Made by a program: the position numbers and the translations under genes
Assembly: GCF_019175385.1 (NCBI RefSeq)
Contig: NC_083344.1
Coordinates: forward strand, 61,442,782-61,506,781
Reading direction: 5' to 3'
Length of the DNA stretch: 64,000 bases
Origin: Lycium barbarum
Lineage: Eukaryota; Streptophyta; Magnoliopsida; Solanales; Solanaceae
The notes under the pieces: model-generated
The model's database searches: none
Told to the model about the DNA's origin: nothing
What the model saw: only the letters and a program-made list of their open reading frames with translations
In this document: piece by piece, positions 1 to 64,000 of the stretch
How the letters are laid out: each line of letters begins with the position of its first letter
Position numbering within the stretch: position 1 is the first letter of the stretch

Positions 1-254
1 GCCACCCTTCCATGGTTTGGGCCTCAATTTGTTGCATTTTTTTCCTTGGCCCAATTAGCTAAAGTCCCGTTTTGTAATTCCCGAAACTAATTTCCGAAAT
101 TCCAAATTTACCCTCGGCCTTTCCCGAGGTCTTAGCATTTAAAGATTTCACAACCAACATAGTCATATTCACAAAAATTAAATCCTTTCCTTTTTAACAC
201 ACAAATCGTAATTATTTCTCGATTTCCAATTATACGAAAACACGGGACATAACA
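1..254 (-). repeat. 5' end of a minus-strand gypsy LTR (fragment)
   Basis: Read on the minus strand the segment starts TGTTATGTCCCGTG at 254 and runs leftward. It resembles the 5' end of the E4 LTR at 42840-43101: both carry the stretch about unequal cytosine-rich 'cccaaatt' and 'gaaactaattcc' words in the same order, then end in a cacggga-tataac block. The fragment stops abruptly at 254/255, where the middle of a plus-strand LTR begins, so it is a truncated copy whose remainder lies outside the window. Confidence 0.65.
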
Positions 255-685
255 GCTGCGTTTCATGCCGCGCAGGTCAGCAGACAGGCGGATTTGATAC
301 TTAGAAGCTCTACCAGCAGTGTTGACAGTGCTCCAGTTATTCCGGAGCCTCACTTCCTTGGTACTATTTTGTGTATATATATTCGGGCACGGCAGTACTC
401 AGCCCTTTCTATGTATAAGTGTACTACGTCTAGAGGCTCGTAGACAGATATGTACAGTCAGTTAAGTATAGTTAGGTATATGGTGTTTTGGCATGCTAAT
501 GTTAATGTATAAGTGATAACGAAGTTTATTAGTCTATGTTCAGAATGACGCCGCTATTGTTAATGTTCAAAAAAAAAAATGGCTCTGTTTACATGGCTTG
601 CTAAGAGGTAAAGGTAAAACGATAGACAAGGGGTGCTCGGTACAAGTATCGGGTACTCGTCACGGCCCCTAGACGGGTCGTGACA
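255..685 (+). repeat. E1 5' LTR, truncated to its 3' 431 bp
   Basis: Corresponds to about 5318-5746 of the 3' LTR with only a few differences, including a longer A run at 571-580. It ends in GGGTCGTGACA directly before the PBS. The first retained base falls between the second and third stems of the conserved triple hairpin of the LTR. Confidence 0.85.
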
Positions 686-689
686 GAAG

Positions 690-701
690 TGGTTTCAGAG
701 C
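690..701 (+). promoter_or_regulatory. E1 primer-binding site (initiator tRNA-Met type)
   Basis: TGGTTTCAGAGC lies 4 bases after the 5' LTR end. It differs at one base from TGGTATCAGAGC, the sequence complementary to the 3' end of plant initiator tRNA-Met that primes minus-strand synthesis in many plant LTR elements. The mismatch could weaken priming. Confidence 0.85.
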
Positions 702-746
702 AGTTCGGTCCTAGGAGTTTGTCTACGAGCCGTGTCCAGTAGAGTC

Positions 747-784
747 TTGTTTATGGGTGTGTTGCGCGCCACACATATAAACAG
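747..784 (+). promoter_or_regulatory. E1 leader hairpin with palindromic loop (dimerisation-signal-like)
   Basis: Outer stem GTTTAT (749-754) with ATAAAC (777-782), inner stem GTGTG (757-761) with CACAC (770-774), and an 8-nt loop TTGCGCGC containing the self-complementary hexamer GCGCGC (764-769). It is about 50 nt downstream of the PBS. The same structure recurs in all other leaders of this window. Function is inferred. Confidence 0.6.
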
Positions 785-898
785 GAGGCTACAGGGCATT
801 TAGGAAATGTGACCTTCTTTGCATTCTGAAATCGTGCGATAGAGCTAAGTTGCCAGGCTTCCATATTCCTTTCCTAATCCTATGTTATGGTTTCTGTA

Positions 899-1366
899 AT
901 GTCGATTAAGAGATCAGCCTCAGATAGTGGGGGCACCAGTAAGGCCCCTAGAGTATCTCCAGAGCCGAGTAAGGGGAGCATCGGCTATTCGATTGAGTCA
1001 GATCCATCAGAGGACCCAGCCACAATTCCTCCAGAGTTCCTGACTCCCAGAGCAGAGGATCCTGCGGAGGATAGCTATGATACAGACCCGTCAGAGCACT
1101 CTTCTGGGACGACGGAGGAGGAGGCTTCCGGGGATATGCCAGTTGCTCCTGTGATGGAGCACCATGCCAGTCCGGCCACCTCGGAGAGTGCTACGGATTA
1201 CTCCTGTCCCTTGTCCTAGCCATCAGTGAACCAGGAATCGCCTGGTTATCTATACTCTTCCGATTCGGATGCGAGGAATGACGAGGGTCAAACGAGCGGC
1301 GAACAGACAGACGAGAATGTAGAGCATACTTCACATGGTAGCTCCCCGGACCAGGCTCGAGATTGA
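899..1366 (+). pseudogene. Acidic Ser/Pro/Glu-rich reading frame in place of gag, one stop codon
   Basis: The frame begins at ATG 899, at the position where gag starts in the coding elements (just after a TTTCTG that resembles the TTTCAG before other gag starts); an upstream in-frame ATG is at 887. It reads about 155 codons to TGA 1364-1366, interrupted by a TAG at 1217-1219. The product would begin MSIKRSASDSGG and is rich in Asp, Glu, Ser, Thr and Pro with repeated D/E-P-S and SSDSD-like clusters. I see no gag core, zinc knuckle, protease or transmembrane segment and recognise no family. It may be a degenerate gag N-terminus, a distinct protein, or non-coding sequence that stayed open by chance. 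Confidence 0.45.
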
Positions 1367-1717
1367 TCGGCTACAGGTATATGAGATTTTCTTCGAAACT
1401 TTCTATGCATACGCGATCTCTGTAAAATTACTAATTAATGACGGTAGACAGAAATTCAAAAGGGGCCAAAGACTTAGCGGTTATGAGTAATGGTGACTGA
1501 AATGTTTCCGCCACCAGTGCGAAATTAGAAACCCCGGATAAAAGGGTAGTTATATATATGGATGGGAGTAAAGAGTGAAGATTTAAATAGAGGAAATATG
1601 GAAATCGTATGGTTAGGAAAGTGAAGATAGGAGCGGGACCCGTCGTGAGGACGTTTTGGGAGTTGCTAGAACCCCGACTTACCTTAAATGATGTGACAAA
1701 GGTCGTGCGGGGCAGTC
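1367..1717 (+). other. E1 internal non-coding stretch
   Basis: No reading frame or known domain. From about 1630 the sequence GGGACCC...CGAGGA...GACAAAGGTCGTGCGG parallels E6 at about 61075-61150, so this part belongs to a module shared by non-autonomous elements, directly 5' of the 5S-like segment. Confidence 0.5.
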
Positions 1718-1817
1718 GATATGATTATACTGGCATTCACGTATTAAAATGAACTAAAGTTTCAAGGTTAAGCGTGCTAGGGTGAGAGCAATATCACGAT
1801 GGGTGACCCCCTGGGAA
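1718..1817 (+). other. 5S rRNA-like segment inside E1
   Basis: About 100 nt align with plant 5S rRNA without large gaps. The strongest blocks are GGTTAAGCGTGCT (about 1767-1779) and GATGGGTGACC with CTGGGAA (about 1798-1817), which correspond to the 5S box A and box C internal promoter regions. The 5' third is more diverged (GATATGATTATACTGGCA). Same orientation as the element. Two further copies lie in E3 and E6. Confidence 0.75.
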
Positions 1818-2244
1818 ATATGCTGAAAATTTCATAAATGTGGAAACAAGTGACGAGTGTAAAAGTAGGCAGCCCAAAGTAAATTGGCGTGTGGAAAGTG
1901 GTTAGAAACCCCGTACGAGTCATATAGGTCGAGACGGGCTAAACTAACGGAAAAGGGGAAGCCATGACAACAGAAAGATTTGAGGATGAAGGAAAAGGGT
2001 ACAGATGTCACAGGGTGAGACCGATATTGAGTCCACACTAATTAAGGCAAGAAATCCCCGGTGTGGCGATGTATGGGAACATGTCTAGTGAGGGGATAGA
2101 CGCGACGGACGCCACGAAGAAGGGATTACATCCATAAAGATCGCAAAAGGCAACCTAAGCTCCTAAGATGGATATGCTAAGTGACATGAGGTATCTACAG
2201 AGGAGACCTCCCCGAAGTGTTACAATACACTATGAGGCTAGTTT
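1818..2244 (+). other. E1 3' internal non-coding region
   Basis: Nothing coding is seen. The last 60 bases (ACCTCCCCGAAGTGTTACAA...) are recognisable in E3 (minus, 35898-35960) and E6 (61840-61880), so it is a shared 3' untranslated segment. Confidence 0.5.
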
Positions 2245-2280
2245 AACATTCGAGGACGAATGTTCTAAAGGGGGGGAGGA
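2245..2280 (+). promoter_or_regulatory. E1 inverted-repeat motif and polypurine tract
   Basis: AACATTCGAGGACGAATGTT (2245-2264) is an 8-bp perfect inverted repeat around AGGA. It is followed by the polypurine tract TAAAGGGGGGGAGGA, ending at 2280 directly before the 3' LTR. The PPT primes plus-strand DNA synthesis; the hairpin motif is retained at every PPT in this window. Confidence 0.85.
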
Positions 2281-2756
2281 TGTTACACCCCGCGTTTTCA
2301 GAGCAGGAGTATGACATTTACCTCACCGTAGTAAGGGAGTGTCAGAGACGTCCCATAATGTTTTGAAAAGCCCAAGCCATGGAAAGTACGTAACAACGAA
2401 GAAAGAGGGTGAATTACGATCTCGTAAGTCGTAATCGGGAAAGAGTATTTTGAAACATGAGAACATGATCATTATTAGTATAATAAGTGATAAATATCAT
2501 GTATGGAGAGTTTCAGAATATTTCGAGATCGAGCAAATTGAAGAAAATAAGTTCGATGAAAATTTGAGAAATGCTGGAAAGATTTTTAGTCAAATTTGGA
2601 GGGGTATATCTCCATGTATATTTGGAGTTTTAAGGCGTTTCAAAATCCTAAAATGAAGTTCGTCGAGTCTAGTTTGTAATGCAACAAACCGCTCATCGAT
2701 AGGGCGTCGGAGTAGAGAATTATAGACGTTACAAACTGAACTGTCGCGCAGAAACA

Positions 2757-2840
2757 GAGCTGCTACAGCAATGCTACAGTACCGCTACAGTACTGCAGCA
2801 GTACTGTAGCTACAGTACGTCGGCCCCACCCTCTATAAAA
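2757..2840 (+). promoter_or_regulatory. E1 LTR core promoter with CTACAGTA repeat cluster
   Basis: CTCTATAAAAGGG places a TATA box at 2834-2840, predicting transcription from about 2865. Directly upstream, 2759-2818 holds four or more copies of GCTACAGTA/TACTGTAGC in both orientations. By inference this is a U3 promoter with a palindromic protein-binding array. Confidence 0.65.
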
Positions 2841-4807
2841 GGGCTAAAAACCCCCATTTTCATCACAAAAAATGCTACAAAGTTCCAGAAAATTCAGCCA
2901 TTAAAAGGCTCTTAATCTCACATAAAAGTGAAGATTTTGGGCGAAATTTCAAGCTACGAAGTACTAATCGAAGTCCGGGCAACGCATAGTCACAAATATG
3001 ATTTCATTTTGGAGTTGGAGTGGCTTGGAAACAAGTAAATGTTGAAGATTTGGCTACCTTCATGAAAAACAAGGTATGAATTTCTTGAATCTCTTTCTCT
3101 ATCAATATGAATTAAGAAATAATGGCAAGAACAAGGTGATAGTTTGTTGTATTGATGTTGTTAATTTGTGGGTTGAGATTTGAAGAGAAATTGGACGAAA
3201 TATACATATATCTATCTTGTAGGATGTTGGGGATGTTATTATTGATGTTGTTAGTACTAATTTCAACTTCTTTACGGAAATAAAGTTATTAAATAGTTGT
3301 ATCACAAGTGGGTTGGTTGAGAAATTTGGAAAATAGTGTGTGGGTTGTTTTATGGCATATGTTGGTGTTGGAAATGATATTACGACTATTGGTATTGTTG
3401 AAGAATAATGAGCAAGTTATATTTAGTGTTTTAGTTGTTGTGTTGTAGATTGCATATAGCAAGTAAAGACTTGATAAGTGTGGTAAAGTATTGGTAATTG
3501 GAAGATTATGTATATTGAAGAATAATGTTCTTGCATGGATAGTATGTAATGATATTGGTATGATGCCGTTGGAATATATACTATAAGGTTGTTATCGTGT
3601 TCATTGGAGTCGGAAGGTTTTGAAGAAGGTAATAAATTGAAATCATGCATCTTGGATGAAATATGTGAATTGCTAGTGCGATTGTTGATTATGTTAATAG
3701 TTTGGCCGGGTTTGAATTCCCGGATTGTGTTGGTTGAGAATTTGGCTATGTTGAATGTTGAGGATGGTATATTTACAGAGGAAATGCTGCCGAAATTTCG
3801 GTAGCCAAGTGTTTCCTTAAGATTTCAACTCTAAGTATACTAATGAGAGTTTTGGTAAAAACGACCAATTTGCAGATTTTGACGAAATTGTGACGTGAAT
3901 TTGGAATAGCAAAAGGAGCGGAAAGAGGTATGTAAGGCTTCACCCTTCTTTCTTTGGCATGTCTTAGTTGAAATAAGTTGGGTACGAGCCTCGGGGACAA
4001 CTCGGTTCCCCGGAATCCGCACCTAAAGTTTTCCACTTTTTGTTCAATAGAATTGAACTAGAAAGTGTGCCAATTGTTGGAAAAACCTCCTACACCCTTA
4101 GAACTTGTATAAATGGGACCCGATTACCCTAAGACCCTCACAAGTAACGCTATGACACGTAACATACGTAAATCATATACGCTACCTCATCCGGCCCGAG
4201 GTGGGCCCGCTACTCTCGGATTTTTCCTTACAGTCTTGCTTGACTTACTTGAAGTGAATCCAAAGGGGACCTTTGATCCCGATTTCAATACCAAATGATA
4301 AATACTATGACTCCTCTAACGAGGGCACTTCCATGACGATAATGATAACAATGATGTTAGATAAGAGAATATGCCTATGATAGGTACTACCGGAACGACT
4401 CTATGACTAAGATGACTAAGCTAAGTATCTTATGTAAACATGAAAATGATAAACTAATTTTTGAATCTTATTTATATTTCCTAGCTATGACTTTATTTTC
4501 TAAAACATTTCAAAGTCTATGAACCGTCATCTATGATGCCCCGATTTCATTCTACGTTTACTTTAATATTATTCCCCGTTGGTAGTCTCACCTTAAAATA
4601 CTCGTTCCTTCAAGGTGAGACAAAGCGATCACGAGTATTCTATAATATAATTGGAGGTCACCGACCTTACGTCACTCCGATGACTACATGATTCTTCTTT
4701 GGGCTTTCCTGCGTGCCTATGAGATATATGTTTATAGGATACGTAAATGCATATAAGACATGTAAATGTATGTAGGATATGCGTATATATTTTTAAAATA
4801 TGCACAT

Positions 4808-4929
4808 GACGAAAGAGCTAGAGCGCTATAGACGCTGATGTACCTACATGACACACGTATATGTATATGATAAAAGAGCTAGAGCGCTATAGACGCTGAT
4901 ATATGTACATGATATATGCATGTGTATAC
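4808..4929 (+). repeat. Two-unit tandem repeat (61 bp) in the E1 LTR
   Basis: The block starting AAAGAGCTAGAGCGCTAT and continuing AGACGCTGAT occurs at about 4811 and again at about 4872. The same pair is seen in the minus-strand LTR near 54600-54700. Confidence 0.7.
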
Positions 4930-5279
4930 GGGGAAAATGGAGGTAAGGGCAGAGCGTTATGAACGCATATCCACCTGATCAGTTGGCATTACATGATATG
5001 ATATCGTCCCGGACGCGGGATGCTCGGACGCGGGATGTGTATATTTATGGTTAAATGGATCGGCTGCCGACGCCTCGGCAATATGAGATGTCCTATTTTA
5101 TATGTATATGTATATGAACAAGGAAATATTCTTAAAGGAAAGCTAAGTACGCATAGCACCTGCCAAGGGTACATATATATACAGGTTATGTTTCTATCCC
5201 AGGACATGTGTTGTAACTCTCTTATGTCATTATACATGATTCATATTTTCTGTATATTACTATTCATGCCTTACATACT

Positions 5280-5337
5280 CGGTACACTATTCGTACTGAC
5301 GTCCCTTCTTGTGGACGCTGCGTTTCATGCCGCGCAG
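5280..5337 (+). promoter_or_regulatory. Conserved triple hairpin, E1 LTR
   Basis: CGGTAC (5280-5285) pairs with GTACTG (5293-5298); CGTCC (5300-5304) with GGACG (5313-5317); CTGCG (5318-5322) with CGCAG (5333-5337). The stems are nearly contiguous. The third loop holds TTCATGCC. Confidence 0.6.
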
Positions 5338-5746
5338 GTCAGCAGACAGGCGGATTTGATACTTAGAAGCTCTACCAGCAGTGTTGACAGTGCTCCAGTT
5401 ATTCCGGAGCCTCACTTCCTTGGTACTATTTTGTGTATATATATTCGGGCACGGCAGTACTCAGCCCTTTCTATGTATAAGTGTACTACGTCTAGAGGCT
5501 CGTAGACAGATATGTACAGTCAGTTAAGTATAGTTAGGTATATGGTGTTTTGGCATGCTAATGTTAATGTATAAGTGATAACGAAGTTTATTAGTCTATG
5601 TTCAGAATGACGCCGCTATTGTTAATGTTCAAAAAACAAATGGCTCTGTTTACATGGCTTGCTAAGAGGTAAAGGTAAAACGATAGACAAGGGGTGCTCG
5701 ATACAAGTATCGGGTACTCGTCACGGCCCCTAGACGGGTCGTGACA

Positions 5747-7456
5747 ATTTGGCCATGGTGTATATCATAGCTGCCTGCCTTAGCGGTGACTGCCTGGCCA
5801 ACTAGGCGTGGTGTAATATGATCATGACATGCTCATCATAAAATACTTATAATAATATGCTTATCATCGTACATGCATAAGGACTCTAGAACAACTGTAT
5901 GTTATCGAGGTGACGTAAGGTCGTGAACCCTCGATTCTATTATGAACATATATGAACATTCTGCCTCACCTTGAAAGGATTAGTATATATAAGGTGAGTG
6001 TATACAAGAAACGACATCATTTACTTTATAAGAACGCCATATCATATCTCTTGACTCATATAACTATTCATGGTCTTAGGCTCTTGGCTTTCCGGAATAT
6101 AGGAGAATCATGGAAAGGAAGAGAAATCAAATCATGAGATTCATGCCATAGAAAGAAAGGGACTAGCCTCACATACCTTTGTCGTTTAGCTAAGCTATCG
6201 TTCACTTGTTCTCCTTCGATATCACGTCGTTACCTTCACGAGAGAATTTGGACTAACGTTAGTTAATCGACTACAAGAACGCATTGTGATTTCTAGGGAA
6301 AATTGGGCAGCATTTCATTTATTTCTACTACTTTTCCCATATTCTATATCAACTCCCAACATTCACAACAACATCCACAATATAGAGATCCATAATCATC
6401 ATTTATATACATTGAGTAAAATCCACCATTTCTCTCCCATTTTTCCACATTTAATGGTCATAGCTATTTATCGTGTTTTATCTTATATAATACTCATTTC
6501 ATGGTCTAAACATCGTTTACAATGTATTCATAACCGTAACGCATCAACATTCATGATTCCATTCCACTATCATTCAATTGTGACACTATTCACTCACTAA
6601 TGGCCCATTTTCTATATTCTTCTACATTTCAAGTATCTAAGCCTTCCAATACCTTGAAAATCATGGTATAGTCATGAAACATACCTTAGATGTTGGTTGA
6701 ACAAGCCTTGAATGAGAATACCCCTCTAGCATTAAAACCCTTCTTCACCTCTTTTGGGATTTCTTAGTTTGGATGAACTTTACTTGAGTTTCACACACTT
6801 TGTTTCATGAATTTAATGTTGTTGATCCTTGATTTCGTTGGTATTCTTGTGGTTGAAGTGTTTGGAGACTTTTCTAGAGGGTTCTTGAGTTGGAGAGTGG
6901 AGGATGAAATAAAATGGAATGGAAAAATGACCCCTTAAGTGATTTAAAAAGCTGGCCGACCAACATTATACGGACCAACATACGGTCCGTACTATTTATA
7001 CGGACCGTATGTATGGGCGTACATTCGGTCCAGTGGCTGGTGGCCTTCTTGGCCAATTATATGGTCCAATCTACGGCTGGTATAAATTATACGGTCCGTA
7101 GATTGGGCCGTATAATGCCCAGTGATTCCGTTTTCGTTCTCGTTGTCTCGTTTGATCTCCGATCCTTATGGAACCTTCTTGGCACTTGTTTAACATCTCA
7201 ACATCAACCCAAAGGGCGTTATTACACTTCTCTAAGACACCATTATGCCATCACAAAATCGTTGCTCGTTATTCTTACCCGATACACCACATATGGTTTG
7301 CTTTGGTTAGCAACTATCTTTCCTTATCTCCCACGCTTTTAAATTCTTGTTTAGGGTCGTCAAATACTACTTCTTACTCATCAAAACACCGTATACGTCA
7401 TGACCTTTATTGTCCTATTCACAGTGTATGTAAGGGGATTTTTTCGAGGTGTAACA
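5747..7456 (-). repeat. E2 3' LTR, truncated
   Basis: Matches 13336-15045 base for base in length. On the minus strand it starts TGTTACACCTCG at 7456, next to the PPT. It holds the CTCACCTT/AAGGTGAG inverted repeat (5965-5998) and the CGGACCG palindrome cluster (6955-7115). The part with the triple hairpin and LTR 3' end is missing. Confidence 0.92.
6955..7115 (-). promoter_or_regulatory. Palindromic CGGACCG cluster in E2 3' LTR U3
   Basis: Several overlapping forms of TATACGGACCGTAT, ACGGTCCGTA and related half-sites occur within 160 bp, close to the U3 start. A similar cluster occupies the same place in the E5 LTR (44025-44375) right upstream of its TATA box, so it is probably a protein-binding array of the LTR promoter. 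Confidence 0.55.
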
Positions 7457-7493
7457 TCCTTCCCTCTTTTTGGAACATTCGTCCTCGAATGTT
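7457..7493 (-). promoter_or_regulatory. E2 polypurine tract and inverted-repeat motif
   Basis: On the minus strand AACATTCGAGGACGAATGTT (7493-7474) precedes CCAAAAAGAGGGAAGGA, which ends at the LTR start. The tract is A-rich in its first half, unlike the G-run of E1, E3, E4 and E6. Confidence 0.8.
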
Positions 7494-7689
7494 AAACACT
7501 CGGGATTCTACGAAAATTTCGCCTGGGTTTCCCCTGTAATTGGGAACTACCAACCTGTCACAACAACCCATAATATCATCGCCTCACAGGGCTACATCAT
7601 AATATCAACATATTTATGGCCACACACGACCAAAAGCATAAAAATAAAGCATACATACCTCATCTCGTCGACGTTTCATCTTGAGTCTC

Positions 7690-8130
7690 CTCCGGGGATT
7701 GGAATAAATGCGGATATTTGGATTGCATATTCTCCTCCGCTTCCCTAGTTATTTCTTCCCGATTATTGTTTCACCACAAGACTTTGACTGAAGAAACCTT
7801 TTTATTTCGAAGTCTTCGCACCTATCTATCTAAAATGGCAACCGGTACTTCTTCATATGTCAATTTCTCTGTCACTTGGACATCATCAACCGGAATTATT
7901 CTTGTTGGGTCTCCAATGCACTTGCGGAGCATCGAAACATGAGAAACTGGATGTACGGACTCAAGCTCTGAAGGCAAGTCCAGTTTGTATGCTATACGAC
8001 CCACCTTACGGATAATTCTATAAGGTCCAATATATCTTGGGCTCAACTTCCCCTTTTTACCAAATCTCATTACCCCTTTCATTAGCGATACCTTCAAAAA
8101 TACCCAGTCATTGGCCTGAAATTCCAAGTC
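7690..8130 (-). pseudogene. E2 integrase C-terminus and chromodomain remnant
   Basis: The frame contains the GPY/F-type integrase tail (SPRYIGPYRI) and the HPVSHVSMLRKC block, followed by a chromodomain-like stretch (SSVKVLW...REE) and SKYPHLF. In chromoviruses this tail is thought to guide integration into particular chromatin. Stops at 8128-8130 (TGA where E4 has Arg), 7822-7824 (TAG where E4 has Gln) and 7771-7773 (TGA where E4 has Arg) are all explained by C-to-T changes. The Trp of the usual TWE motif reads Arg. Non-functional. Confidence 0.88.
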
Positions 8131-9279
8131 TCATCGGCGATTGTCTGCATAAGACTTCTGGCGACTTTGGGCTGTCAATAATCGATCTCGTATCACCTTG
8201 ACTTTCTCGACTGCTTGTTGAATCAAGTCGGGACCTATTAATTGTGCTTCTCCTGTCTCAAACCATCCAATTGGAGATCTGCATTTCCTTCCATACAAAG
8301 CTTCATATGGAGCCATTTGAATACCGGAATGGTAGCTATTGTTGTATGCGAATTCTATAAGGGGTAAATGCTCATCCCAACTACCGCCAAAATCCAACAC
8401 ACACGCTCGTAGCATATTCTTCAAGGTCTGAATAGTACGTACGGCTTGTCCATCCGTCTGTGGATGAAACGCCGTACTGAGCTTGACTTGGGTACCTAGA
8501 CCTTCCTGGAAGGACTTCCAAAACTTGGCTGTAAACTGTGCCCCTCTGTCTGTAATAATGGCTAATGGAATTCCGTGAAGTAGCACAATTTCTTTCAAGT
8601 ACAACCTAGCATAATCTTCCGCTGAATACGTGGTCCTGACTGGAAGGAAGTGAGCTGCTTTGGTTAATCTATCCACGATCACCCATATAGAATCGTATTT
8701 GCCTCGGGAGCGAGGTAATCCTACAATGAAATCCATATTAATTTCTTCCCATTTCCATGTAGGAATCTCCATTGCCTGTAATAAGCCCCCTGGATTCTGA
8801 TGTTCGGCCTTTACTTGTTGACAATTTGGACATTGAGCTACAAATTCCGCTATGTCCCGTTTCATGCCATCCCACCAATACAGTGATTTGAGGTCATGAT
8901 ACATCTTGGTCGCACCCGGATGAATAGAATACCGAGAATAGTGTGCTTCCTCTAAAATTTGTTGGCGCAATTTTGCCACATCCGGTACGCATAAACTGCC
9001 CTGATATCTAAGGACCCCATCTATGGAAACTTCAAATGGAGACTTCTCTTTTTCACGAGATAGGTCTCGGTAATGGCTTAATTGAAAATCTTCATATTGT
9101 CGTTCCTTCACTTCTATACTCAAAGATGACACTGTGGGGTCATTGATGCTAATACTTGTGCTACCCGAATCAATTGCACGTACTCTGAGATTTGCTAGTC
9201 GATGAAGCTCACGAACCATTCCTTGCTTTTTCTGAAGGAACTTCACACAAACTACCCATTGATCGACGGCTAAGCGCAT
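8131..9279 (-). pseudogene. E2 integrase (core open, catalytic Glu lost)
   Basis: Open for 382 codons. The N-terminal zinc-binding HHCC domain is visible (AHYSRYSIHPG ... CPNCQQVK), then the rve core with Asp in VDFI/MDFIVGLP and Asp in ITDRGAQF. The third catalytic residue, Glu in the usual GQAERT, is Val here (GTA, codon at 8440-8442), whereas E4 keeps GQAERT. Integrase inserts the reverse-transcribed DNA into the chromosome; loss of the DDE glutamate would abolish strand transfer. The N-terminal 60 or so residues come from a region between RNase H and integrase. Confidence 0.92.
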
Positions 9280-9289
9280 CGACTACCAC

Positions 9290-10401
9290 GTTCGCTTTTC
9301 CGGGATGACATAGAATATTCACATCATAATCCTTCAGTAATTCTAACCATCGCCTCTGCCGCAGATTTAACTCCTTCTGTTTGAAAATATGTTGGAGACT
9401 TCTTGTGATCTGTATAAATATCGACGTGCACACCATACAGATAATGTCTCCATATCTTCAGGGCATGAATAACCGCAGCCAATTCGAGATCATGAGTTGG
9501 ATAATTCTTTTCATGTATCCGCAATTGTCTCGAGGCATATGCAATAACTTTGCCATGCTACATCAATACACATAGCCTTCTGGCCCTTCTGCAAGTGTTA
9601 ACACTGGGGCTGAAGTCAATCTGTCTTTCAACTCTTGGAAACTACGCTCACAAGCATCGTTCCACTGAAATTTCGCCGACTTCTGGGTTAGCTTCGTTAA
9701 TGGAGCTGAAATAGATGAGAAGCCCTCTACAAATCTTCTATAGTATCCCGCCAAACCCAGGAAACTACGAACTTTCGTAGGCGTTGTAGGCCTTGGCCAA
9801 GTCTTCACAGCTTTTATTTTCTGAGTGTCGACTCGGATGCCATCATCTAAAATAACATGACCTAGAAATGCCACAGAATTTAGCCAGAACTCGCACTTTG
9901 AAAATTTTGCATAAATTCCCGAGCTCGAAGAACGCCAAGAACAATTCTTAAATGATCTGCATGTTCTGATTCTGTGCGAGAATACACCAGAATATCATCG
10001 ATAAATACTATCACGAAGAGATCCAAGAATAGCCTGAACACATTATTCATTAAATTCATGAACACTGTCGGGGCATTTGTCAACCCAAACGACATCACTC
10101 GGAACTCATAGTGGCCATACCTCGTTCTGAAGGCTATTTTGGGAATATCTCCTTCTCTAATTCTCACTTGATGATAACCAGATCTCAAATCTATCTTGGA
10201 GAACCACTTAGCGCCCTGTAATTGATCAAACAAATCGTCAATTCTGGGGAGGGGATACTTGTTCTTTATTGTTACCTTGTTCAGCTGTCTGTAATCAATG
10301 CACATCCGTAGAGATCCGTCCTTCTTTCTTACGAACAAGACCGGTGCTCCCCACGGCGATGAACTGGGCCTTATAAACCCCTTTTCAAGCAAGTCCTTCA
10401 A
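9290..10401 (-). pseudogene. E2 reverse transcriptase and RNase H, frameshifted
   Basis: RT is open from 10401 to 9880 and shows [28 protein letters not shown] and the catalytic FIDDILVYS box. A frameshift near 9880-9900 (after the LRIVLGVLR block) moves into another frame, FLGHVI...[12 protein letters not shown] at 9874-9563, the RT connection. RNase H pieces ([24 protein letters not shown]) follow at 9524-9324 and DALSRRS near 9260 in different frames. A TAG at 10402-10404 stands where E4 has Gln. Non-functional. Confidence 0.9.
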
Positions 10402-10404
10402 CTA

Positions 10405-12396
10405 TGCCTTCAGCTCTTTCAATTCTGCCAGAGCCATTCGATAAGGAGGAATAGAAATAGGCTCAGTGTCAGGTAACACATCAATACCAAAGTCAATCTC
10501 TCTTTCCGGAGGAAGACCTGGAAGTTCGTTTGGAAATACATCTGGGAATTGATTCACTACCGGAACAGACTAGAAAGTTGGCACCCTTGCTTCTGTGTCA
10601 TGAACCCGAACTAGATGATAAATATAACCTTTAGCTATCAGTTTCTTGCCTTAAGGTAGGAAATAAACCTACCCTTTGAAGACGCCATATTACCCTTCCA
10701 TTCAAGCACGGGCTCTCCCGGAAATTGAAATCGAACCATCTTCGTCCGGCAATCAACATTGGCATAGCACGAGGCCAACCAATCCATACCCATAATTACA
10801 TCGAAATCTATCATTTCTAGCTCGATCAAATCGGCTTTGGTCTGGCGGTCACATATCACAATGACACAATTTTTGTACACTTTCCTCGCTATTACCGGAT
10901 CACCAACTGGAGTGAATACCTCAAAAGGTTTAATTGGCTCGGATTGCACCCCAATACAATCAGCAACATACGGAGTGACATAAGAGAAAGTAGAACCTGG
11001 ATCGATCAAAGCATATACATCACGGGAAAATATAGTCAATGTACCTGTGACAACATATGGGGAAGACTCAAGATCCTGTCGCCAAACTAAAACATATACG
11101 CGGGGCTGAACAACACCTGAAGTAGATTCTCCCCCTTTACCTCTGCCTCTACCTGCTGTAGTCTGAGAAGTCTGTGCTATCGGGCGTACTGAAGAAGACC
11201 CAGCTGCTGATCCTGTAGGCTGAGTCCCAACTCTACCTCTCGTCGAAGGACAATCTCTCATCATATGACCAACTTGCCCGCATGCATAACATGTATCCGA
11301 ACCCTGACAGCACTGCCCGTAATGCAATCTACCACACTGGCTGCACCGCGGTACTGGGGGTCTCTGCTCACTAAAATCTCCCCTGAACTGAGAATCTAAG
11401 GCCCTCGAACTCTGGCCCTGTCCTGACTGAAAAGAACGATCAAACCTCCTATCTGAGAATCTGGGAGGCGCACTAGTCACTGACTGACCTGAGTGTCTAG
11501 AGTGCATCTATCTCGGTCCCCCTCTATATTCATTGCTCGCTCCCATAGATCTAGTCCTCTTACCTTGTCTTCTGTCACTATCACGATCACTTCTTTGCAG
11601 CTGTTGTCGTTCCTCAAGATTCTGAGCATGGGCCTGTATTCGGGAAATATCCATCGCGTCTTGCAAAGAGGCCGTCAGAAAATCTCTAAACAAATGTGGC
11701 CCCAAACCACTCACAAATCTATGGACCCGGTCTCCCATGTCGGCCACCATAGTTGGGGTATATCTAGCCAAAGAATTGAATTGCATACTATACTCTCGGG
11801 CACTCATGTTTCCTTGCTTTAGATTCAAGAACCTGTCCGCTCTAGCTCGGCGGACCTCGGGTGGTAAGTAATGACGAATAAAGGCATCCACAAATTCCTG
11901 CCAAACCGGAGGAGGCGCATTCTCTCCTCTTGATGCCATCCAATTGTTGTACTATAATACCGCCACATCGCGGAGTCTATAAGAGGCCAACTCCACGGAT
12001 TCGGTCTCAGAAGCATGAACAATCTTTAAGGTCCTCAACATTTCATCAATGAAGTTTTGCGGATCTTCGTCCAGCTTCGACCCAAAGAACTCCGGAGCAT
12101 TTAGAGTCATAAAATCATGGGCTCTCGTACTAGCTGAACGATCACTCGGGCCCGCATTCTGTCGTTGTGCCTGAGCGGCAACCAATTGTGTCAATAAATG
12201 TATGGCCTCGGTCACTTGTTGACCCGAAGCACCCGGTGGAGGGACCGGAGCTGAGGCTCCTCCTTGCTCCTACATTGGGCGAGGCCTCATTTTGTGATTC
12301 ACCTTCCCCTACATTCGTCGGGAGCTCTCGTTCCGCCTGCCTTTTCATCGTAGCTTTGCCCTTCTGGGCGGCTGTAGCTTTTCCCTTTGGCGGCAT
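10405..12396 (-). pseudogene. E2 gag-protease, broken
   Basis: Gag begins at ATG 12396 (MPPKGKATAAQKGKAT), 1 nt after a CTTTCAG. A frameshift near 12270 separates the basic N-terminus from the gag core ([40 protein letters not shown]). TAG at 11952-11954 (Trp in E5) and at 11508-11510 (Gln in E5) interrupt it. Zinc knuckle CYACGQVGHMMRDC and the aspartic protease motif LIDPGSTFSYV with IMGMDWL follow, ending near 10638; a further TAG is at 10570-10572. Gag forms the particle, and the protease matures the polyprotein. Confidence 0.9.
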
Positions 12397-12500
12397 TCTG
12401 AAAGCACAACACACTTTTAGGAAAACTGAAATCTTATGTATGGCTCTATCGCACGATCTAATAAGAAGAAAGATGGTCATTTTCCTAAATGCCCTGTAGC

Positions 12501-12540
12501 CTCTTGTTTATTAGCGTGGCGCGCAACACACCATAAACAA
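12501..12540 (-). promoter_or_regulatory. E2 leader hairpin with palindromic loop
   Basis: GTTTAT (12506-12511) pairs with ATAAAC (12533-12538). The inner stem around 12514-12531 has one mismatch, and the loop contains GCGCGC (12519-12524). Confidence 0.55.
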
Positions 12541-12583
12541 GACTCTACTAGACACGGCTCGTAGGCACTTGTTAGGACGAACT

Positions 12584-12595
12584 GCTCTGATACCA
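12584..12595 (-). promoter_or_regulatory. E2 primer-binding site (initiator tRNA-Met type)
   Basis: Minus strand TGGTATCAGAGC, a perfect match to the standard initiator tRNA-Met PBS, 4 nt from the 5' LTR end. Confidence 0.95.
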
Positions 12596-13003
12596 CTTTT
12601 GTCACGACCCAGCTAGGGCCGCGACGGGTACCCGGGGCTAACCACCGAGCACCGCTCGTGCTATCACTCATCTTGCTCGTTTAATGCTCTTTTATTACTC
12701 TTATAACCAAAACATGGGAAAGTCATAGTTCATATAAAAACATAAATACTTTTATATACATGTGCCTCTCGGCCATCAAAATACAATATACATAAACATG
12801 AAAAATGTGAGACCATACTACCCACACTGCGCATCTACGAGCCTCTACCGATATGCTATACATCTAGACGGGACAAGACTCCGTCGTGCCCGAAATATAC
12901 ATATCCACCAAAAAAAGTAATCATAAGCACCTCCGAACGATAGAGTGCTCTCTATCAGCTGACAGCTACTAAGAATCTGGATCGAGCTCACCTCCCTGCC
13001 TAC

Positions 13004-13060
13004 CTGTGGGCATGAACACAACGTGCAAAGAAAACGGACGTCAGTACGAATGTTGTACTG
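13004..13060 (-). promoter_or_regulatory. Conserved triple hairpin, E2 5' LTR
   Basis: In plus coordinates: CTGTG (13004-13008) with CACAA (13017-13021), CGTGC (13022-13026) with GGACG (13036-13040, one mismatch), CAGTAC (13042-13047) with GTACTG (13055-13060). The first stem uses TG/CA pairs where E1 uses CG/CG pairs. Confidence 0.55.
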
Positions 13061-14544
13061 AGTATGAGAGGCATAAACAATAACAATACATCAAATAAAT
13101 AAGAGAAGTATCAAATATGGAGCAACTGTATCTGGTTGTGAATCATATAGGAAGTAATGCATTCTGACTTACTTTATGCTCATCATCATCTCATGTATGC
13201 ATAACATGTATATGTGCCAGTAAACTGCCCGACCATATTGGTGCAGTGTGATAATCAATAACATTAGCCCGCGTCCAGGCCTCCCGCGTCCGGGGTACCA
13301 TATCATGCCGCCCACTAGTGGTGTCTGCCCATTCCATTTGGCCATGGTGTATTTCATAGCTGCCCGCCTTAGCGGTGACTGCCCGGCCAACTAGGTGCGG
13401 TGTAATATGATCATGACATGCTCATCATAAAATACTTATAATAATATGCTTATCATCATACATGCATAAGGACTCTAGAACAACTGTATGTTATCGAGGT
13501 GACGTAAGGTCGTGAACCCTCGATTCTATTATAAACATATATGAACATTCTGCCTCACCTTGAAAGGATTAGTATATATAAGGTGAGTGTATACAAGAAA
13601 TGACATCATTTACTTTATAAGAACGCCATATCATATCTCTTGACTCACATAACTATTCATGGTCTTAGGCTCTTGGCTTTCCGGAATATAGGAGAATCAT
13701 GGAAAGGAAGAGAAATCATATCATGAGATTCATGCCATAGAAAGAAAGGGACTAGCCTCACATACCTTTGTCATTTAGCTAAGCTATCGTTCACTTGTTC
13801 TCCTTCGATATCACGTCGTTACCTTCACGAGAGAATTTGGACTAACGTTAGTTAATAGACTACAAGAACGCATTGTGATTTCTAGGGAAAATTGGGCAGC
13901 ATTTCCTTTATTTCTACTACTTTTCCCATATTCTATATCAACTCCCAACATTCACAACAACATCCACAATATAGAGATCCACAATCATCATTTATATACA
14001 TTGAGTAAAATCCACCATTTCTCTACCATTTTTCCACATTTAATGGTCATAGCTCTTTATCGCGTTTTATCTTATATAATACTCATTTCATGGTCTAAAC
14101 ATCGTTTACAATGTATTCATAACTGTAACGCATCAACATTCATGATTCCATTCCACTATCATTTAATTGTGACACTATTCACTCAGTAATGGCCCATTTT
14201 CTATATTCTTCTACATTTCAAGTATCTAAGCCTTCCAATACCTTGAAAAACATGGTATAGTCATGAAAAATACCTTAGATGTTGGTTGAACAAGCCTTGA
14301 ATGAGAATACCCCTCTAGCACTAAAACCCTTCTTCACCTCTTTTGGGATTTCTTAGTTTGGATGAACTTTACTTGAGTTTCACACACTTTGTTTCATGAA
14401 TTTAATGTTGTTGATCCTTGATTTCGTTGGTATTCTTATGGTTGAAGTGTTTGGAGACTTTTCTAGAGGGTTCTTGAGTTGGAGAGTGGAGGATGAAATA
14501 AGATGGAATGGAAAAATGATCCCTTAAGTGATTTAAAAAGCTGG

Positions 14545-14705
14545 CCGACCAACATTATACGGACCAACATACGGTCCGTACTATTTATACGGACCGTATG
14601 TATGGGCGTACATTTGGTCCAGTGGCTGGTGGCCTTCTTGGCCAATTATACGGTCCAATCTACGGCTGGTATAAATTATACGGTCCGTAGATTGGGCCGT
14701 ATAAT
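14545..14705 (-). promoter_or_regulatory. Palindromic CGGACCG cluster in E2 5' LTR U3
   Basis: Same array as at 6955-7115, with a few base changes: repeated ATACGGACCGTAT and ACGGTCCGTA half-sites near the LTR start. Confidence 0.55.
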
Positions 14706-15045
14706 GCCCAGTGATTCCGTTTTCATTCTCGTTGTCTCGTTTGATCTCCGATCCTTATGGAACCTTCTTGGCACTTGTTTAACATCTCAACATCAACCCA
14801 AAGGGAGTTATTACACTTCTCTAAGACACCATTATGCCATCACAAAATCGTTGCTCGTTATTCTTACCCGATACACCACATATGGTTTGCTTTTGTTAGC
14901 AACTATCTTTCCTTATCTCCCACGCTTTTAAATTCTCGTTTAGGGTCGTCAAATTCTACTTCTTACTCATCAAAACACCGTATATGTCATGACCTTCGTT
15001 GTCCTATTCACAGTGCATGTAAGGGGAATTTTTCGAGGTGTAACA

Positions 15046-15315
15046 GGCGGACCTCATTAAAGCTCGCCTCCCACAGCAACGACCCCCTGACCACTACGGC
15101 GGACCCACTGCAACGGTCCATTTTGACTAGTAGCTCCGGTTTTTGCACCAGTTTTCACCAAAAAATCCCAACACCAATCCAAGGCCCTACAGACTCGAAC
15201 AAAACATGTACAAACACATAAAATCACACTACGGACTCACCCGCGGCCTCGAAATTCCCAACTAAGGTCTAGTTTTCTAAGTCATCCTCCCATGACGACC
15301 TAGCGGGTCGTTACA
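15046..15315 (-). repeat. 5' end fragment of another LTR, interrupted by E2
   Basis: On the minus strand it starts TGTAACGACCCGC at 15315, a typical plant gypsy LTR beginning, and continues 270 bp to the E2 end. E2 apparently inserted into this LTR (GGCGG next to E2 is the likely target sequence); the rest is not in the window. Its right edge meets LINE sequence directly, so it lies within the LINE. Confidence 0.6.
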
Positions 15316-15316
15316 G

Positions 15317-16585
15317 ATCAATTGTGGTACCTGATCCAAAATTTCAAAATCAACAGGATCCTCTTCTTTTGTAAATTAATCTCTGAAAAATCTAATTGCT
15401 TCCTTAGATAGTTCTTCTTCAGCTTCAATCCAGTTCCCATTTTGATCTTGGATTCTCTTCAATTGTATCCTTTTTCTTCTACCCTATACATAAGCATGGA
15501 ATTTTTTTTTGTTTCTATCCCCACCCTGGAACCAGTGCATTCCTGTTTTTTGTTTCCAAAAAGCTTCTTTAAAATGAAGATATTTGTTCAAATCAGCATG
15601 TACTTTATGTAATTTTTCCCTATTCATTGGTGTGGGATGAAGTTCAAATTGAATCTCATGAACTTTAACCACATCTTTTAAACTCTCTCTCTCTCTTTCT
15701 CTCTCTCTCAAAATATTCCCAAAAGTACTCTTGCTCCATTGAACCAAAGGAGCCTTTACCTTTTTCAATTTTTGATGGAAAATGGTGAAAGGATTTGCCA
15801 TAAAATCAACTGTCCACTGTTCCTTAACAATATCCATAAAATTATCATGTCTTGCCCAAAGTTTAAGAACTTAAAAAGCTTCTTAATAGGGATGACTTCT
15901 CCAGCATAGGATATTATTAATAGGGAATGATCAAACCTTGTTTTGATTAAGTGTGAAACCTCAATCCCAGGATAATTATTCTGAAGAGCTTGATTACTCA
16001 TACACCTATATAATCTTTTAAAAATACAGTCCTCTCCACTTTTCCCATTCCACCAAGTATATTTATTTCCCTTGAAACCCAAATCCACTATTCCACAATT
16101 TTGTATGCACCCTCTAAAGTCTTGGATTTCTGATATTGTGACAGGTAGCCCTCCATATTTCTCCTGTTCTGAATAGATAACATTAAAATCTCCTCCAATC
16201 ATCCATGGTTGTGTAATAATTGTAGCTAAATGCTCCAAATATTCCCATAGTTCAAGTCTTTTTGATTGGGTACATTTAGCATATACCAAAGAAATTACCA
16301 ATCCCTCCCGATTCTCTTGCATTTTAAGGCTGAGAGTTAATTGTTATGGATGATCCATGATGAACTGTACTTCAAACATCTCATCTATTAATGCCCAAAT
16401 CTTTCCTGCACTATTTACCACAACATGCTATAAACCAATCCTCCTTTTGTATTCTTTCACTTTGTCTGCATCCTGAAAAGGTTCTAATAAACCAATGAAA
16501 CCAAAATGATATTTTTGATGCATCTTGATAAGCCTTGGAAAAGCCTCCATTGTATTGACAGATTTAATATTCCATATAATAGCAT
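15317..16585 (-). pseudogene. LINE ORF2 fragment: AP-type endonuclease
   Basis: The reading frame begins at ATG 16585 (MNAIIWNIKSVNT), a typical start of plant L1 ORF2. GGDFNVIYSEQEKYGG and FDHSLL (usually SDHSPL) identify the endonuclease/exonuclease/phosphatase domain that nicks target DNA. A stop at about 16323-16325 precedes the 16322-15765 block; a frameshift near 15840 (FLNF-GQD versus a second frame with MDIVKEQWTVDF) leads to the WFQGGDRNKKKFHAYV block, which precedes RT in intact L1s, with a stop at 15484-15486. RT itself is missing. A GA microsatellite adds a run of Arg-Glu codons. Confidence 0.85.
15683..15709. repeat. CT/GA microsatellite in LINE ORF2
   Basis: CT repeats broken by one TTT. 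It is in frame as repeated Arg-Glu codons on the minus strand. Confidence 0.9.
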
Positions 16586-18637
16586 TCATCGTGGATTATT
16601 AGATTTATTAATTGTTCTTCTTGTTTGAACTCCACTACCAATTGGAACATTACTACTTTGTTCTTCTTTCCCCTTCCTATTCCTTTCTCGAATTGTTTAG
16701 GAGATATATCTCCTGCTCTAGCCACAGCCTTCAAAGTATGTGCAATAGAATGTACATCAAGATCTTTTGCCCCTGTTGACTCCATCTTCTTTTCTGTATT
16801 TTACTTGTGACCTGCACTATTTGTCCAGCCTTTTTATTCATGTTAATCTCCTGAAGAGCATTCTCATTCCCATTGTTTGTATCACCTGATTGATTTGCTA
16901 AGCTTCCTCCATGTTTGCTTGTTGAATCATGTGTATCAGGTGGATCTCCTATAATAGCTGCTTGCATATCATTCCTATCTGGTGATATTGTGTCATCTGT
17001 CTATCCTGCACCCCTTCTGCACCTCCTCTTTGTATCTCCACTTCTTGTTCCTATTTATCTTTCTGTATCAATGGTGTACCTCCATTGATTGATGTGCTCT
17101 TGTCCTGAGTTATATGCTTACCAAAATCCCCTGCATCTTGTACTTGTTGTTAACTTCATCATCTTCCATCTCCTCATTATACTTGCATGGACTGATTTCT
17201 TTTGTATCCATTGTTCTGTTTGTGCTACTTTCTTTGCTTGTTTGTGCTGATGCTTTGTTGTTACTGCTTACTGCACTTTCCTTGCTCTTCTGTGAAGATT
17301 CTCCTATATGAACCTTGATGTTTGCTATCTGAGATTTCTCTACATCTCTCTCTAAACCTTTCTTATTGCTAGTAGACCTTATCTCATGCATCTCTTTATT
17401 ATGTTGCAGATCTGAAGGATTAAAAGCCTCCTGATTGTCATTATTCTCTTCTTCCTCCTCTTTGTCAGCATCTCTCCGAATGTCAAAGGTATTGTGTGTT
17501 TCTACTTTCTCTTCTTCTTTCTGACTGCTATTCTCCCCTACTTCACCAATTATTATTCCACTTGAATCTCTTATGTACTTATTCTTCATTCTTGTTTGGC
17601 TTGCATGTTTCCTACCATTTTCCCACTACCCAGAATTTTCTTTTGATTAGCAACAGTACCCAATTCATTGTTGTTCCCAGTTGCATTGTGCTCTTTCTTC
17701 ATCTCTTCTCTGTATTGTCTTTCTAGTTCTGGATGTAGTGCCCTGCATTCCTTCTCATTATGACCCTGTAGCTTTAAATGATTGCAGTATTTAAGAAGGT
17801 AGTCATACTTGATTTGAATCCACTTAGAATGAATTTTTCCTGTTTCATCATCCTCTTTTGATATGTGAATTCTCTTTGGCTGTTCTGCTAACAAATTTAT
17901 CTCCACCTTTACTTTTGCACAACTAGGTCTGGTTTTGTTGGCAGTGGCCATATCAACAGTCAATGGTTTCCCCAAAGCTGATGCCATTGAGAAGACTGCT
18001 TCTCTAGCAAAGAAGTTTGGAGGCAAATCAGGAAAACTAATCTAGGTTAATGTTACATAAGTTTTCTCATTAGGTTTAAACTAAGGGGTCCAAATTAATG
18101 GTCTCAGTCAGCATTATCTTGATTAAACTTTGATGTAATAAGCCGGAGGAGATAGTTTTATCACATAGTCTTCTAAAAGTGATAATCTAATCAATATATG
18201 CCTGTCCTCAATCAAACCATAGCTTGACCTTTAATACCACACTGATCTGGAATAGTTGTCCTCAACTCCTTGATATTTATTATATCGTAAGAAAAATTTG
18301 CCAAAACAGCATATTGAAGATTTTCTTTTAGAATAAATTGTTTGACATCGAAAAATTTCCATGACACATGTGGTTCTCCTTATACATTTACCACTGGCTT
18401 ATGAGGCCCTTGTGGTTTGTTAGTTTGTAGTGTTGGCTTTAACAAATTAGCATACTTCATCGCGTTAGGCAAAGCATTAGGGTTCGTTGATGATGTTGCA
18501 CCAATCTCATTATTGAGTGACATAGGCTTAATTTCAGTCGAGGGTAAATGGTTTAAAGTGTTGGAAGGTTGTTGTATAGGTTGAAACGCCGGTGGAACAG
18601 CCACCGGTGGAGGCTGTCCACCGACCGGATTGGCCAT
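16586..18637 (-). pseudogene. LINE ORF1 (DUF4283/zinc-knuckle nucleic-acid-binding protein), broken
   Basis: Starts at ATG 18637 (MANPVGGQPPPVAVPPAFQP), a proline-rich N-terminus open to 18380. The 18379-18027 interval still encodes DUF4283-like pieces (SWKFFDVKQFILKENLQYAV) but with several stops. 18026-17586 is open and holds PNFFAREAVFSMASALGKPL and the knuckle CNHLKLQGHNEKEC (CX2-type spacing degenerate). 17589-17110 is a highly charged, Lys/Glu/Ser-rich tail in a new frame; frames 16967-16731 and 16785-16564 continue it. ORF1 of plant L1s binds the LINE RNA. Not functional. Confidence 0.8.
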
Positions 18638-18860
18638 GGAGGTCGGTTCAATGGTTATTTTTGGTTGCTAGGTCTTTTGCCTAGAGAGCATTATTTTTTG
18701 TTGCTAATAAACTTGTTGATTACCTTGCTAATCTGGGATTTGAAGATGAGCAGTTGATGCAGTTTCAGAGCTTCCACAAAATGTCATCTACAGGTGGAAG
18801 GATTTTGAATATAGAGAAAGCTCAAATCCTTTCTCTAGGAATCAGAACCAAGAAAATCCA
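18638..18860 (-). other. Probable LINE 5' untranslated region
   Basis: Sequence upstream of the ORF1 start on the minus strand, without reading frame or recognised motif. The border is not defined by a target-site duplication I could find. Confidence 0.35.
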
Positions 18861-20740
18861 GCAATGATTGAGTTGTAGATTCAGAGGAAAATCAAGCTTG
18901 AGACGTATCAAACGATACAAAAGAGTTTTATTCATATTGTTTTTAGTTCATTTCTGCCAAAATATATAGTTGCACTTGAGATTTATATCTCAAAGGCGGC
19001 TAGGGGCCAAAAACTTGATTAGTTTACTTTCTGCTTTGTTTTTTATTACTTTTTGGACATTTGCTATTCCTTTCCAATTCATTAATAAATCCCCAAAATT
19101 TTTATTAAAAAAAATCTCCAACCTTGATCCGAAGGTATATGAATTTGATTTATTTAAAAAATTTGGTGGCACTAACACTGACTTTTCATGCAAGCATAAA
19201 AAGATATGGAGATGTTCAAGATTCTTGAAGATCAAAAGGAAAGTGTTGATCTTGGTTTAAACTTTGAATCTCGATATAGGATGATATGTTTGAGAAAGCA
19301 TGGTACCAAGTTACTACTAAGAAAGTGGGATTTAGTTCGGCCACATGCAAAGCTTTGTTGCAACATGATGAAGCTCTACGACAAGTTAGAAAATGTAACT
19401 TATAGCTTGGTGAGTATTGGTTGTTCCCAATTTTTTGCTAATCTGTCGCTGTTTAAGGAGCCTTTATACTTGAGGACAGGTCTTTCTTAACTGGGGGAGA
19501 ATGATGAAAGTTCAAGTGTGTGTTTGGTATGATGGAACTTGAAAAATATTTTCTCAGAAAATAAATGATTTTCCTACTCATTTTCTTGTGTTTGGTACGC
19601 AAGTTGGAAAATCTCATTTTAAGAGCATTTCCATACCTTCAAAGCAAAATCATTGTGAAGTTTTTGAATTCGGAGTGTAACTTTTTTATGGTAGGAAGTA
19701 CGGGCTAGGAGGTGCAGTAGGCTGCGGAGGAGGGGGGTTAAAGGTAAAAAAGGCTTTTAAAAACTTTTTCATTTTTTTTAAAGTACAATCTCTGTATTTT
19801 GTTCCTTTTTCTTGACTTATTATTAAGTCATAGGCCGATTCTCTTCTGATTTAGACATGTAACTTCTTTGAGATTTGGATTTTGTTTTTATGGTAGGTAT
19901 AACACAGGTGAAAACATATAATGCTGAGGTATAACCCCTTTAAAATTTGCCAAGGTCTGCTCTTTTTTCCTCTTCTTCTCGACTTTTTCCTTTTTTACTC
20001 TTAAATTATAAAAATTTCAACATGAATTTTCCTGGTGCTTAATCTTTTTTTGTGTTCTCTTTTTCACTGCGTATCAAGCTACAAATTGTGACGCCTTTGT
20101 TTTTAGGTCATGCAATTAAAAGGTAGTGCTATTTTGGAAAATAACATGCACAATTCAAGGCATTTAATATACTTAGGTTTGTTTGATGAAATAGATAAAC
20201 AAATTTTGCCTGTTCTATGCAATATCTGATTCCCAGAGTGATTTATTTTTACTTTGATAGGTTGAGTTAACAATTGACCCTTATTGATGTCTGGCTCTTC
20301 TTGGTTGATTCCCACGAGCTAACCATATTAATCAATTTCCAACAAATTATATTTCAATGGAGCACAAACAGTCAATGGATTGCTTGTTTTTCTTTTTGGG
20401 TTTTCACTTATTTGAAGTCATCGTTTGCAATTGTTGCCTGGTCGTATTTATTGGTTGGTGATCTATTTCAGTTCTTGTGAATTTTAGGTGCGAATGCATT
20501 GATGACATTTGCATTTGCTACTTTTCATATACTGAAACTAATTGCAATTTCTACATGATAATTTATTTCCACTTACTCTGTTATGGAATTCCTGTAGAAG
20601 CAATAAGAGGCATGTTTTGTGGAGCAACTAGAGTTACCACTTATGAAATCAACAGAGTAGTCCAAACTTTTTTGCTTTGCAGTTTTCTTGCTGTTAAGAT
20701 GATTTCTAATCCGGGAAGCAAGAGGGAATCTTGAGATACA
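18861..20740. other. AT-rich intergenic stretch without identified gene
   Basis: Only short chance reading frames are present. T-rich runs occur near 19960-20090. The 18970-19500 part contains overlapping short frames on both strands that I do not recognise. I see no tRNA, promoter or repeat boundary that I can name. Confidence 0.4.
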
Positions 20741-20744
20741 CAAG

Positions 20745-20849
20745 TAGTTACAAAGTTCGTTCGTGCGTTTGATCCACGAAGAACAACAACAGCCTGATTG
20801 TTGGCATGAGCAGCTTCCTCTGCAGTTTCATAAGTTCCAAGCCACATTC
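20745..20849 (-). pseudogene. AP2/ERF DNA-binding domain fragment
   Basis: The minus-strand frame reads [20 protein letters not shown] then [10 protein letters not shown], which is the C-terminal half of the plant AP2/ERF domain (usual WLGTF-TAEEAARAYD-AA...LRG-ARTNF). The GCC-box-contacting N-terminal half is missing, and Arg-Ala-Tyr-Asp reads His-Ala-Asn-Asn. The frame runs on to 20641 without further similarity. It is a small relic or captured exon fragment, not a gene. The short length is the main doubt. Confidence 0.7.
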
Positions 20850-21560
20850 TTATCTTTTGTGTTATGTCTTTAATCTCAGCTCTTTTGTGTTATGCCTCTA
20901 ATCTCAGCTATTCATTTTCCTGAAGGCCTGTGTCTCGCCGTACAATTTTGTTGGTGCATTTTCTTCTCTTTCTCCCCATGAATTTGGTTGCTTTCTTCCT
21001 TGAAATTTCTTATGTTTGCTGCTGATTTTAGAAAATTTCCGTTGAACCAAATTTTGAGAGAAAAAAAGAACAACGATAGAAGAAACAAGTAGTACTAGGA
21101 CTTTGAGAAAGTTTATTTACATGTATTTGTTGTTTTTGTTGTTTATATATATACTAGTGGCATTTGCCCGGGCTTACACTAACATTAAAAATTAAATGCG
21201 TAATTACTTTTTATTTTTTCCCGTTTTTTGTGATATTAAGTTATTGAAAGAGTAGTTTGATTTTCAACAAACTCCAAAAAATAAATCATAGTATAAAAGT
21301 ATTTAAAAGTTAGAGAAGAATTTCATTTTATATTCAAATAAATGCACGATATAAAAGATCTTCTCTTTTATAACAACATTGAAATGTTTTTGAGAATATA
21401 ACGTCCAATAATTGAAATTGAACTTTATCATATGTTGGATTAATCTCGCTCATTTTTTTTTGGATTAAAACCAGTGTTGATTACCGAACTATTGCAATAA
21501 GATATTTGGGTCTTCAAGAAATGCTAAAACGATTTTTAACTTCAAGTGAATAAAGAAACT
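20850..21560. other. AT-rich stretch, possible repeat border at about 21150
   Basis: No gene. Near 21152-21172 the words TATATACTAGTGGCATTTGC and then CCGGGC appear, similar to the border of dispersed plant repeats I have seen, but I cannot assign a family. Confidence 0.25.
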
Positions 21561-21561
21561 A

Positions 21562-21737
21562 CTCCCTCTGTCCCAAAAAGATTGTCCTCATTTCCTTTTT
21601 AGTCTGTCCCAAAAAGATTGTCACCTTTCTATTTTTACAAACAATTTAACTTTATGCGATGATTTACAACCACACAAATATCTAAGGCTTACTTTGGACC
21701 ACACATTTCAAAAGTCTTCCTTTATTTTTTAAACTTT
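21562..21737 (+). mobile_element. Stowaway-like MITE, left part
   Basis: Starts CTCCCTCTGTCCC directly after TA (21560-21561), the terminal repeat and target dinucleotide of Tc1/mariner-derived Stowaway MITEs. The phrase GTCCCAAAAAGATTGTC occurs twice. No right terminal repeat is found; the CACTA terminus begins at 21738, so that element probably inserted into the MITE. Confidence 0.65.
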
Positions 21738-22090
21738 CACTACTAAAAAAACAGTGTTCAGCGACAGCCTCTTTTCGTCACTAAATAGCGACCAATTTAG
21801 TTACAGAATCGTGATTCCGTCGCGAAATAAGAAATTAAAACATAACTATATAATATAGCAACGGATTAGCGATGAAAACTAATATCCGTCACTAATTTTG
21901 GCGCATTCACTTTAGCTACAGAATTAGCGACAAAAATTTTGTAGCTAAATTAATTAGAAATTAACGATGGATATAGCGACTGTTAGTCTGTTTCTAGTTA
22001 TAATTGAAATATAAAAATATTTTAAAAGCAATTGCGACGAAAAAATATCCGTCGCTAGTATTTTTCAAAAATAGTTAAAATATCTTTTGT
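21738..22090 (+). mobile_element. CACTA (En/Spm-type) transposon terminus
   Basis: CACTACTAAAAAAACAGTG fits a CACTA terminal inverted repeat. The following 350 bp contain many subterminal copies of TAGCGAC, CCGTCGC and GCGACGA, the arrangement used by CACTA transposases. I found no matching right terminus or transposase within the window, so only this end is supported. Confidence 0.65.
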
Positions 22091-22129
22091 TAGGTCACCA
22101 GCTAATAACATTTCACCCAATTTTATTTT

Positions 22130-24240
22130 TGTCAAAATCCACTCTCCTCTATCGATACTCCCTATCTTTCTTCTACGCAGATCTAGGGTTCCAATTTGTA
22201 TATCGCCTCTCCCCTTTTGCGTCTAGCTGAAGCCTACCATCGCCGCCACTGGTACTGGTACAGTGGTACTACACTTGCATTCAGTTGTCTTCATTTCACT
22301 ATGGAACTCGTCGCTGTCAGGTCCGTTGATTTCTCCTACATCAACTTTTCTCTCATAGTGTAGTGAGTGAAAGGGAATTAGGTTTTGTGGAATTTTTGAA
22401 TTATTTCTAGCATTAGAGTTTTTGTTCTTATTTCATTTTGTTAGGGTTTTGATTTTTAAGTTTGGTGTGCTGTAGCCAAGGGGATTTTCGGTCAGCTCGT
22501 CGGCTTCATTTTTCCCCTTTCTTAATTTTCAACGACATGTTATCTTCTTGGTTAAACTGTTGATTTTGACCATGATAAATTTCCTTTTTTCTTTCTCATT
22601 TTTTGAAATCTCAAATTCTTGTCCCTTTGGTTGAGAATATAGTGGATCTTTGCAAATGACTTCTGGTGTAACTAGTTTTTATTTGCTTTCAAGGTAAATA
22701 GATCAACAGTAAAAAAAAAAAAAAAATCGAGCGGGACAAGCTTTAACCTTAGGGACATTTTGATCATAAGAAAATTCTAAGGATATGTGTGTGTACGTGT
22801 TGAAGAAATGTATTTGAAGCTATTCCATTTATCTCAACATGTGTGTGTGTGGTTGTCTCATTGTGTTAAAGAAATGTGTTTGAAGTTATTTCTTTTGCTT
22901 TCATGTATACTTCTATTGTGATGGTACTATATAAGTTTGTGTTAAAAAAAAAGTTAGATATAACTTATAGTTGGGACTTGGTGTTGACATCCATATTTTT
23001 GCTATGAAATTGGTTTATGAACTTTTATTTTGTGTGTGAGAGTTCCTACGGAAAAACTATATTTTACCTTTGGCTCTATTGACTGAGTTTGAAAAAATAA
23101 AATTCTATTGCTTCTAGATGTGAGATTCACTTTCTGGCTCTTAATTGAGAAATCTGACTTCATTCTTTAGTTTAAGTGAACTGTTCTTATTTGATTGAGT
23201 TAAGGAGGTTTACTATTTGACTTGGTAGGGATTGTGACTAACGAATGACATCTATGACTTTCAGATGTTTAAGGATTCATTTATGCAATATAGATATGAC
23301 AATCAGATGTTTCCATGTACCAGGTATACTGGAAGATATTGATTCCTGATGTAAGCGACTCAAGTATAATCTTATGCGATGAACTTCTCATGTTTAATAG
23401 ATCTACTGTTACCAAAGTTTAGCTTAATATTCTAGTCCTGCCCTACTGAAAGATGGTTGCCTATATATGTAGGAAGGTTAGATAATGTAGTTCTATCCTT
23501 GCTTATGGTGAGATTGTGGTGTCCTTGGTCTCCCGGTGTAATGAGGTTAAATTCTTCAAATGCTATAGTGTCAAACTTCTAATTAATTCCTAATTTTTAA
23601 CAAGATTCTTCCTAAATTATGTTTTTTGGAACTGAGAAAGACTTGGATGTGATTCGTCATATCAATATGAAATAAATTTGTAATAACAAAATCTGTTGTC
23701 GTTTTCATTTGTGAAGGGGAGCAGTTCGTAGAGCTTATAGAGCTTATTTTCTCATGTAATTTGGTGTACCTTCTTGGTACCTTTCTTTTAATAATACATT
23801 TACCTTATAAAAAAAAAGTTCGTAAAGCTTATAGATATGTCTTTAATTGTGCTGATTAGTGCACATACTTCCGTTATTAATTTTTTTAATTGATGCGAGC
23901 CCTTGCTAGTAAACACTCTGATTGTCCTGTTTGTTTCACTATTAAATTGGAAAAATTGAGAATCTAGAGCATGATTGGATGTATGATAGGTTTGAGGGAG
24001 TTTTTAAGTGCAGAACGTTTATATTCCTCCCCCCTTAACTCTCTGTAAATTTTATGAACTTTCTCTTGCAGGTTGCTTTGTTGAAAGATGATCATGGCCT
24101 GGACCAGTGGGAGCTCGTCTGAAGATGAAGGAGTGCAATTCTCAAATCTCGAGCATTCTCAACGAGCAGCAGCAACTTCAGAATAAGATTAGTGAGACCG
24201 ATCTCGAGAAGGGAATGGAAAATGAGGTTGTTCTTCTTCT
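22130..24240 (+). other. Exon-like sequence, possible captured or relic host gene
   Basis: GATCTAGGGTTCC (about 22180) resembles a plant 5' untranslated region, followed by ATGGAACTCGTCGCTGTCAG then GT near 22300. At 24062-24071 a TTGCAG acceptor-like site precedes a stretch that codes MKECNSQISSILNEQQQL and continues with ISETDLEKGMENE before GTTGTT (about 24230). This is plausible coiled-coil coding sequence between splice-like signals. No family is recognised; the interval between has no open frame. It lies 3' of the CACTA terminus, so gene capture is possible. Confidence 0.35.
23723..23834 (+). mobile_element. Very short LINE 3' tail with target-site duplication
   Basis: About 76 bp ending in an A-run (23809-23817), similar to plant LINE/SINE 3' ends (GGTGTACCTTCTTGGTACC, TTTACCTTATAAAA). 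It is flanked by AGTTCGTAGAGCTTATAG (23723-23740) and AGTTCGTAAAGCTTATAG (23817-23834), an 18-bp direct repeat with one change, as expected of target-primed reverse transcription. Confidence 0.7.
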
Positions 24241-26390
24241 TGATGTCTTATAAAGTTTCTGATGTTTGTTCATTTTCCAGTTTCCTTTATATTTTTTTTT
24301 TTAATTTTAAAAAGCATACCACAGAATAAGCTAAGATAGACAAGATGGCTCCTAAGACATTCTTCACATCCATCTGTCCGTAGTTTGAGATATTTTTTAT
24401 GTGTGTGTTAATGAATTTCATGACCCATCAGACCTCTTCTACGTTTTATGACTTCATGTATGACTTAGTAGGATTAGATCATTGTACAATTGCCGAAAAT
24501 CTCATGAATGGCTATAACTACATCTTTATGCTTCAAATATTCGTTGCATTTGCTAATGCGTTTACTGGAGATTTTGTAGCTTCCATCTACATTGGACTTC
24601 ATTAGTTAACGGTTCCTAATTTTCATGTAACCTCTTCACATTGATTTATTGTCTGAGGTATTATTGTTAGTTGCTTCATGCTTATGTGTTTAAGTGCAAC
24701 TCTCGATTAGCTCGTTACCATATTCTAGGAATTTTGCCGTCATTTGCTTTCAGTGTTTGATTTAAATTCGATGGTAGAATTATCAGCAAAAATGGTATTA
24801 ATTCCTATAGGATTTTGATGTTTAACTAGGTTTTAAATAATTAGTTGTATGATTACTTCATAACCATTGCCTATAATTCCTAATCTACAGTGGGCTATCT
24901 TATCCATAAGCTTTTTAAAAAATAAAATAAAAAATCTCATCCATAAGCTATCTAGTGTTTTATAGATTTTTAATTATGTACGCAAAGGGTATCCATAGAT
25001 GTTTAAGTAAAAAAAAAAAAAAAAACTAACTGATGTTTTCTTTAGATGATTATGACCCAATTCTAAACTTAAGAATGATGTCTTTTACCTTAAATGTGTA
25101 CCTGATTGATCCATCCTCAAGTTTGCATATTGTAGACACTTTGCGCTTGATAGAAACCATGTTCAGAAGCTATAACTTGTTCAATCTAGCATTGTAATCA
25201 TTCTGAGATGTATTATTGACATAGCTTAGACTATGTAACTAGTCCAGTTTTAGGAACTTAAGTTTATGGAACATGATATCTCTCCAAAGAACCACTCTTC
25301 TGGTTGAAAAGTAGTATCTCCACTCCTTAAATAGAGATACTTGCAGACATATTTGGCTTGTAAAATGTGTAACTTTCCTGTCCTAATAACCTAAGTGTTA
25401 ATTAACCTGGTAACAACCAATAACAAATGTAGTATTATTTTGGTTTGATTAGGTTGTGCATTGTTCTTATAGAAGTTGTTACCTACAGTAGCTTAGGAAC
25501 ATTGAGAATCTAGAGCACAATTGTATGTACGAGTATGATAGGTTAGATGTCTCTTAATTTATGTTGTTATTGAGATGTGTAGAATCCAGCAATAAGTAAT
25601 TCTTCTAAAATGCATTTCAATTGGCGTGGTTGGCATCTTTTAACTCTACTTTGGTACAATGTAGACTAACATATTTCATCAATTTCTATGTCTTTGCGAA
25701 CCAATGAGTTGCCAATAAATTTATTTTCACTGTTGGAAATATACAAAATCCACAGAACTTAGGTACTTTCAATTTTCTCTTTTCTTGTCATTAGATGGAT
25801 GTATCATTCCAAATTATAGATCTCTCTTTGTTTGCTGTGAAGCTAATCTATTACTTTGTGTTAGGTGCTAGCAAACCATGCAAGGATGTGTAGGCGAGTC
25901 CCTTGATGACTCTGATCCAGGAATGTGAAGGGCAAAAATGTAACTTAGGCTTGCTGAATCTGACAAATACTTCGCTACCTAGAAAAGGATTTTCTCCTAC
26001 ATTCTACCAAGTGTTTGCTTCTCAGGGAGTATATTAGTTGTGGGCAAATTGCAATTTGGTTTTCCACATTCAAATTTTAATTTTCTAGTTTAATAGGAAT
26101 TGATTAGTACTTAATAATGTTTTAGCTGAACCTTGTAACTCTCTAGCCTTGCATTAGTTAGGCTTTTTTTTATTTCAACTTTATTGGTCGTGTAGATGTA
26201 TTCAATTTGACTATATAATTGTGATATGCATTTTCATTGTAAAATATTACTAGTTGTAGCGTCATCTTTATTTTATCATCCCATATCAACTTGTCCTATA
26301 CTCTCCCTTTAATCAATTTGTAGCAGTCATAGACATGTAACCTTTGTTATCTCTTAAATCTTTGGTCCTCGCCCTTAAATTTTAGAATTT
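24241..26390. other. AT-rich non-coding stretch
   Basis: A-runs at about 25011-25025, otherwise unremarkable. No open frame above 70 codons with recognisable content. Possible intron-like or decayed sequence following the exon-like block at 24072. Confidence 0.4.
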
Positions 26391-26734
26391 TTTTGACAGA
26401 GTTTCCTCTAATTTCTTACTATCCAAACCTGCAGGCCAGAAAATACATGCAATGCCTCACAAGGCCCTTAATATCGAACATAAATGCAAAGATGATGAAA
26501 CTTACCTCATGCATCACAACTCGAAATATACTTGAACTTTTATCAATTGTCCTTTTATATTTCCTTGGTCACTTTCTCTTCCATTCATTGGCTATACATT
26601 TCAATAATACTTGCAGCATTCTTACCATATCTGACTTATAATCCTTTTTATCATTGCTTACCTCTGTACTGATTCCTTCAACTTCTGTCGTCTACAATTT
26701 TACAGCTGAACTTATCATTAAATTATACATGTAA

Positions 26735-26884
26735 CTAATTCCCCTGCTTTACTATAAAATCAGCTTGTCTTGATTGTGACCAATTCATTCTCATAGAAAA
26801 TGCACATTTTGATGACGTAGTTTCAGCAAAGTGACTTACCTCTGTAATCCCAATATCATCATCCATTTCTTTTGTCAACACCAT
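26735..26884 (-). pseudogene. Short frame after the E7 leader
   Basis: ATG at 26884 lies 7 nt after TTGATTTCAG, the position of gag starts in other elements. It reads MVLTKEMDDDIGITEV and about 50 codons in all, acidic at the N-terminus, then stops at 26735. No known domain. GTAAGT follows the GAG codon at about 26838, so splicing is possible. Confidence 0.3.
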
Positions 26885-26997
26885 CTTTCCGCTGAAATCA
26901 AGGGTTAGTATAAGGAATTTCATTTCCTATGACTTGGCGCTCAACGCACGATCTAAGATGAGAAAATAAGGTCAATCATTCCTAAATGCCTCGCAGC

Positions 26998-27041
26998 CTC
27001 CTGTTTATAAGTGTGGCCGGTTTCACACCCATAAATAGGAC
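26998..27041 (-). promoter_or_regulatory. E7 leader hairpin
   Basis: CCTGTTTAT (27000-27008) faces ATAAATAGG (27031-27039, one mismatch); GTGTG (27011-27015) pairs with CACAC (27024-27028). The loop hexamer is GCCGGT, one base away from the palindrome GCCGGC seen in E3. Confidence 0.5.
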
Positions 27042-27081
27042 TCTGCTAGACACGACTTGCAGATAACCCTAAGACAGAACT

Positions 27082-27093
27082 GCTCTGATACCA
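27082..27093 (-). promoter_or_regulatory. E7 primer-binding site (initiator tRNA-Met type)
   Basis: Minus strand TGGTATCAGAGC, perfect match, 3 nt from the LTR end. Confidence 0.93.
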
Positions 27094-27385
27094 ATTTGTC
27101 ACATCCCACCCTAGGTAAGGCGTGATTGGCACCCGACACCTTGCGGAAACCGCGCGAACAACCTTACAACTCATATCCTCTATGTCTCGAATTGCAACAA
27201 TAAGATCAAGAGGCTAAATATGAACATAATATCATGCATAAGTATATGTACAATAGACCCATGATGCCGACATTACTACTGTCACACTATGACTAAGCTG
27301 TACACAGGAACTGTCTGTAAAGCCTCTATGAACGGGACTGAGGTATACAAGTCCGGACAGGACCCCCGACGCACCCTTAACACAA

Positions 27386-27388
<3 letters not shown>

Positions 27389-27416
<28 letters not shown>
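27389..27416. repeat. AT microsatellite
   Basis: Uninterrupted AT dinucleotides inside the E7 LTR. Confidence 0.95.
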
Positions 27417-27419
<3 letters not shown>

Positions 27420-27523
27420 TAGACTTGGACTTGGCAATGCTCCAGGAAGAAGTGGAGCCACCACTCAAGATCAGCACATGAAGGCAGCCTACGATGAAAG
27501 ATCCTCGTCTCGTCTATCTACAC

Positions 27524-27579
27524 CTGCGGGCATGAACGCAGCATCCATAAGAAGGGACGTCAGTACAAGCAATGTACTG
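27524..27579 (-). promoter_or_regulatory. Conserved triple hairpin, E7 LTR
   Basis: Plus coordinates: CTGCG (27524-27528) with CGCAG (27537-27541), CATCC (27542-27546) with GGACG (27555-27559, a G-U pair in the minus-strand RNA), CAGTAC (27561-27566) with GTACTG (27574-27579). Confidence 0.6.
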
Positions 27580-27808
27580 AGTATGTAAGGCATAAATAAC
27601 AACATAATGAAAGTATGAAGATAACGTAATATAAAAGAGATCAGCTTGTGTCTCTGAATGCCTTTTTAAGGCGAATGTCGTGCATGCTTAGCTTTTAAAA
27701 GAAAAAGAACTTTTCCGTATATAGCCATATATAGTATCTTGTCCGGCCGTTAAGGCACGGTAATATATATACATATATATGGCATCATACCCGGCTATTA
27801 AGGCACGG

Positions 27809-27810
<2 letters not shown>

Positions 27811-27857
<47 letters not shown>
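27811..27857. repeat. AT microsatellite
   Basis: Uninterrupted AT dinucleotides between two degenerate minisatellite units. Confidence 0.95.
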
Positions 27858-27858
<1 letters not shown>

Positions 27859-27861
27859 CAT

Positions 27862-28035
27862 CTTGCCTGGCCATTAAGGCACGGTATTATCTTGCCCGTC
27901 CATATCGGCTCGGTGTTATCTTGCCCGGCCATGTAGGCGCGGTGTTATCTTTCCCGGCCATGTAGGCTCGGTATTATCTTACCCGGCCATATCGACGCGG
28001 TGTTATCTTGCCTGGCCATGTAGGCACGGTGTTAT
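27862..28035 (-). repeat. 29-bp minisatellite in the E7 LTR
   Basis: Six head-to-tail units of exactly 29 bp, each starting CTTGCC or a close variant and containing GGCCATGTAGGCGCGGTGTT. Units begin at 27862, 27891, 27920, 27949, 27978 and 28007. Two degenerate units lie upstream at about 27745-27810. The GGCCGGG/CCGCG words also occur once or twice in the E2, E5 and E6 LTRs, so the array expanded from a sequence common to the LTRs. Confidence 0.9.
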
Positions 28036-29549
28036 CTTACCCAACTGATCAATGGGATGCGATGCATACATACATACATACACACACATAAAAATACATA
28101 AATGAAATCAACATCATCGTTAGCATTACCATTGTCACTATATCATTCCTTGAAGGGTCAACCATCGTAAGATGAAATCGATAATGTCACGGGAGTCTCG
28201 AAAATCATGAACTTTGGTAGCACTAAAAATAGAACCATTATCTTCGCTATATCTCACCTCGAAGGAACGAATGACATGAGGTGAGACCATCAACAATAAG
28301 TAAGATCAAGGGATTCATGGAATGGCTCAATAATCTCGTAATGCCCTCAAATTATAGCTTCAGAATTTCTAGAAGAGGATCATCATCATCGTCACAATCA
28401 TCATAGAACATTTTTCATTTAACATCGTAAGAATCTTTAAGAGTCATAAACTTCTAGCTTTTTAAAACAAGGCGGTTATGGAAACATTTATGGAATCATA
28501 ACATAGGAATCATGCCTTTGAAAGAAAGGAACGAGCCTTAACATACCTTTCGATCGCCTTAGTCATTGAACGTTTATCATTCCAAGCTCGTAAATATACA
28601 TATAAACCATTCATACTATTATTAGGCTCAATGTCATACGCTCATCTTAAGCCTTCAATTTAATTCTGTTTAGAATCTGCCAAAATTCGGGCAGCACCTC
28701 CCCTGTTTATATGCCTAGCCCGAAGTCACAATCCAACAACCAACAACAACAACAAAAATACCAACATCAATAATATCATTTTCAACACCAATATGTACCA
28801 TAAAATAGCCCACACGCTGTTTTCCAACTTCCATAACTAACCAACTTACTACACAATTATTTAACGACTTTGTCTTCGCTAATAAGCCTTAAATAATACC
28901 AAAAGAGAAAGATTCATACCTTTTTTTTCTTGTTAAGACAGAAATATCCTCAATATCCACGCTAAAATCTACCACAAAACAATACTAGAATCATAACCAT
29001 GCATTACCTGGACCTAAACCACTGCTCCGCTACTTAAAAATTGCTCACTTATGATTCCCTCACTTTTTCTCTTCTAATTTCTGGAGTTTTCCAGGAAAAT
29101 CTGATGAAAAAAAGGGGTTATTACCCTTTATGTAGGGTTCACTGTAGCACGCGTTTCTGCTCTGTCAGTCAAACTTGTAACGTCCATAATTATCTACTCC
29201 GATGTCCTATCGATGAGAGGTTTGTTGCGTTGGAAACTAGACTCGACGAAATTCATTTTAGGCTTTGTTTCACCTTAAAAAACTTCATATTCTAAGAGAT
29301 ATTCGTCCCCCAAGTTGGACCAAAATTTTCACACAAAACATTAACCATCCTTTCTTTAAAGTCGTACTACTCCATTTCTTCCACTCATTTCCTTATAAAA
29401 CCTTCCAGTATACCTTCTGTACATCCTTCACTCATTATATGTACTTGATGATGCTTGCTTATATTTCGAAGTGGTTTTACTTAATCATAACTCAACGTAC
29501 TTACGTTTCAAATTTGATAAATGCTTCTTCGAAGATACGGGGTGTAACA

Positions 29550-31680
29550 GGATGTTTTGAAAATGAAGGTGGAACTTTTTTGCATTGTCACTTCTTCCAT
29601 GAGTGTTCCAAATAGTAATGGCTTGGTTGAAAATGTGCTTGAACCCCATAATGAGTTTATACTTGAGGTCACTTTATTTGAAGAAGTTATTTCGTGTGAC
29701 GTCTTTCTTTATTACCTATGTGCCTATGATGATCTTTGGAGGGGTCAACTTCTTGGTGCCCCATATATGGAATCTTTCTTCACATTGATTATTGGTGAGT
29801 GGTTATACCATAAGTTTGTGCATCCTTGGCATGTTGGTCGATTTGTTTGTGCTAACACTAACCCTCATGCTTTGAGGATCTTGCTTGTTGTTATTGTCTT
29901 CCCTTGGTTTTTTCTAGGTTTGGATTCAAGGAAGAAACCTTTTGAAGAAGAGAAGGATGATATGATTCTCATTGGCTCGAGTGCATTTATAGAGCCTATG
30001 ATTTGTGGTGGAGCTCAACTTAGAGTCTATGATCTTCATTGGAGCTTATTCACCACATTTGGAGCGTTTAAAAGGGCCTCAAGTGTGTATTTCCATAATA
30101 CACACTTGATGATGATCATTGATGAGAGACAAGTCTCTATGAGCTTCATAGAGGTGGAATCCTACAAGGTTTGGGAGATTGCTTGGTTGGGAGATTTAGA
30201 GCTCGAGATGGCTATTTGCGCAAAGGGCTATTTGTGCAAGTGGCTACTTGGCGCAAGATGGGTTATGCTTGCAAGAAAGCCATGCATGCAACGTTGATTA
30301 AAGGGCCATCTATGCAATGAGGGACGTGTTTGGCCATTGAAGGTCAATCCTTGAATTGAAGACTACACTAAAAAAATTAGCCAAATAAGGCCCTTGCCTC
30401 ATTAATGACATTTTTGTAATAACTTAGTCTTCTTTAGTCTAGGAGTATAAATACTAGAATTAGACATTTCATTTACTTAGATTGGATGAATTATGTATTG
30501 AATACTCTAAGGAGTGATAGTTTGTTTAGGGTTAGCTTAGTTAATGGTGGATTCCATTGTTGGGTCATGAACCGTTTTTCCATTGATTTCATGAAGGGTT
30601 GTTTATTTGTGGATTCAATTGAATTTCCCTTGCCTTGATTTCAAATAGTATAGGTTCTTTGAGTTGAATCAAATTAAGAGGGTCTAGGTTTCATATACTT
30701 AGGTTTTCTCATAGGTTCATTATTCATTGGGTCTTGCTTTTATCCTCTATTTCTCATCCTCATTCTTCAATTGTCATCCCCAATTTCTTGTTATCTTTAA
30801 TTCCGCATTTTTTTTATTGATTTGGTTCTACATGAATTCATTGGAAAATAAAGGTTCTACAACCAATAATGGAATCCACCATCATATGACTAAAATAGCC
30901 CTAAAATCTACCTAACAATTTATCACTCAAAATATGAGTATCTCTCAAATATTCATCATCAAAATCTAAGTAAATGAAATGTCTAAGTCTAGTATTTATA
31001 CTCCTAGACTAAAGAAGACAAATTTATTACAAAAATTCCATTAATGAGGCAAGGGCCTTGTTTGGCTAGTCTTCTTAGTGTAGTCTTCAATTCAAGGATT
31101 GACCTTCCATGGCCAAACACGTCCCTCCTTGCATAGATGGCCCTCTAATCAACCTTGCATGCATGGCCTTTTTGCAAGCATAACCTTTATTGCGCCAAGT
31201 AGCCACTTGCACAAATAGCCTTTTGCGCAAATAGCAACCTCGAGCTCTAAATCTCCAACCAAGCAATCTCCCAAACCTTGTAGGATTCCACCTCTATGAA
31301 GATCGTAGAGACTTGGCTCTCATCAATGATCATCATCAAGTGTGTAGTATGGAAATACACACTTATGGCCCTTTGAAACGCTCAAAATGTGGTGAATAAG
31401 ATCAAATGAATATCATAGACTCTATGATATGACCCTACTAGGCACACTTCACTTGAAGGTTCACATTGAAGACCAAGGCATAGGACTCCAATCCATTCAA
31501 GCTAGGAGGATGACCAAAGGAGCATTGGAGACCCATGAAGACACATACAAGCCTCATAAGAAGGCCTATAAAGTATGGAAAGTAGCTTGGAGAGGAATGA
31601 AAGAAGAAGCTACAAGAAAGAAGTTAGGCCATTTAATACCGGGGAGGCCTAAGTCGAACAGTGTACTTTTGAGTATTTAA
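29550..31680. repeat. Unclassified repeat with a large inverted repeat
   Basis: Arm 1 (about 30022-30593) and arm 2 (about 30831-31423) are diverged inverted copies separated by about 237 bp. Shared words include TTAGACATTTCATTTACTTAG, GCCAAACACGTCCCT and ATGATGATCATTGATGAG in opposite orientation. A GAGTATAAATACTAG TATA-like site lies in each arm. It could be two LTR-like segments in opposite orientation or a foldback element. A 246-codon plus frame (29557-30297) overlaps arm 1, is not open in arm 2, and has no recognised domain. An 83-codon plus frame (31429-31680) is also unrecognised. Confidence 0.6.
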
Positions 31681-33008
31681 AGGTCCGCTTTATCATTCCT
31701 TCTTTATCCTTATCCCGAGATTTTCCTTCACCTCGCGCTATCTCTGATTTTTTTTCCTCCTGGTTTGTCCTTCGCATAATATGACCCGTTGGTTTGAATG
31801 CTTTACTGGAGGTGCCATATTATCCCATTGTTAACTGAATCATCATTCGATACCAGTAGCCTTTCTTAATTCTATGTCTTCATTCTCCCAAACATTTACC
31901 ATGTTACTCATGAAAGTCTCTTATCGTATACTCCCAGCTTCACTCTTTGTTGTCTTGCTTCTGTCTTAATATTCACCTGAAAATTCCACTTCTCGTTGTC
32001 ATTTTCTTAACATGGGGTTCCCTTCGTTATTCATTTCTTATCAAGGTTTCAAATCTTGTTAGTCTCACAACCTTAATTCCTTTCTAAACGTAATTTACCT
32101 ATCCAAAATAACTCATGATCATCCTACCCTTTTTTATCGATTGTGACTCATGAACATTCTATCTTAATCTTGGCTATTGCACTTAAATTTATTATTTCCC
32201 CCTTAATAGCTTCGTCTTATTGTGATAGAACATCACGAACAACTCACATATATGCTTTATCCCCGACTCTTATTCATAACAACCTCTCGAATCCTCACAA
32301 TAATTCAGCAACATGGGAATAATGCTTCGTAATGTCACTGCTCACTCTCCACTCATCCCTTAACTTGTTGTCCTTGTTTGATCTTGCTCTTAGTTATTGA
32401 CTCATTGTCCTATTCTTTCCTTACCCACAACTTCCTCCATGTTAATTGCCTCTTCTTCATACAACCATTCTCTTAACTTATCCTCAATCCCATATAATAT
32501 TTTTCCTTATTCATTACCTTATGTCGTTATTATAAGCCCATAGGATTTGGACTATCAAATGTATAAACTTTAGGCGTCAACAATGAATCTATCTTTGATC
32601 CACCAACCTGCACTCTAACTATACATATATGCGCATACAAACTCCGCGTTGTGCCTTAACAAAACATAGGGGTCAATATATACTATCTCAAAAATTCAAT
32701 CATTTCCTCAACTGTGCTGGTGGCGTCAACACTGTTGACGACCGTCAACTTGCAGACGTCAACTTGCAGATGACAACTTGCAGCAGCCTCTGATTCTCAG
32801 GGTTGGTTGACGGTGCAAGGTTGATGGACCGTCGACCATGTAGACGGCTCGTCAATCAGCCCGTCAAGTTGCGCAGTTCTCAACCTTCTTCCGATTTTGT
32901 TTAAACTCTAACCTTTTGATACTTAGCAGTCATGGGCTCATACCTTGGTACAAATGAAATAACATACTCAACACCTCAAAATCTCGGAGATAAATCTTAG
33001 TACTCGAG
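31681..33008. other. Pyrimidine-rich region without gene, with short GTCAACTTGCAG repeats
   Basis: Composition resembles the minus-strand internal region of E3. At about 32746-32787 three 14-bp units (GTCAACTTGCAGAC and variants) are followed by several GACGG/CCGTC words to 32880, reminiscent of U3 promoter arrays elsewhere in the window. TCGAG (33004-33008) is the base run next to E3. Confidence 0.4.
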
Positions 33009-33422
33009 TGTCACACCCTAATCTTGATAGGGCATGACGGGCACCCGACTCTCATCAGAGTCGAGCGAACCCTTAAACGTTCGATCTATCCAAAACCTGT
33101 CATTTCAAAAACTTTTAAAAACATGAAACTTTTTCACATAGAGATCATTATCTTTATAATGATTATGAAAACTTTCAACCAATTAGGTACTTTAAGCCAA
33201 TTGAAATCGTGTAACATACATACTCTTTTAATATCTACAAATGATTCGCACTTCTCGACGCCCTATCCACAGGACACTGTCTGCAAAGTCTCTAACATAT
33301 ACAAAATACCATGACATAAGTACTTTGACCCGGATACACTCCGAACTGAGAAGGAGCTCGCCAATCCAGCTGGTAGCATGGGAACATCCTATAGCCGATG
33401 TCTTCCACTCATCTGTATACAC

Positions 33423-33479
33423 CTGTGTGGCATGAAATGCAGCCCCCGAAGAAAGGGGGTCAGTACGGAATATGTACTG
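33423..33479 (-). promoter_or_regulatory. Conserved triple hairpin, E3 3' LTR
   Basis: Middle stem CCCCC (33443-33447) with GGGGG (33455-33459), where E1 has CGTCC/GGACG. CAGTAC (33461-33466) pairs with GTACTG (33474-33479). The first stem is weak here (CTG...CAG). The 5' LTR copy is at about 38260-38316. Confidence 0.55.
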
Positions 33480-33640
33480 AATATGTAAAGCATTACTGAA
33501 TCATAAACAAGGAAAGGCGTAACAGTAAACCTGTTTAAAAGCAACCCGGGAGTAACCTGGAACAACATTTTAATCCGTGCCATGTAGTACCTTACACAAA
33601 TTCTAACATACACAATGTGAATAAAGTATCACAATAGTCC

Positions 33641-33886
33641 ATTCGGACACCCGCTTCCGGCATAGTAACAATGATGGCCCCTTCGGGCATGCCGCTTCCG
33701 GCATAATAATATTGATGTTGGCCCCTTCGAGCATGCCGCTTCCGGCATAATAATAATGTTGGCCCCTTCAGGCATGCCGCTTCCGGCATAATAATAATGT
33801 TGGCCCCTTCGGGCATGCCGCTTCCGGCATAATAATAATGTTGGCCCCTTCGGGCATGCCGCTTCCGGCATACTAACAATGATGGC
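33641..33886 (-). repeat. 41-bp minisatellite in E3 3' LTR
   Basis: About six units built on GGCCCCTTCGGGCATGCCGC then TTCCGGCATAATAATAATGTT. Each unit includes ATGCCG-CTTC-CGGCAT, a 6-bp inverted repeat around 4 nt, so the array is a string of potential hairpins. Confidence 0.9.
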
Positions 33887-35861
33887 ATCAACACAACTTA
33901 ATCCACAAATATCAATACAAAGAAATAATGCTATGGAGTATAAACATAAATCGTAAATGAAACGAAATAGTAAAATCTCGCACCCCTTTAGGAGTGGTTT
34001 TGAAAATTAACTTTATGTTTCCTTTAGTACAAAACTAATTTTCTCGAAATCATTAGTAAACCATAAACACATTTCAAGTCAATCTGAGTTAGTATAAGAA
34101 AGTTATGGACATTATTCATTATAGAAACCTCCATGAACGTTTCCAAAACAATCCAAGTTAGCACATGAAAGTTAGGAACGTTATTCATTATAGAAACCTC
34201 TACGAACATTTCCAAGACAATCCGAGACCATCTACGAAAGTTAGGGACATTACTACTTACAGAACTCTTTAAAAGAAAACAAGAACTCTTTATGCTTTGC
34301 TTGTTATTCAATCGTACAATAAGCTCACCTATACTATACTCATATCAAGAAGTGAATAAGAATCATTAACAAGCTTGGAATCAAGAATAGAGTTACCCCA
34401 AGATATGTATCATAACTTACTTAGCTCTAGGACATGCCAAAAGAAAGAAAGGGTAAGCCTTACATACCTGTTCCACGTCCTATTAGCTACGCTTATTTGT
34501 CCAAGCTCGCTAGTCTACATTCAAGAGAATTGACACAATCATTAGACTCATCGTCATATACTTGTCTTAGTCCTTCAAATGAATTCATTTATAGTCTACC
34601 GAAATTTCGGCAGCATTTCCCCTGTAAATACAACCATCCCCGAGAATCTTACTCGGCCAAATTATCAATCAACAATCCCAAGAATCATGCCAACAATATC
34701 AACAATCGATTCAAGACACATTCTAACGTTAGTAACTTTCTTCTACATAATTCGACAACATCCCATTTACGTTCAAATCCACCATATATAGCCATGCTAG
34801 CACCAATGATCTCACATTCAAGTGTTAAACCAAAATCCTTCTTACATGATTCAAGAACACTTCAAACAATTCACACAATATTCAAAACAACCCAACCAAC
34901 ATACCACTTCAGCCGAAACCTTCCAAATTCAACAAGAACGATAACAACACATTTCTTTCTTCCAAATTCATGAACTACACCAACAATCTACACCTTAACA
35001 ACATTATTTTCCATAAATACAAGAAGTGGTATTAATGTCGCATTAGCTTCTAAAACAACTCTCCAACCATTACAACTTCAACTAGAATTATTAAACTTTC
35101 ATTTTCATCATAGAATCCATAACAACAACAACCAAAATACTAGATAAAATTAGTTCATCATTCCTACACAACACAACATATACACGGCCAAGCACCCACC
35201 TACACGGCTCAACCCCAACTCACAAAATTTCATGATTTTCATTCATTTCTACATACTACAACATACACAAACCATCCATAACATATAAAAAGAAGATTAA
35301 ACCTTACCTTTTCCACTTATCTTCTTGCTTGGCTAAGGTTGCTCCTTGCAAGAATGAATGGTTTACTTGCCCCAATAACTACCCCACGTTAAAGAGGACC
35401 TTCCAATTGGTTGAATTGCTAGAAGAAAATATTTTTTTTGATCATGATTTTTAGACCTCAATTTTTCTCTACCATGGCCGAATAGGTCTCCTTCTTTTTC
35501 TTCTCCAAGTTTCTTGAATTTTCTAAGTGATAAGATGATAAATATGATCACTTAGTCATCTTTTATTTACACATATTAAGCATCCATGTGGGCCAAGGCC
35601 CACACCACATCACACGGCCACTTGGCCCATTTGTTCAAGAATTATAAGTTTCCATAATTCACTTTCAACCCCAAATTCTTCTTAATATTTCCATGAGCCA
35701 TCTTGTGAATTTCCCTTTTTAACCCTAGCCTTTCTTAATATTTCCACATCAAAATTTTCATAAACAACTTGTGTGTTAGACAAGATCAAAAATATAACCT
35801 TGCCCTTAACTTATCGCAATTATCTTGAAATATCCGAATGTACAAAATACGGGATATAACA

Positions 35862-35897
35862 TCCTCCCCCCCTTTAGGACATTCGTCCTCGAATGTT
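35862..35897 (-). promoter_or_regulatory. E3 polypurine tract and inverted-repeat motif
   Basis: Minus strand: AACATTCGAGGACGAATGTC (35897-35878), then TAAAGGGGGGGGAGGA up to the LTR start at 35861. One base of the inverted repeat is changed. Confidence 0.85.
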
Positions 35898-36821
35898 CAA
35901 CTGGCCTCATGGGGTGTTATAATACTTTGGGAGGGTCCCTCTTATAATTTTCCTTTTCTTCATGCTCATTCCTTATCTTCACCCTATTCTTAAGTTACCG
36001 TTTTGGAAAGCTCCTCCATGTCCGAGGCATCCGTGTTAATCTTACCCTACGCTTATCTCTTTATATACCTCTCACAGGCTGGGAGCCTCTTAACATCGTC
36101 GCAAAGCCTAAACATTCTTTCCCTTACCTCACATCCCTTGTCATAGTCACTATTCCTTTAGCCCCACTTATTGAAATTGGTTCTCGAACCTCACACATTC
36201 TCTTTTGTTCCATATTACCGCACTTTATCCTCTCCGCGTACCTACCTTTGAATCTTTTACCCATATAGTCTCATGCTTTGTCGGTAGTTTCTCTTGAGGG
36301 CTTCACTCACTGAGGTTTCTTACCTTGCACCTTTTTTCGACATTTTGATTTCCCTGCCTTCCATTTACTCACTCTCTTTCTTTTTCAAATACCGTTGTAT
36401 TAGACTTTCCAGTCTTAACCTATAGTGAAAATAACATCAGCTCACCTTGTAACACTTGTACCATTTATTTTTGCTGTCACTTGAACTTCGGTACCTTTGC
36501 TCGATTGATGCTTTCCATACCGTAACACCGGTCGCCAGGGACACACATGCTCACCGATATAATCGCATGTGGGATATCATTCGCATTCATATATATGTAT
36601 CTATAATTACTACCGTCTCGCCTACAAAATTCCTCCAAATGCTATTCGAACTCATCCTAGCTCCAGAGCTATGATGCACTCTCTGTCTCTTCACCAGTCT
36701 AGTCTGCCTCGTCCTACGCGACCTCTTATGGTCTCCAACCATCCCGTATACTCTAGTTTCCCTTAGGATACTCTAGCTTCCCATTTGTCTCTTATGTCTA
36801 AATCTATAGGATTTCTTGCAC
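35898..36821 (-). other. E3 internal region 3' of the 5S-like segment
   Basis: Non-coding, purine-rich on the element strand. Near 35898-35960 it matches the E1 and E6 3' internal ends. No open frame of note. Confidence 0.45.
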
Positions 36822-36923
36822 ACTTCCCAGGGGTCACCCATCCTAATATTTCTCTCACCTTAGCACGCTTAACCTCGAAACTTCGATGAAATTCAGTGCA
36901 TTAATGCCGATATAATCGCATCC
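36822..36923 (-). other. 5S rRNA-like segment inside E3 (best-preserved copy)
   Basis: Read on the minus strand from 36923 it starts GGATGCGATTATATCGGCA, then GGTTAAGCGTGCTAAGGTGA and GGATGGGTGACCCCTGGGAA, ending near 36822. The 5' end (GGATGCGAT), box A and box C of plant 5S rRNA are all preserved, over a length close to the first 105 nt of the 120-nt molecule. Same orientation as the element, as in E1 and E6. Confidence 0.82.
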
Positions 36924-37700
36924 ACCTCACCGCATGGCCTTCATTACATGATCTGGAGCAAGTCGAAGTCTTACAGATTCCGAGACATTTTCGTAACACG
37001 TCCTTCCCTTTATAATTACTATTTTACCCTTTTCAATCCTCAATATTCACTTTTCACTTATGTGTATAACTACCCTTCGTCCTAGATTCCTAGATTCCCG
37101 GTGGTAGTGAACACACCTTCATCGTAGCTACTTATAAATACTCGATTATCCACCTCTTTGGACTTCTACTCGCCACTCTTATATAATAATCTACAACGAA
37201 ACTGATCGTCAAATCTCCCTAAATCCCCAACAACCCTTGTTCCTACTAAACCTCGAATATTATCCATCTTAATCCTTTGGACTGCTAATCGTCCTTCTCA
37301 CAATTATTCTTCAGGCCATGCCGAGTCCATAACTCCTCTGAAACAACGCATCCCACTTATTGTCTGTTTCTGATATTTCCTTTCCACGCTTCTTCCTATT
37401 AGGCGTACCTAACTAAATGACCTAATTCTGAAAGATTTCTGGCAGAGTCTTCTTTTACAATTCTTACTATTCAGAATCTACACGCAGCAAATACCAACAA
37501 TGCCTCACAGGGCATACAGTTATACGACACATTCCAGCCATCCAGAGCTTCCAATTTCAAGTAGAAGAATGAAAATACCAAAACTTACCCTTGTGACTTT
37601 CCATATCGCCACTCACCTTCTTCGTCGATACTATGCTTCCGCTGAAATCAAAAGTTAGTATAAGAAATCTTATTTTCCTATGACTTGGCTCTATCGCACG
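36924..37700 (-). other. E3 internal region 5' of the 5S-like segment
   Basis: No gag. At about 37660-37650 TTTTGATTTCAG is followed by GCATAGTATCGACG, where E7 has an ATG, so the short frame start is lost. GGCAGAGTCTTC and CACGCAGCAAATACCAACAA (37440-37500) recur in the E4 LTR near 40119 and in E7. Confidence 0.4.
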
Positions 37701-37745
37701 ATCTAAGACAGAAAGAAGGTCAACAATTCCTAGATGCCCTGCAGC

Positions 37746-37789
37746 CTCCTGTTTATAAATTTGGCCGGCTTCACACCCATAAACAGGAC
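37746..37789 (-). promoter_or_regulatory. E3 leader hairpin with palindromic loop
   Basis: CCTGTTTAT (37748-37756) and ATAAACAGG (37779-37787) form a perfect 9-bp stem. The apical loop has the palindrome GCCGGC (37764-37769). Confidence 0.6.
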
Positions 37790-37830
37790 TCTACTGGACA
37801 CGACTTGGCAGACAACCCCTAGGACGACCT

Positions 37831-37842
37831 GCTCTGATACCA
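37831..37842 (-). promoter_or_regulatory. E3 primer-binding site (initiator tRNA-Met type)
   Basis: Minus strand TGGTATCAGAGC, perfect, 3 nt from the LTR end. Confidence 0.94.
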
Positions 37843-37845
37843 CTT

Positions 37846-39961
37846 TGTCACACCCTAATCATGATAGGGCATGACGGGCACCCGACTCTCATCAGAGTCG
37901 AGCGAACCCTTAAACATTTGATCTATCCAAAACCTGTCATTTCAAAAACTTTTAAAAACATGAAACTTTTTCACATAGAGATCATTATCTTTATAATGAT
38001 TATGAAAACTTTCAACCAATTAGGTACTTTAAGCCAATTGAAATCGTGTAACATACATACTCTTTTAATATCTACAAATGATTCGCACTTCTCGACGCCC
38101 TATCCACAGGACACTGTCTGCAAAGTCTCTAACATATACAAAATACCATGACATAAGTACTTTGACCCGGCAACACTCCGAACTGAGATGGAGCTCGCCA
38201 ATCCAGCTGGTAGCATAGGAACATCCTATAGCCGATGTCTTCCACTCATCTGTATACACCTGCGTGGCATGAAACACAGCCCCCGAAGAAAGGGGGTCAG
38301 TACGGAATATGTACTAAATATGTAAGGCATTACTGAATCATAAACAAGGAAAGACGTAACAATAAACCAGTTTAAAAGAAACCTGGGAGTAACATGGAAC
38401 AACATTTTAATCCGTGCCATGTAGTACCTTGCACAAATTCTAACACACACAATGTGAATATAGTATCACAATAGTCCCTTCGGACAACCGCTTCTGGCAT
38501 AGTAACAATGATAGCCCCTTCGGGCATGTCGCTTCGGGCATAATAATATTGATGGCCCCTTCGGGCATGCCGCTTCCGGCGTAATAATATTGATGTTGGC
38601 CCCTTCGGGCATGCCGCTTCCAGCATAATAATAATGTTGGCCCCTTCGGGCATGCCGCTTCTAGCATAATAACAATGATGGCGTCAACACAACTTAATCC
38701 ACAAATATCAATACAAAGAAATAATGCTATGGAGTATAAACATAAATCGTAAATGAAACGAAATAGTAAAATCTCGCACTCCTTTAGGAGTGGTTTTGTA
38801 AATTAACTTTATGTTTCCTTTAGTACAAAACTAATTTTCTCGAAATCATTAGTAAACCATAAACACGTTTCAAGTCAATCCGAGTTAGTATAAGAAAGTT
38901 ATGGACATTATTCATTATAGAAACCTCCATGAACGTTTCCAAAACAATCCAAGTTAGCACATGAAAGTTAGGAACGTTATTCATTATAGAAACCCCAACG
39001 AACATTTCCAAGACAATCCGAGACCATCTACGAAAGTTAGGGACATTACTACTTACAGAACTCTTTAAAGGAAAACAAGAACTCTTTATGCTTTGCTTGT
39101 TATTCAATCGTACAATAAGCTCACCTATACTAGGTATACTCATAACAAGAAGTGAATAAGAATCATTAACAAGCTCGGAATCAAGAATAGAGTTACTCCA
39201 AGATACGTATCATAACTTACTTAGCTCTAGGACATGCCAAAAGAAAGAAAGGGTAAGTTTTACATACCTGTTCCACGTCCTATTAGCTACGCTTATTTGT
39301 CCAAGCTCGCTAGTCTACATTCAAGAGAATTGACACAATCATTAGACTCATCGTCATATACTTGTCTTAGTCCTTCAAATGAATTCATTTATAGTCTACC
39401 GAAATTTCGGCAGCATTTCCCCTGTAAATACAACCATCCCCGAGAATCTAACTCGGCCAAAGTATCAATCAACAATCCCAAGAATCATGCCAACAACATC
39501 AACAATAGATTCAAGACGCATTCTAACGTTAGTAACTTTCTTCTACATAATTCAACAACATCCCATTTACGTTCAAATCCACCATATATAGCCAAGCTAG
39601 CACCAATGATCTCACATTCAAGTGTTAATCCAAAATCCTTCTTACATGATTCAAGAACACTTCAAACAATTCACACAATATTCGAAACAACCCAACCAAC
39701 ATACCAATTCACCCGAAACCTTCCAAATTCAACAAGAACGATAACAACACATTTCTTTCTTTCAAATTCATGAACTACACCAACAATCTACACCTTAACA
39801 ATATTATTTTCCATAAATAAAAGAAGTGGTATTAATGTCGCATTAGCTTCTAAAACAACTCTCCAACCATTACAACTTCAACTAGAATTATTAAACTTTC
39901 ATTTTCATCATAGAATCCATAACAACAACAACCAAAATACTAGATAAAATTAGTTCATCAT
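37846..39961 (-). repeat. E3 5' LTR, first part, cut by E4
   Basis: Matches 33009-35160 closely. It ends ...TTAGTTCATCAT at 39961 where E4 starts; the 3' LTR continues with TCCTACAC. ATCAT (39957-39961) is the predicted E4 target duplication, but its partner is outside the window. Confidence 0.9.
38465..38690 (-). repeat. 41-bp minisatellite in E3 5' LTR
   Basis: Same unit as 33641-33886 but with about five units, some altered (CTTCGGGCATAAT, GCTTCTAGC), so unit number or sequence changed after insertion. Confidence 0.85.
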
Positions 39962-42900
39962 TGTCACGACCCAACCCCGTAGGCCATGACTAGTGCCCGG
40001 TCTGGGCACCCGAACCCATCTATCAAATATTATCTCAAATTCTATCAAACGCATTCTAGAATATAGCAGAAGCCGACAAGGCTTTATTTGAATTTTAGAT
40101 AATTTCCAGAAAAATTTCGGCAGAGTCTCCTTTGTTTTACGGACTATCCCATATACCCTGCACGCAGAAAATACCAACAAAGGCCACACGGGGCCAACAA
40201 AGCAACATTTAAATATATGCGGACCGGCCGCCGCGGCGAATGGGATCGCCAAAACACAACATATACACACATCTGTACAGAAAGACCCCAACCCACAAAC
40301 ATGTCCACAGACCTCTAAACAGACCGACAGAATCATATGACGGGATAGGGCCCCGCCGTACCCATGAACGAGAATATACATATACAGTGATGACAGACTG
40401 TACCAAAAGATGGACTCTGAAGAAAAGAGCGCTCCAAAATAGCAGAATAAGATCCTAAGCGGGCGGATCTGCAAACCTGTCGTCGGTACCTGCGCGGCAT
40501 GAAAACGCAGCCCCCGAAGAAAGGGGGTCAGTACGAAATATGTACTGAATATGTAAAGCCTGAATTACAGAAACAAACTCATAACTGGTACAGAACGTGC
40601 AGAAAGTAAACAGAAAATCCAAAGTATCAGATATATATATTTTCAAAACATGCAGAGTGGGTACAGAAACATATGTCATATCAAATCCAGCCCCTGCCAA
40701 GGGACTCGGCAGACAGAACGTGGCCACCCTCCCGACGCTGGTGCCACAACACAGAAGAATCAGAAAAGGGGCATAACCCCGTGTCATAATATGTCATATC
40801 AAATGGCCATAGCAAATCATATCAGAACAAGCGGACATGGGACATCATACTCCACAAACCCATGTACGCGAATACCTGCCCCCTCACATCGAGGCACGAC
40901 GAACAATGCAGAGGATCACGCTTGACAACATATCCTGGCCCGGGCTCAGTGTGGGAAACATTGGGGCATCCACGAGTGGAGTAGTGAGAGACTAATGCAA
41001 TTAAAATATCATAAATGTTTCCATAGACTCGATGAGGCATATCAAAAACAAACCGATCCAATGAAGTCGGAAGGGATCATAATAAACGAGTTTCGGATAT
41101 CATAATGAATTACAGAGTATAACCTTTCCGAAGTCGTTTCGAGTGTCAAAACAATTTATCAGACTTAATGGAATATTTAAAACAATGTTTGTTAGGTAGT
41201 TAGAATGGTAGTCAAAACATTTCTTTCAAAAACCGCTCGAAAGCAAGACTTGAGTACAATAAGGGCAAAACCGGGAATAGTGGGCCCACCTCGGGACAAG
41301 CAAGACGGTGGGCTCAAATTACATATTTTAAGCTTAAGGGGGTCACCTATAGAGGTTCTACGGACATTCTATAGCTTTCCAAGGAGTTTAGAGAAAGTTT
41401 GCATAATTTCCAAGAATACAAACCAAAAGGGCTCAATCTTACTGAAGGAAAAAGCGAGATTTTCAATTGCGGATTCCGATAGGCAGAAAGTCTTTCGAGG
41501 CCCGAATCCGATTCTAATACACTTAGGCATGCCAAAAGAAGGATTGGGGTAGCTTTACATACCTTTCTAACTCCTTACGCCTCTCCAAACTCACTTTCCG
41601 TTTTGTCAAAAATCTGCAAATGGTCAAGTTTACCAATTGTGAGTTATAGATTCTACGAATTCAACTTAACTCATATATGTCTACCGAAATTTCGGCAGCA
41701 CCTCCCCTATACATATAGCACCCCCGAGAATTCAACTCGGCCAAAAAAATCATCAACAACCCAACAACAACACCCACAACAACAACAATCAATATAATAC
41801 ACAATATGACATAACTAGTTCTACTTGCCGACATAATGCCTTAGCCTTTATTTCATCTTCAATTTCCAAACAAATCTCAATGGTTTCACATTCGTCATTA
41901 ATCTAGATCATCACAATATAGTTTAGAAGCATTTCATATCGCTTCCTTAAATTATACACACGATATACATAATATACAAACTTTCCGCCAAAGTCATATT
42001 TCATCCAAAGCTTCTAATCTTTGGCATACATATTCATGACATGTTTTCATCTTCCAAATTCATCAATAATCATCATGACTTGCAACCTAACAACTTCATT
42101 TTCGCAATGTCGTAAGATCGTACTAAAACGACATAAGCTTCTACATTCCATTTCAATACAAACTTATGTCATTTTATCTTCATTTACATTGCAAGCATCA
42201 CAATAACGCAACTAACACATTAAACAAAATTAATTCATTAGCATCCTACCAACACAATACCACACGGCCAAACCCCTATATTTCAACTTCAACCAAATTT
42301 ATTCAACTCTCATTCTCCATATGAATTCCATCATACACACAACTAGAATACAACATAAATTTCAACTCATTTCACTTACACATTAACACACACACACGGC
42401 CACATTCTATATTCCATACCCACTTTGCAAACTTCCATTTTTCCATACAATCAACTCATTTCTACATACTACAACACAAACAAGACTTCATAACATAAGG
42501 ATAGGGAATAAATTCTCACCTTTTCCTCTAGTCTTCTTCACTTGGAGGTATGGTCACTTTGATGAATTTGATGCTTCTCTCTCTAAACCAACTACACCAA
42601 GTTACAAAGGGTGCTCAACTTAGTAAGGAAATCACAAGAGAAAATTTTTTGGAGGAATATTTTTGGTGGTGATTTTTGCAAGCCAAACCCGAGCCCTTCT
42701 TCTTCTTGCTCTCTCTTGTTTTGTTTTTGTTTGTTCTATGCTTCTTGAACAATCTAAGGGATAAGATGATATATATATAAAATGGTCCCCTTATTAATTT
42801 AACACATGGGAAAATTAATAAAATCATGGGCTTGGCCACTATGTTGGCCGGCCACCCGTTAGCATTGGGCCTTAATTTTTCATTGAATTATTTTGGCCCA

Positions 42901-43101
42901 ATGACTTATAAGTCACCTTTTGTAATTTCCGAAACTAATTCCCAAAATTCCAAATTTGCCCTTGGCCTTATTCGACACTTCCACATTAATATTCTTTCAT
43001 ACACAACTCCTATGTCAAATAAAAATCAATTATGACCTTATTTCTTACAAGTCAAGATTATTTCCAAATTTTTCCAACGTGTGAAAACACGGGATATAAC
43101 A
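39962..43101 (-). repeat. E4 3' LTR, 3140 bp
   Basis: On the minus strand it starts TGTTATATCCCGTG (43101) and ends GGGGTTGGGTCGTGACA (39962). A TATATATATAAAA run (42768-42782) gives a minus-strand TATA-like promoter. CCGAAATTTCGG lies at about 41685, and the triple hairpin at 40490. A 174-codon sense frame at its 3' end (40474-39950) has no recognised domain. Confidence 0.92.
40490..40547 (-). promoter_or_regulatory. Conserved triple hairpin, E4 3' LTR
   Basis: CTGCG (40490-40494) with CGCAG (40506-40510), CCCCC (40511-40515) with GGGGG (40523-40527), CAGTAC (40529-40534) with GTACTG (40542-40547). All three stems are intact. Confidence 0.62.
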
Positions 43102-43137
43102 TCCTCCCCCCCTTTAGAACATTCGTCCTCGAATGTT
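43102..43137 (-). promoter_or_regulatory. E4 polypurine tract and inverted-repeat motif
   Basis: Minus strand AACATTCGAGGACGAATGTT (43137-43118), then TAAAGGGGGGGGAGGA up to the LTR start. Confidence 0.88.
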
Positions 43138-43211
43138 AAATTAATCTTATAGGGTCTGAAAAGGCTTCGGGGGAGTTTCTGTTTATAGTCAGTACATATG
43201 GCATACATTCA

Positions 43212-43830
43212 TTATCGAATATAATTAGGTAAAGGTTTGAGATTACCTGTGGGAATAGGGAACAAATGAGGATATTTCTTCTTCATCTCCTCTTCGGTCT
43301 CCCAGGTCATTTCCTCCCTATTATCATTCCGCCACAGCACCTTGACAGAGGCTACATCTTTGCTCCGGAGCTTTCTTACCTGGCGGTCCAAGATAGCTAC
43401 GGGCTGCTCCTCATAAGATAACCGCTCCGTCACCTGAATATCATCCGCAGGAAATATTCTGGAGGGGTCACCAATGCATTTGCGGAGCATAGATACATGG
43501 AATACCGGATGTACCGCTTCCAAATCAGATGGAAGATCTAATTCATAGGCGACATTTCCGATTTTTCTAACAATCTGATAAGACCCAATATAACGCGGAC
43601 TGCTTACCCTTTCTGCCGAACCGCATTACGCCTTTCATAGGCGATACCTTTAGAAATACCCAATCACCAACCTGGAATTCCAAAGGACGACGCCGTTTAT
43701 CGGCGTATGATTTATGTCGACTCTGGGCTGCCAATAGTCGCTCCCGGATAAGTTTCACCTTACCAACGGCCTGCTGGATCATGTCTGGGCCGATTAACTC
43801 TGTCTCGCCAATATCAAACCAGCCAATAGG
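43212..43830 (-). pseudogene. E4 integrase C-terminus and chromodomain
   Basis: From 43830 the frame reads GWFDIGETELIGPDMIQQAV, YADKRRRPLEF and FLKVSPMKGVMRFGRKGK, the integrase C-terminal region. A frameshift near 43605 (expected SPRYIGPY) moves to the frame 43523-43212 with HPVFHVSMLRKC, then VASVKVLWRN, EEMTWETEEEM and KKYPHLF, the chromodomain-like tail with its Trp intact. Joined across E5 to the core at 48343. In chromoviruses this tail directs insertion site choice. Confidence 0.9.
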
Positions 43831-44024
43831 TGTTACACCCCGGAAATTTTCCGTTAGCATGTGCAAAATAGGCTAATAAGGATAAAATATATGTGTGGCA
43901 TTTTGAAGGCAAGTAATAAGGTCCCGTAGATTGGTATCGAGGAGTTGAACAACTTTTACGAAGGTTCCATAAGGATCGGAAATGAGACCAAGTCAAGAAA
44001 ATAAGCTTCAGTGAACTGGGAGTA

Positions 44025-44389
44025 TACGGTCCATTATACGGACCGTAAAAGTGTTTTACGGTCCATTATACGGACCGTAGAAGTGTCACACAAGAGGCTG
44101 GCTGAAGGGTGAGTTTTACGGTGTACTATACGGACCGTATAACGGTTTGACGGTCCGTAAAATGAATCGTCAAAGTGTCACAGAATGAGGTTGAAAGAAG
44201 GTCGATTTTACGGTGAATTATACGGACCGTATAACGATTATATGGCCCGTCAAATGGATCGTCAAATGGTTACAGAAAGGGGTGATCTCTGGGTCCATTT
44301 TACGGCCAGTTATACGGACCGTATAAATTTATACGGACCGTATAACGAACCGTATAATGACATCGGGACTGAAGTTGAATTTTATAAAA
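44025..44389 (+). promoter_or_regulatory. E5 LTR promoter: CGGACCG palindrome array and TATA box
   Basis: At least six copies of TATACGGACCGTA plus related ACGGTCC and ACCGTATAA half-sites in 320 bp, ending 20-30 bp before TTTTATAAAATATG (TATA at 44383-44389). Repeated spacing words such as AAGTGT and GTCAAA separate the sites. Probably a binding array for a dimeric regulator; the factor is unknown. Confidence 0.65.
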
Positions 44390-45801
44390 TATGATCCAAG
44401 TCTCATTTTCTTCATTCCCACTTTCTACTACACGATCCTCTCTCTCTCTCTCTAGAATATTCTACACTTTCCTAAACCAAGAATACAAGTAGAAATCTAA
44501 GATCAAATTCATCAATTCACCATAACCTAGTGCAAGAACACATCAAAAGGGATTATTTGAATCAAGAAATTCCTAGAAGGAGGACCTAGGGTTTTGTTGG
44601 AGCGAAGCATTTCAACTAAAGGGTTGTTCAATCACCATCCAAGGTATGTTTCATGACCTTATTAAGTTATTTAAGTGTTAGAAACATAGGAAAAGCTTGG
44701 ATTGTAGGAGGACATAGAAAAATGGGTGAATAGTGCCACCATTGAGTGATGATGGAATTGAATCATATAAGTTGAAGTGTTAAGGTTATGAATATGCTAG
44801 AAATGATGATTTTACCATGAAATAAGTATTAAAGGTGTGAAAACACGATGATAAGCTAGGTAGGAAACTATGGAAAAATTGGAGGAAAATGGTGAAATGT
44901 GATGAGTCGATATGAATGATGGTTGTTGGTGGTAATGTTGTGGGTATTATTGTGAATGTTGGGAATTGATATAGACGATGGGAAAAGTAGAATAAACAAG
45001 GGAAGTGCTGCCTAATTTTCTTTAGAAAATAGCGACGCGTTCTCATAGCCCACTAACTAACGATAATTCGAATTCCCTTATGAAGGTAACGACGCGATAT
45101 TTCAGAAGAGCAAGTGAACGGTATTCTAGCTAAGCGACCAAGGTATGTGAGGCTAGTCCCTTTATTCAAATGGCATGAATCCCATAGCATAAAATCCCCT
45201 TCTTTCCATGAGCTAATAGATATGATATGATAATGCTAAAGCGATGATTATGTCCTCATTATCTACACTCACCTCATGTACTAATTCCTTCGAGGTGAGG
45301 CAGAATGTCAGAAATTGCTCCATAAAGAGATCGGGGGATCACGACCTTACGTCACCCCGGTAGAGTACAAATGATCATGAGCTCACGCATGTATTATGAT
45401 AAGATAAGAATGTTTTTAAAAGTATATGATGATAAGTATTTTATGTTAAGCATGTCATGATTGCATTTACACCGCGTCTAGTTGGCCGGGCAGACACAGC
45501 TTCGGCGGGCGGCTACACGGATACACTATGACCCTCTCGGGCATGGGCAGACACCACTAGTGGGCGGCATGAGATGGTACCCCGGACGCGGGAGGCCTGG
45601 ACGCGGGCTTATATTATTGGTGATCACACCATTCCGACATGGACGGGCAGCTTGCTTGATATGTATACATGATATGATAAAGAGTATGAGTAAGACAGCA
45701 TGCATCATCCTTCCTATGATTATGATTCAGCTTCACATGTTCACTTTGATGTTCATTAGGTTGTTATTGTTTCTCTCTTCATTATTTATGCCTCTTATAC
45801 T

Positions 45802-45857
45802 CAGTACAATGTTCGTACTGACGTCCTTTTCTTTGGACGCTGTGTTCATGCCCACAG
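45802..45857 (+). promoter_or_regulatory. Conserved triple hairpin, E5 LTR
   Basis: CAGTAC (45802-45807) with GTACTG (45815-45820), CGTCC (45822-45826) with GGACG (45835-45839), CTGTG (45840-45844) with CACAG (45853-45857). The third stem has a compensatory pair change compared with CTGCG/CGCAG elsewhere. Confidence 0.62.
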
Positions 45858-46277
45858 GTAGATAGGGAGACGAGCTAGATCCAGAGCCATAGGGGCAGTC
45901 AGCTGTTGAGAGCACTCCATTGTTCGGAGGTGCTTATGATTTCTTTTGTGTATACGTACATATATATATATATATATCCATTTTGGGGCATGACAGAGTC
46001 TTGTTCCGTCCATTGTATAGCACGTCAGTAGAGGCTCGTACATGCGCTGTGTGGGTTAGATGGTTCCACAAGATATTACTATATGTATATTCTATCTTGA
46101 TAGCCGTATGGCAAGTGTATGTAAAGCAAGTATGTTTCTTGTAAAGCATGATTTTCACATGTTTCGTCTATAAATTCTGAAAGAAGTATTTAATGAGTAA
46201 TTGAGTATTAAGAAAAGCGGTGCTCGGTGGTTAGCCCCGGGTACCCGTCGCGGCCCCTAGCTGGGTCGTGACAAAAG

Positions 46278-46289
46278 TGGTATCAGAGC
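46278..46289 (+). promoter_or_regulatory. E5 primer-binding site (initiator tRNA-Met type)
   Basis: TGGTATCAGAGC, perfect, 4 nt after the LTR end. Confidence 0.95.
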
Positions 46290-46333
46290 AGTTCAGTCCT
46301 AGGAAGTGTCTACGAGCCGTGTCCAGTAGAGTC

Positions 46334-46370
46334 TTATTTATGGTGTGTAGCGCGCCGCATCAATAAACAG
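46334..46370 (+). promoter_or_regulatory. E5 leader hairpin with palindromic loop
   Basis: TTTAT (46337-46341) with ATAAA (46363-46367); GGTGTG (46342-46347) with CGCATC (46356-46361), using two G-U pairs. The loop TAGCGCGC holds GCGCGC (46350-46355). Confidence 0.58.
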
Positions 46371-46477
46371 GAGGCTACAGGGCATTTAGGAAAATGACCA
46401 TCTTTCTTTTCAGAGATCGTGCGATAGAGCCGTGTGTAGGATTTTATTCTCTTCTAAAAGTGCGTTATGATTTCAGA

Positions 46478-48291
46478 ATGCCGCCAAAGGGGAAAGCTAC
46501 AGCTGCCCAGAAGGGCAAAGCTACGACATAGAAACGAGCAGAAAGAGAGCCTCCGGCGAATGTGGAAGAGGGTGAATCCCAAAATGAGGCATTGCCTAAT
46601 GTAGAAGGGCAAGGAGGAGCCTCGGCTCCGGTTCCTCCACCAGTTGCTTCGGGTCAACAAGTGACCGAGGCCATACACTTATTGACTCAGTTGGTTGCCG
46701 CCCAGGCACAACGACAAAGTGCGGGCACGAGTGATCGTTCAGCTAGTACAAAAGCCCGTGATTTCATGACTCTAAATCCCCCGGAGTTCTTTGGGTCTAA
46801 GCCGGATGAAGACCCGCAAAACTTTATTGATGATATGATGAGAACCCTAAAGATTATTCATGCTTCCGAGACAGAATCCGTAGAGTTGGCTTCTTATAGA
46901 CTCCACGATGTGGCGGTGCTATGGTATAACAACTGGATGGCATCAAGGGGAGAAAATGCACCCCCTCCGGTTTGGCAAGAATTTGCGGATGCTTTTGTTC
47001 GTCATTACTTGCCACCCGAGACTCGCCGACCTAGAGCGGACAGGTTCCTGAATTTGAAACAAGGGAACATGAGTGCCCGAGAGTATAGTATGCAATTCAA
47101 TTCTCTGGCCAGGTATGCTCCGAGTATAGTAGCCGATATGGGCGATCGTGTGCACAGATTCGTGAGTGGTTTGGGGCTACATTTGTTCAGAGAATTCTTG
47201 ACGGCCTCTTTGCAAGATGGGATGGATATTTCCCGAATACAGGCCCATGCACAGAATCTTGAGGAACGACGACAATTACAGAGAGGTGATTATGACAGTG
47301 ACAGGAGACAAGGAAAAAGGGCTAGATCGATGGGAGCAAGTAGCGAATATAGAGGGGGGTCGAGGCAGATACATTCTAGGCACTCAGGTCAGTCAGCGAC
47401 CAGTGCCCCTTCTAGGTTCCCAGATAGGAGGGTTGATCGTTCTTTTCAGCCAGGACAGGGCTAGAGTTCGAGAGCCTCAGATTCCCAGTTCCGGGGAGAT
47501 TTCAGTCAGCGGAGACCTCCAGTACCGCGGTGCAGTCAGTACGGTAAATTGCATTCCGGGCAGTGTCGTCAGGGTTCAGATGCATGTTACGCCTGCGGGC
47601 AGGTTGGTCACCTTATGAGAGATTGTCCTTCCGCGAGAGGCAGAGCGGGGACTCAGCCCACAGGTTCAGCAGTGGGTTCTTCTTCAGCACGCCCGACAGC
47701 ACAGACTTCTCATACTACAGCAGGTAGAGGCAGAGGTAAAGGGGGAGTATCCACTTCAGGTGCTGTTCAGCCCCGCGTATATGCTTTAGCCGGGCGACAG
47801 GATCTTGAGTCCTCCCCAAATGTTGTCACAGGTACATTGACTATATTTTCCCGTGACGTGTATGCCTTGATTGATCCAGGCTCTACTTTCTCTTATATTA
47901 CTCCGTATGTTGCTGGTTGCATTGGGGCGAGGCCTGAGTCAATTAAGCCCTTTGAGGTACTTACTCCGGTTGGTGAACCCGTGATAGCAAAACAAGTATA
48001 CAAAAATTGTGTCGTTGTTATGTGTGACCGCCAGACTAGAGCCGATTTGACTGAGTTAGAAATGGTCGATTTCGATGTAATTATGGGTATGGACTGGTTG
48101 GCGTCATCCTATGCTAATGTTGATTGCCGGACGAAAGTGGTCCGATTCTAATTTCTGGGAGAACCCGTACTTGAATGGAAAGGTAACACTGCATCCCCAA
48201 AGGGTAGGTTTATTTCCTACCTTAAGGTGAGGAAGATGATAGCAAAGGGTTACATTTCTCATCTAGTTCGAGTTCATGATATCGAGGCAGA
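46478..48291 (+). pseudogene. E5 gag-protease, three stop codons
   Basis: ATG 46478 (MPPKGKATAAQKGKAT) follows TTTCAG by 1 nt. One continuous frame carries the gag core ([45 protein letters not shown]), the knuckle CYACGQVGHLMRDC and the protease (LIDPGSTFSYIT, IMGMDWL). Stops are TAG 46529-46531, TAG 47462-47464 (CAG in E2) and TAA 48149-48151 (CAA expected). The first putative knuckle has Tyr for the second Cys (CSQYGKLH). The frame runs into the deletion at about 48292. Non-functional. Confidence 0.9.
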
Positions 48292-48342
48292 GCCGGTGGT
48301 TAGCCTCGAGTACCCGTCGCGGCCCCTAGCCGGGTCTTGACA
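48292..48342 (+). repeat. E5 3' LTR remnant, last 51 bp
   Basis: GGTGGTTAGCC...CCGGGTCTTGACA matches 46223-46273 of the 5' LTR apart from about five changes. It is joined directly to protease-downstream coding sequence. Confidence 0.88.
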
Positions 48343-49330
48343 ATAGGTGACCTGCATTTCCTGCCATACAGAGCCTCGTACGGAGCCATCTGGATGCTGG
48401 AATGGTAGCTGTTATTATAAGGAAATTCAATCAATGGCAAGTGATCCTCCCAGCTACCTCTGAAATCAATAACACAGGCCCGCAACATATCTTCAAGCGT
48501 CTCGATAGTGCGCTCGGCCTGTCCGTCACTCTGAGGATGGAAAGCTGTGCTCAGGCTCACCTGAGTCCCTAATCCTTCCTGAAAAGATCTCCAGAAGTTC
48601 GCTGTGAACTGGGCACCTTTGTCAGTGATAATAGATATAGGAACTCCATGAAGCTTCACTATTTCTTTAATATAAAGCCTGGCATAATCCTCGGCGGAAT
48701 AAGTAGTTCTGACGGGGAGAAAATGGGCTGATTTCGTCAGCCTATCAACAATAACCCAGATGGAATCATACTTCCGTGGAGTGCGAGGCAAACCTGTAAT
48801 GAAGTCCTTATTAATGATCTCCCACTTCCACGTCGTAATTTCCATTTCTTGCAACAGTCCACCTGGTTTCTGATGTTCAATCTTGACCTGCTGACAATTG
48901 GGACACTGGGCGACGAACTCTGCGATATCCCGTTTCATGCCATCCCACCAGTATAGGCATCTACGATCATGGTACATCTTCGTAGACCCAGGATGAACAG
49001 AATAACGAGAATAATGTGCCTCGCCCATAACCTGCTGCCGAAGCCCTGCAATATCAGGTACACACAACCTGCCTCTGTATAGTAAGGTTCCGTCTGGTGT
49101 AAACTCGAACGGAGTCTTCTCCTTTTCATGGGCTGTATCTCTGTATCGAGCTAAAACAAGATCTTCATATTGATGCCATTTGATATCTTCCTTAATAGAT
49201 GATTCAGAAACCCCTCGGACAGAAATCCGTGTACCGCCAGAATCGGCCAGACGAACCCCAAGATTAGCCAACTGATGAATGTCACGTACTATCTCTCTCC
49301 TGTCTGGCTGTAAACCTGCCAAGCTGCCCA
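48343..49330 (-). pseudogene. E4 integrase core, interrupted by E5
   Basis: Open frame from the RT segment. HHCC zinc domain ([19 protein letters not shown] ... CPNCQQVK, about 48890-49020). Catalytic residues retained: Asp in NKDFITGLP (about 48805), Asp in IITDKGAQF (about 48625) and Glu in GQAERT (about 48512). The frame is cut after GRKCRSPI at the E5 border and would continue at 43830 with GWFDIGE. Before the E5 insertion this domain was probably catalytically competent. Confidence 0.92.
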
Positions 49331-50700
49331 TAGATTTCCGGCTGAGTGCATCTGCAACAACATTAGCCTTGCCCGGATGATACAAAATATCCACATCATA
49401 GTCTTTCAGGAGCTCCAGCCACCTTCGCTGCCGCAAATTAAGCTCTTTCTGCTTGAAAATATACTGGAGACTCTTATGATCTGTATAGATATCAACATGA
49501 ACGCCATATAAATATTGTCTCCATATCTTCAGGGCATGGATCACCGCTGCAAGCTCCAGATCGTGAGTAGGATAATTCTTTTCATGCTTTTTCAATTGCC
49601 GAGAAGCATAAGCTATAACTCTGCCGTGCTGCATCAATACATAGCCCAATCCCACGCCAGAAGCGTCACAATAAATAACATACCCATCGGGTCCCTCTGG
49701 AAGAGTCAGAACTGGAGCTGAAGTCAACTTCTCTTTCAGCAACTGGAAACTTCGTTCACATGCATCGGTCCACTGGAACTTAGCTCCCTTCTGAGTTAGC
49801 CTTGTCAAAGGCGCTGAAATCGAAGCACACTTTTCCACAAATCTCCTGTAATAGCCTGCTAACCCCAGAAAACTCCGTACCTCCGTGGGCGTCGTGGGTC
49901 TGGGCCAATTCTTTACGGCCTCAATCTTCTGCGTGTCTACCCGGACTCCATCAGCTGCAATAATATGTCCCAAGAATGCCACTGAAGCCAGCCAGAATTC
50001 ACATTTAGAAAATTTTGCATATAATTTCTGATGCCGAAGTACCCCAAGTACCGCTCTCAGATGATCTGCGTGCTCTGCCTCGGACCGAGAATAAACCAGA
50101 ATATCATCGATAAATACAATTACGAACATGTCTAAGAACGGCCTGAATACCCGGTTCATTAAATCCATGAATACCGCAGGAGCATTAGTCAGCCCAAAAG
50201 ACAAACTCTGAATTCATAATGCCCATATCTGGTCCGGAACGCTGTCTTAGGAATATCAGCCTCTCGTACCCGTACCTGATGATAGCCCGACCGAAGATCT
50301 ATCTTCGAAAAATATTTGGCGCCCTGCAACTGATCAAACAAGTCATCAATTCTGTGGAGGGGGTATTTATTCTTTATAGTTACCTTATTCAGCTGCCGAT
50401 AATCAATACACATACGCAGCGACCCGTCTTTCTTACGCACAAATAATACCGGGGCTCCCCAAGGCGAAGTACTGGGCCTGATGAAGCCTTTTTCTAACAG
50501 ATCCTTCAACTGCTCTTTCAGTTCTTTCAATTCTGCCGGTGCCATTCTGTACGGGGGAATAGATATCGGCTGAGTATCTGGAAGCAAATCAATAGTAAAA
50601 TCTATCTCCCGCTCTGGAGGAAGGCCTGGAAGCTCTTCTGGGAACACATCTGGAAATTCATTAACCACGGGAACTGACTGAAGAGTCGGCGTTTCTGCTG
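49331..50700 (-). pseudogene. E4 reverse transcriptase and RNase H, one frameshift
   Basis: RT motifs run from [20 protein letters not shown] (about 50510) through [11 protein letters not shown] to the catalytic FIDDILVYS (about 50090-50115). A 1-nt loss at about 50200, between YEFRV and SFGLTNAP, shifts the frame; both halves are otherwise open. RNase H shows its four acidic positions in [33 protein letters not shown] and VVADALSRK. These enzymes copy the element RNA to DNA and remove the RNA. Confidence 0.93.
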
Positions 50701-52606
50701 TCAAGTCTTGTACCCGAACCAGATGATAAATATAACCCTTTCTGATCATTTTCTTCGCCTTAAGGTATGAAATAAACTTACCTTTCGGCGATGCAGTATT
50801 ACCTGCCCATTCTATAACTGGCTCCCCAGGAAACTGGAAACGAACTACCTTATTTTGGCAGTCAACATTAGCATAACAGGAAGCTAGCCAGTCCATACCC
50901 ATAATAACATCGAACTCGATCATATCTAACTCCACCAGATCTGCCTTAGTGTCTCGGCCACATACAATTACAGAACAGTCTTTATATACCTGTTTTGCTA
51001 CAATAAAGTCCCCAATCGGTGTGGCTACCTCAAATGGCTCTATATGTTCAGACGTTATACTAATGTTTCCAGCAACAAGAGGCGAAATATATGACAAAGT
51101 CGAACCTGGATCAATTAATGCATACACAAACCGAGAGAAAACCAATAATGTACCTGTAACGACATTAGGCGATGCCTCCTGATCCTGGCGGCTGGCCAAA
51201 GAATAAATGCGGTTCGAAGGACCGCTAGTACCAGAAGCTCCACCACGGCCTCTGCCGCGACCCGTCGGTGCTGATGTACCCGGCCCTGTAGGGCGCATAG
51301 CCACTGACGAAGATGATGACCCGGCGGCTGATCCGGTAGGCTGCGCTGCACCACCCGAACTACCCTTATACGGGCAATCTCTCACAGAATGGCCCTGACG
51401 GCCACAAGAAAAACATGCACCGGTGGCTCTGTAGCACTCTCCCGGATGATATCTGCCACAATAAGAACACTGAGGCCTAGGTGGCCTCGTCTGACCAGAA
51501 CCCCTATCTGTCCGCGAACCTGAAGCCCTGGAGCTCTGGCCTGCTCCTGAATAACCTGGGCCATCAAATCTACGACCTGTAGGCTGTGGAGGTGCGCTCT
51601 GTGCCGGCTGGGATGGATATCTGCTTGGCTGCTGAGGCTGTCTGCCCCGGAAATCTCCAGAATACCCGGATGATCTGGCCCTCTTGGGCTGTCTCCGATC
51701 CTGACTCCTATCGGGCTGATGACCCCTGTGCCGGTCCTCCATTCCCTGGGTGTGCGCCTGAATCCGGGCAATATCCATATCGGGCTGAGCGGCCAATACC
51801 AAGCAACTGTCGATAAAATACCGGTCCAGCCCCATAATATACCTGTGCATCCTGTCAGCCATAATAGCTACCACAGCAGGTGCGTATCGGGCTAATGAGT
51901 CGAACTCCATACTGTACTCTCGAACACTGCGGCCCCTCTGTCTCAGCAATAAGAATCTGTCAGCCCTGGCCCGCCGTAACTCCGGAGGCAGAAAATGGCT
52001 AAGAAAGGCCTCAAAAAACTCATCCCAGACTGTTGGGGGAGCGCCGTCGCCTCTGGCCAACTCCCAAGACTCGTACCAATTAGCTGCTACATCATACAAC
52101 CGGTACGAAGCCAACTCGACTGACTCTGTCGCAGAAGCCTTAATCAAATGTAAGGTGTGCCGCATCTTCCTGATAAACTCCTCAGGATCCTCCTCGGGCT
52201 TTGTCCCGAAGAACTATGGAGGGCCACAAGTCAAGAACTCACGAGCTCTCGAACTGTCACGCCTATATGCTCGGTCACCTCCCAATCCGTGCCCCTGAAC
52301 CTGTCCCGCCACAAGTCTGGTCAATAGCTGGACTGTCTCTCTCATAGTCTGATCCTCAGTCCCTGGCCGTGGAGCTGGAGGCTCAGGTACTGGAATCTCG
52401 GGAGCTGGTGGTGGAGCCGCCCCTCGACCTGCAGCTGTTGTTGCTCCAATCTCCTCTACGTGTGGCGGTGTGGAAGAGCCCTCTGCCGGGGGCAAAATAT
52501 CAGGAGCAATATGTGCATGGGCCCTAGTAACCCTCTGGGCCCGACTAGTCTCTCCCACAGCTGCTGCCTTGGCCTTTTGGGCCGCTGTCGCCTTTTTTGG
52601 AGGCAT
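50701..52606 (-). pseudogene. E4 gag-protease, one stop codon
   Basis: ATG 52606 (MPPKKATAAQKAKAAAV), 2 nt after a TTTGCAG. Gag core includes [30 protein letters not shown] and [19 protein letters not shown]. Zinc knuckles are [12 protein letters not shown] and [14 protein letters not shown]; protease [12 protein letters not shown] (about 51105) with IMGMDWL. The only break is TAG at 52214-52216, where E6 has a Glu codon. Arg/Gly/Ser-rich linkers surround the knuckles. Same family as the E6 gag. Confidence 0.93.
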
Positions 52607-52710
52607 AACTGCAAATGTAACAATTCGTTAGGGAGGAATCATCCTGATAACATAGTTCTATCGCACGATCTAAGACAGAAAGAAGGGTAGTATCCTAAAT
52701 GCCTTGTAGC

Positions 52711-52752
52711 CTCCTGTTTATAGGTGTGGTGCACAACACACCGATAAACAAG
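52711..52752 (-). promoter_or_regulatory. E4 leader hairpin with palindromic loop (best example)
   Basis: GTTTAT (52716-52721) with ATAAAC (52744-52749); GGTGTG (52723-52728) with CACACC (52737-52742), six perfect pairs. The 8-nt loop holds the palindrome GTGCAC (52729-52734). Confidence 0.65.
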
Positions 52753-52793
52753 ACTCTACTAGCCACGGTCTGTAGACATTCCGAGGATGAACC

Positions 52794-52805
52794 GCTCTGA
52801 TACCA
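52794..52805 (-). promoter_or_regulatory. E4 primer-binding site (initiator tRNA-Met type)
   Basis: Minus strand TGGTATCAGAGC, perfect, 4 nt from the LTR end. Confidence 0.95.
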
Positions 52806-52809
52806 CTTT

Positions 52810-53761
52810 TGTCACGACCCAACCCCGTAGGCCGTGACTAGTGCCCGGTCTGGGCACCCGAACCCATCTATCAAATATTATCTCAAATTCTATCAAACGC
52901 ATTCTAGAATATAGCAGAAGCCGACAAGGCTTTATTTGAATTTTAGATAATTTCCAGAAAATTTTTGGCAGAGTCTCCTTTGTTTTACGGACTATCCCAT
53001 ATACCCTGCACGCATAAAATACCAACAAAGGCCACATGGGGCCAACAAAGCAACATTTAAATATATGCGGACCGTCCGCCGCGGCGAATGGGATCGCCCA
53101 AACACAACATATACACAAATCTGTACAGAAAGACCCCAACCCACAAACATGTCCACAGACCTCTAAACAGACCAACAGAATCATATGACGGGACAGGGCC
53201 CCGCCGTACCCATGAACGAGAATATACATATACAGTGATGACAGACTGTACCAAAAGATGGGCTCTGAAGAAAAGAGCGCTCCAAAATAGCAGAATAAGA
53301 TCCTAAGCGGGCGGATCTGCAAACCTGTCGTCGGTACCTGCGCGGCATGAAAACGCAGCCCCCGAAGAAAGGGGGTCAGTACGAAATATGTACTGAATAT
53401 GTAAAGCCTGAATTACAGAAACAAACTCATAACTGGTACAGAACGTGCAGAAAGTAAACAGAAAATCCAAAGTATCAGATATATATATTTTCAAAACATG
53501 CAGAGTGGGTACAGAAACATATGTCATATCAAATCCGGCCCCTGCCAAGGGACTCGGCAGACAGAACGTGGCCACCCTCCCGACGCTGGTGCCACAACAC
53601 AGAAGAATCAGAAAAGGGGCATAACCCCGTATCATAATATGTCATATCAAATGGCCATAGCAAATCATATCAGAACAAGTGGACATGGCACATCATACTC
53701 CACAAACCCATGTACGCGAATACCTGCCCCCTCATATCGAGGCACGGCGAACAATGCAGAG
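52810..53761 (-). repeat. E4 5' LTR, 3' end portion (952 bp)
   Basis: Matches 39962-40913, diverging abruptly after AACAATGCAGAG where a minus-strand LTR of the E1 type begins. It includes a triple hairpin (53338-53395). The same LTR sequence resumes at 62072 but starts about 73 bp earlier in the LTR, so that stretch is present twice. Confidence 0.9.
53338..53395 (-). promoter_or_regulatory. Conserved triple hairpin, E4 5' LTR
   Basis: CTGCG (53338-53342) with CGCAG (53354-53358), CCCCC (53359-53363) with GGGGG (53371-53375), CAGTAC (53377-53382) with GTACTG (53390-53395). Confidence 0.62.
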
Positions 53762-56700
53762 TCTCACGACCCGTCTAGGGGCCGTGACGAGTACCCGATA
53801 CTTGTACCGAGCACCCCTTGTCTATCATTTTACCTTTACCTCTTAGCAAGCCATGTAAACAGAGCCATTTATTTTTTGAACATTAACATTAGCGGCGTCA
53901 TTCTGAACATAGACTAATAAACTTCGTTATCACTTATACATCAACATTAACATGCCAAAACACCATATATCTAACTGTACTTAACTGACTGTACATAACT
54001 ATCTACGAGCCTCTAGACGTAGTACACTTATACATAGAAAGGGCTGAGTACTGCCATGCCCGAATATATATACACAAAATAGTACCAAGGAAGTTAGGCT
54101 CCGGAATAACTGGAGCACTGTCAACACTGCTGGTAGAGCTTCTAAGGATCAAATCCGCCTGTCTGCTGACCTGCGCGGCATGAAACGCAGCGTCCACAAG
54201 AAGGGACGTCAGTACGAATAGTGTACCGAGTATGTAAGGCATGAATAGTAATATACAGAAAATATGAATCATGTATAATGACATAAGAGAGTTACAACAC
54301 ATGTCCTGGGATAGAAACATAACCTGTATATATATATACCCTTGGCAGGTGCTATGCGTACTTAGCTTTCCTTTAAGAATCTTTCCTTGTTCATATACAT
54401 ATACATATAAAATAGGACATCTCATATTGCCGAGGCGTCGGCAGCCGATCCATTTAACCATAAATATACACATCCCGCGTCCGGGCATCCCGCGTCCGGG
54501 ACGATATCATATCATGTAATGCCAACTGATCAGGTGGATATGCGTTCATAACGCTCTGCCCTTACCTCCATTTTCCCTGTATACACATGCATATATCATG
54601 TACATATATCAGCGTCTATAGCGCTCTAGCTCTTTTATCATATACATATACGTGTGTCGTGTAGGTACATCAGCGTCTATAGCGCTCTTGCTCTTTCTTC
54701 ATGTGCATGTTTTAAAAAAATATATACACATATCTTACATACATTTACATGTCTTATATGCATTTACGTATCCTATATACATATGTCTCACAGGCACGCA
54801 GGAAAGCCCAAAGAAGAATCATGTAGTCATCGGAGTGACGTAAGGTCGGTGACCTCCAATTATATTATAGAATACTCGTGATCGCTTTGTCTCACCTTGA
54901 AGGAACGAGTATTTTAAGGTGAGACTACCAACGGGGAATAATATTAAAGTAAACGTAGAACGAAATCGGGGCATCATAGATGACAGTTCATAGACTTTGA
55001 AATCTTTTAGAAAATAAAGTCATAGCTAGGAAATATAAATAAGATTCAAAAATTAGTTTATCATTTTCATGTTTACATAAGATACTTAGCTTAGTCATAG
55101 AGTCGTTCCGGTAGTACGTATCATAGGCATATTCTCTTATCTAACATCATTGTTATCATTATCGTCATGGAAGTGCCCTCGTTAGAGGAGTCATAGTATT
55201 TATCATTTGGTATCGAAATCGGGATCAAAGGTTTCCTTTGGATTCACTTCAAGTAAGTCAAGCAAGACTGTAAGGAAAAATCCGAGAGTAGCGGGCCCAC
55301 CTCGGGCCGGATGGGGTGACGTATATGATTTACATATATTACGTGTCATGTCATTACTTGTGAGGGTCCTAGGGTAATCGGGTCCCACTTATGCAAGTTC
55401 TAAGGGTTTAAGAGGTCTTTCCATCATTTGCACACTTTCTAGTTCAATTCTATTGAACAAAAAGTGGAAAACTTTAGGTGCGGATTCCGGGGGCTAGGGT
55501 TGTCCCCGAGGCTCGTACCCGACTTATTACATCTAAGACATGCCATATAAAGAAGAGTGAAGCCTTACATACCTCTTTCCGCTCCTTTTGCTATTCCAAA
55601 TTCACGTCGCAATCTCGTCAAAATCTGCAAATTGGTCATGTTTACCAAAACTCTTATTAGGGTACTTAGAGTTGAATTCTTAAGGAAACATTTGGCTACC
55701 GAAATTTCGGCAGCACTTCCCCTATAAATACTCCATCCCACCAAGTTCAACTTGGCTAATTTCAATCAACAACAATCTCGGGAATTCAAACCCGGCCAAA
55801 ATATCAACCACAATTCCAACAACAACAATACTAACAACTTCCATATTCAATCAACTTACTACTTCTTCCAAAAACTTTCTAACTTTAATGAAAACAATAA
55901 CAACCTCATAATCTATATTCCAACAACATCATACTAAATAAAATTAACTCATTTTCTTCCATTTTTTCACCATAACCACACGGCCAACACCAACATACAC
56001 ACTACAACTTCTCAAAATTCATTCAACTTCCATTTTCCACATATCATTCACAACAATAACAACCAAACACTAATTAAAATAATTGAAGCATGACTCCTAC
56101 ACATATATACATACACACGGCCATGTACTATATTTCTCTCCTTCATGAATTTCATCCATTTTAGCATACTACAACACATATAAACCATATATAACACATA
56201 AAACAAGATCAAAACTCACCTTTCTTCTTCAACTTCTCACTTGACTACAACTTGACAATTTGTATGATTTTGAATTTTTCTTGATCCAACAACAACTCCA
56301 CCTTGTTAATCACCCTTTACTTGGTAGAAAATGATTTTTGAAGAATTTTTATCAATTTTTCCTTGGAAATTTGATCTTGGCCGAAATGGCCTTCAACTTT
56401 TCTCCTTCTCTTTCTTGTTCTTCAACTTCTTGAATATTCTAGAGGTTGTGTGATAAAGATGACTTAATCATCTTATTTATTGACCAAATTTTATGTAATA
56501 TGGGCTTGGGCCATAACCATGGCCGGTTGGGCCTCAAAAATTTGGGCCATATTATTTTTTTTGATTTTTTTGGGCCAACACGGTTTGGTCCCGAGTTGGG
56601 CCTAGCCCACTGACCTTTCGACCTTAAAACGTTCATATCTCCTTGTACCGACGTCACCTGGGGACCCACGACATATGGTTGGAAAGCTAATTCAATTATC

Positions 56701-56837
56701 TACAACTTCTAGTTCTTGGTACTTTTCCAAATTCCAAACTTATAATACCAGTTTTGCCCCTTGAAGTCAGATCACCCGAAAACGTTTTCTTAAAATATCC
56801 GTTTGGAGGACTTCCACTTTGATTTGGCCCAAGGGTC
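53762..56837 (-). repeat. E1-type LTR, minus strand, 5' end removed
   Basis: Its 3' 2 kb match the E1 LTR (same 161-codon frame at 54488-54003, 61-bp repeats, TCTCACCTT/AAGGTGAGA at 54890-54924). The terminal bases read TCTCACGACC where TGTCACGACC is expected. The 5' part (about 56570-56830) instead resembles the E6 LTR, so it is a mosaic or a related subfamily. E6 begins at 56838 and the first 130 bp or so of this LTR are missing. No internal region is attached. Confidence 0.8.
54171..54228 (-). promoter_or_regulatory. Conserved triple hairpin, 53762-56837 LTR
   Basis: CTGCG (54171-54175) with CGCAG (54186-54190), CGTCC (54191-54195) with GGACG (54204-54208), CAGTAC (54210-54215) with GTACCG (54223-54228, one G-U type pair). 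Confidence 0.6.
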
Positions 56838-57240
56838 TGTTATATTCTGCATTTTCGAACATCAAATTAATTGTAAGGTGGGGTGGGGCCCACACGCCAA
56901 GATTTTTTTTTGGGACATGTGAAAAGTTATATGAATCGTATATGTAAATTTAAACACAACTCGTGAAGGGCCCTGAGGCCAAATCAAAGTGGAAGCCCTC
57001 CAAACGAACATTTTTAAGAAAATGTTTTCGGATGACCTGACTTGGAGGGGCAGAAACGGCATTATAAGTCTGGAATTTGGGAAAATACCCAGATATAAAA
57101 GTTGTAGATAATTGAAATAGCTTTCCAACGGTAGGTCGTGGGCTCCCAGGCGACGTCGGTACAAGGAGATATGGATGTTTTAAGGTCGAAAGGTCAGTGG
57201 GCTAGGCCCAACTCGTGACCAACCGGGTTGGCCCAAAAAA
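56570..57240. repeat. Head-to-head LTR starts forming an inverted repeat
   Basis: Arms of about 260 bp (56570-56830 and 56972-57240) are inverted copies with moderate divergence, sharing GGCCAAATCAAAGTGGAAG, CTTTCCAAC and GACGTCGGTACAAGGAGATA in opposite orientation. The spacer of about 140 bp is the extreme 5' end of the E6 LTR. It arises from two related LTRs meeting in opposite orientation. Confidence 0.75.
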
Positions 57241-57337
57241 AAAAATCTTACAAATTAGAGGCCCAATTGGGGTGGCCGGCCAACTAAAGGCCCAAGCCCA
57301 TAAATTGGTCATGTGATTTATCATGTGATCAAGAATT

Positions 57338-57350
57338 ATAATAAAAGGGG
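57338..57350 (+). promoter_or_regulatory. E6 LTR TATA-like promoter element
   Basis: TATAATAAAAGGGG about 500 bp into the LTR; transcription would begin near 57375. This is about the same relative position as the E1 and E5 TATA boxes. Confidence 0.5.
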
Positions 57351-58514
57351 CCAAGTGTTCATTTTCTAGAAAATTCATGAAACAAGAAGAAAACTTGAGA
57401 GCTCAAGCCTAAGAGGCCTCTCGGCCAAACCAAGAACAAAAAAAAAAATTTAGCCTTCAATCCAAAAATCTTGTTCTTCTTGAATTAGTAACAAGTTCAA
57501 GACGCTCTTCAACGTGGTATAACTAGTTTGGCGGAAGAACCACGTTTGCGGAAAGTTGGAATTTGAAGGAAAGGTATGAATTCTATGTTTCATGTTATGG
57601 AATAAGTATATATGTTATAATGATTAGAATTAGATGAGAATTATGGAAGTATGGTGTGTGTGTGCATAGTTTGTGTGTGTGTAAATGGTGTGTTTGGCCG
57701 TGAGCTATGTGGGTGTGGGGGAGAAATGAATTCAAGTTTATTTGGTTTGTTAGTTGTGTCGTTGTGACCTTTGTGTCGCAAATAAAGGCTTCATGACTTG
57801 AATTGGTGTTGGGATTTCTTGTATGTAATTATGAGAAATTATGTGAATTTTATATGATTTTTTATATAAGTGTGGAAGTAAGATCCTAAATGTGAATTAC
57901 GATTGTTGGTAACGAATTTGGAAAGAAACAATGTGATTTGGAAGTTTCGTTGCAATTGGTAGGAACTTTGGGTAGAATATGGAATTGGGGGGAATACTTG
58001 AATTCATGAATATTGTTTGGAAGGCTATTGGAATGCATTTGAACAATCTTGAATTAGTTAGTGGATATGGAAAATGTGGATACTAGTTTGACAATGTGAA
58101 GTTTGAATGAAAGTTATTAAACTATGCGGAAAGAAGATTATTTATGTAGAAAGGGCCAGGTTCTGTTATCGTGCATATTCCTCTGCATTGTTCACCGCGT
58201 CCCTCGGTGTGCGGGCCGGGATCTGTTATATCTGTATGATTATGATATATTGATCTGTGTATGGGGATGGCGGCCAGGATGGCATCTGATATGATCTGAT
58301 CTGATCGGATTCTGTCTGTCCACCGCGTCCCGTACTAAGAGGGCCGGGTTCTGTTTACCGCGCCCCCAGACAGGGCCGGGATCTGTAAGTCTGTATGCAT
58401 GTGCCATCAGTGTTTATATAAACACGTGCCTCCATATGATTCTGTATGATTTAGTATGACTCTGCATGCATAATTCTGTCTGGTATACTTCTGTCTGTCC
58501 GCCTGAATTTCGAC

Positions 58515-58730
58515 TATGTCTGTATGTCTGTATGGATTCTGGTTCTGTACATCTGTATGGGTTCCGATTCTGTACGTCTGTATGAATACTGATTCTGCTC
58601 ATCTGTCCGGATTATGATTCCGTCTGTCTGTCTGAACCATGATTCTGTTTATCCGTATGGACCACGATTCTGTATGTCGGTCTGCATCATGACTCTGTCC
58701 GTCTGTCTGATGTATGGTTCTGTCCGTTAT
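58515..58730 (+). repeat. About 25-bp CTGT-rich tandem repeats in E6 LTR
   Basis: Around eight imperfect units of the type GATTCTGTACGTCTGTATGG. Similar CTGT/GTCTG words build the 41-bp array in the E6 internal region. Confidence 0.7.
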
Positions 58731-58789
58731 ATTTCTGTGACTCCGGTTCGGACTATGATTGTATCTGTTATGTTTCTGCTTTACATACT

Positions 58790-58845
58790 CGGTACATTTT
58801 TCGTACTGACCCCCGTTCTTCGGGGGCTGCGCTACATGCCCGCAG
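58790..58845 (+). promoter_or_regulatory. Conserved triple hairpin, E6 LTR
   Basis: CGGTAC (58790-58795) with GTACTG (58803-58808), CCCCCG (58810-58815) with CGGGGG (58821-58826), CTGCG (58827-58831) with CGCAG (58841-58845). Confidence 0.62.
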
Positions 58846-59274
58846 GTACAGACGCACCAGGTGATACGCCGCCAACGTAGGGTTCTGATTCAGCTGTTTT
58901 GAAGAGCTCCTTTGATCCGGAGCATACACTTTTGGTATATATCTTCTGTTTTCCGTATGTTCTGCATGTATGGAAATTCTGGGTACGACGGGGCCCTGTC
59001 CCATCATATGATTCTGTATGTCTGTAGAGGCCTGTAGATAGATGTGTGGGTTACGGGTTTCGTCTGTATGTTAGCCTTATCGGCTTATCTGTAAAAGTCT
59101 GCATGTTCAGGTATATATATATATGCTTGCGCGCGTGCCGTATCTGTATCGGCCTACTTCTGTAATATCCGTTTGAAAAAAAATCTGTACGATGCGAAAT
59201 TCGGTCAGGTAGGTATGTACGGGTACCCAGCTAGGGTGCCAGTCGCGGCCCACGGGGTTGGGTCGTGACAAAAG

Positions 59275-59286
59275 TGGTATCAGAGC
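59275..59286 (+). promoter_or_regulatory. E6 primer-binding site (initiator tRNA-Met type)
   Basis: TGGTATCAGAGC, perfect, 4 nt after the LTR end. Confidence 0.95.
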
Positions 59287-59328
59287 GGTTAGTCCTCGGA
59301 ATGTCTACAGGTCGTGTCTAGTAGAGTC

Positions 59329-59366
59329 TTGTTTATCGATGTGTTGTGCACCACCTCTATAAACAG
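59329..59366 (+). promoter_or_regulatory. E6 leader hairpin with palindromic loop
   Basis: GTTTAT (59331-59336) with ATAAAC (59359-59364), inner GTG (59341-59343) with CAC (59352-59354) plus flanking pairs. Loop TTGTGCAC holds GTGCAC (59346-59351). Confidence 0.58.
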
Positions 59367-59474
59367 GAGGCTACAGGGCATCTAGGATATTACCCTTCTT
59401 TGGATTCTTAGATCGTGCGATAAAGCTGTATGATTAGGATGATCCTCTCCTAATGATCTGTTATGTTTTCAGCG

Positions 59475-60947
59475 ATGCCTCCGAAGAAGGCAACAGCTGC
59501 CCAGAATGGAAAGGCGGGGGTTGAGGAAAGGGAGACCAGCCGGGCCCAGAGAGTTACCAGGGCCAGTGTGCAGCCTGCACTTGAGGATGTGCCCCCATCA
59601 TCTGGATCTGTTACACCCCCCTTGCCGGAGGATATCGGAGCAGCAGAAGCTGCTGATCAGGAGACGGCTCCACCGCGAGCTCCCGAGGTTCCAGTGCCCG
59701 AGCCTCCAGCTCCACAGGCAGGGGCGGAGGGCAGGGCCATGCGAGATGCGGTTCAGCTATTGACCACACTGATGGCGGAACAGGTTCGCAGGCATGGATT
59801 TGGGGGTGGTCGTACGGACAGGTATGAGAGCTCCAGGGCTCGTGAGTTCTTGACATGTAATCCTCCAGAATTCTCCGGGACAAAACCTGAGGAGGACCCC
59901 CAGGAGTTCATTAGAAAGATGGAGAGCACAATACGATTGATTAAGGCTTCGCCGATTGAGTCTGTGGAATTGGCTTCGTATCGATTGTATGAGGTGGCGG
60001 CAAATTGGTATGAGTCCTGGCAGCTATCCAGGGGTGACGATGCTCCCCCAGCGGTATGGGCCGAGTTTACTAAGGCCTTTCTTGACCATTTTCTACCTCC
60101 AGAGCTACGGAGAGCCAGGGTCGATCGATTCTTGCATCTGAGACAGAACGGTAGGAGCGTACGAGAGTACAGCTTAGAGTTCGACTCACTGGCTAGGTAT
60201 GCACCCGCTATAGTAGCCGAGATGGCCGACAGGGTGCACAGGTATGTGATGGGACTAGACCCTTATCTGATCGACGGTTGCTTAGCCATGGCTTCTCAGC
60301 CAGGGATGCATGTTGCCCGGGTACAGGCATACGCCCAGGGCATGGAGGACCGACATAGGGAGCGTCGGCCTGATAGGGGTTACGACAGGGGCCGGCCTAA
60401 GAGAGCCAGATCGGCTGGATATTCAGGGGGATTTCAGAGCGAGCCTTCTCAGCGGCAGGGTAACAGGTATTTGTCCCAGCCAGCCTACAGTACACCCCCA
60501 CAGTTCTCGGGACAGAGCTCCAGAGTTCCAGGCTCACAGGTGAGCAGAGGTCCCGGTCAGTCGAGGCCGCCCATACCCCCATGTTCTTACTGTGGGAGAC
60601 CCCATCCGGGGGAGTGTTATCACGCTACGGGCGCTTGTTATTTTTGTGGGAGCCCAGACCATCGTGTCAGAGAGTGCCCGCATAAGGGCGGTTCAAGTTC
60701 AGTTCAGCCTGCTGGGTCCGTTGCAGGCTCGTCTTCCCCTTCGGCAGCCATACGCCCCGCGGGGCGAGGAGTACCAGCACCAGCACCAGCACCAACGAGT
60801 CGTGGCAGAGGTCGCGGTGCAGCTTCGGGTTATAGCGGTCCTTCGAACCGCGTATTTGCTTTGACCGGTCGGCAGGACCCAGGAGCGTCTTCCAGTGCAC
60901 ACCCAGGTATGCTAGTGATCTCTTTTGAAGGATGTGTGTATGAATAA
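59475..60947 (+). CDS. gag: E6 Gag, uninterrupted (490 codons)
   Basis: Starts MPPKKATAAQNGKAG; ATG 59475 is preferred over the in-frame ATG 59463 because all other gags here start MPPK, 1-2 nt after TTTCAG-like sites. The retrotransposon gag core spans about residues 130-300 ([57 protein letters not shown]). Two knuckles follow at about 369-401 (CSYCGRPHPGEC and CYFCGSPDHRVREC). The Arg/Gly/Ser-rich tail GRGRGAASGYSGPSNR matches E4, but the frame diverges where protease should begin and stops after FEGCVYE. Gag would form the cytoplasmic particle and bind the RNA. The absence of stops contrasts with E2, E4 and E5. Confidence 0.85.
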   Translation: MPPKKATAAQNGKAGVEERETSRAQRVTRASVQPALEDVPPSSGSVTPPLPEDIGAAEAADQETAPPRAPEVPVPEPPAPQAGAEGRAMRDAVQLLTTLMAEQVRRHGFGGGRTDRYESSRAREFLTCNPPEFSGTKPEEDPQEFIRKMESTIRLIKASPIESVELASYRLYEVAANWYESWQLSRGDDAPPAVWAEFTKAFLDHFLPPELRRARVDRFLHLRQNGRSVREYSLEFDSLARYAPAIVAEMADRVHRYVMGLDPYLIDGCLAMASQPGMHVARVQAYAQGMEDRHRERRPDRGYDRGRPKRARSAGYSGGFQSEPSQRQGNRYLSQPAYSTPPQFSGQSSRVPGSQVSRGPGQSRPPIPPCSYCGRPHPGECYHATGACYFCGSPDHRVRECPHKGGSSSVQPAGSVAGSSSPSAAIRPAGRGVPAPAPAPTSRGRGRGAASGYSGPSNRVFALTGRQDPGASSSAHPGMLVISFEGCVYE

Positions 60948-61158
60948 GTCTGTACTTTATTACGTCATGTGATTTCCTTCCTCTGGGTATTAGTAAGGGT
61001 AAGGTAATGTCCAACTCGATAGACACCGAGAATTCGTAAGGGCGATATGATAATAATACGGTTTAGCCCGGGGTGGGACCCACTACGAGAATTTTTCGAA
61101 AATTTACCGAGATCCCGATCTGCCCTAAATTATGTGACAAAGGTCGTGCGGGGCGGTC
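60948..61158 (+). other. E6 internal non-coding stretch
   Basis: No reading frame. GGGACCCACTACGAGAATTT and TATGTGACAAAGGTCGTGCG parallel E1 at 1640-1712. Pol would begin here in a complete element. Confidence 0.5.
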
Positions 61159-61260
61159 GATGAAATTATACTAGCCATAACGCATCAAAATGTATGAAAG
61201 TTTCGAGGTTAAGCGTGCTAAGGCTAGAGCAATTCTGGGATGGGTGACCCCCCTGGGAAG
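61159..61260 (+). other. 5S rRNA-like segment inside E6
   Basis: GAGGTTAAGCGTGCTAAGGC and GGGATGGGTGACC with CTGGGAAG match 5S rRNA box A and box C in order and spacing. The 5' third is diverged as in E1. Followed at 61265-61281 by an A-run. Confidence 0.75.
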
Positions 61261-61382
61261 GATACAAAAAAAAAAAAAAAACCTGTGGCATAATTGTCAG
61301 GATTAATAATGAAATACCGATAAGAGGAATTTTCATAAACCACTGGAGCCTTACTAGGAGTGGTCTGATTCTAATCAAGACT

Positions 61383-61751
61383 CTATCTGTTATACTTCTC
61401 CACCTCTGACTTGAATGAGGTTCTGCCTATTACGCCTCTGTACTTCTGAATCCGATTATGTTTCCATCTGATATATCTCTGTACGTCTGACTCTGGATAC
61501 GTTTCTGTCTGATATACCTCTGTACGATTAACTCTGATTATGAATCTGTCTGACACATCTCTATATGTCTGACTCTGATACGAAGCTGTCCGGTACATTT
61601 CTGTACGTCCGACCCTGATCATGGATCTGTCTGATATAATTCTATACGTCTGACTCCGACTACGAATCTGTCCGACATAGTGCAGTACATCTGACTCTGA
61701 TTACGGATCTGTTTAATATGCTTCTGTGCGTCTGGCTCTGGTTATGAATTT
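61383..61751 (+). repeat. 41-bp minisatellite in E6 internal region
   Basis: About nine diverged units of roughly 41 bp, typical unit ATCTGTCTGATATACCTCTG then TACGTCTGACTCTGATTATGA. It replaces pol coding space between the 5S-like segment and the PPT. Confidence 0.8.
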
Positions 61752-61883
61752 GTTTGATGTGACGTGGGATTATGATGACGTTGTAAGGAACCGAGAAGTG
61801 TGATAAGAGGTGAAAGATGTTAATGGCAATCGTAATGTTGAGGAACCTCCCCAAAGTGTCACGAGACCCCCTAAGGTCAATTG

Positions 61884-61919
61884 AACATTCGAGGACGAAT
61901 GTTCTAAAGGGGGGGAGAA
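61884..61919 (+). promoter_or_regulatory. E6 inverted-repeat motif and polypurine tract
   Basis: AACATTCGAGGACGAATGTT (61884-61903), then TAAAGGGGGGGGAGAA, ending directly before the 3' LTR. Confidence 0.88.
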
Positions 61920-62074
61920 TGTTATATTCTGCATTTTCGAACATCAAATTAATTGTAAGGTGGGGTGGGGCCCACACGCCAAGATTTTTTTTTGGGACAT
62001 GTGAAAAGTTATATGAATCGTATATGTAAATTTAAACACAACTCGTGAAGGGCCCTGAGGCCAAATCAAAGTGG
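61920..62074 (+). repeat. E6 3' LTR, first 155 bp
   Basis: Identical by eye to 56838-56992, then breaks at AAAGTGG into E4-type LTR sequence on the minus strand. Confidence 0.9.
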
Positions 62075-64000
62075 GACATCATACTCCACAAACCCATGTA
62101 CGCGAATACCTGCCCCCTCACATCGAGGCACGACGAACAATGCAGAGGATCACGCTTGACAACATATCCTGGCCCGGGCTCAGTGTGGGAAACATTGGGG
62201 CATCCACGAGTGGAGTAGTGAGAGACTAATGCAATTAAAATATCATAAATGTTTCCATAGACTCGATGAGGCATATCAAAAACAAACCGATCCAATGAAG
62301 TCGGAAGGGATCATAATAAATGAGTTTCGGATATCATAATGAATTACAGAGTATAACCTTTCCGAAGTCGTTTCGAGTGTCAAAACAATTTATCAGACTT
62401 AATGGAATATTTAAAACAATGTTTGTTAGGTAGTTAGAATGGTAGTCAAAACATTTCTTTCAAAAACCGCTCGAAAGCAAGACTTGAGTACAATAAGGGC
62501 AAAACCGAGAATAGTGGGCCCACCTCGGGACAAGCAAGGCGGTGGGCTCAAATTACATATTTTAAGCTTAAGGGGGTCACCTATAGAGGTTCTACGGACA
62601 TTCTATAGCTTTCCAAGGAGTTTAGAGAAAGTTTGCATAATTTCCAAGAATACAAACCAAAAGGGCTCAATCTTACTGAAGGAAAAAGCGAGATTTTCAA
62701 TTGCGGATTCCGATGGGCAGAAAGTCTTTCGAGACCCGAATCCGATTCTAATACACTTAGGCATGCCAAAAGAAGGATCGGGGTAGCTTTACATACCTTT
62801 CTAACTCCTTACGCCTCTCCAAACTCACTTCCCGTTTTGTCAAAAATCTGCAAATGGTCAAGTTTACCAATTGTGAGTTATAGATTCTACGAATTCAACT
62901 TAACTCATATATGTCTACCGAAATTTCGGCAGCACCTCCCCTATACATATAGCACCCCCGAGAATTCAACTCGGCCAAAAAAATCATCAACAACCCAACA
63001 ACAACACCCACAACAACAACAATCAATATAATACACAATATGACATAACTAGTTCTACTTGCCGACATAATGCCTTAGCCTTTATTTCATCTTCAATTTC
63101 CAAACAAATCTCAATGGTTTCACATTCGTCATTAATCTAGATCATCACAATATAGTTTAGAAGCATTTCATATCGCTTCCTTAAATTATACACACGATAT
63201 ACATAATATACAAACTTTCCGCCAAAGTCATATTTCATCCAAAGCTTCTAATCTTTGGCATACATATTCATGACATGTTTTCATCTTCCAAATTCATCAA
63301 TAATCATCATGACTTGCAACCTAACAACTTCATTTTCGCAATGTCGTAAGATCATACTAAAACGACATAAGCTTCTACATTCCATTTCAATACAAACTTA
63401 TGTCATTTTATCTTCATTTACATTGCAAGCATCACAATAACGCAACTAACACATTAAACAAAATTAATTCATTAGCATCCTACCAACACCATACCACACG
63501 GCCAAACCCCTATATTTCAACTTCAACCAAATTTATTCAACTCTCATTCTCCATATGAATTCCATCATACACACAACTAGAATACAACATAAATTTCAAC
63601 TCATTTCACTTACACATTAACACACACACACGACCACATTCTATATTCCATACCCACTTTGCAAACTTCCATTTTTCCATACAATCAACTCATTTCTACA
63701 TACTACAACACAAACAAGACTTCATAACATAAGGATAGGGAATAAATTCTCACCTTTTCCTCTAGTCTTCTTCACTTGGAGGTATGGTCACTTTGATGAA
63801 TTTGATGCTTCTCTCTCCAAACCAACTACACCAAGTTACAAAGGGTGCTCAACTTAGTAAGGAAATCACAAGAGAAAATTTTTTGGAGCAATATTTTTGG
63901 TGGTGATTTTTGCAAGCCAAACCCGAGCCCTTCTTCTTCTTGCTCTCTGTTGTTTTGTTTTTGTTTGTTCTATGCTTCTTGAACAATCTAAGGGATAAGA
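62072..64000 (-). repeat. E4-type LTR, partial, running off the window
   Basis: Matches 40838 to about 42770 of the E4 3' LTR with about 13 differences by eye. Contains CCGAAATTTCGG near 62920. Its 5' start (minus) lies past 64000. It may be the rest of the E4 5' LTR or belong to another copy. Confidence 0.88.

Follow-up and report, generated by a model that had tools for sequence, protein, structure and literature searches.

RNA dimerisation is, as a principle, already known from retroviruses, from the Copia-type element Ty1 and from Ty3, and signals for it have been mentioned for the barley element BARE. According to the available text of two HIV-1 sources, the loop hexamers of the dimerisation-initiation site (DIS) are mainly GCGCGC, GUGCAC and GUGCGC (PMC5874298, PMC516451). 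In yeast Ty3, the palindrome DS/PAL6 (CUGCAG, nt 391-396) caps a short hairpin, is required for dimerisation of the 5' RNA in vitro and is proposed to form a kissing-loop dimer, as far as the consulted portion of the source describes it (PMC11381356). For Ty1, the text available proposes that hairpins of the 5' RNA pair between two RNAs before packaging; two different loops, SL1a and SL3a, pair over 7 nt, with PAL1 and PAL2 within the SL1a hairpin and PAL3 in another (PMC5454406, PMC4974528). Conserved dimerisation and packaging signals are stated for BARE, a plant LTR retrotransposon of the Copia superfamily, in a text whose portion used here gives neither their sequence nor their form (PMC3735527, referring to Tanskanen 2007).

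The present case concerns a window of 64,000 nucleotides of the Lycium barbarum genome, in which seven retrotransposon leaders, E1 to E7, carry a hairpin downstream of the primer-binding site (PBS). On the plus strand, the long leader hairpin occupies 732..799 in E1 (hexamer GCGCGC at 764-769; PBS, with one mismatch, at 690-701), 46319..46385 in E5 (GCGCGC at 46350-46355; PBS 46278-46289) and 59314..59381 in E6 (GTGCAC at 59346-59351; PBS 59275-59286). The remaining four elements lie on the minus strand, with hairpins at 12489..12555 in E2 (GCGCGC at 12519-12524; PBS 12584-12595), 26986..27053 in E7 (ACCGGC, a broken palindrome, at 27016-27021; PBS 27082-27093), 37734..37801 in E3 (GCCGGC at 37764-37769; PBS 37831-37842) and 52699..52766 in E4 (GTGCAC at 52729-52734; PBS 52794-52805). 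In the sense direction, the complete loop reads TTGCGCGC in E1 and E2, TAGCGCGC in E5, TTGTGCAC in E4 and E6, AAGCCGGC in E3 and AAACCGGC in E7, the last carrying the one-base break. A direct check of the letters recovered all seven hairpin sequences where the original prediction had placed them, with the hexamers it had named, including the break in E7. Within the window, its wording that the hairpin follows every PBS is correct for all seven elements. Three more PBS-like sites, each with one mismatch at most, lie in the adjacent 200 kb; they are part of a different family, and the hairpin flanks are absent from its leader.

A dimer-initiation hairpin would be expected to form a stable structure in the 5' leader near the PBS and gag, to expose a self-complementary hexamer, and to remain self-complementary when the loop changes. 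The first of these features is present in all seven leaders of the window: predicted folds share a hairpin some 68 nt long that closes in an 8-nt loop (z -3.55 to -6.73), and when about 70 nt of sense RNA are folded, the minimum-energy structure has the predicted 8-nt loop in 7/7. Other loops appear for E3, E5 and E7 when the short plus-strand fragments, exactly as first listed, are folded. The stem reported originally forms the top of a larger hairpin, about 25-27 base pairs long in four tiers and with a conserved AG/GG internal loop; its 8-nt loop ends in the hexamer. The outer stem GTTTAT/ATAAAC, claimed as conserved, is intact in five of the seven; E5 and E7 have ATTTAT and an A-C mismatch. 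Compensation in the inner stem is modest within the window, where the inner stems of E3 and E6 are imperfect and 3 of 36 leader consensus pairs have changed on both sides. In a filtered set of 50 leaders, the hairpin always starts 39-42 nt from the start of the PBS. No part of E1 other than the 170-200 nt or so around the PBS and hairpin resembles all six other elements (BLAST E 1e-20, pieces of at least 150 nt).

The carrier appears to be a chromodomain Ty3/Gypsy element, or chromovirus. A minus-strand piece at 43215..43625, between LTR copies at 39961-40920 and 52809-53768 that are both assigned to E4, encodes an integrase C-terminal SH3-like domain and a chromodomain (Pfam PF24626 and PF00385, above cut-off). 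The chromodomain assignment is judged from two pieces that score just above the 25.1-bit cut-off of PF00385, this one (26.5) and a further piece, L144 (25.8). The carrier may be of the Tekay (Del) type, a name owed to the original prediction and in keeping with the integrase and chromodomain sequence. On the plus strand, E5 has a gag reading frame downstream of its leader (46562..47464, Pfam Retrotrans_gag), and the gag of E6 (59463..60947, Retrotrans_gag and zf-CCHC) includes a CCHC zinc knuckle, the part that would be expected to bind the leader.

Compared with the systems above, the hairpin most resembles HIV-1 SL1/DIS, as described in the text available, in its place between PBS and gag, its GC-rich 6-nt loop palindrome and the internal loop of its stem. 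GCGCGC and GUGCAC are indeed both HIV-1 loops, as had been claimed (PMC5874298, PMC516451), and they match the two commonest hexamers here. The stem sequences are not recognisably related, leaving the loop hexamers as the only known coincidence. The HIV-1 DIS loop has 9 nt, whereas the plant loop has 8, the hexamer being preceded by two bases and followed directly by the stem; GCCGGC is an additional, third palindrome of the plant elements, for which a splice-donor context is not established. Ty3 shares the superfamily and a palindrome at a hairpin tip; in the portion of its source consulted, DS/PAL6 lies in a different hairpin, apparently in the gag frame and away from the PBS (PMC11381356). 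The likeness to Ty1 is that of 5' RNA hairpins of an LTR retrotransposon with a proposed RNA-RNA pairing, which in Ty1 joins two different loops.

Self-complementarity of the loop extends well beyond the window. A search of the L. barbarum genome keyed to the flanks, which picks copies without regard to the loop letters, returned 13,013 copies, against 0 for a reversed-pattern control. Among the first 100 matches listed, all from one contig, the hexamer was palindromic in 81 (GTGCAC 41, GCGCGC 29, GCCGGC 11) and non-palindromic in 19, compared with a chance expectation of 1/64. At other hexamer offsets, no more than 38 of these 100 matches were palindromic, and the 38 reflect the near-fixed TTATAA of the stem.

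Covariation was assessed with shuffles and slid partners in place of R-scape, on copies of one genome. Across 43 distinct hairpins, loop self-pairs were paired in 95.3% of cases versus 81.0% after shuffling, with a covariation score of 0.456 versus 0.182, and 0/500 shuffles reached either value; two of the five shuffle measures were unremarkable (two-sided-change pairs, 151/500; further pair types, 266/500). Slid loop controls also paired well (87.2% on 2 pairs at -2, 75.2% at +3), but with lower covariation (0.236 and 0.112). Stem cells were paired in 95.3% versus 94.5% (0/500 as high; slid partners 38-57%), stem covariation was 0.158 versus 0.137 (0/500 as high), and two-sided changes occurred in 6 of 27 pairs among the 43 distinct sequences versus 2.3 when shuffled (3/500). 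Changes in stem and loop alike are compensatory, as had been predicted. Neither of the two outcomes named beforehand as refuting, a hexamer palindromic no more often than in controls and stem changes lacking compensation, was observed.

These data bear on the best-surviving alternative, namely that the hairpin is a conserved RNA element with another job, such as a Gag-binding packaging site or control of translation or export, and that the hexamer is a protein-recognition site, palindromic by accident. Flanks and stem are conserved, and structured leaders and cis RNA elements of retroelements do perform such jobs, in the sections of the sources consulted (PMC5874298, PMC12786077). However, a protein site would hold its letters rather than their self-complementarity, yet three hexamers occupy one place, and of the 43 hairpins, 21 have C-G and 21 T-A at loop positions 2 and 5, with one exception. 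We consider this explanation improbable.

How the loop changed over time was followed on trees that, like the counts, treat related and possibly recombinant copies of a single genome. In the gag-side tree, which covers 50 leaders, every one of the six changes to a non-palindrome falls on a tip, whereas the changes from one palindrome to another, each of two substitutions, comprise all four internal changes and one on a tip. The trees require at least three switches between the three palindromes on the LTR side and at least five on the gag side, and both reject a single origin of GTGCAC. The changed loop is still self-complementary, with the qualification that LTR-side parsimony is ambiguous at two deep nodes, where it places the non-palindromic GCCCGC and GCGCAC in equal-cost ties. 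In a phylogeny-aware null with an unconstrained loop and boosted CpG rates, 0/7,200 simulations gave at least 42 palindromic tips and at least three palindromes; 44 and 3 were observed. Judged from these sequences, the loop remained self-complementary in the lineages that multiplied, and the broken loops of single copies are best read as decay after insertion.

Decay might instead account for the palindromes themselves, if all loops derived from GCGCGC in dead copies through transitions driven by methylation. Two CpG transitions are enough to reach either GTGCAC or GCATGC, and other decay products are present, both single (GTGCGC, 373) and doubly changed without palindromy (GTGTGC, 56). Such decay predicts more single than double changes, whereas the first 100 matches listed hold 41 GTGCAC against no GTGCGC and one GCGCAC. 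GCCGGC would require two transversions, and both the confinement of non-palindromes to tips in the gag-side tree and the simulations with boosted CpG rates speak against decay. As a full explanation it is very unlikely, but part of the palindrome variety could begin as methylation decay.

Two further palindromes were considered as lineage states and rejected. In a search for W-W centres, with 17 antisense matches excluded from the 100 listed, the 83 sense rows had an AT or TA centre in 72 and AA or TT in 11. GCATGC made up 48 of these 83 rows and is accounted for by CpG decay; GCTAGC occurred 4 times among the matches listed, versus 4 for GCTTGC.

Pairing of the loop within its own RNA (GGTGTG with CGCGCC or TGCACC, or with a distant partner) could also fix its letters. 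In minimum-energy folds of about 235 nt of leader, the loop is open in 44 of 50, leaving the hexamer exposed, and in 3 of 50 the palindrome is predicted to be taken up by a competing hairpin, GGTGTG with CGCGCC. From its letters, the GCCGGC loop is unable to form this hairpin, which in any case needs no joint change at positions 2 and 5. Of 44 leaders, none repeats its hexamer in the 700 nt downstream (487 nt for one leader), and 1 does so in the 400 nt upstream. There is little chance that same-RNA pairing explains the loop. A DNA-level palindrome, cruciform or DNA-binding site, to which the whole stem as an inverted repeat would lend itself, is already disfavoured and the least credible reading, as G-U greatly outnumbers A-C among one-sided departures from Watson-Crick pairing on the sense strand (63 versus 13; 81 versus 19 in a second set), and the same positions would be A-C mismatches on the opposite one.

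This excess of G-U indicates that the sense RNA is what pairs and, with no nearby cis partner, pairing between two RNAs is left. Hairpin, conservation, compensated changes and sense polarity can all be read from the letters, and with the palindromy they support the predicted selection for loop-loop pairing of two RNAs. We therefore assign a probability of about 0.82 to the reading that the leader RNA of these elements carries a dimer-initiation, or kissing-loop, hairpin; its role would be in dimerisation and packaging. Two genomic RNA copies would pair loop to loop into a kissing complex, probably aided by the zinc-knuckle part of Gag; the AG/GG internal loop may be where melting starts towards a longer duplex, and the contact may lead to packaging of two RNAs and to template switching.

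A more speculative extension, which we regard as rather doubtful, is that the loop palindrome serves as a recognition code between families coexisting in one genome. RNAs with the same loop would pair best, and a two-step switch would partly isolate a new family in packaging and recombination. Predicted energies of the 6-nt duplexes are -10.9 (GCGCGC), -7.9 (GTGCAC) and -11.7 (GCCGGC) for self-pairing, versus -6.6 for GCGCGC with GTGCAC and -2.8 and -2.2 when GCCGGC pairs with one of them. The LTR-side and gag-side trees are discordant, which suggests that any barrier between families is leaky. On the same reading, plant elements and HIV-1 would have converged independently on a few GC-rich palindromes because a kissing complex permits few solutions.

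Searches for relatives returned no similar leader. In viral contigs, none of the 52 loci from a scan for PBS and stem had a PBS-hairpin leader, nor did the 5 that passed a coarse filter among 135 loci in total, 83 of them from a flank scan. A reverse-transcriptase and integrase query matched 12 stretches and 0 relatives, and the 400 bases around the single bacterial match of a prokaryote-genome scan lacked such a leader. At Rfam gathering cut-offs, 5S rRNA was the sole family passing in the window. We found no description of such a hairpin in plant chromoviruses in the open literature searched, and a term search of the accessible text of a 2025 review of the plant LTR retrotransposon life cycle in plant cells returned no word starting with "dimer" (PMC12786077).

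Plant LTR retrotransposons account for a large share of many plant genomes, and little is known of how their RNA pairs and is packaged. An exact 6-nt site is now testable, and the flank-matched copies form a natural mutation series for it. Moreover, the loops suggest convergence of unrelated elements on the letters used by HIV-1.

The window holds seven PBS sites (TGGTATCAGAGC), one of them with one mismatch, and each is followed by the hairpin reported in the original prediction. Its reading frames encode gag, CCHC zinc knuckle, retroviral protease, reverse transcriptase, RNase H and integrase domains; the integrase core scores slightly below its cut-off and the integrase zinc-binding part above it, and an integrase C-terminal chromodomain is present in one piece (43215..43625, minus strand, assigned to element E4). 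Because of these domains, the seven elements (E1 to E7) are classified from sequence as chromodomain Ty3/Gypsy elements. The name Tekay, used in the original prediction, is a tentative assignment that fits the sequence. When the window is compared with itself (BLAST, E 1e-20, pieces of 150 nt or longer), approximately 170-200 nt around the PBS and hairpin form the sole part of E1 that resembles all six other elements. An Rfam 5S_rRNA match (36806-36920, minus strand; 42.6 bits, cut-off 38) lies approximately 810 nt downstream of the E3 hairpin and is probably a 5S-derived insert or pseudogene within or adjoining E3. Immediately 5' of the gag start, six of the seven leaders carry TTTCAG or TTTGCAG (TTTCTG in E1), and GGTAAGT occurs shortly past the gag start in E3 and E7; these motifs may be splice sites of the leader or of gag.

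The hairpin is present in all seven leaders, as predicted, but its reported size was too small, the full predicted fold spanning about 68 nt. Consensus folding of the seven leaders and single-sequence folding of approximately 70 nt from each yield the same hairpin. From the base upward, its tiers are GTGTCY/GRGCAY, GTAG/CTAC, an AG/GG internal loop, TCTTGTTTAT/ATAAACAGGA and GGTGTG/CACACC, topped by an 8-nt loop whose last six bases form the loop hexamer. Folding energies range from -24.9 to -34.1 kcal/mol (z from -3.55 to -6.73), and of 200 shuffled sequences per leader, none folds equally well except a single one for E6. Just 5' of the hairpin, an upstream TCTAC could compete for the GTAG arm, which the long hairpin pairs with the downstream CTAC. 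The upstream TCTGC goes with downstream CTGC in four of four cases, matching the expectation of a two-state switch; counter to such a switch, three leaders combine TCTAC with CTGC, and the upstream motif was not found in 10 of 50. On the 3' side of the long hairpin, at a distance of approximately 35 nt, lies a second near-palindrome, ATCGTGCGAT (ATCG..CGAT), intact in six of seven leaders and with one base changed in E7.

The loop keeps its self-complementarity while its letters change, as far as the sequences of this one genome indicate. A flank-only fuzzy motif recovered 15 added leaders with a PBS from the 200 kb adjoining the window (three further matches lacking a PBS, one inside the window, were left out), and a PBS search of the same 200 kb added a decayed leader, L143. 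The loop hexamer is palindromic in 15 of these 16 neighbouring leaders, the exception being L145 (GCCCGC). Among 43 distinct hairpins of 53 (each of the ten omitted shares its core with an included one), loop pairs 1/6, 2/5 and 3/4 are 95.3% paired, compared with a shuffled mean of 81.0%, and the covariation score is 0.456 versus 0.182; 0 of 500 shuffles were as high in either measure. Pair 2/5 is C-G in 21, T-A in 21 and unpaired in one, which bears out the predicted palindrome that varies yet stays self-complementary, and pair 3/4 is G-C in 35, C-G in four, T-G in one and other in three. The number of pairs with two-sided changes (151/500) and the further pair types (266/500) are not unusual relative to shuffles. 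Slid controls reach 87.2% at -2 (score 0.236, from just two pairs) and 75.2% at +3 (score 0.112), the remainder falling between 5.8 and 36.4%.

The same property is seen in a loop-blind set. A pattern of two flanks only, AGTAGAGTC and AGGAGGCTRC separated by 32-48 unspecified bases, matches the 1.67 Gb source genome 13,013 times (6,470 + 6,543); the reversed pattern has no match in the same genome. The hexamer was read at constant spacing from the 3' flank. It is palindromic, far above chance as predicted, in 81 of the first 100 matches listed, all on one contig (C1): GTGCAC 41, GCGCGC 29 and GCCGGC 11. With each distinct row counted once, the figure is 53 of 71. The 19 non-palindromic hexamers are scattered, each seen at most twice. 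With G..C outside and GC inside, positions 2 and 5 in these first 100 give GCGCGC 29, GCGCAC 1, GTGCGC 0 and GTGCAC 41; one further row falls outside this table, whose Fisher value ignores relatedness. Genome-wide, the pattern with decayed-type loops gives 373 GTGCGC and 56 GTGTGC, and loops with A or T at the hexamer centre number 219, palindromic GCATGC making up 48 of 83 sense rows among the matches listed for this set. CpG decay thus evidently produces many loop variants, palindromic GCATGC included, and because of this the claim is limited to GCGCGC, GTGCAC and GCCGGC.

Relatedness was accounted for with trees from sequence outside the hairpin (50 leaders; L143, L156 and L160 failed the filter). 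At least three switches among the three palindromes are required by the LTR-side tree, and at least five by the gag-side tree, which uses up to 700 nt. On the latter, four internal changes and one tip change run from palindrome to palindrome with two substitutions each, and the six changes to a non-palindrome are all on tips. With LTR-side parsimony, two deep nodes receive non-palindromic states as equally parsimonious solutions, so that this tree alone is no proof of unbroken palindromy. In quick trees, the hypothesis that GTGCAC arose just once is rejected on both sides (p-AU 1e-8 and 6e-87), as is the same hypothesis for GCGCGC; for GCCGGC it is not rejected. Hexamers simulated on both trees without pairing constraint (transitions x3, CpG transitions a further x8; six rates, 600 runs each) gave at least 42 palindromic tips with at least three palindromes in 0 of 7,200 runs, compared with 44 and three observed. 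The two trees conflict for several copies (L146, L151, L165, L184 and others), which suggests that families recombined close to the hairpin.

The stem evidently covaries on the sense RNA. In the 43 distinct hairpins, standard pairs make up 95.3% of stem cells; sliding the partner by one to three columns lowers this to 38-57%. Conservation of the columns leaves little room for a gain over column shuffles (94.5%; 0/500 as high). The predicted compensatory change is borne out by a covariation score of 0.158 versus a shuffled mean of 0.137 (0/500 as high) and by two-sided changes in 6 of 27 pairs, a number reached by 3 of 500 shuffles and by no slid control (at most four). One-sided departures from Watson-Crick pairing comprise 63 G-U, 13 A-C and 16 other, and, in 54 distinct rows of the flank-pattern matches listed, 81, 19 and 6. 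A DNA-level structure would show no one-strand preference of G-T over A-C, contrary to 63 versus 13.

A palindromic hexamer is its own complement, so the search for a second copy is a search for a partner. In none of 44 palindromic-loop leaders does the hexamer recur in the 700 nt downstream (487 nt covered for one), and in one it recurs in the 400 nt upstream. In minimum-energy folds of approximately 235 nt of leader, the 8-nt loop is open in 44 of 50; L146 has a predicted 7-nt loop that leaves the hexamer unpaired, additional pairs form within the loop of L166 and L177, and the palindrome of L150 (plus strand), L174 and L178 is taken up by a competing hairpin. A second RNA carrying the same loop is the likeliest partner left.

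Dimerisation through a kissing loop or palindrome is known in retroviruses (PMC5874298), Ty1 (PMC5454406) and Ty3 (PMC11381356), and a plant Copia element, BARE2, is said to carry 'conserved dimerization and packaging signals' (PMC3735527). As described in PMC5874298 and PMC516451, the HIV-1 loop is mostly GCGCGC, GUGCAC or GUGCGC, its two central G-C pairs are important, and an internal loop in the stem is a Gag site that aids conversion of the kissing complex to a duplex. The plant hairpin shares GCGCGC and GUGCAC, which the original prediction had correctly named as HIV-1 dimerisation loops, has G or C at the two central positions of its three common loops, and carries the conserved AG/GG internal loop. 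Among the titles and abstract starts listed from the open PMC library, no description of such a hairpin in plant chromovirus, Tekay or Gypsy elements was found. On the model of retroviral dimer initiation, the loop of one leader RNA would pair with the identical loop of a second, and the most likely role of the plant hairpin would be loop-loop pairing, dimerisation and packaging.
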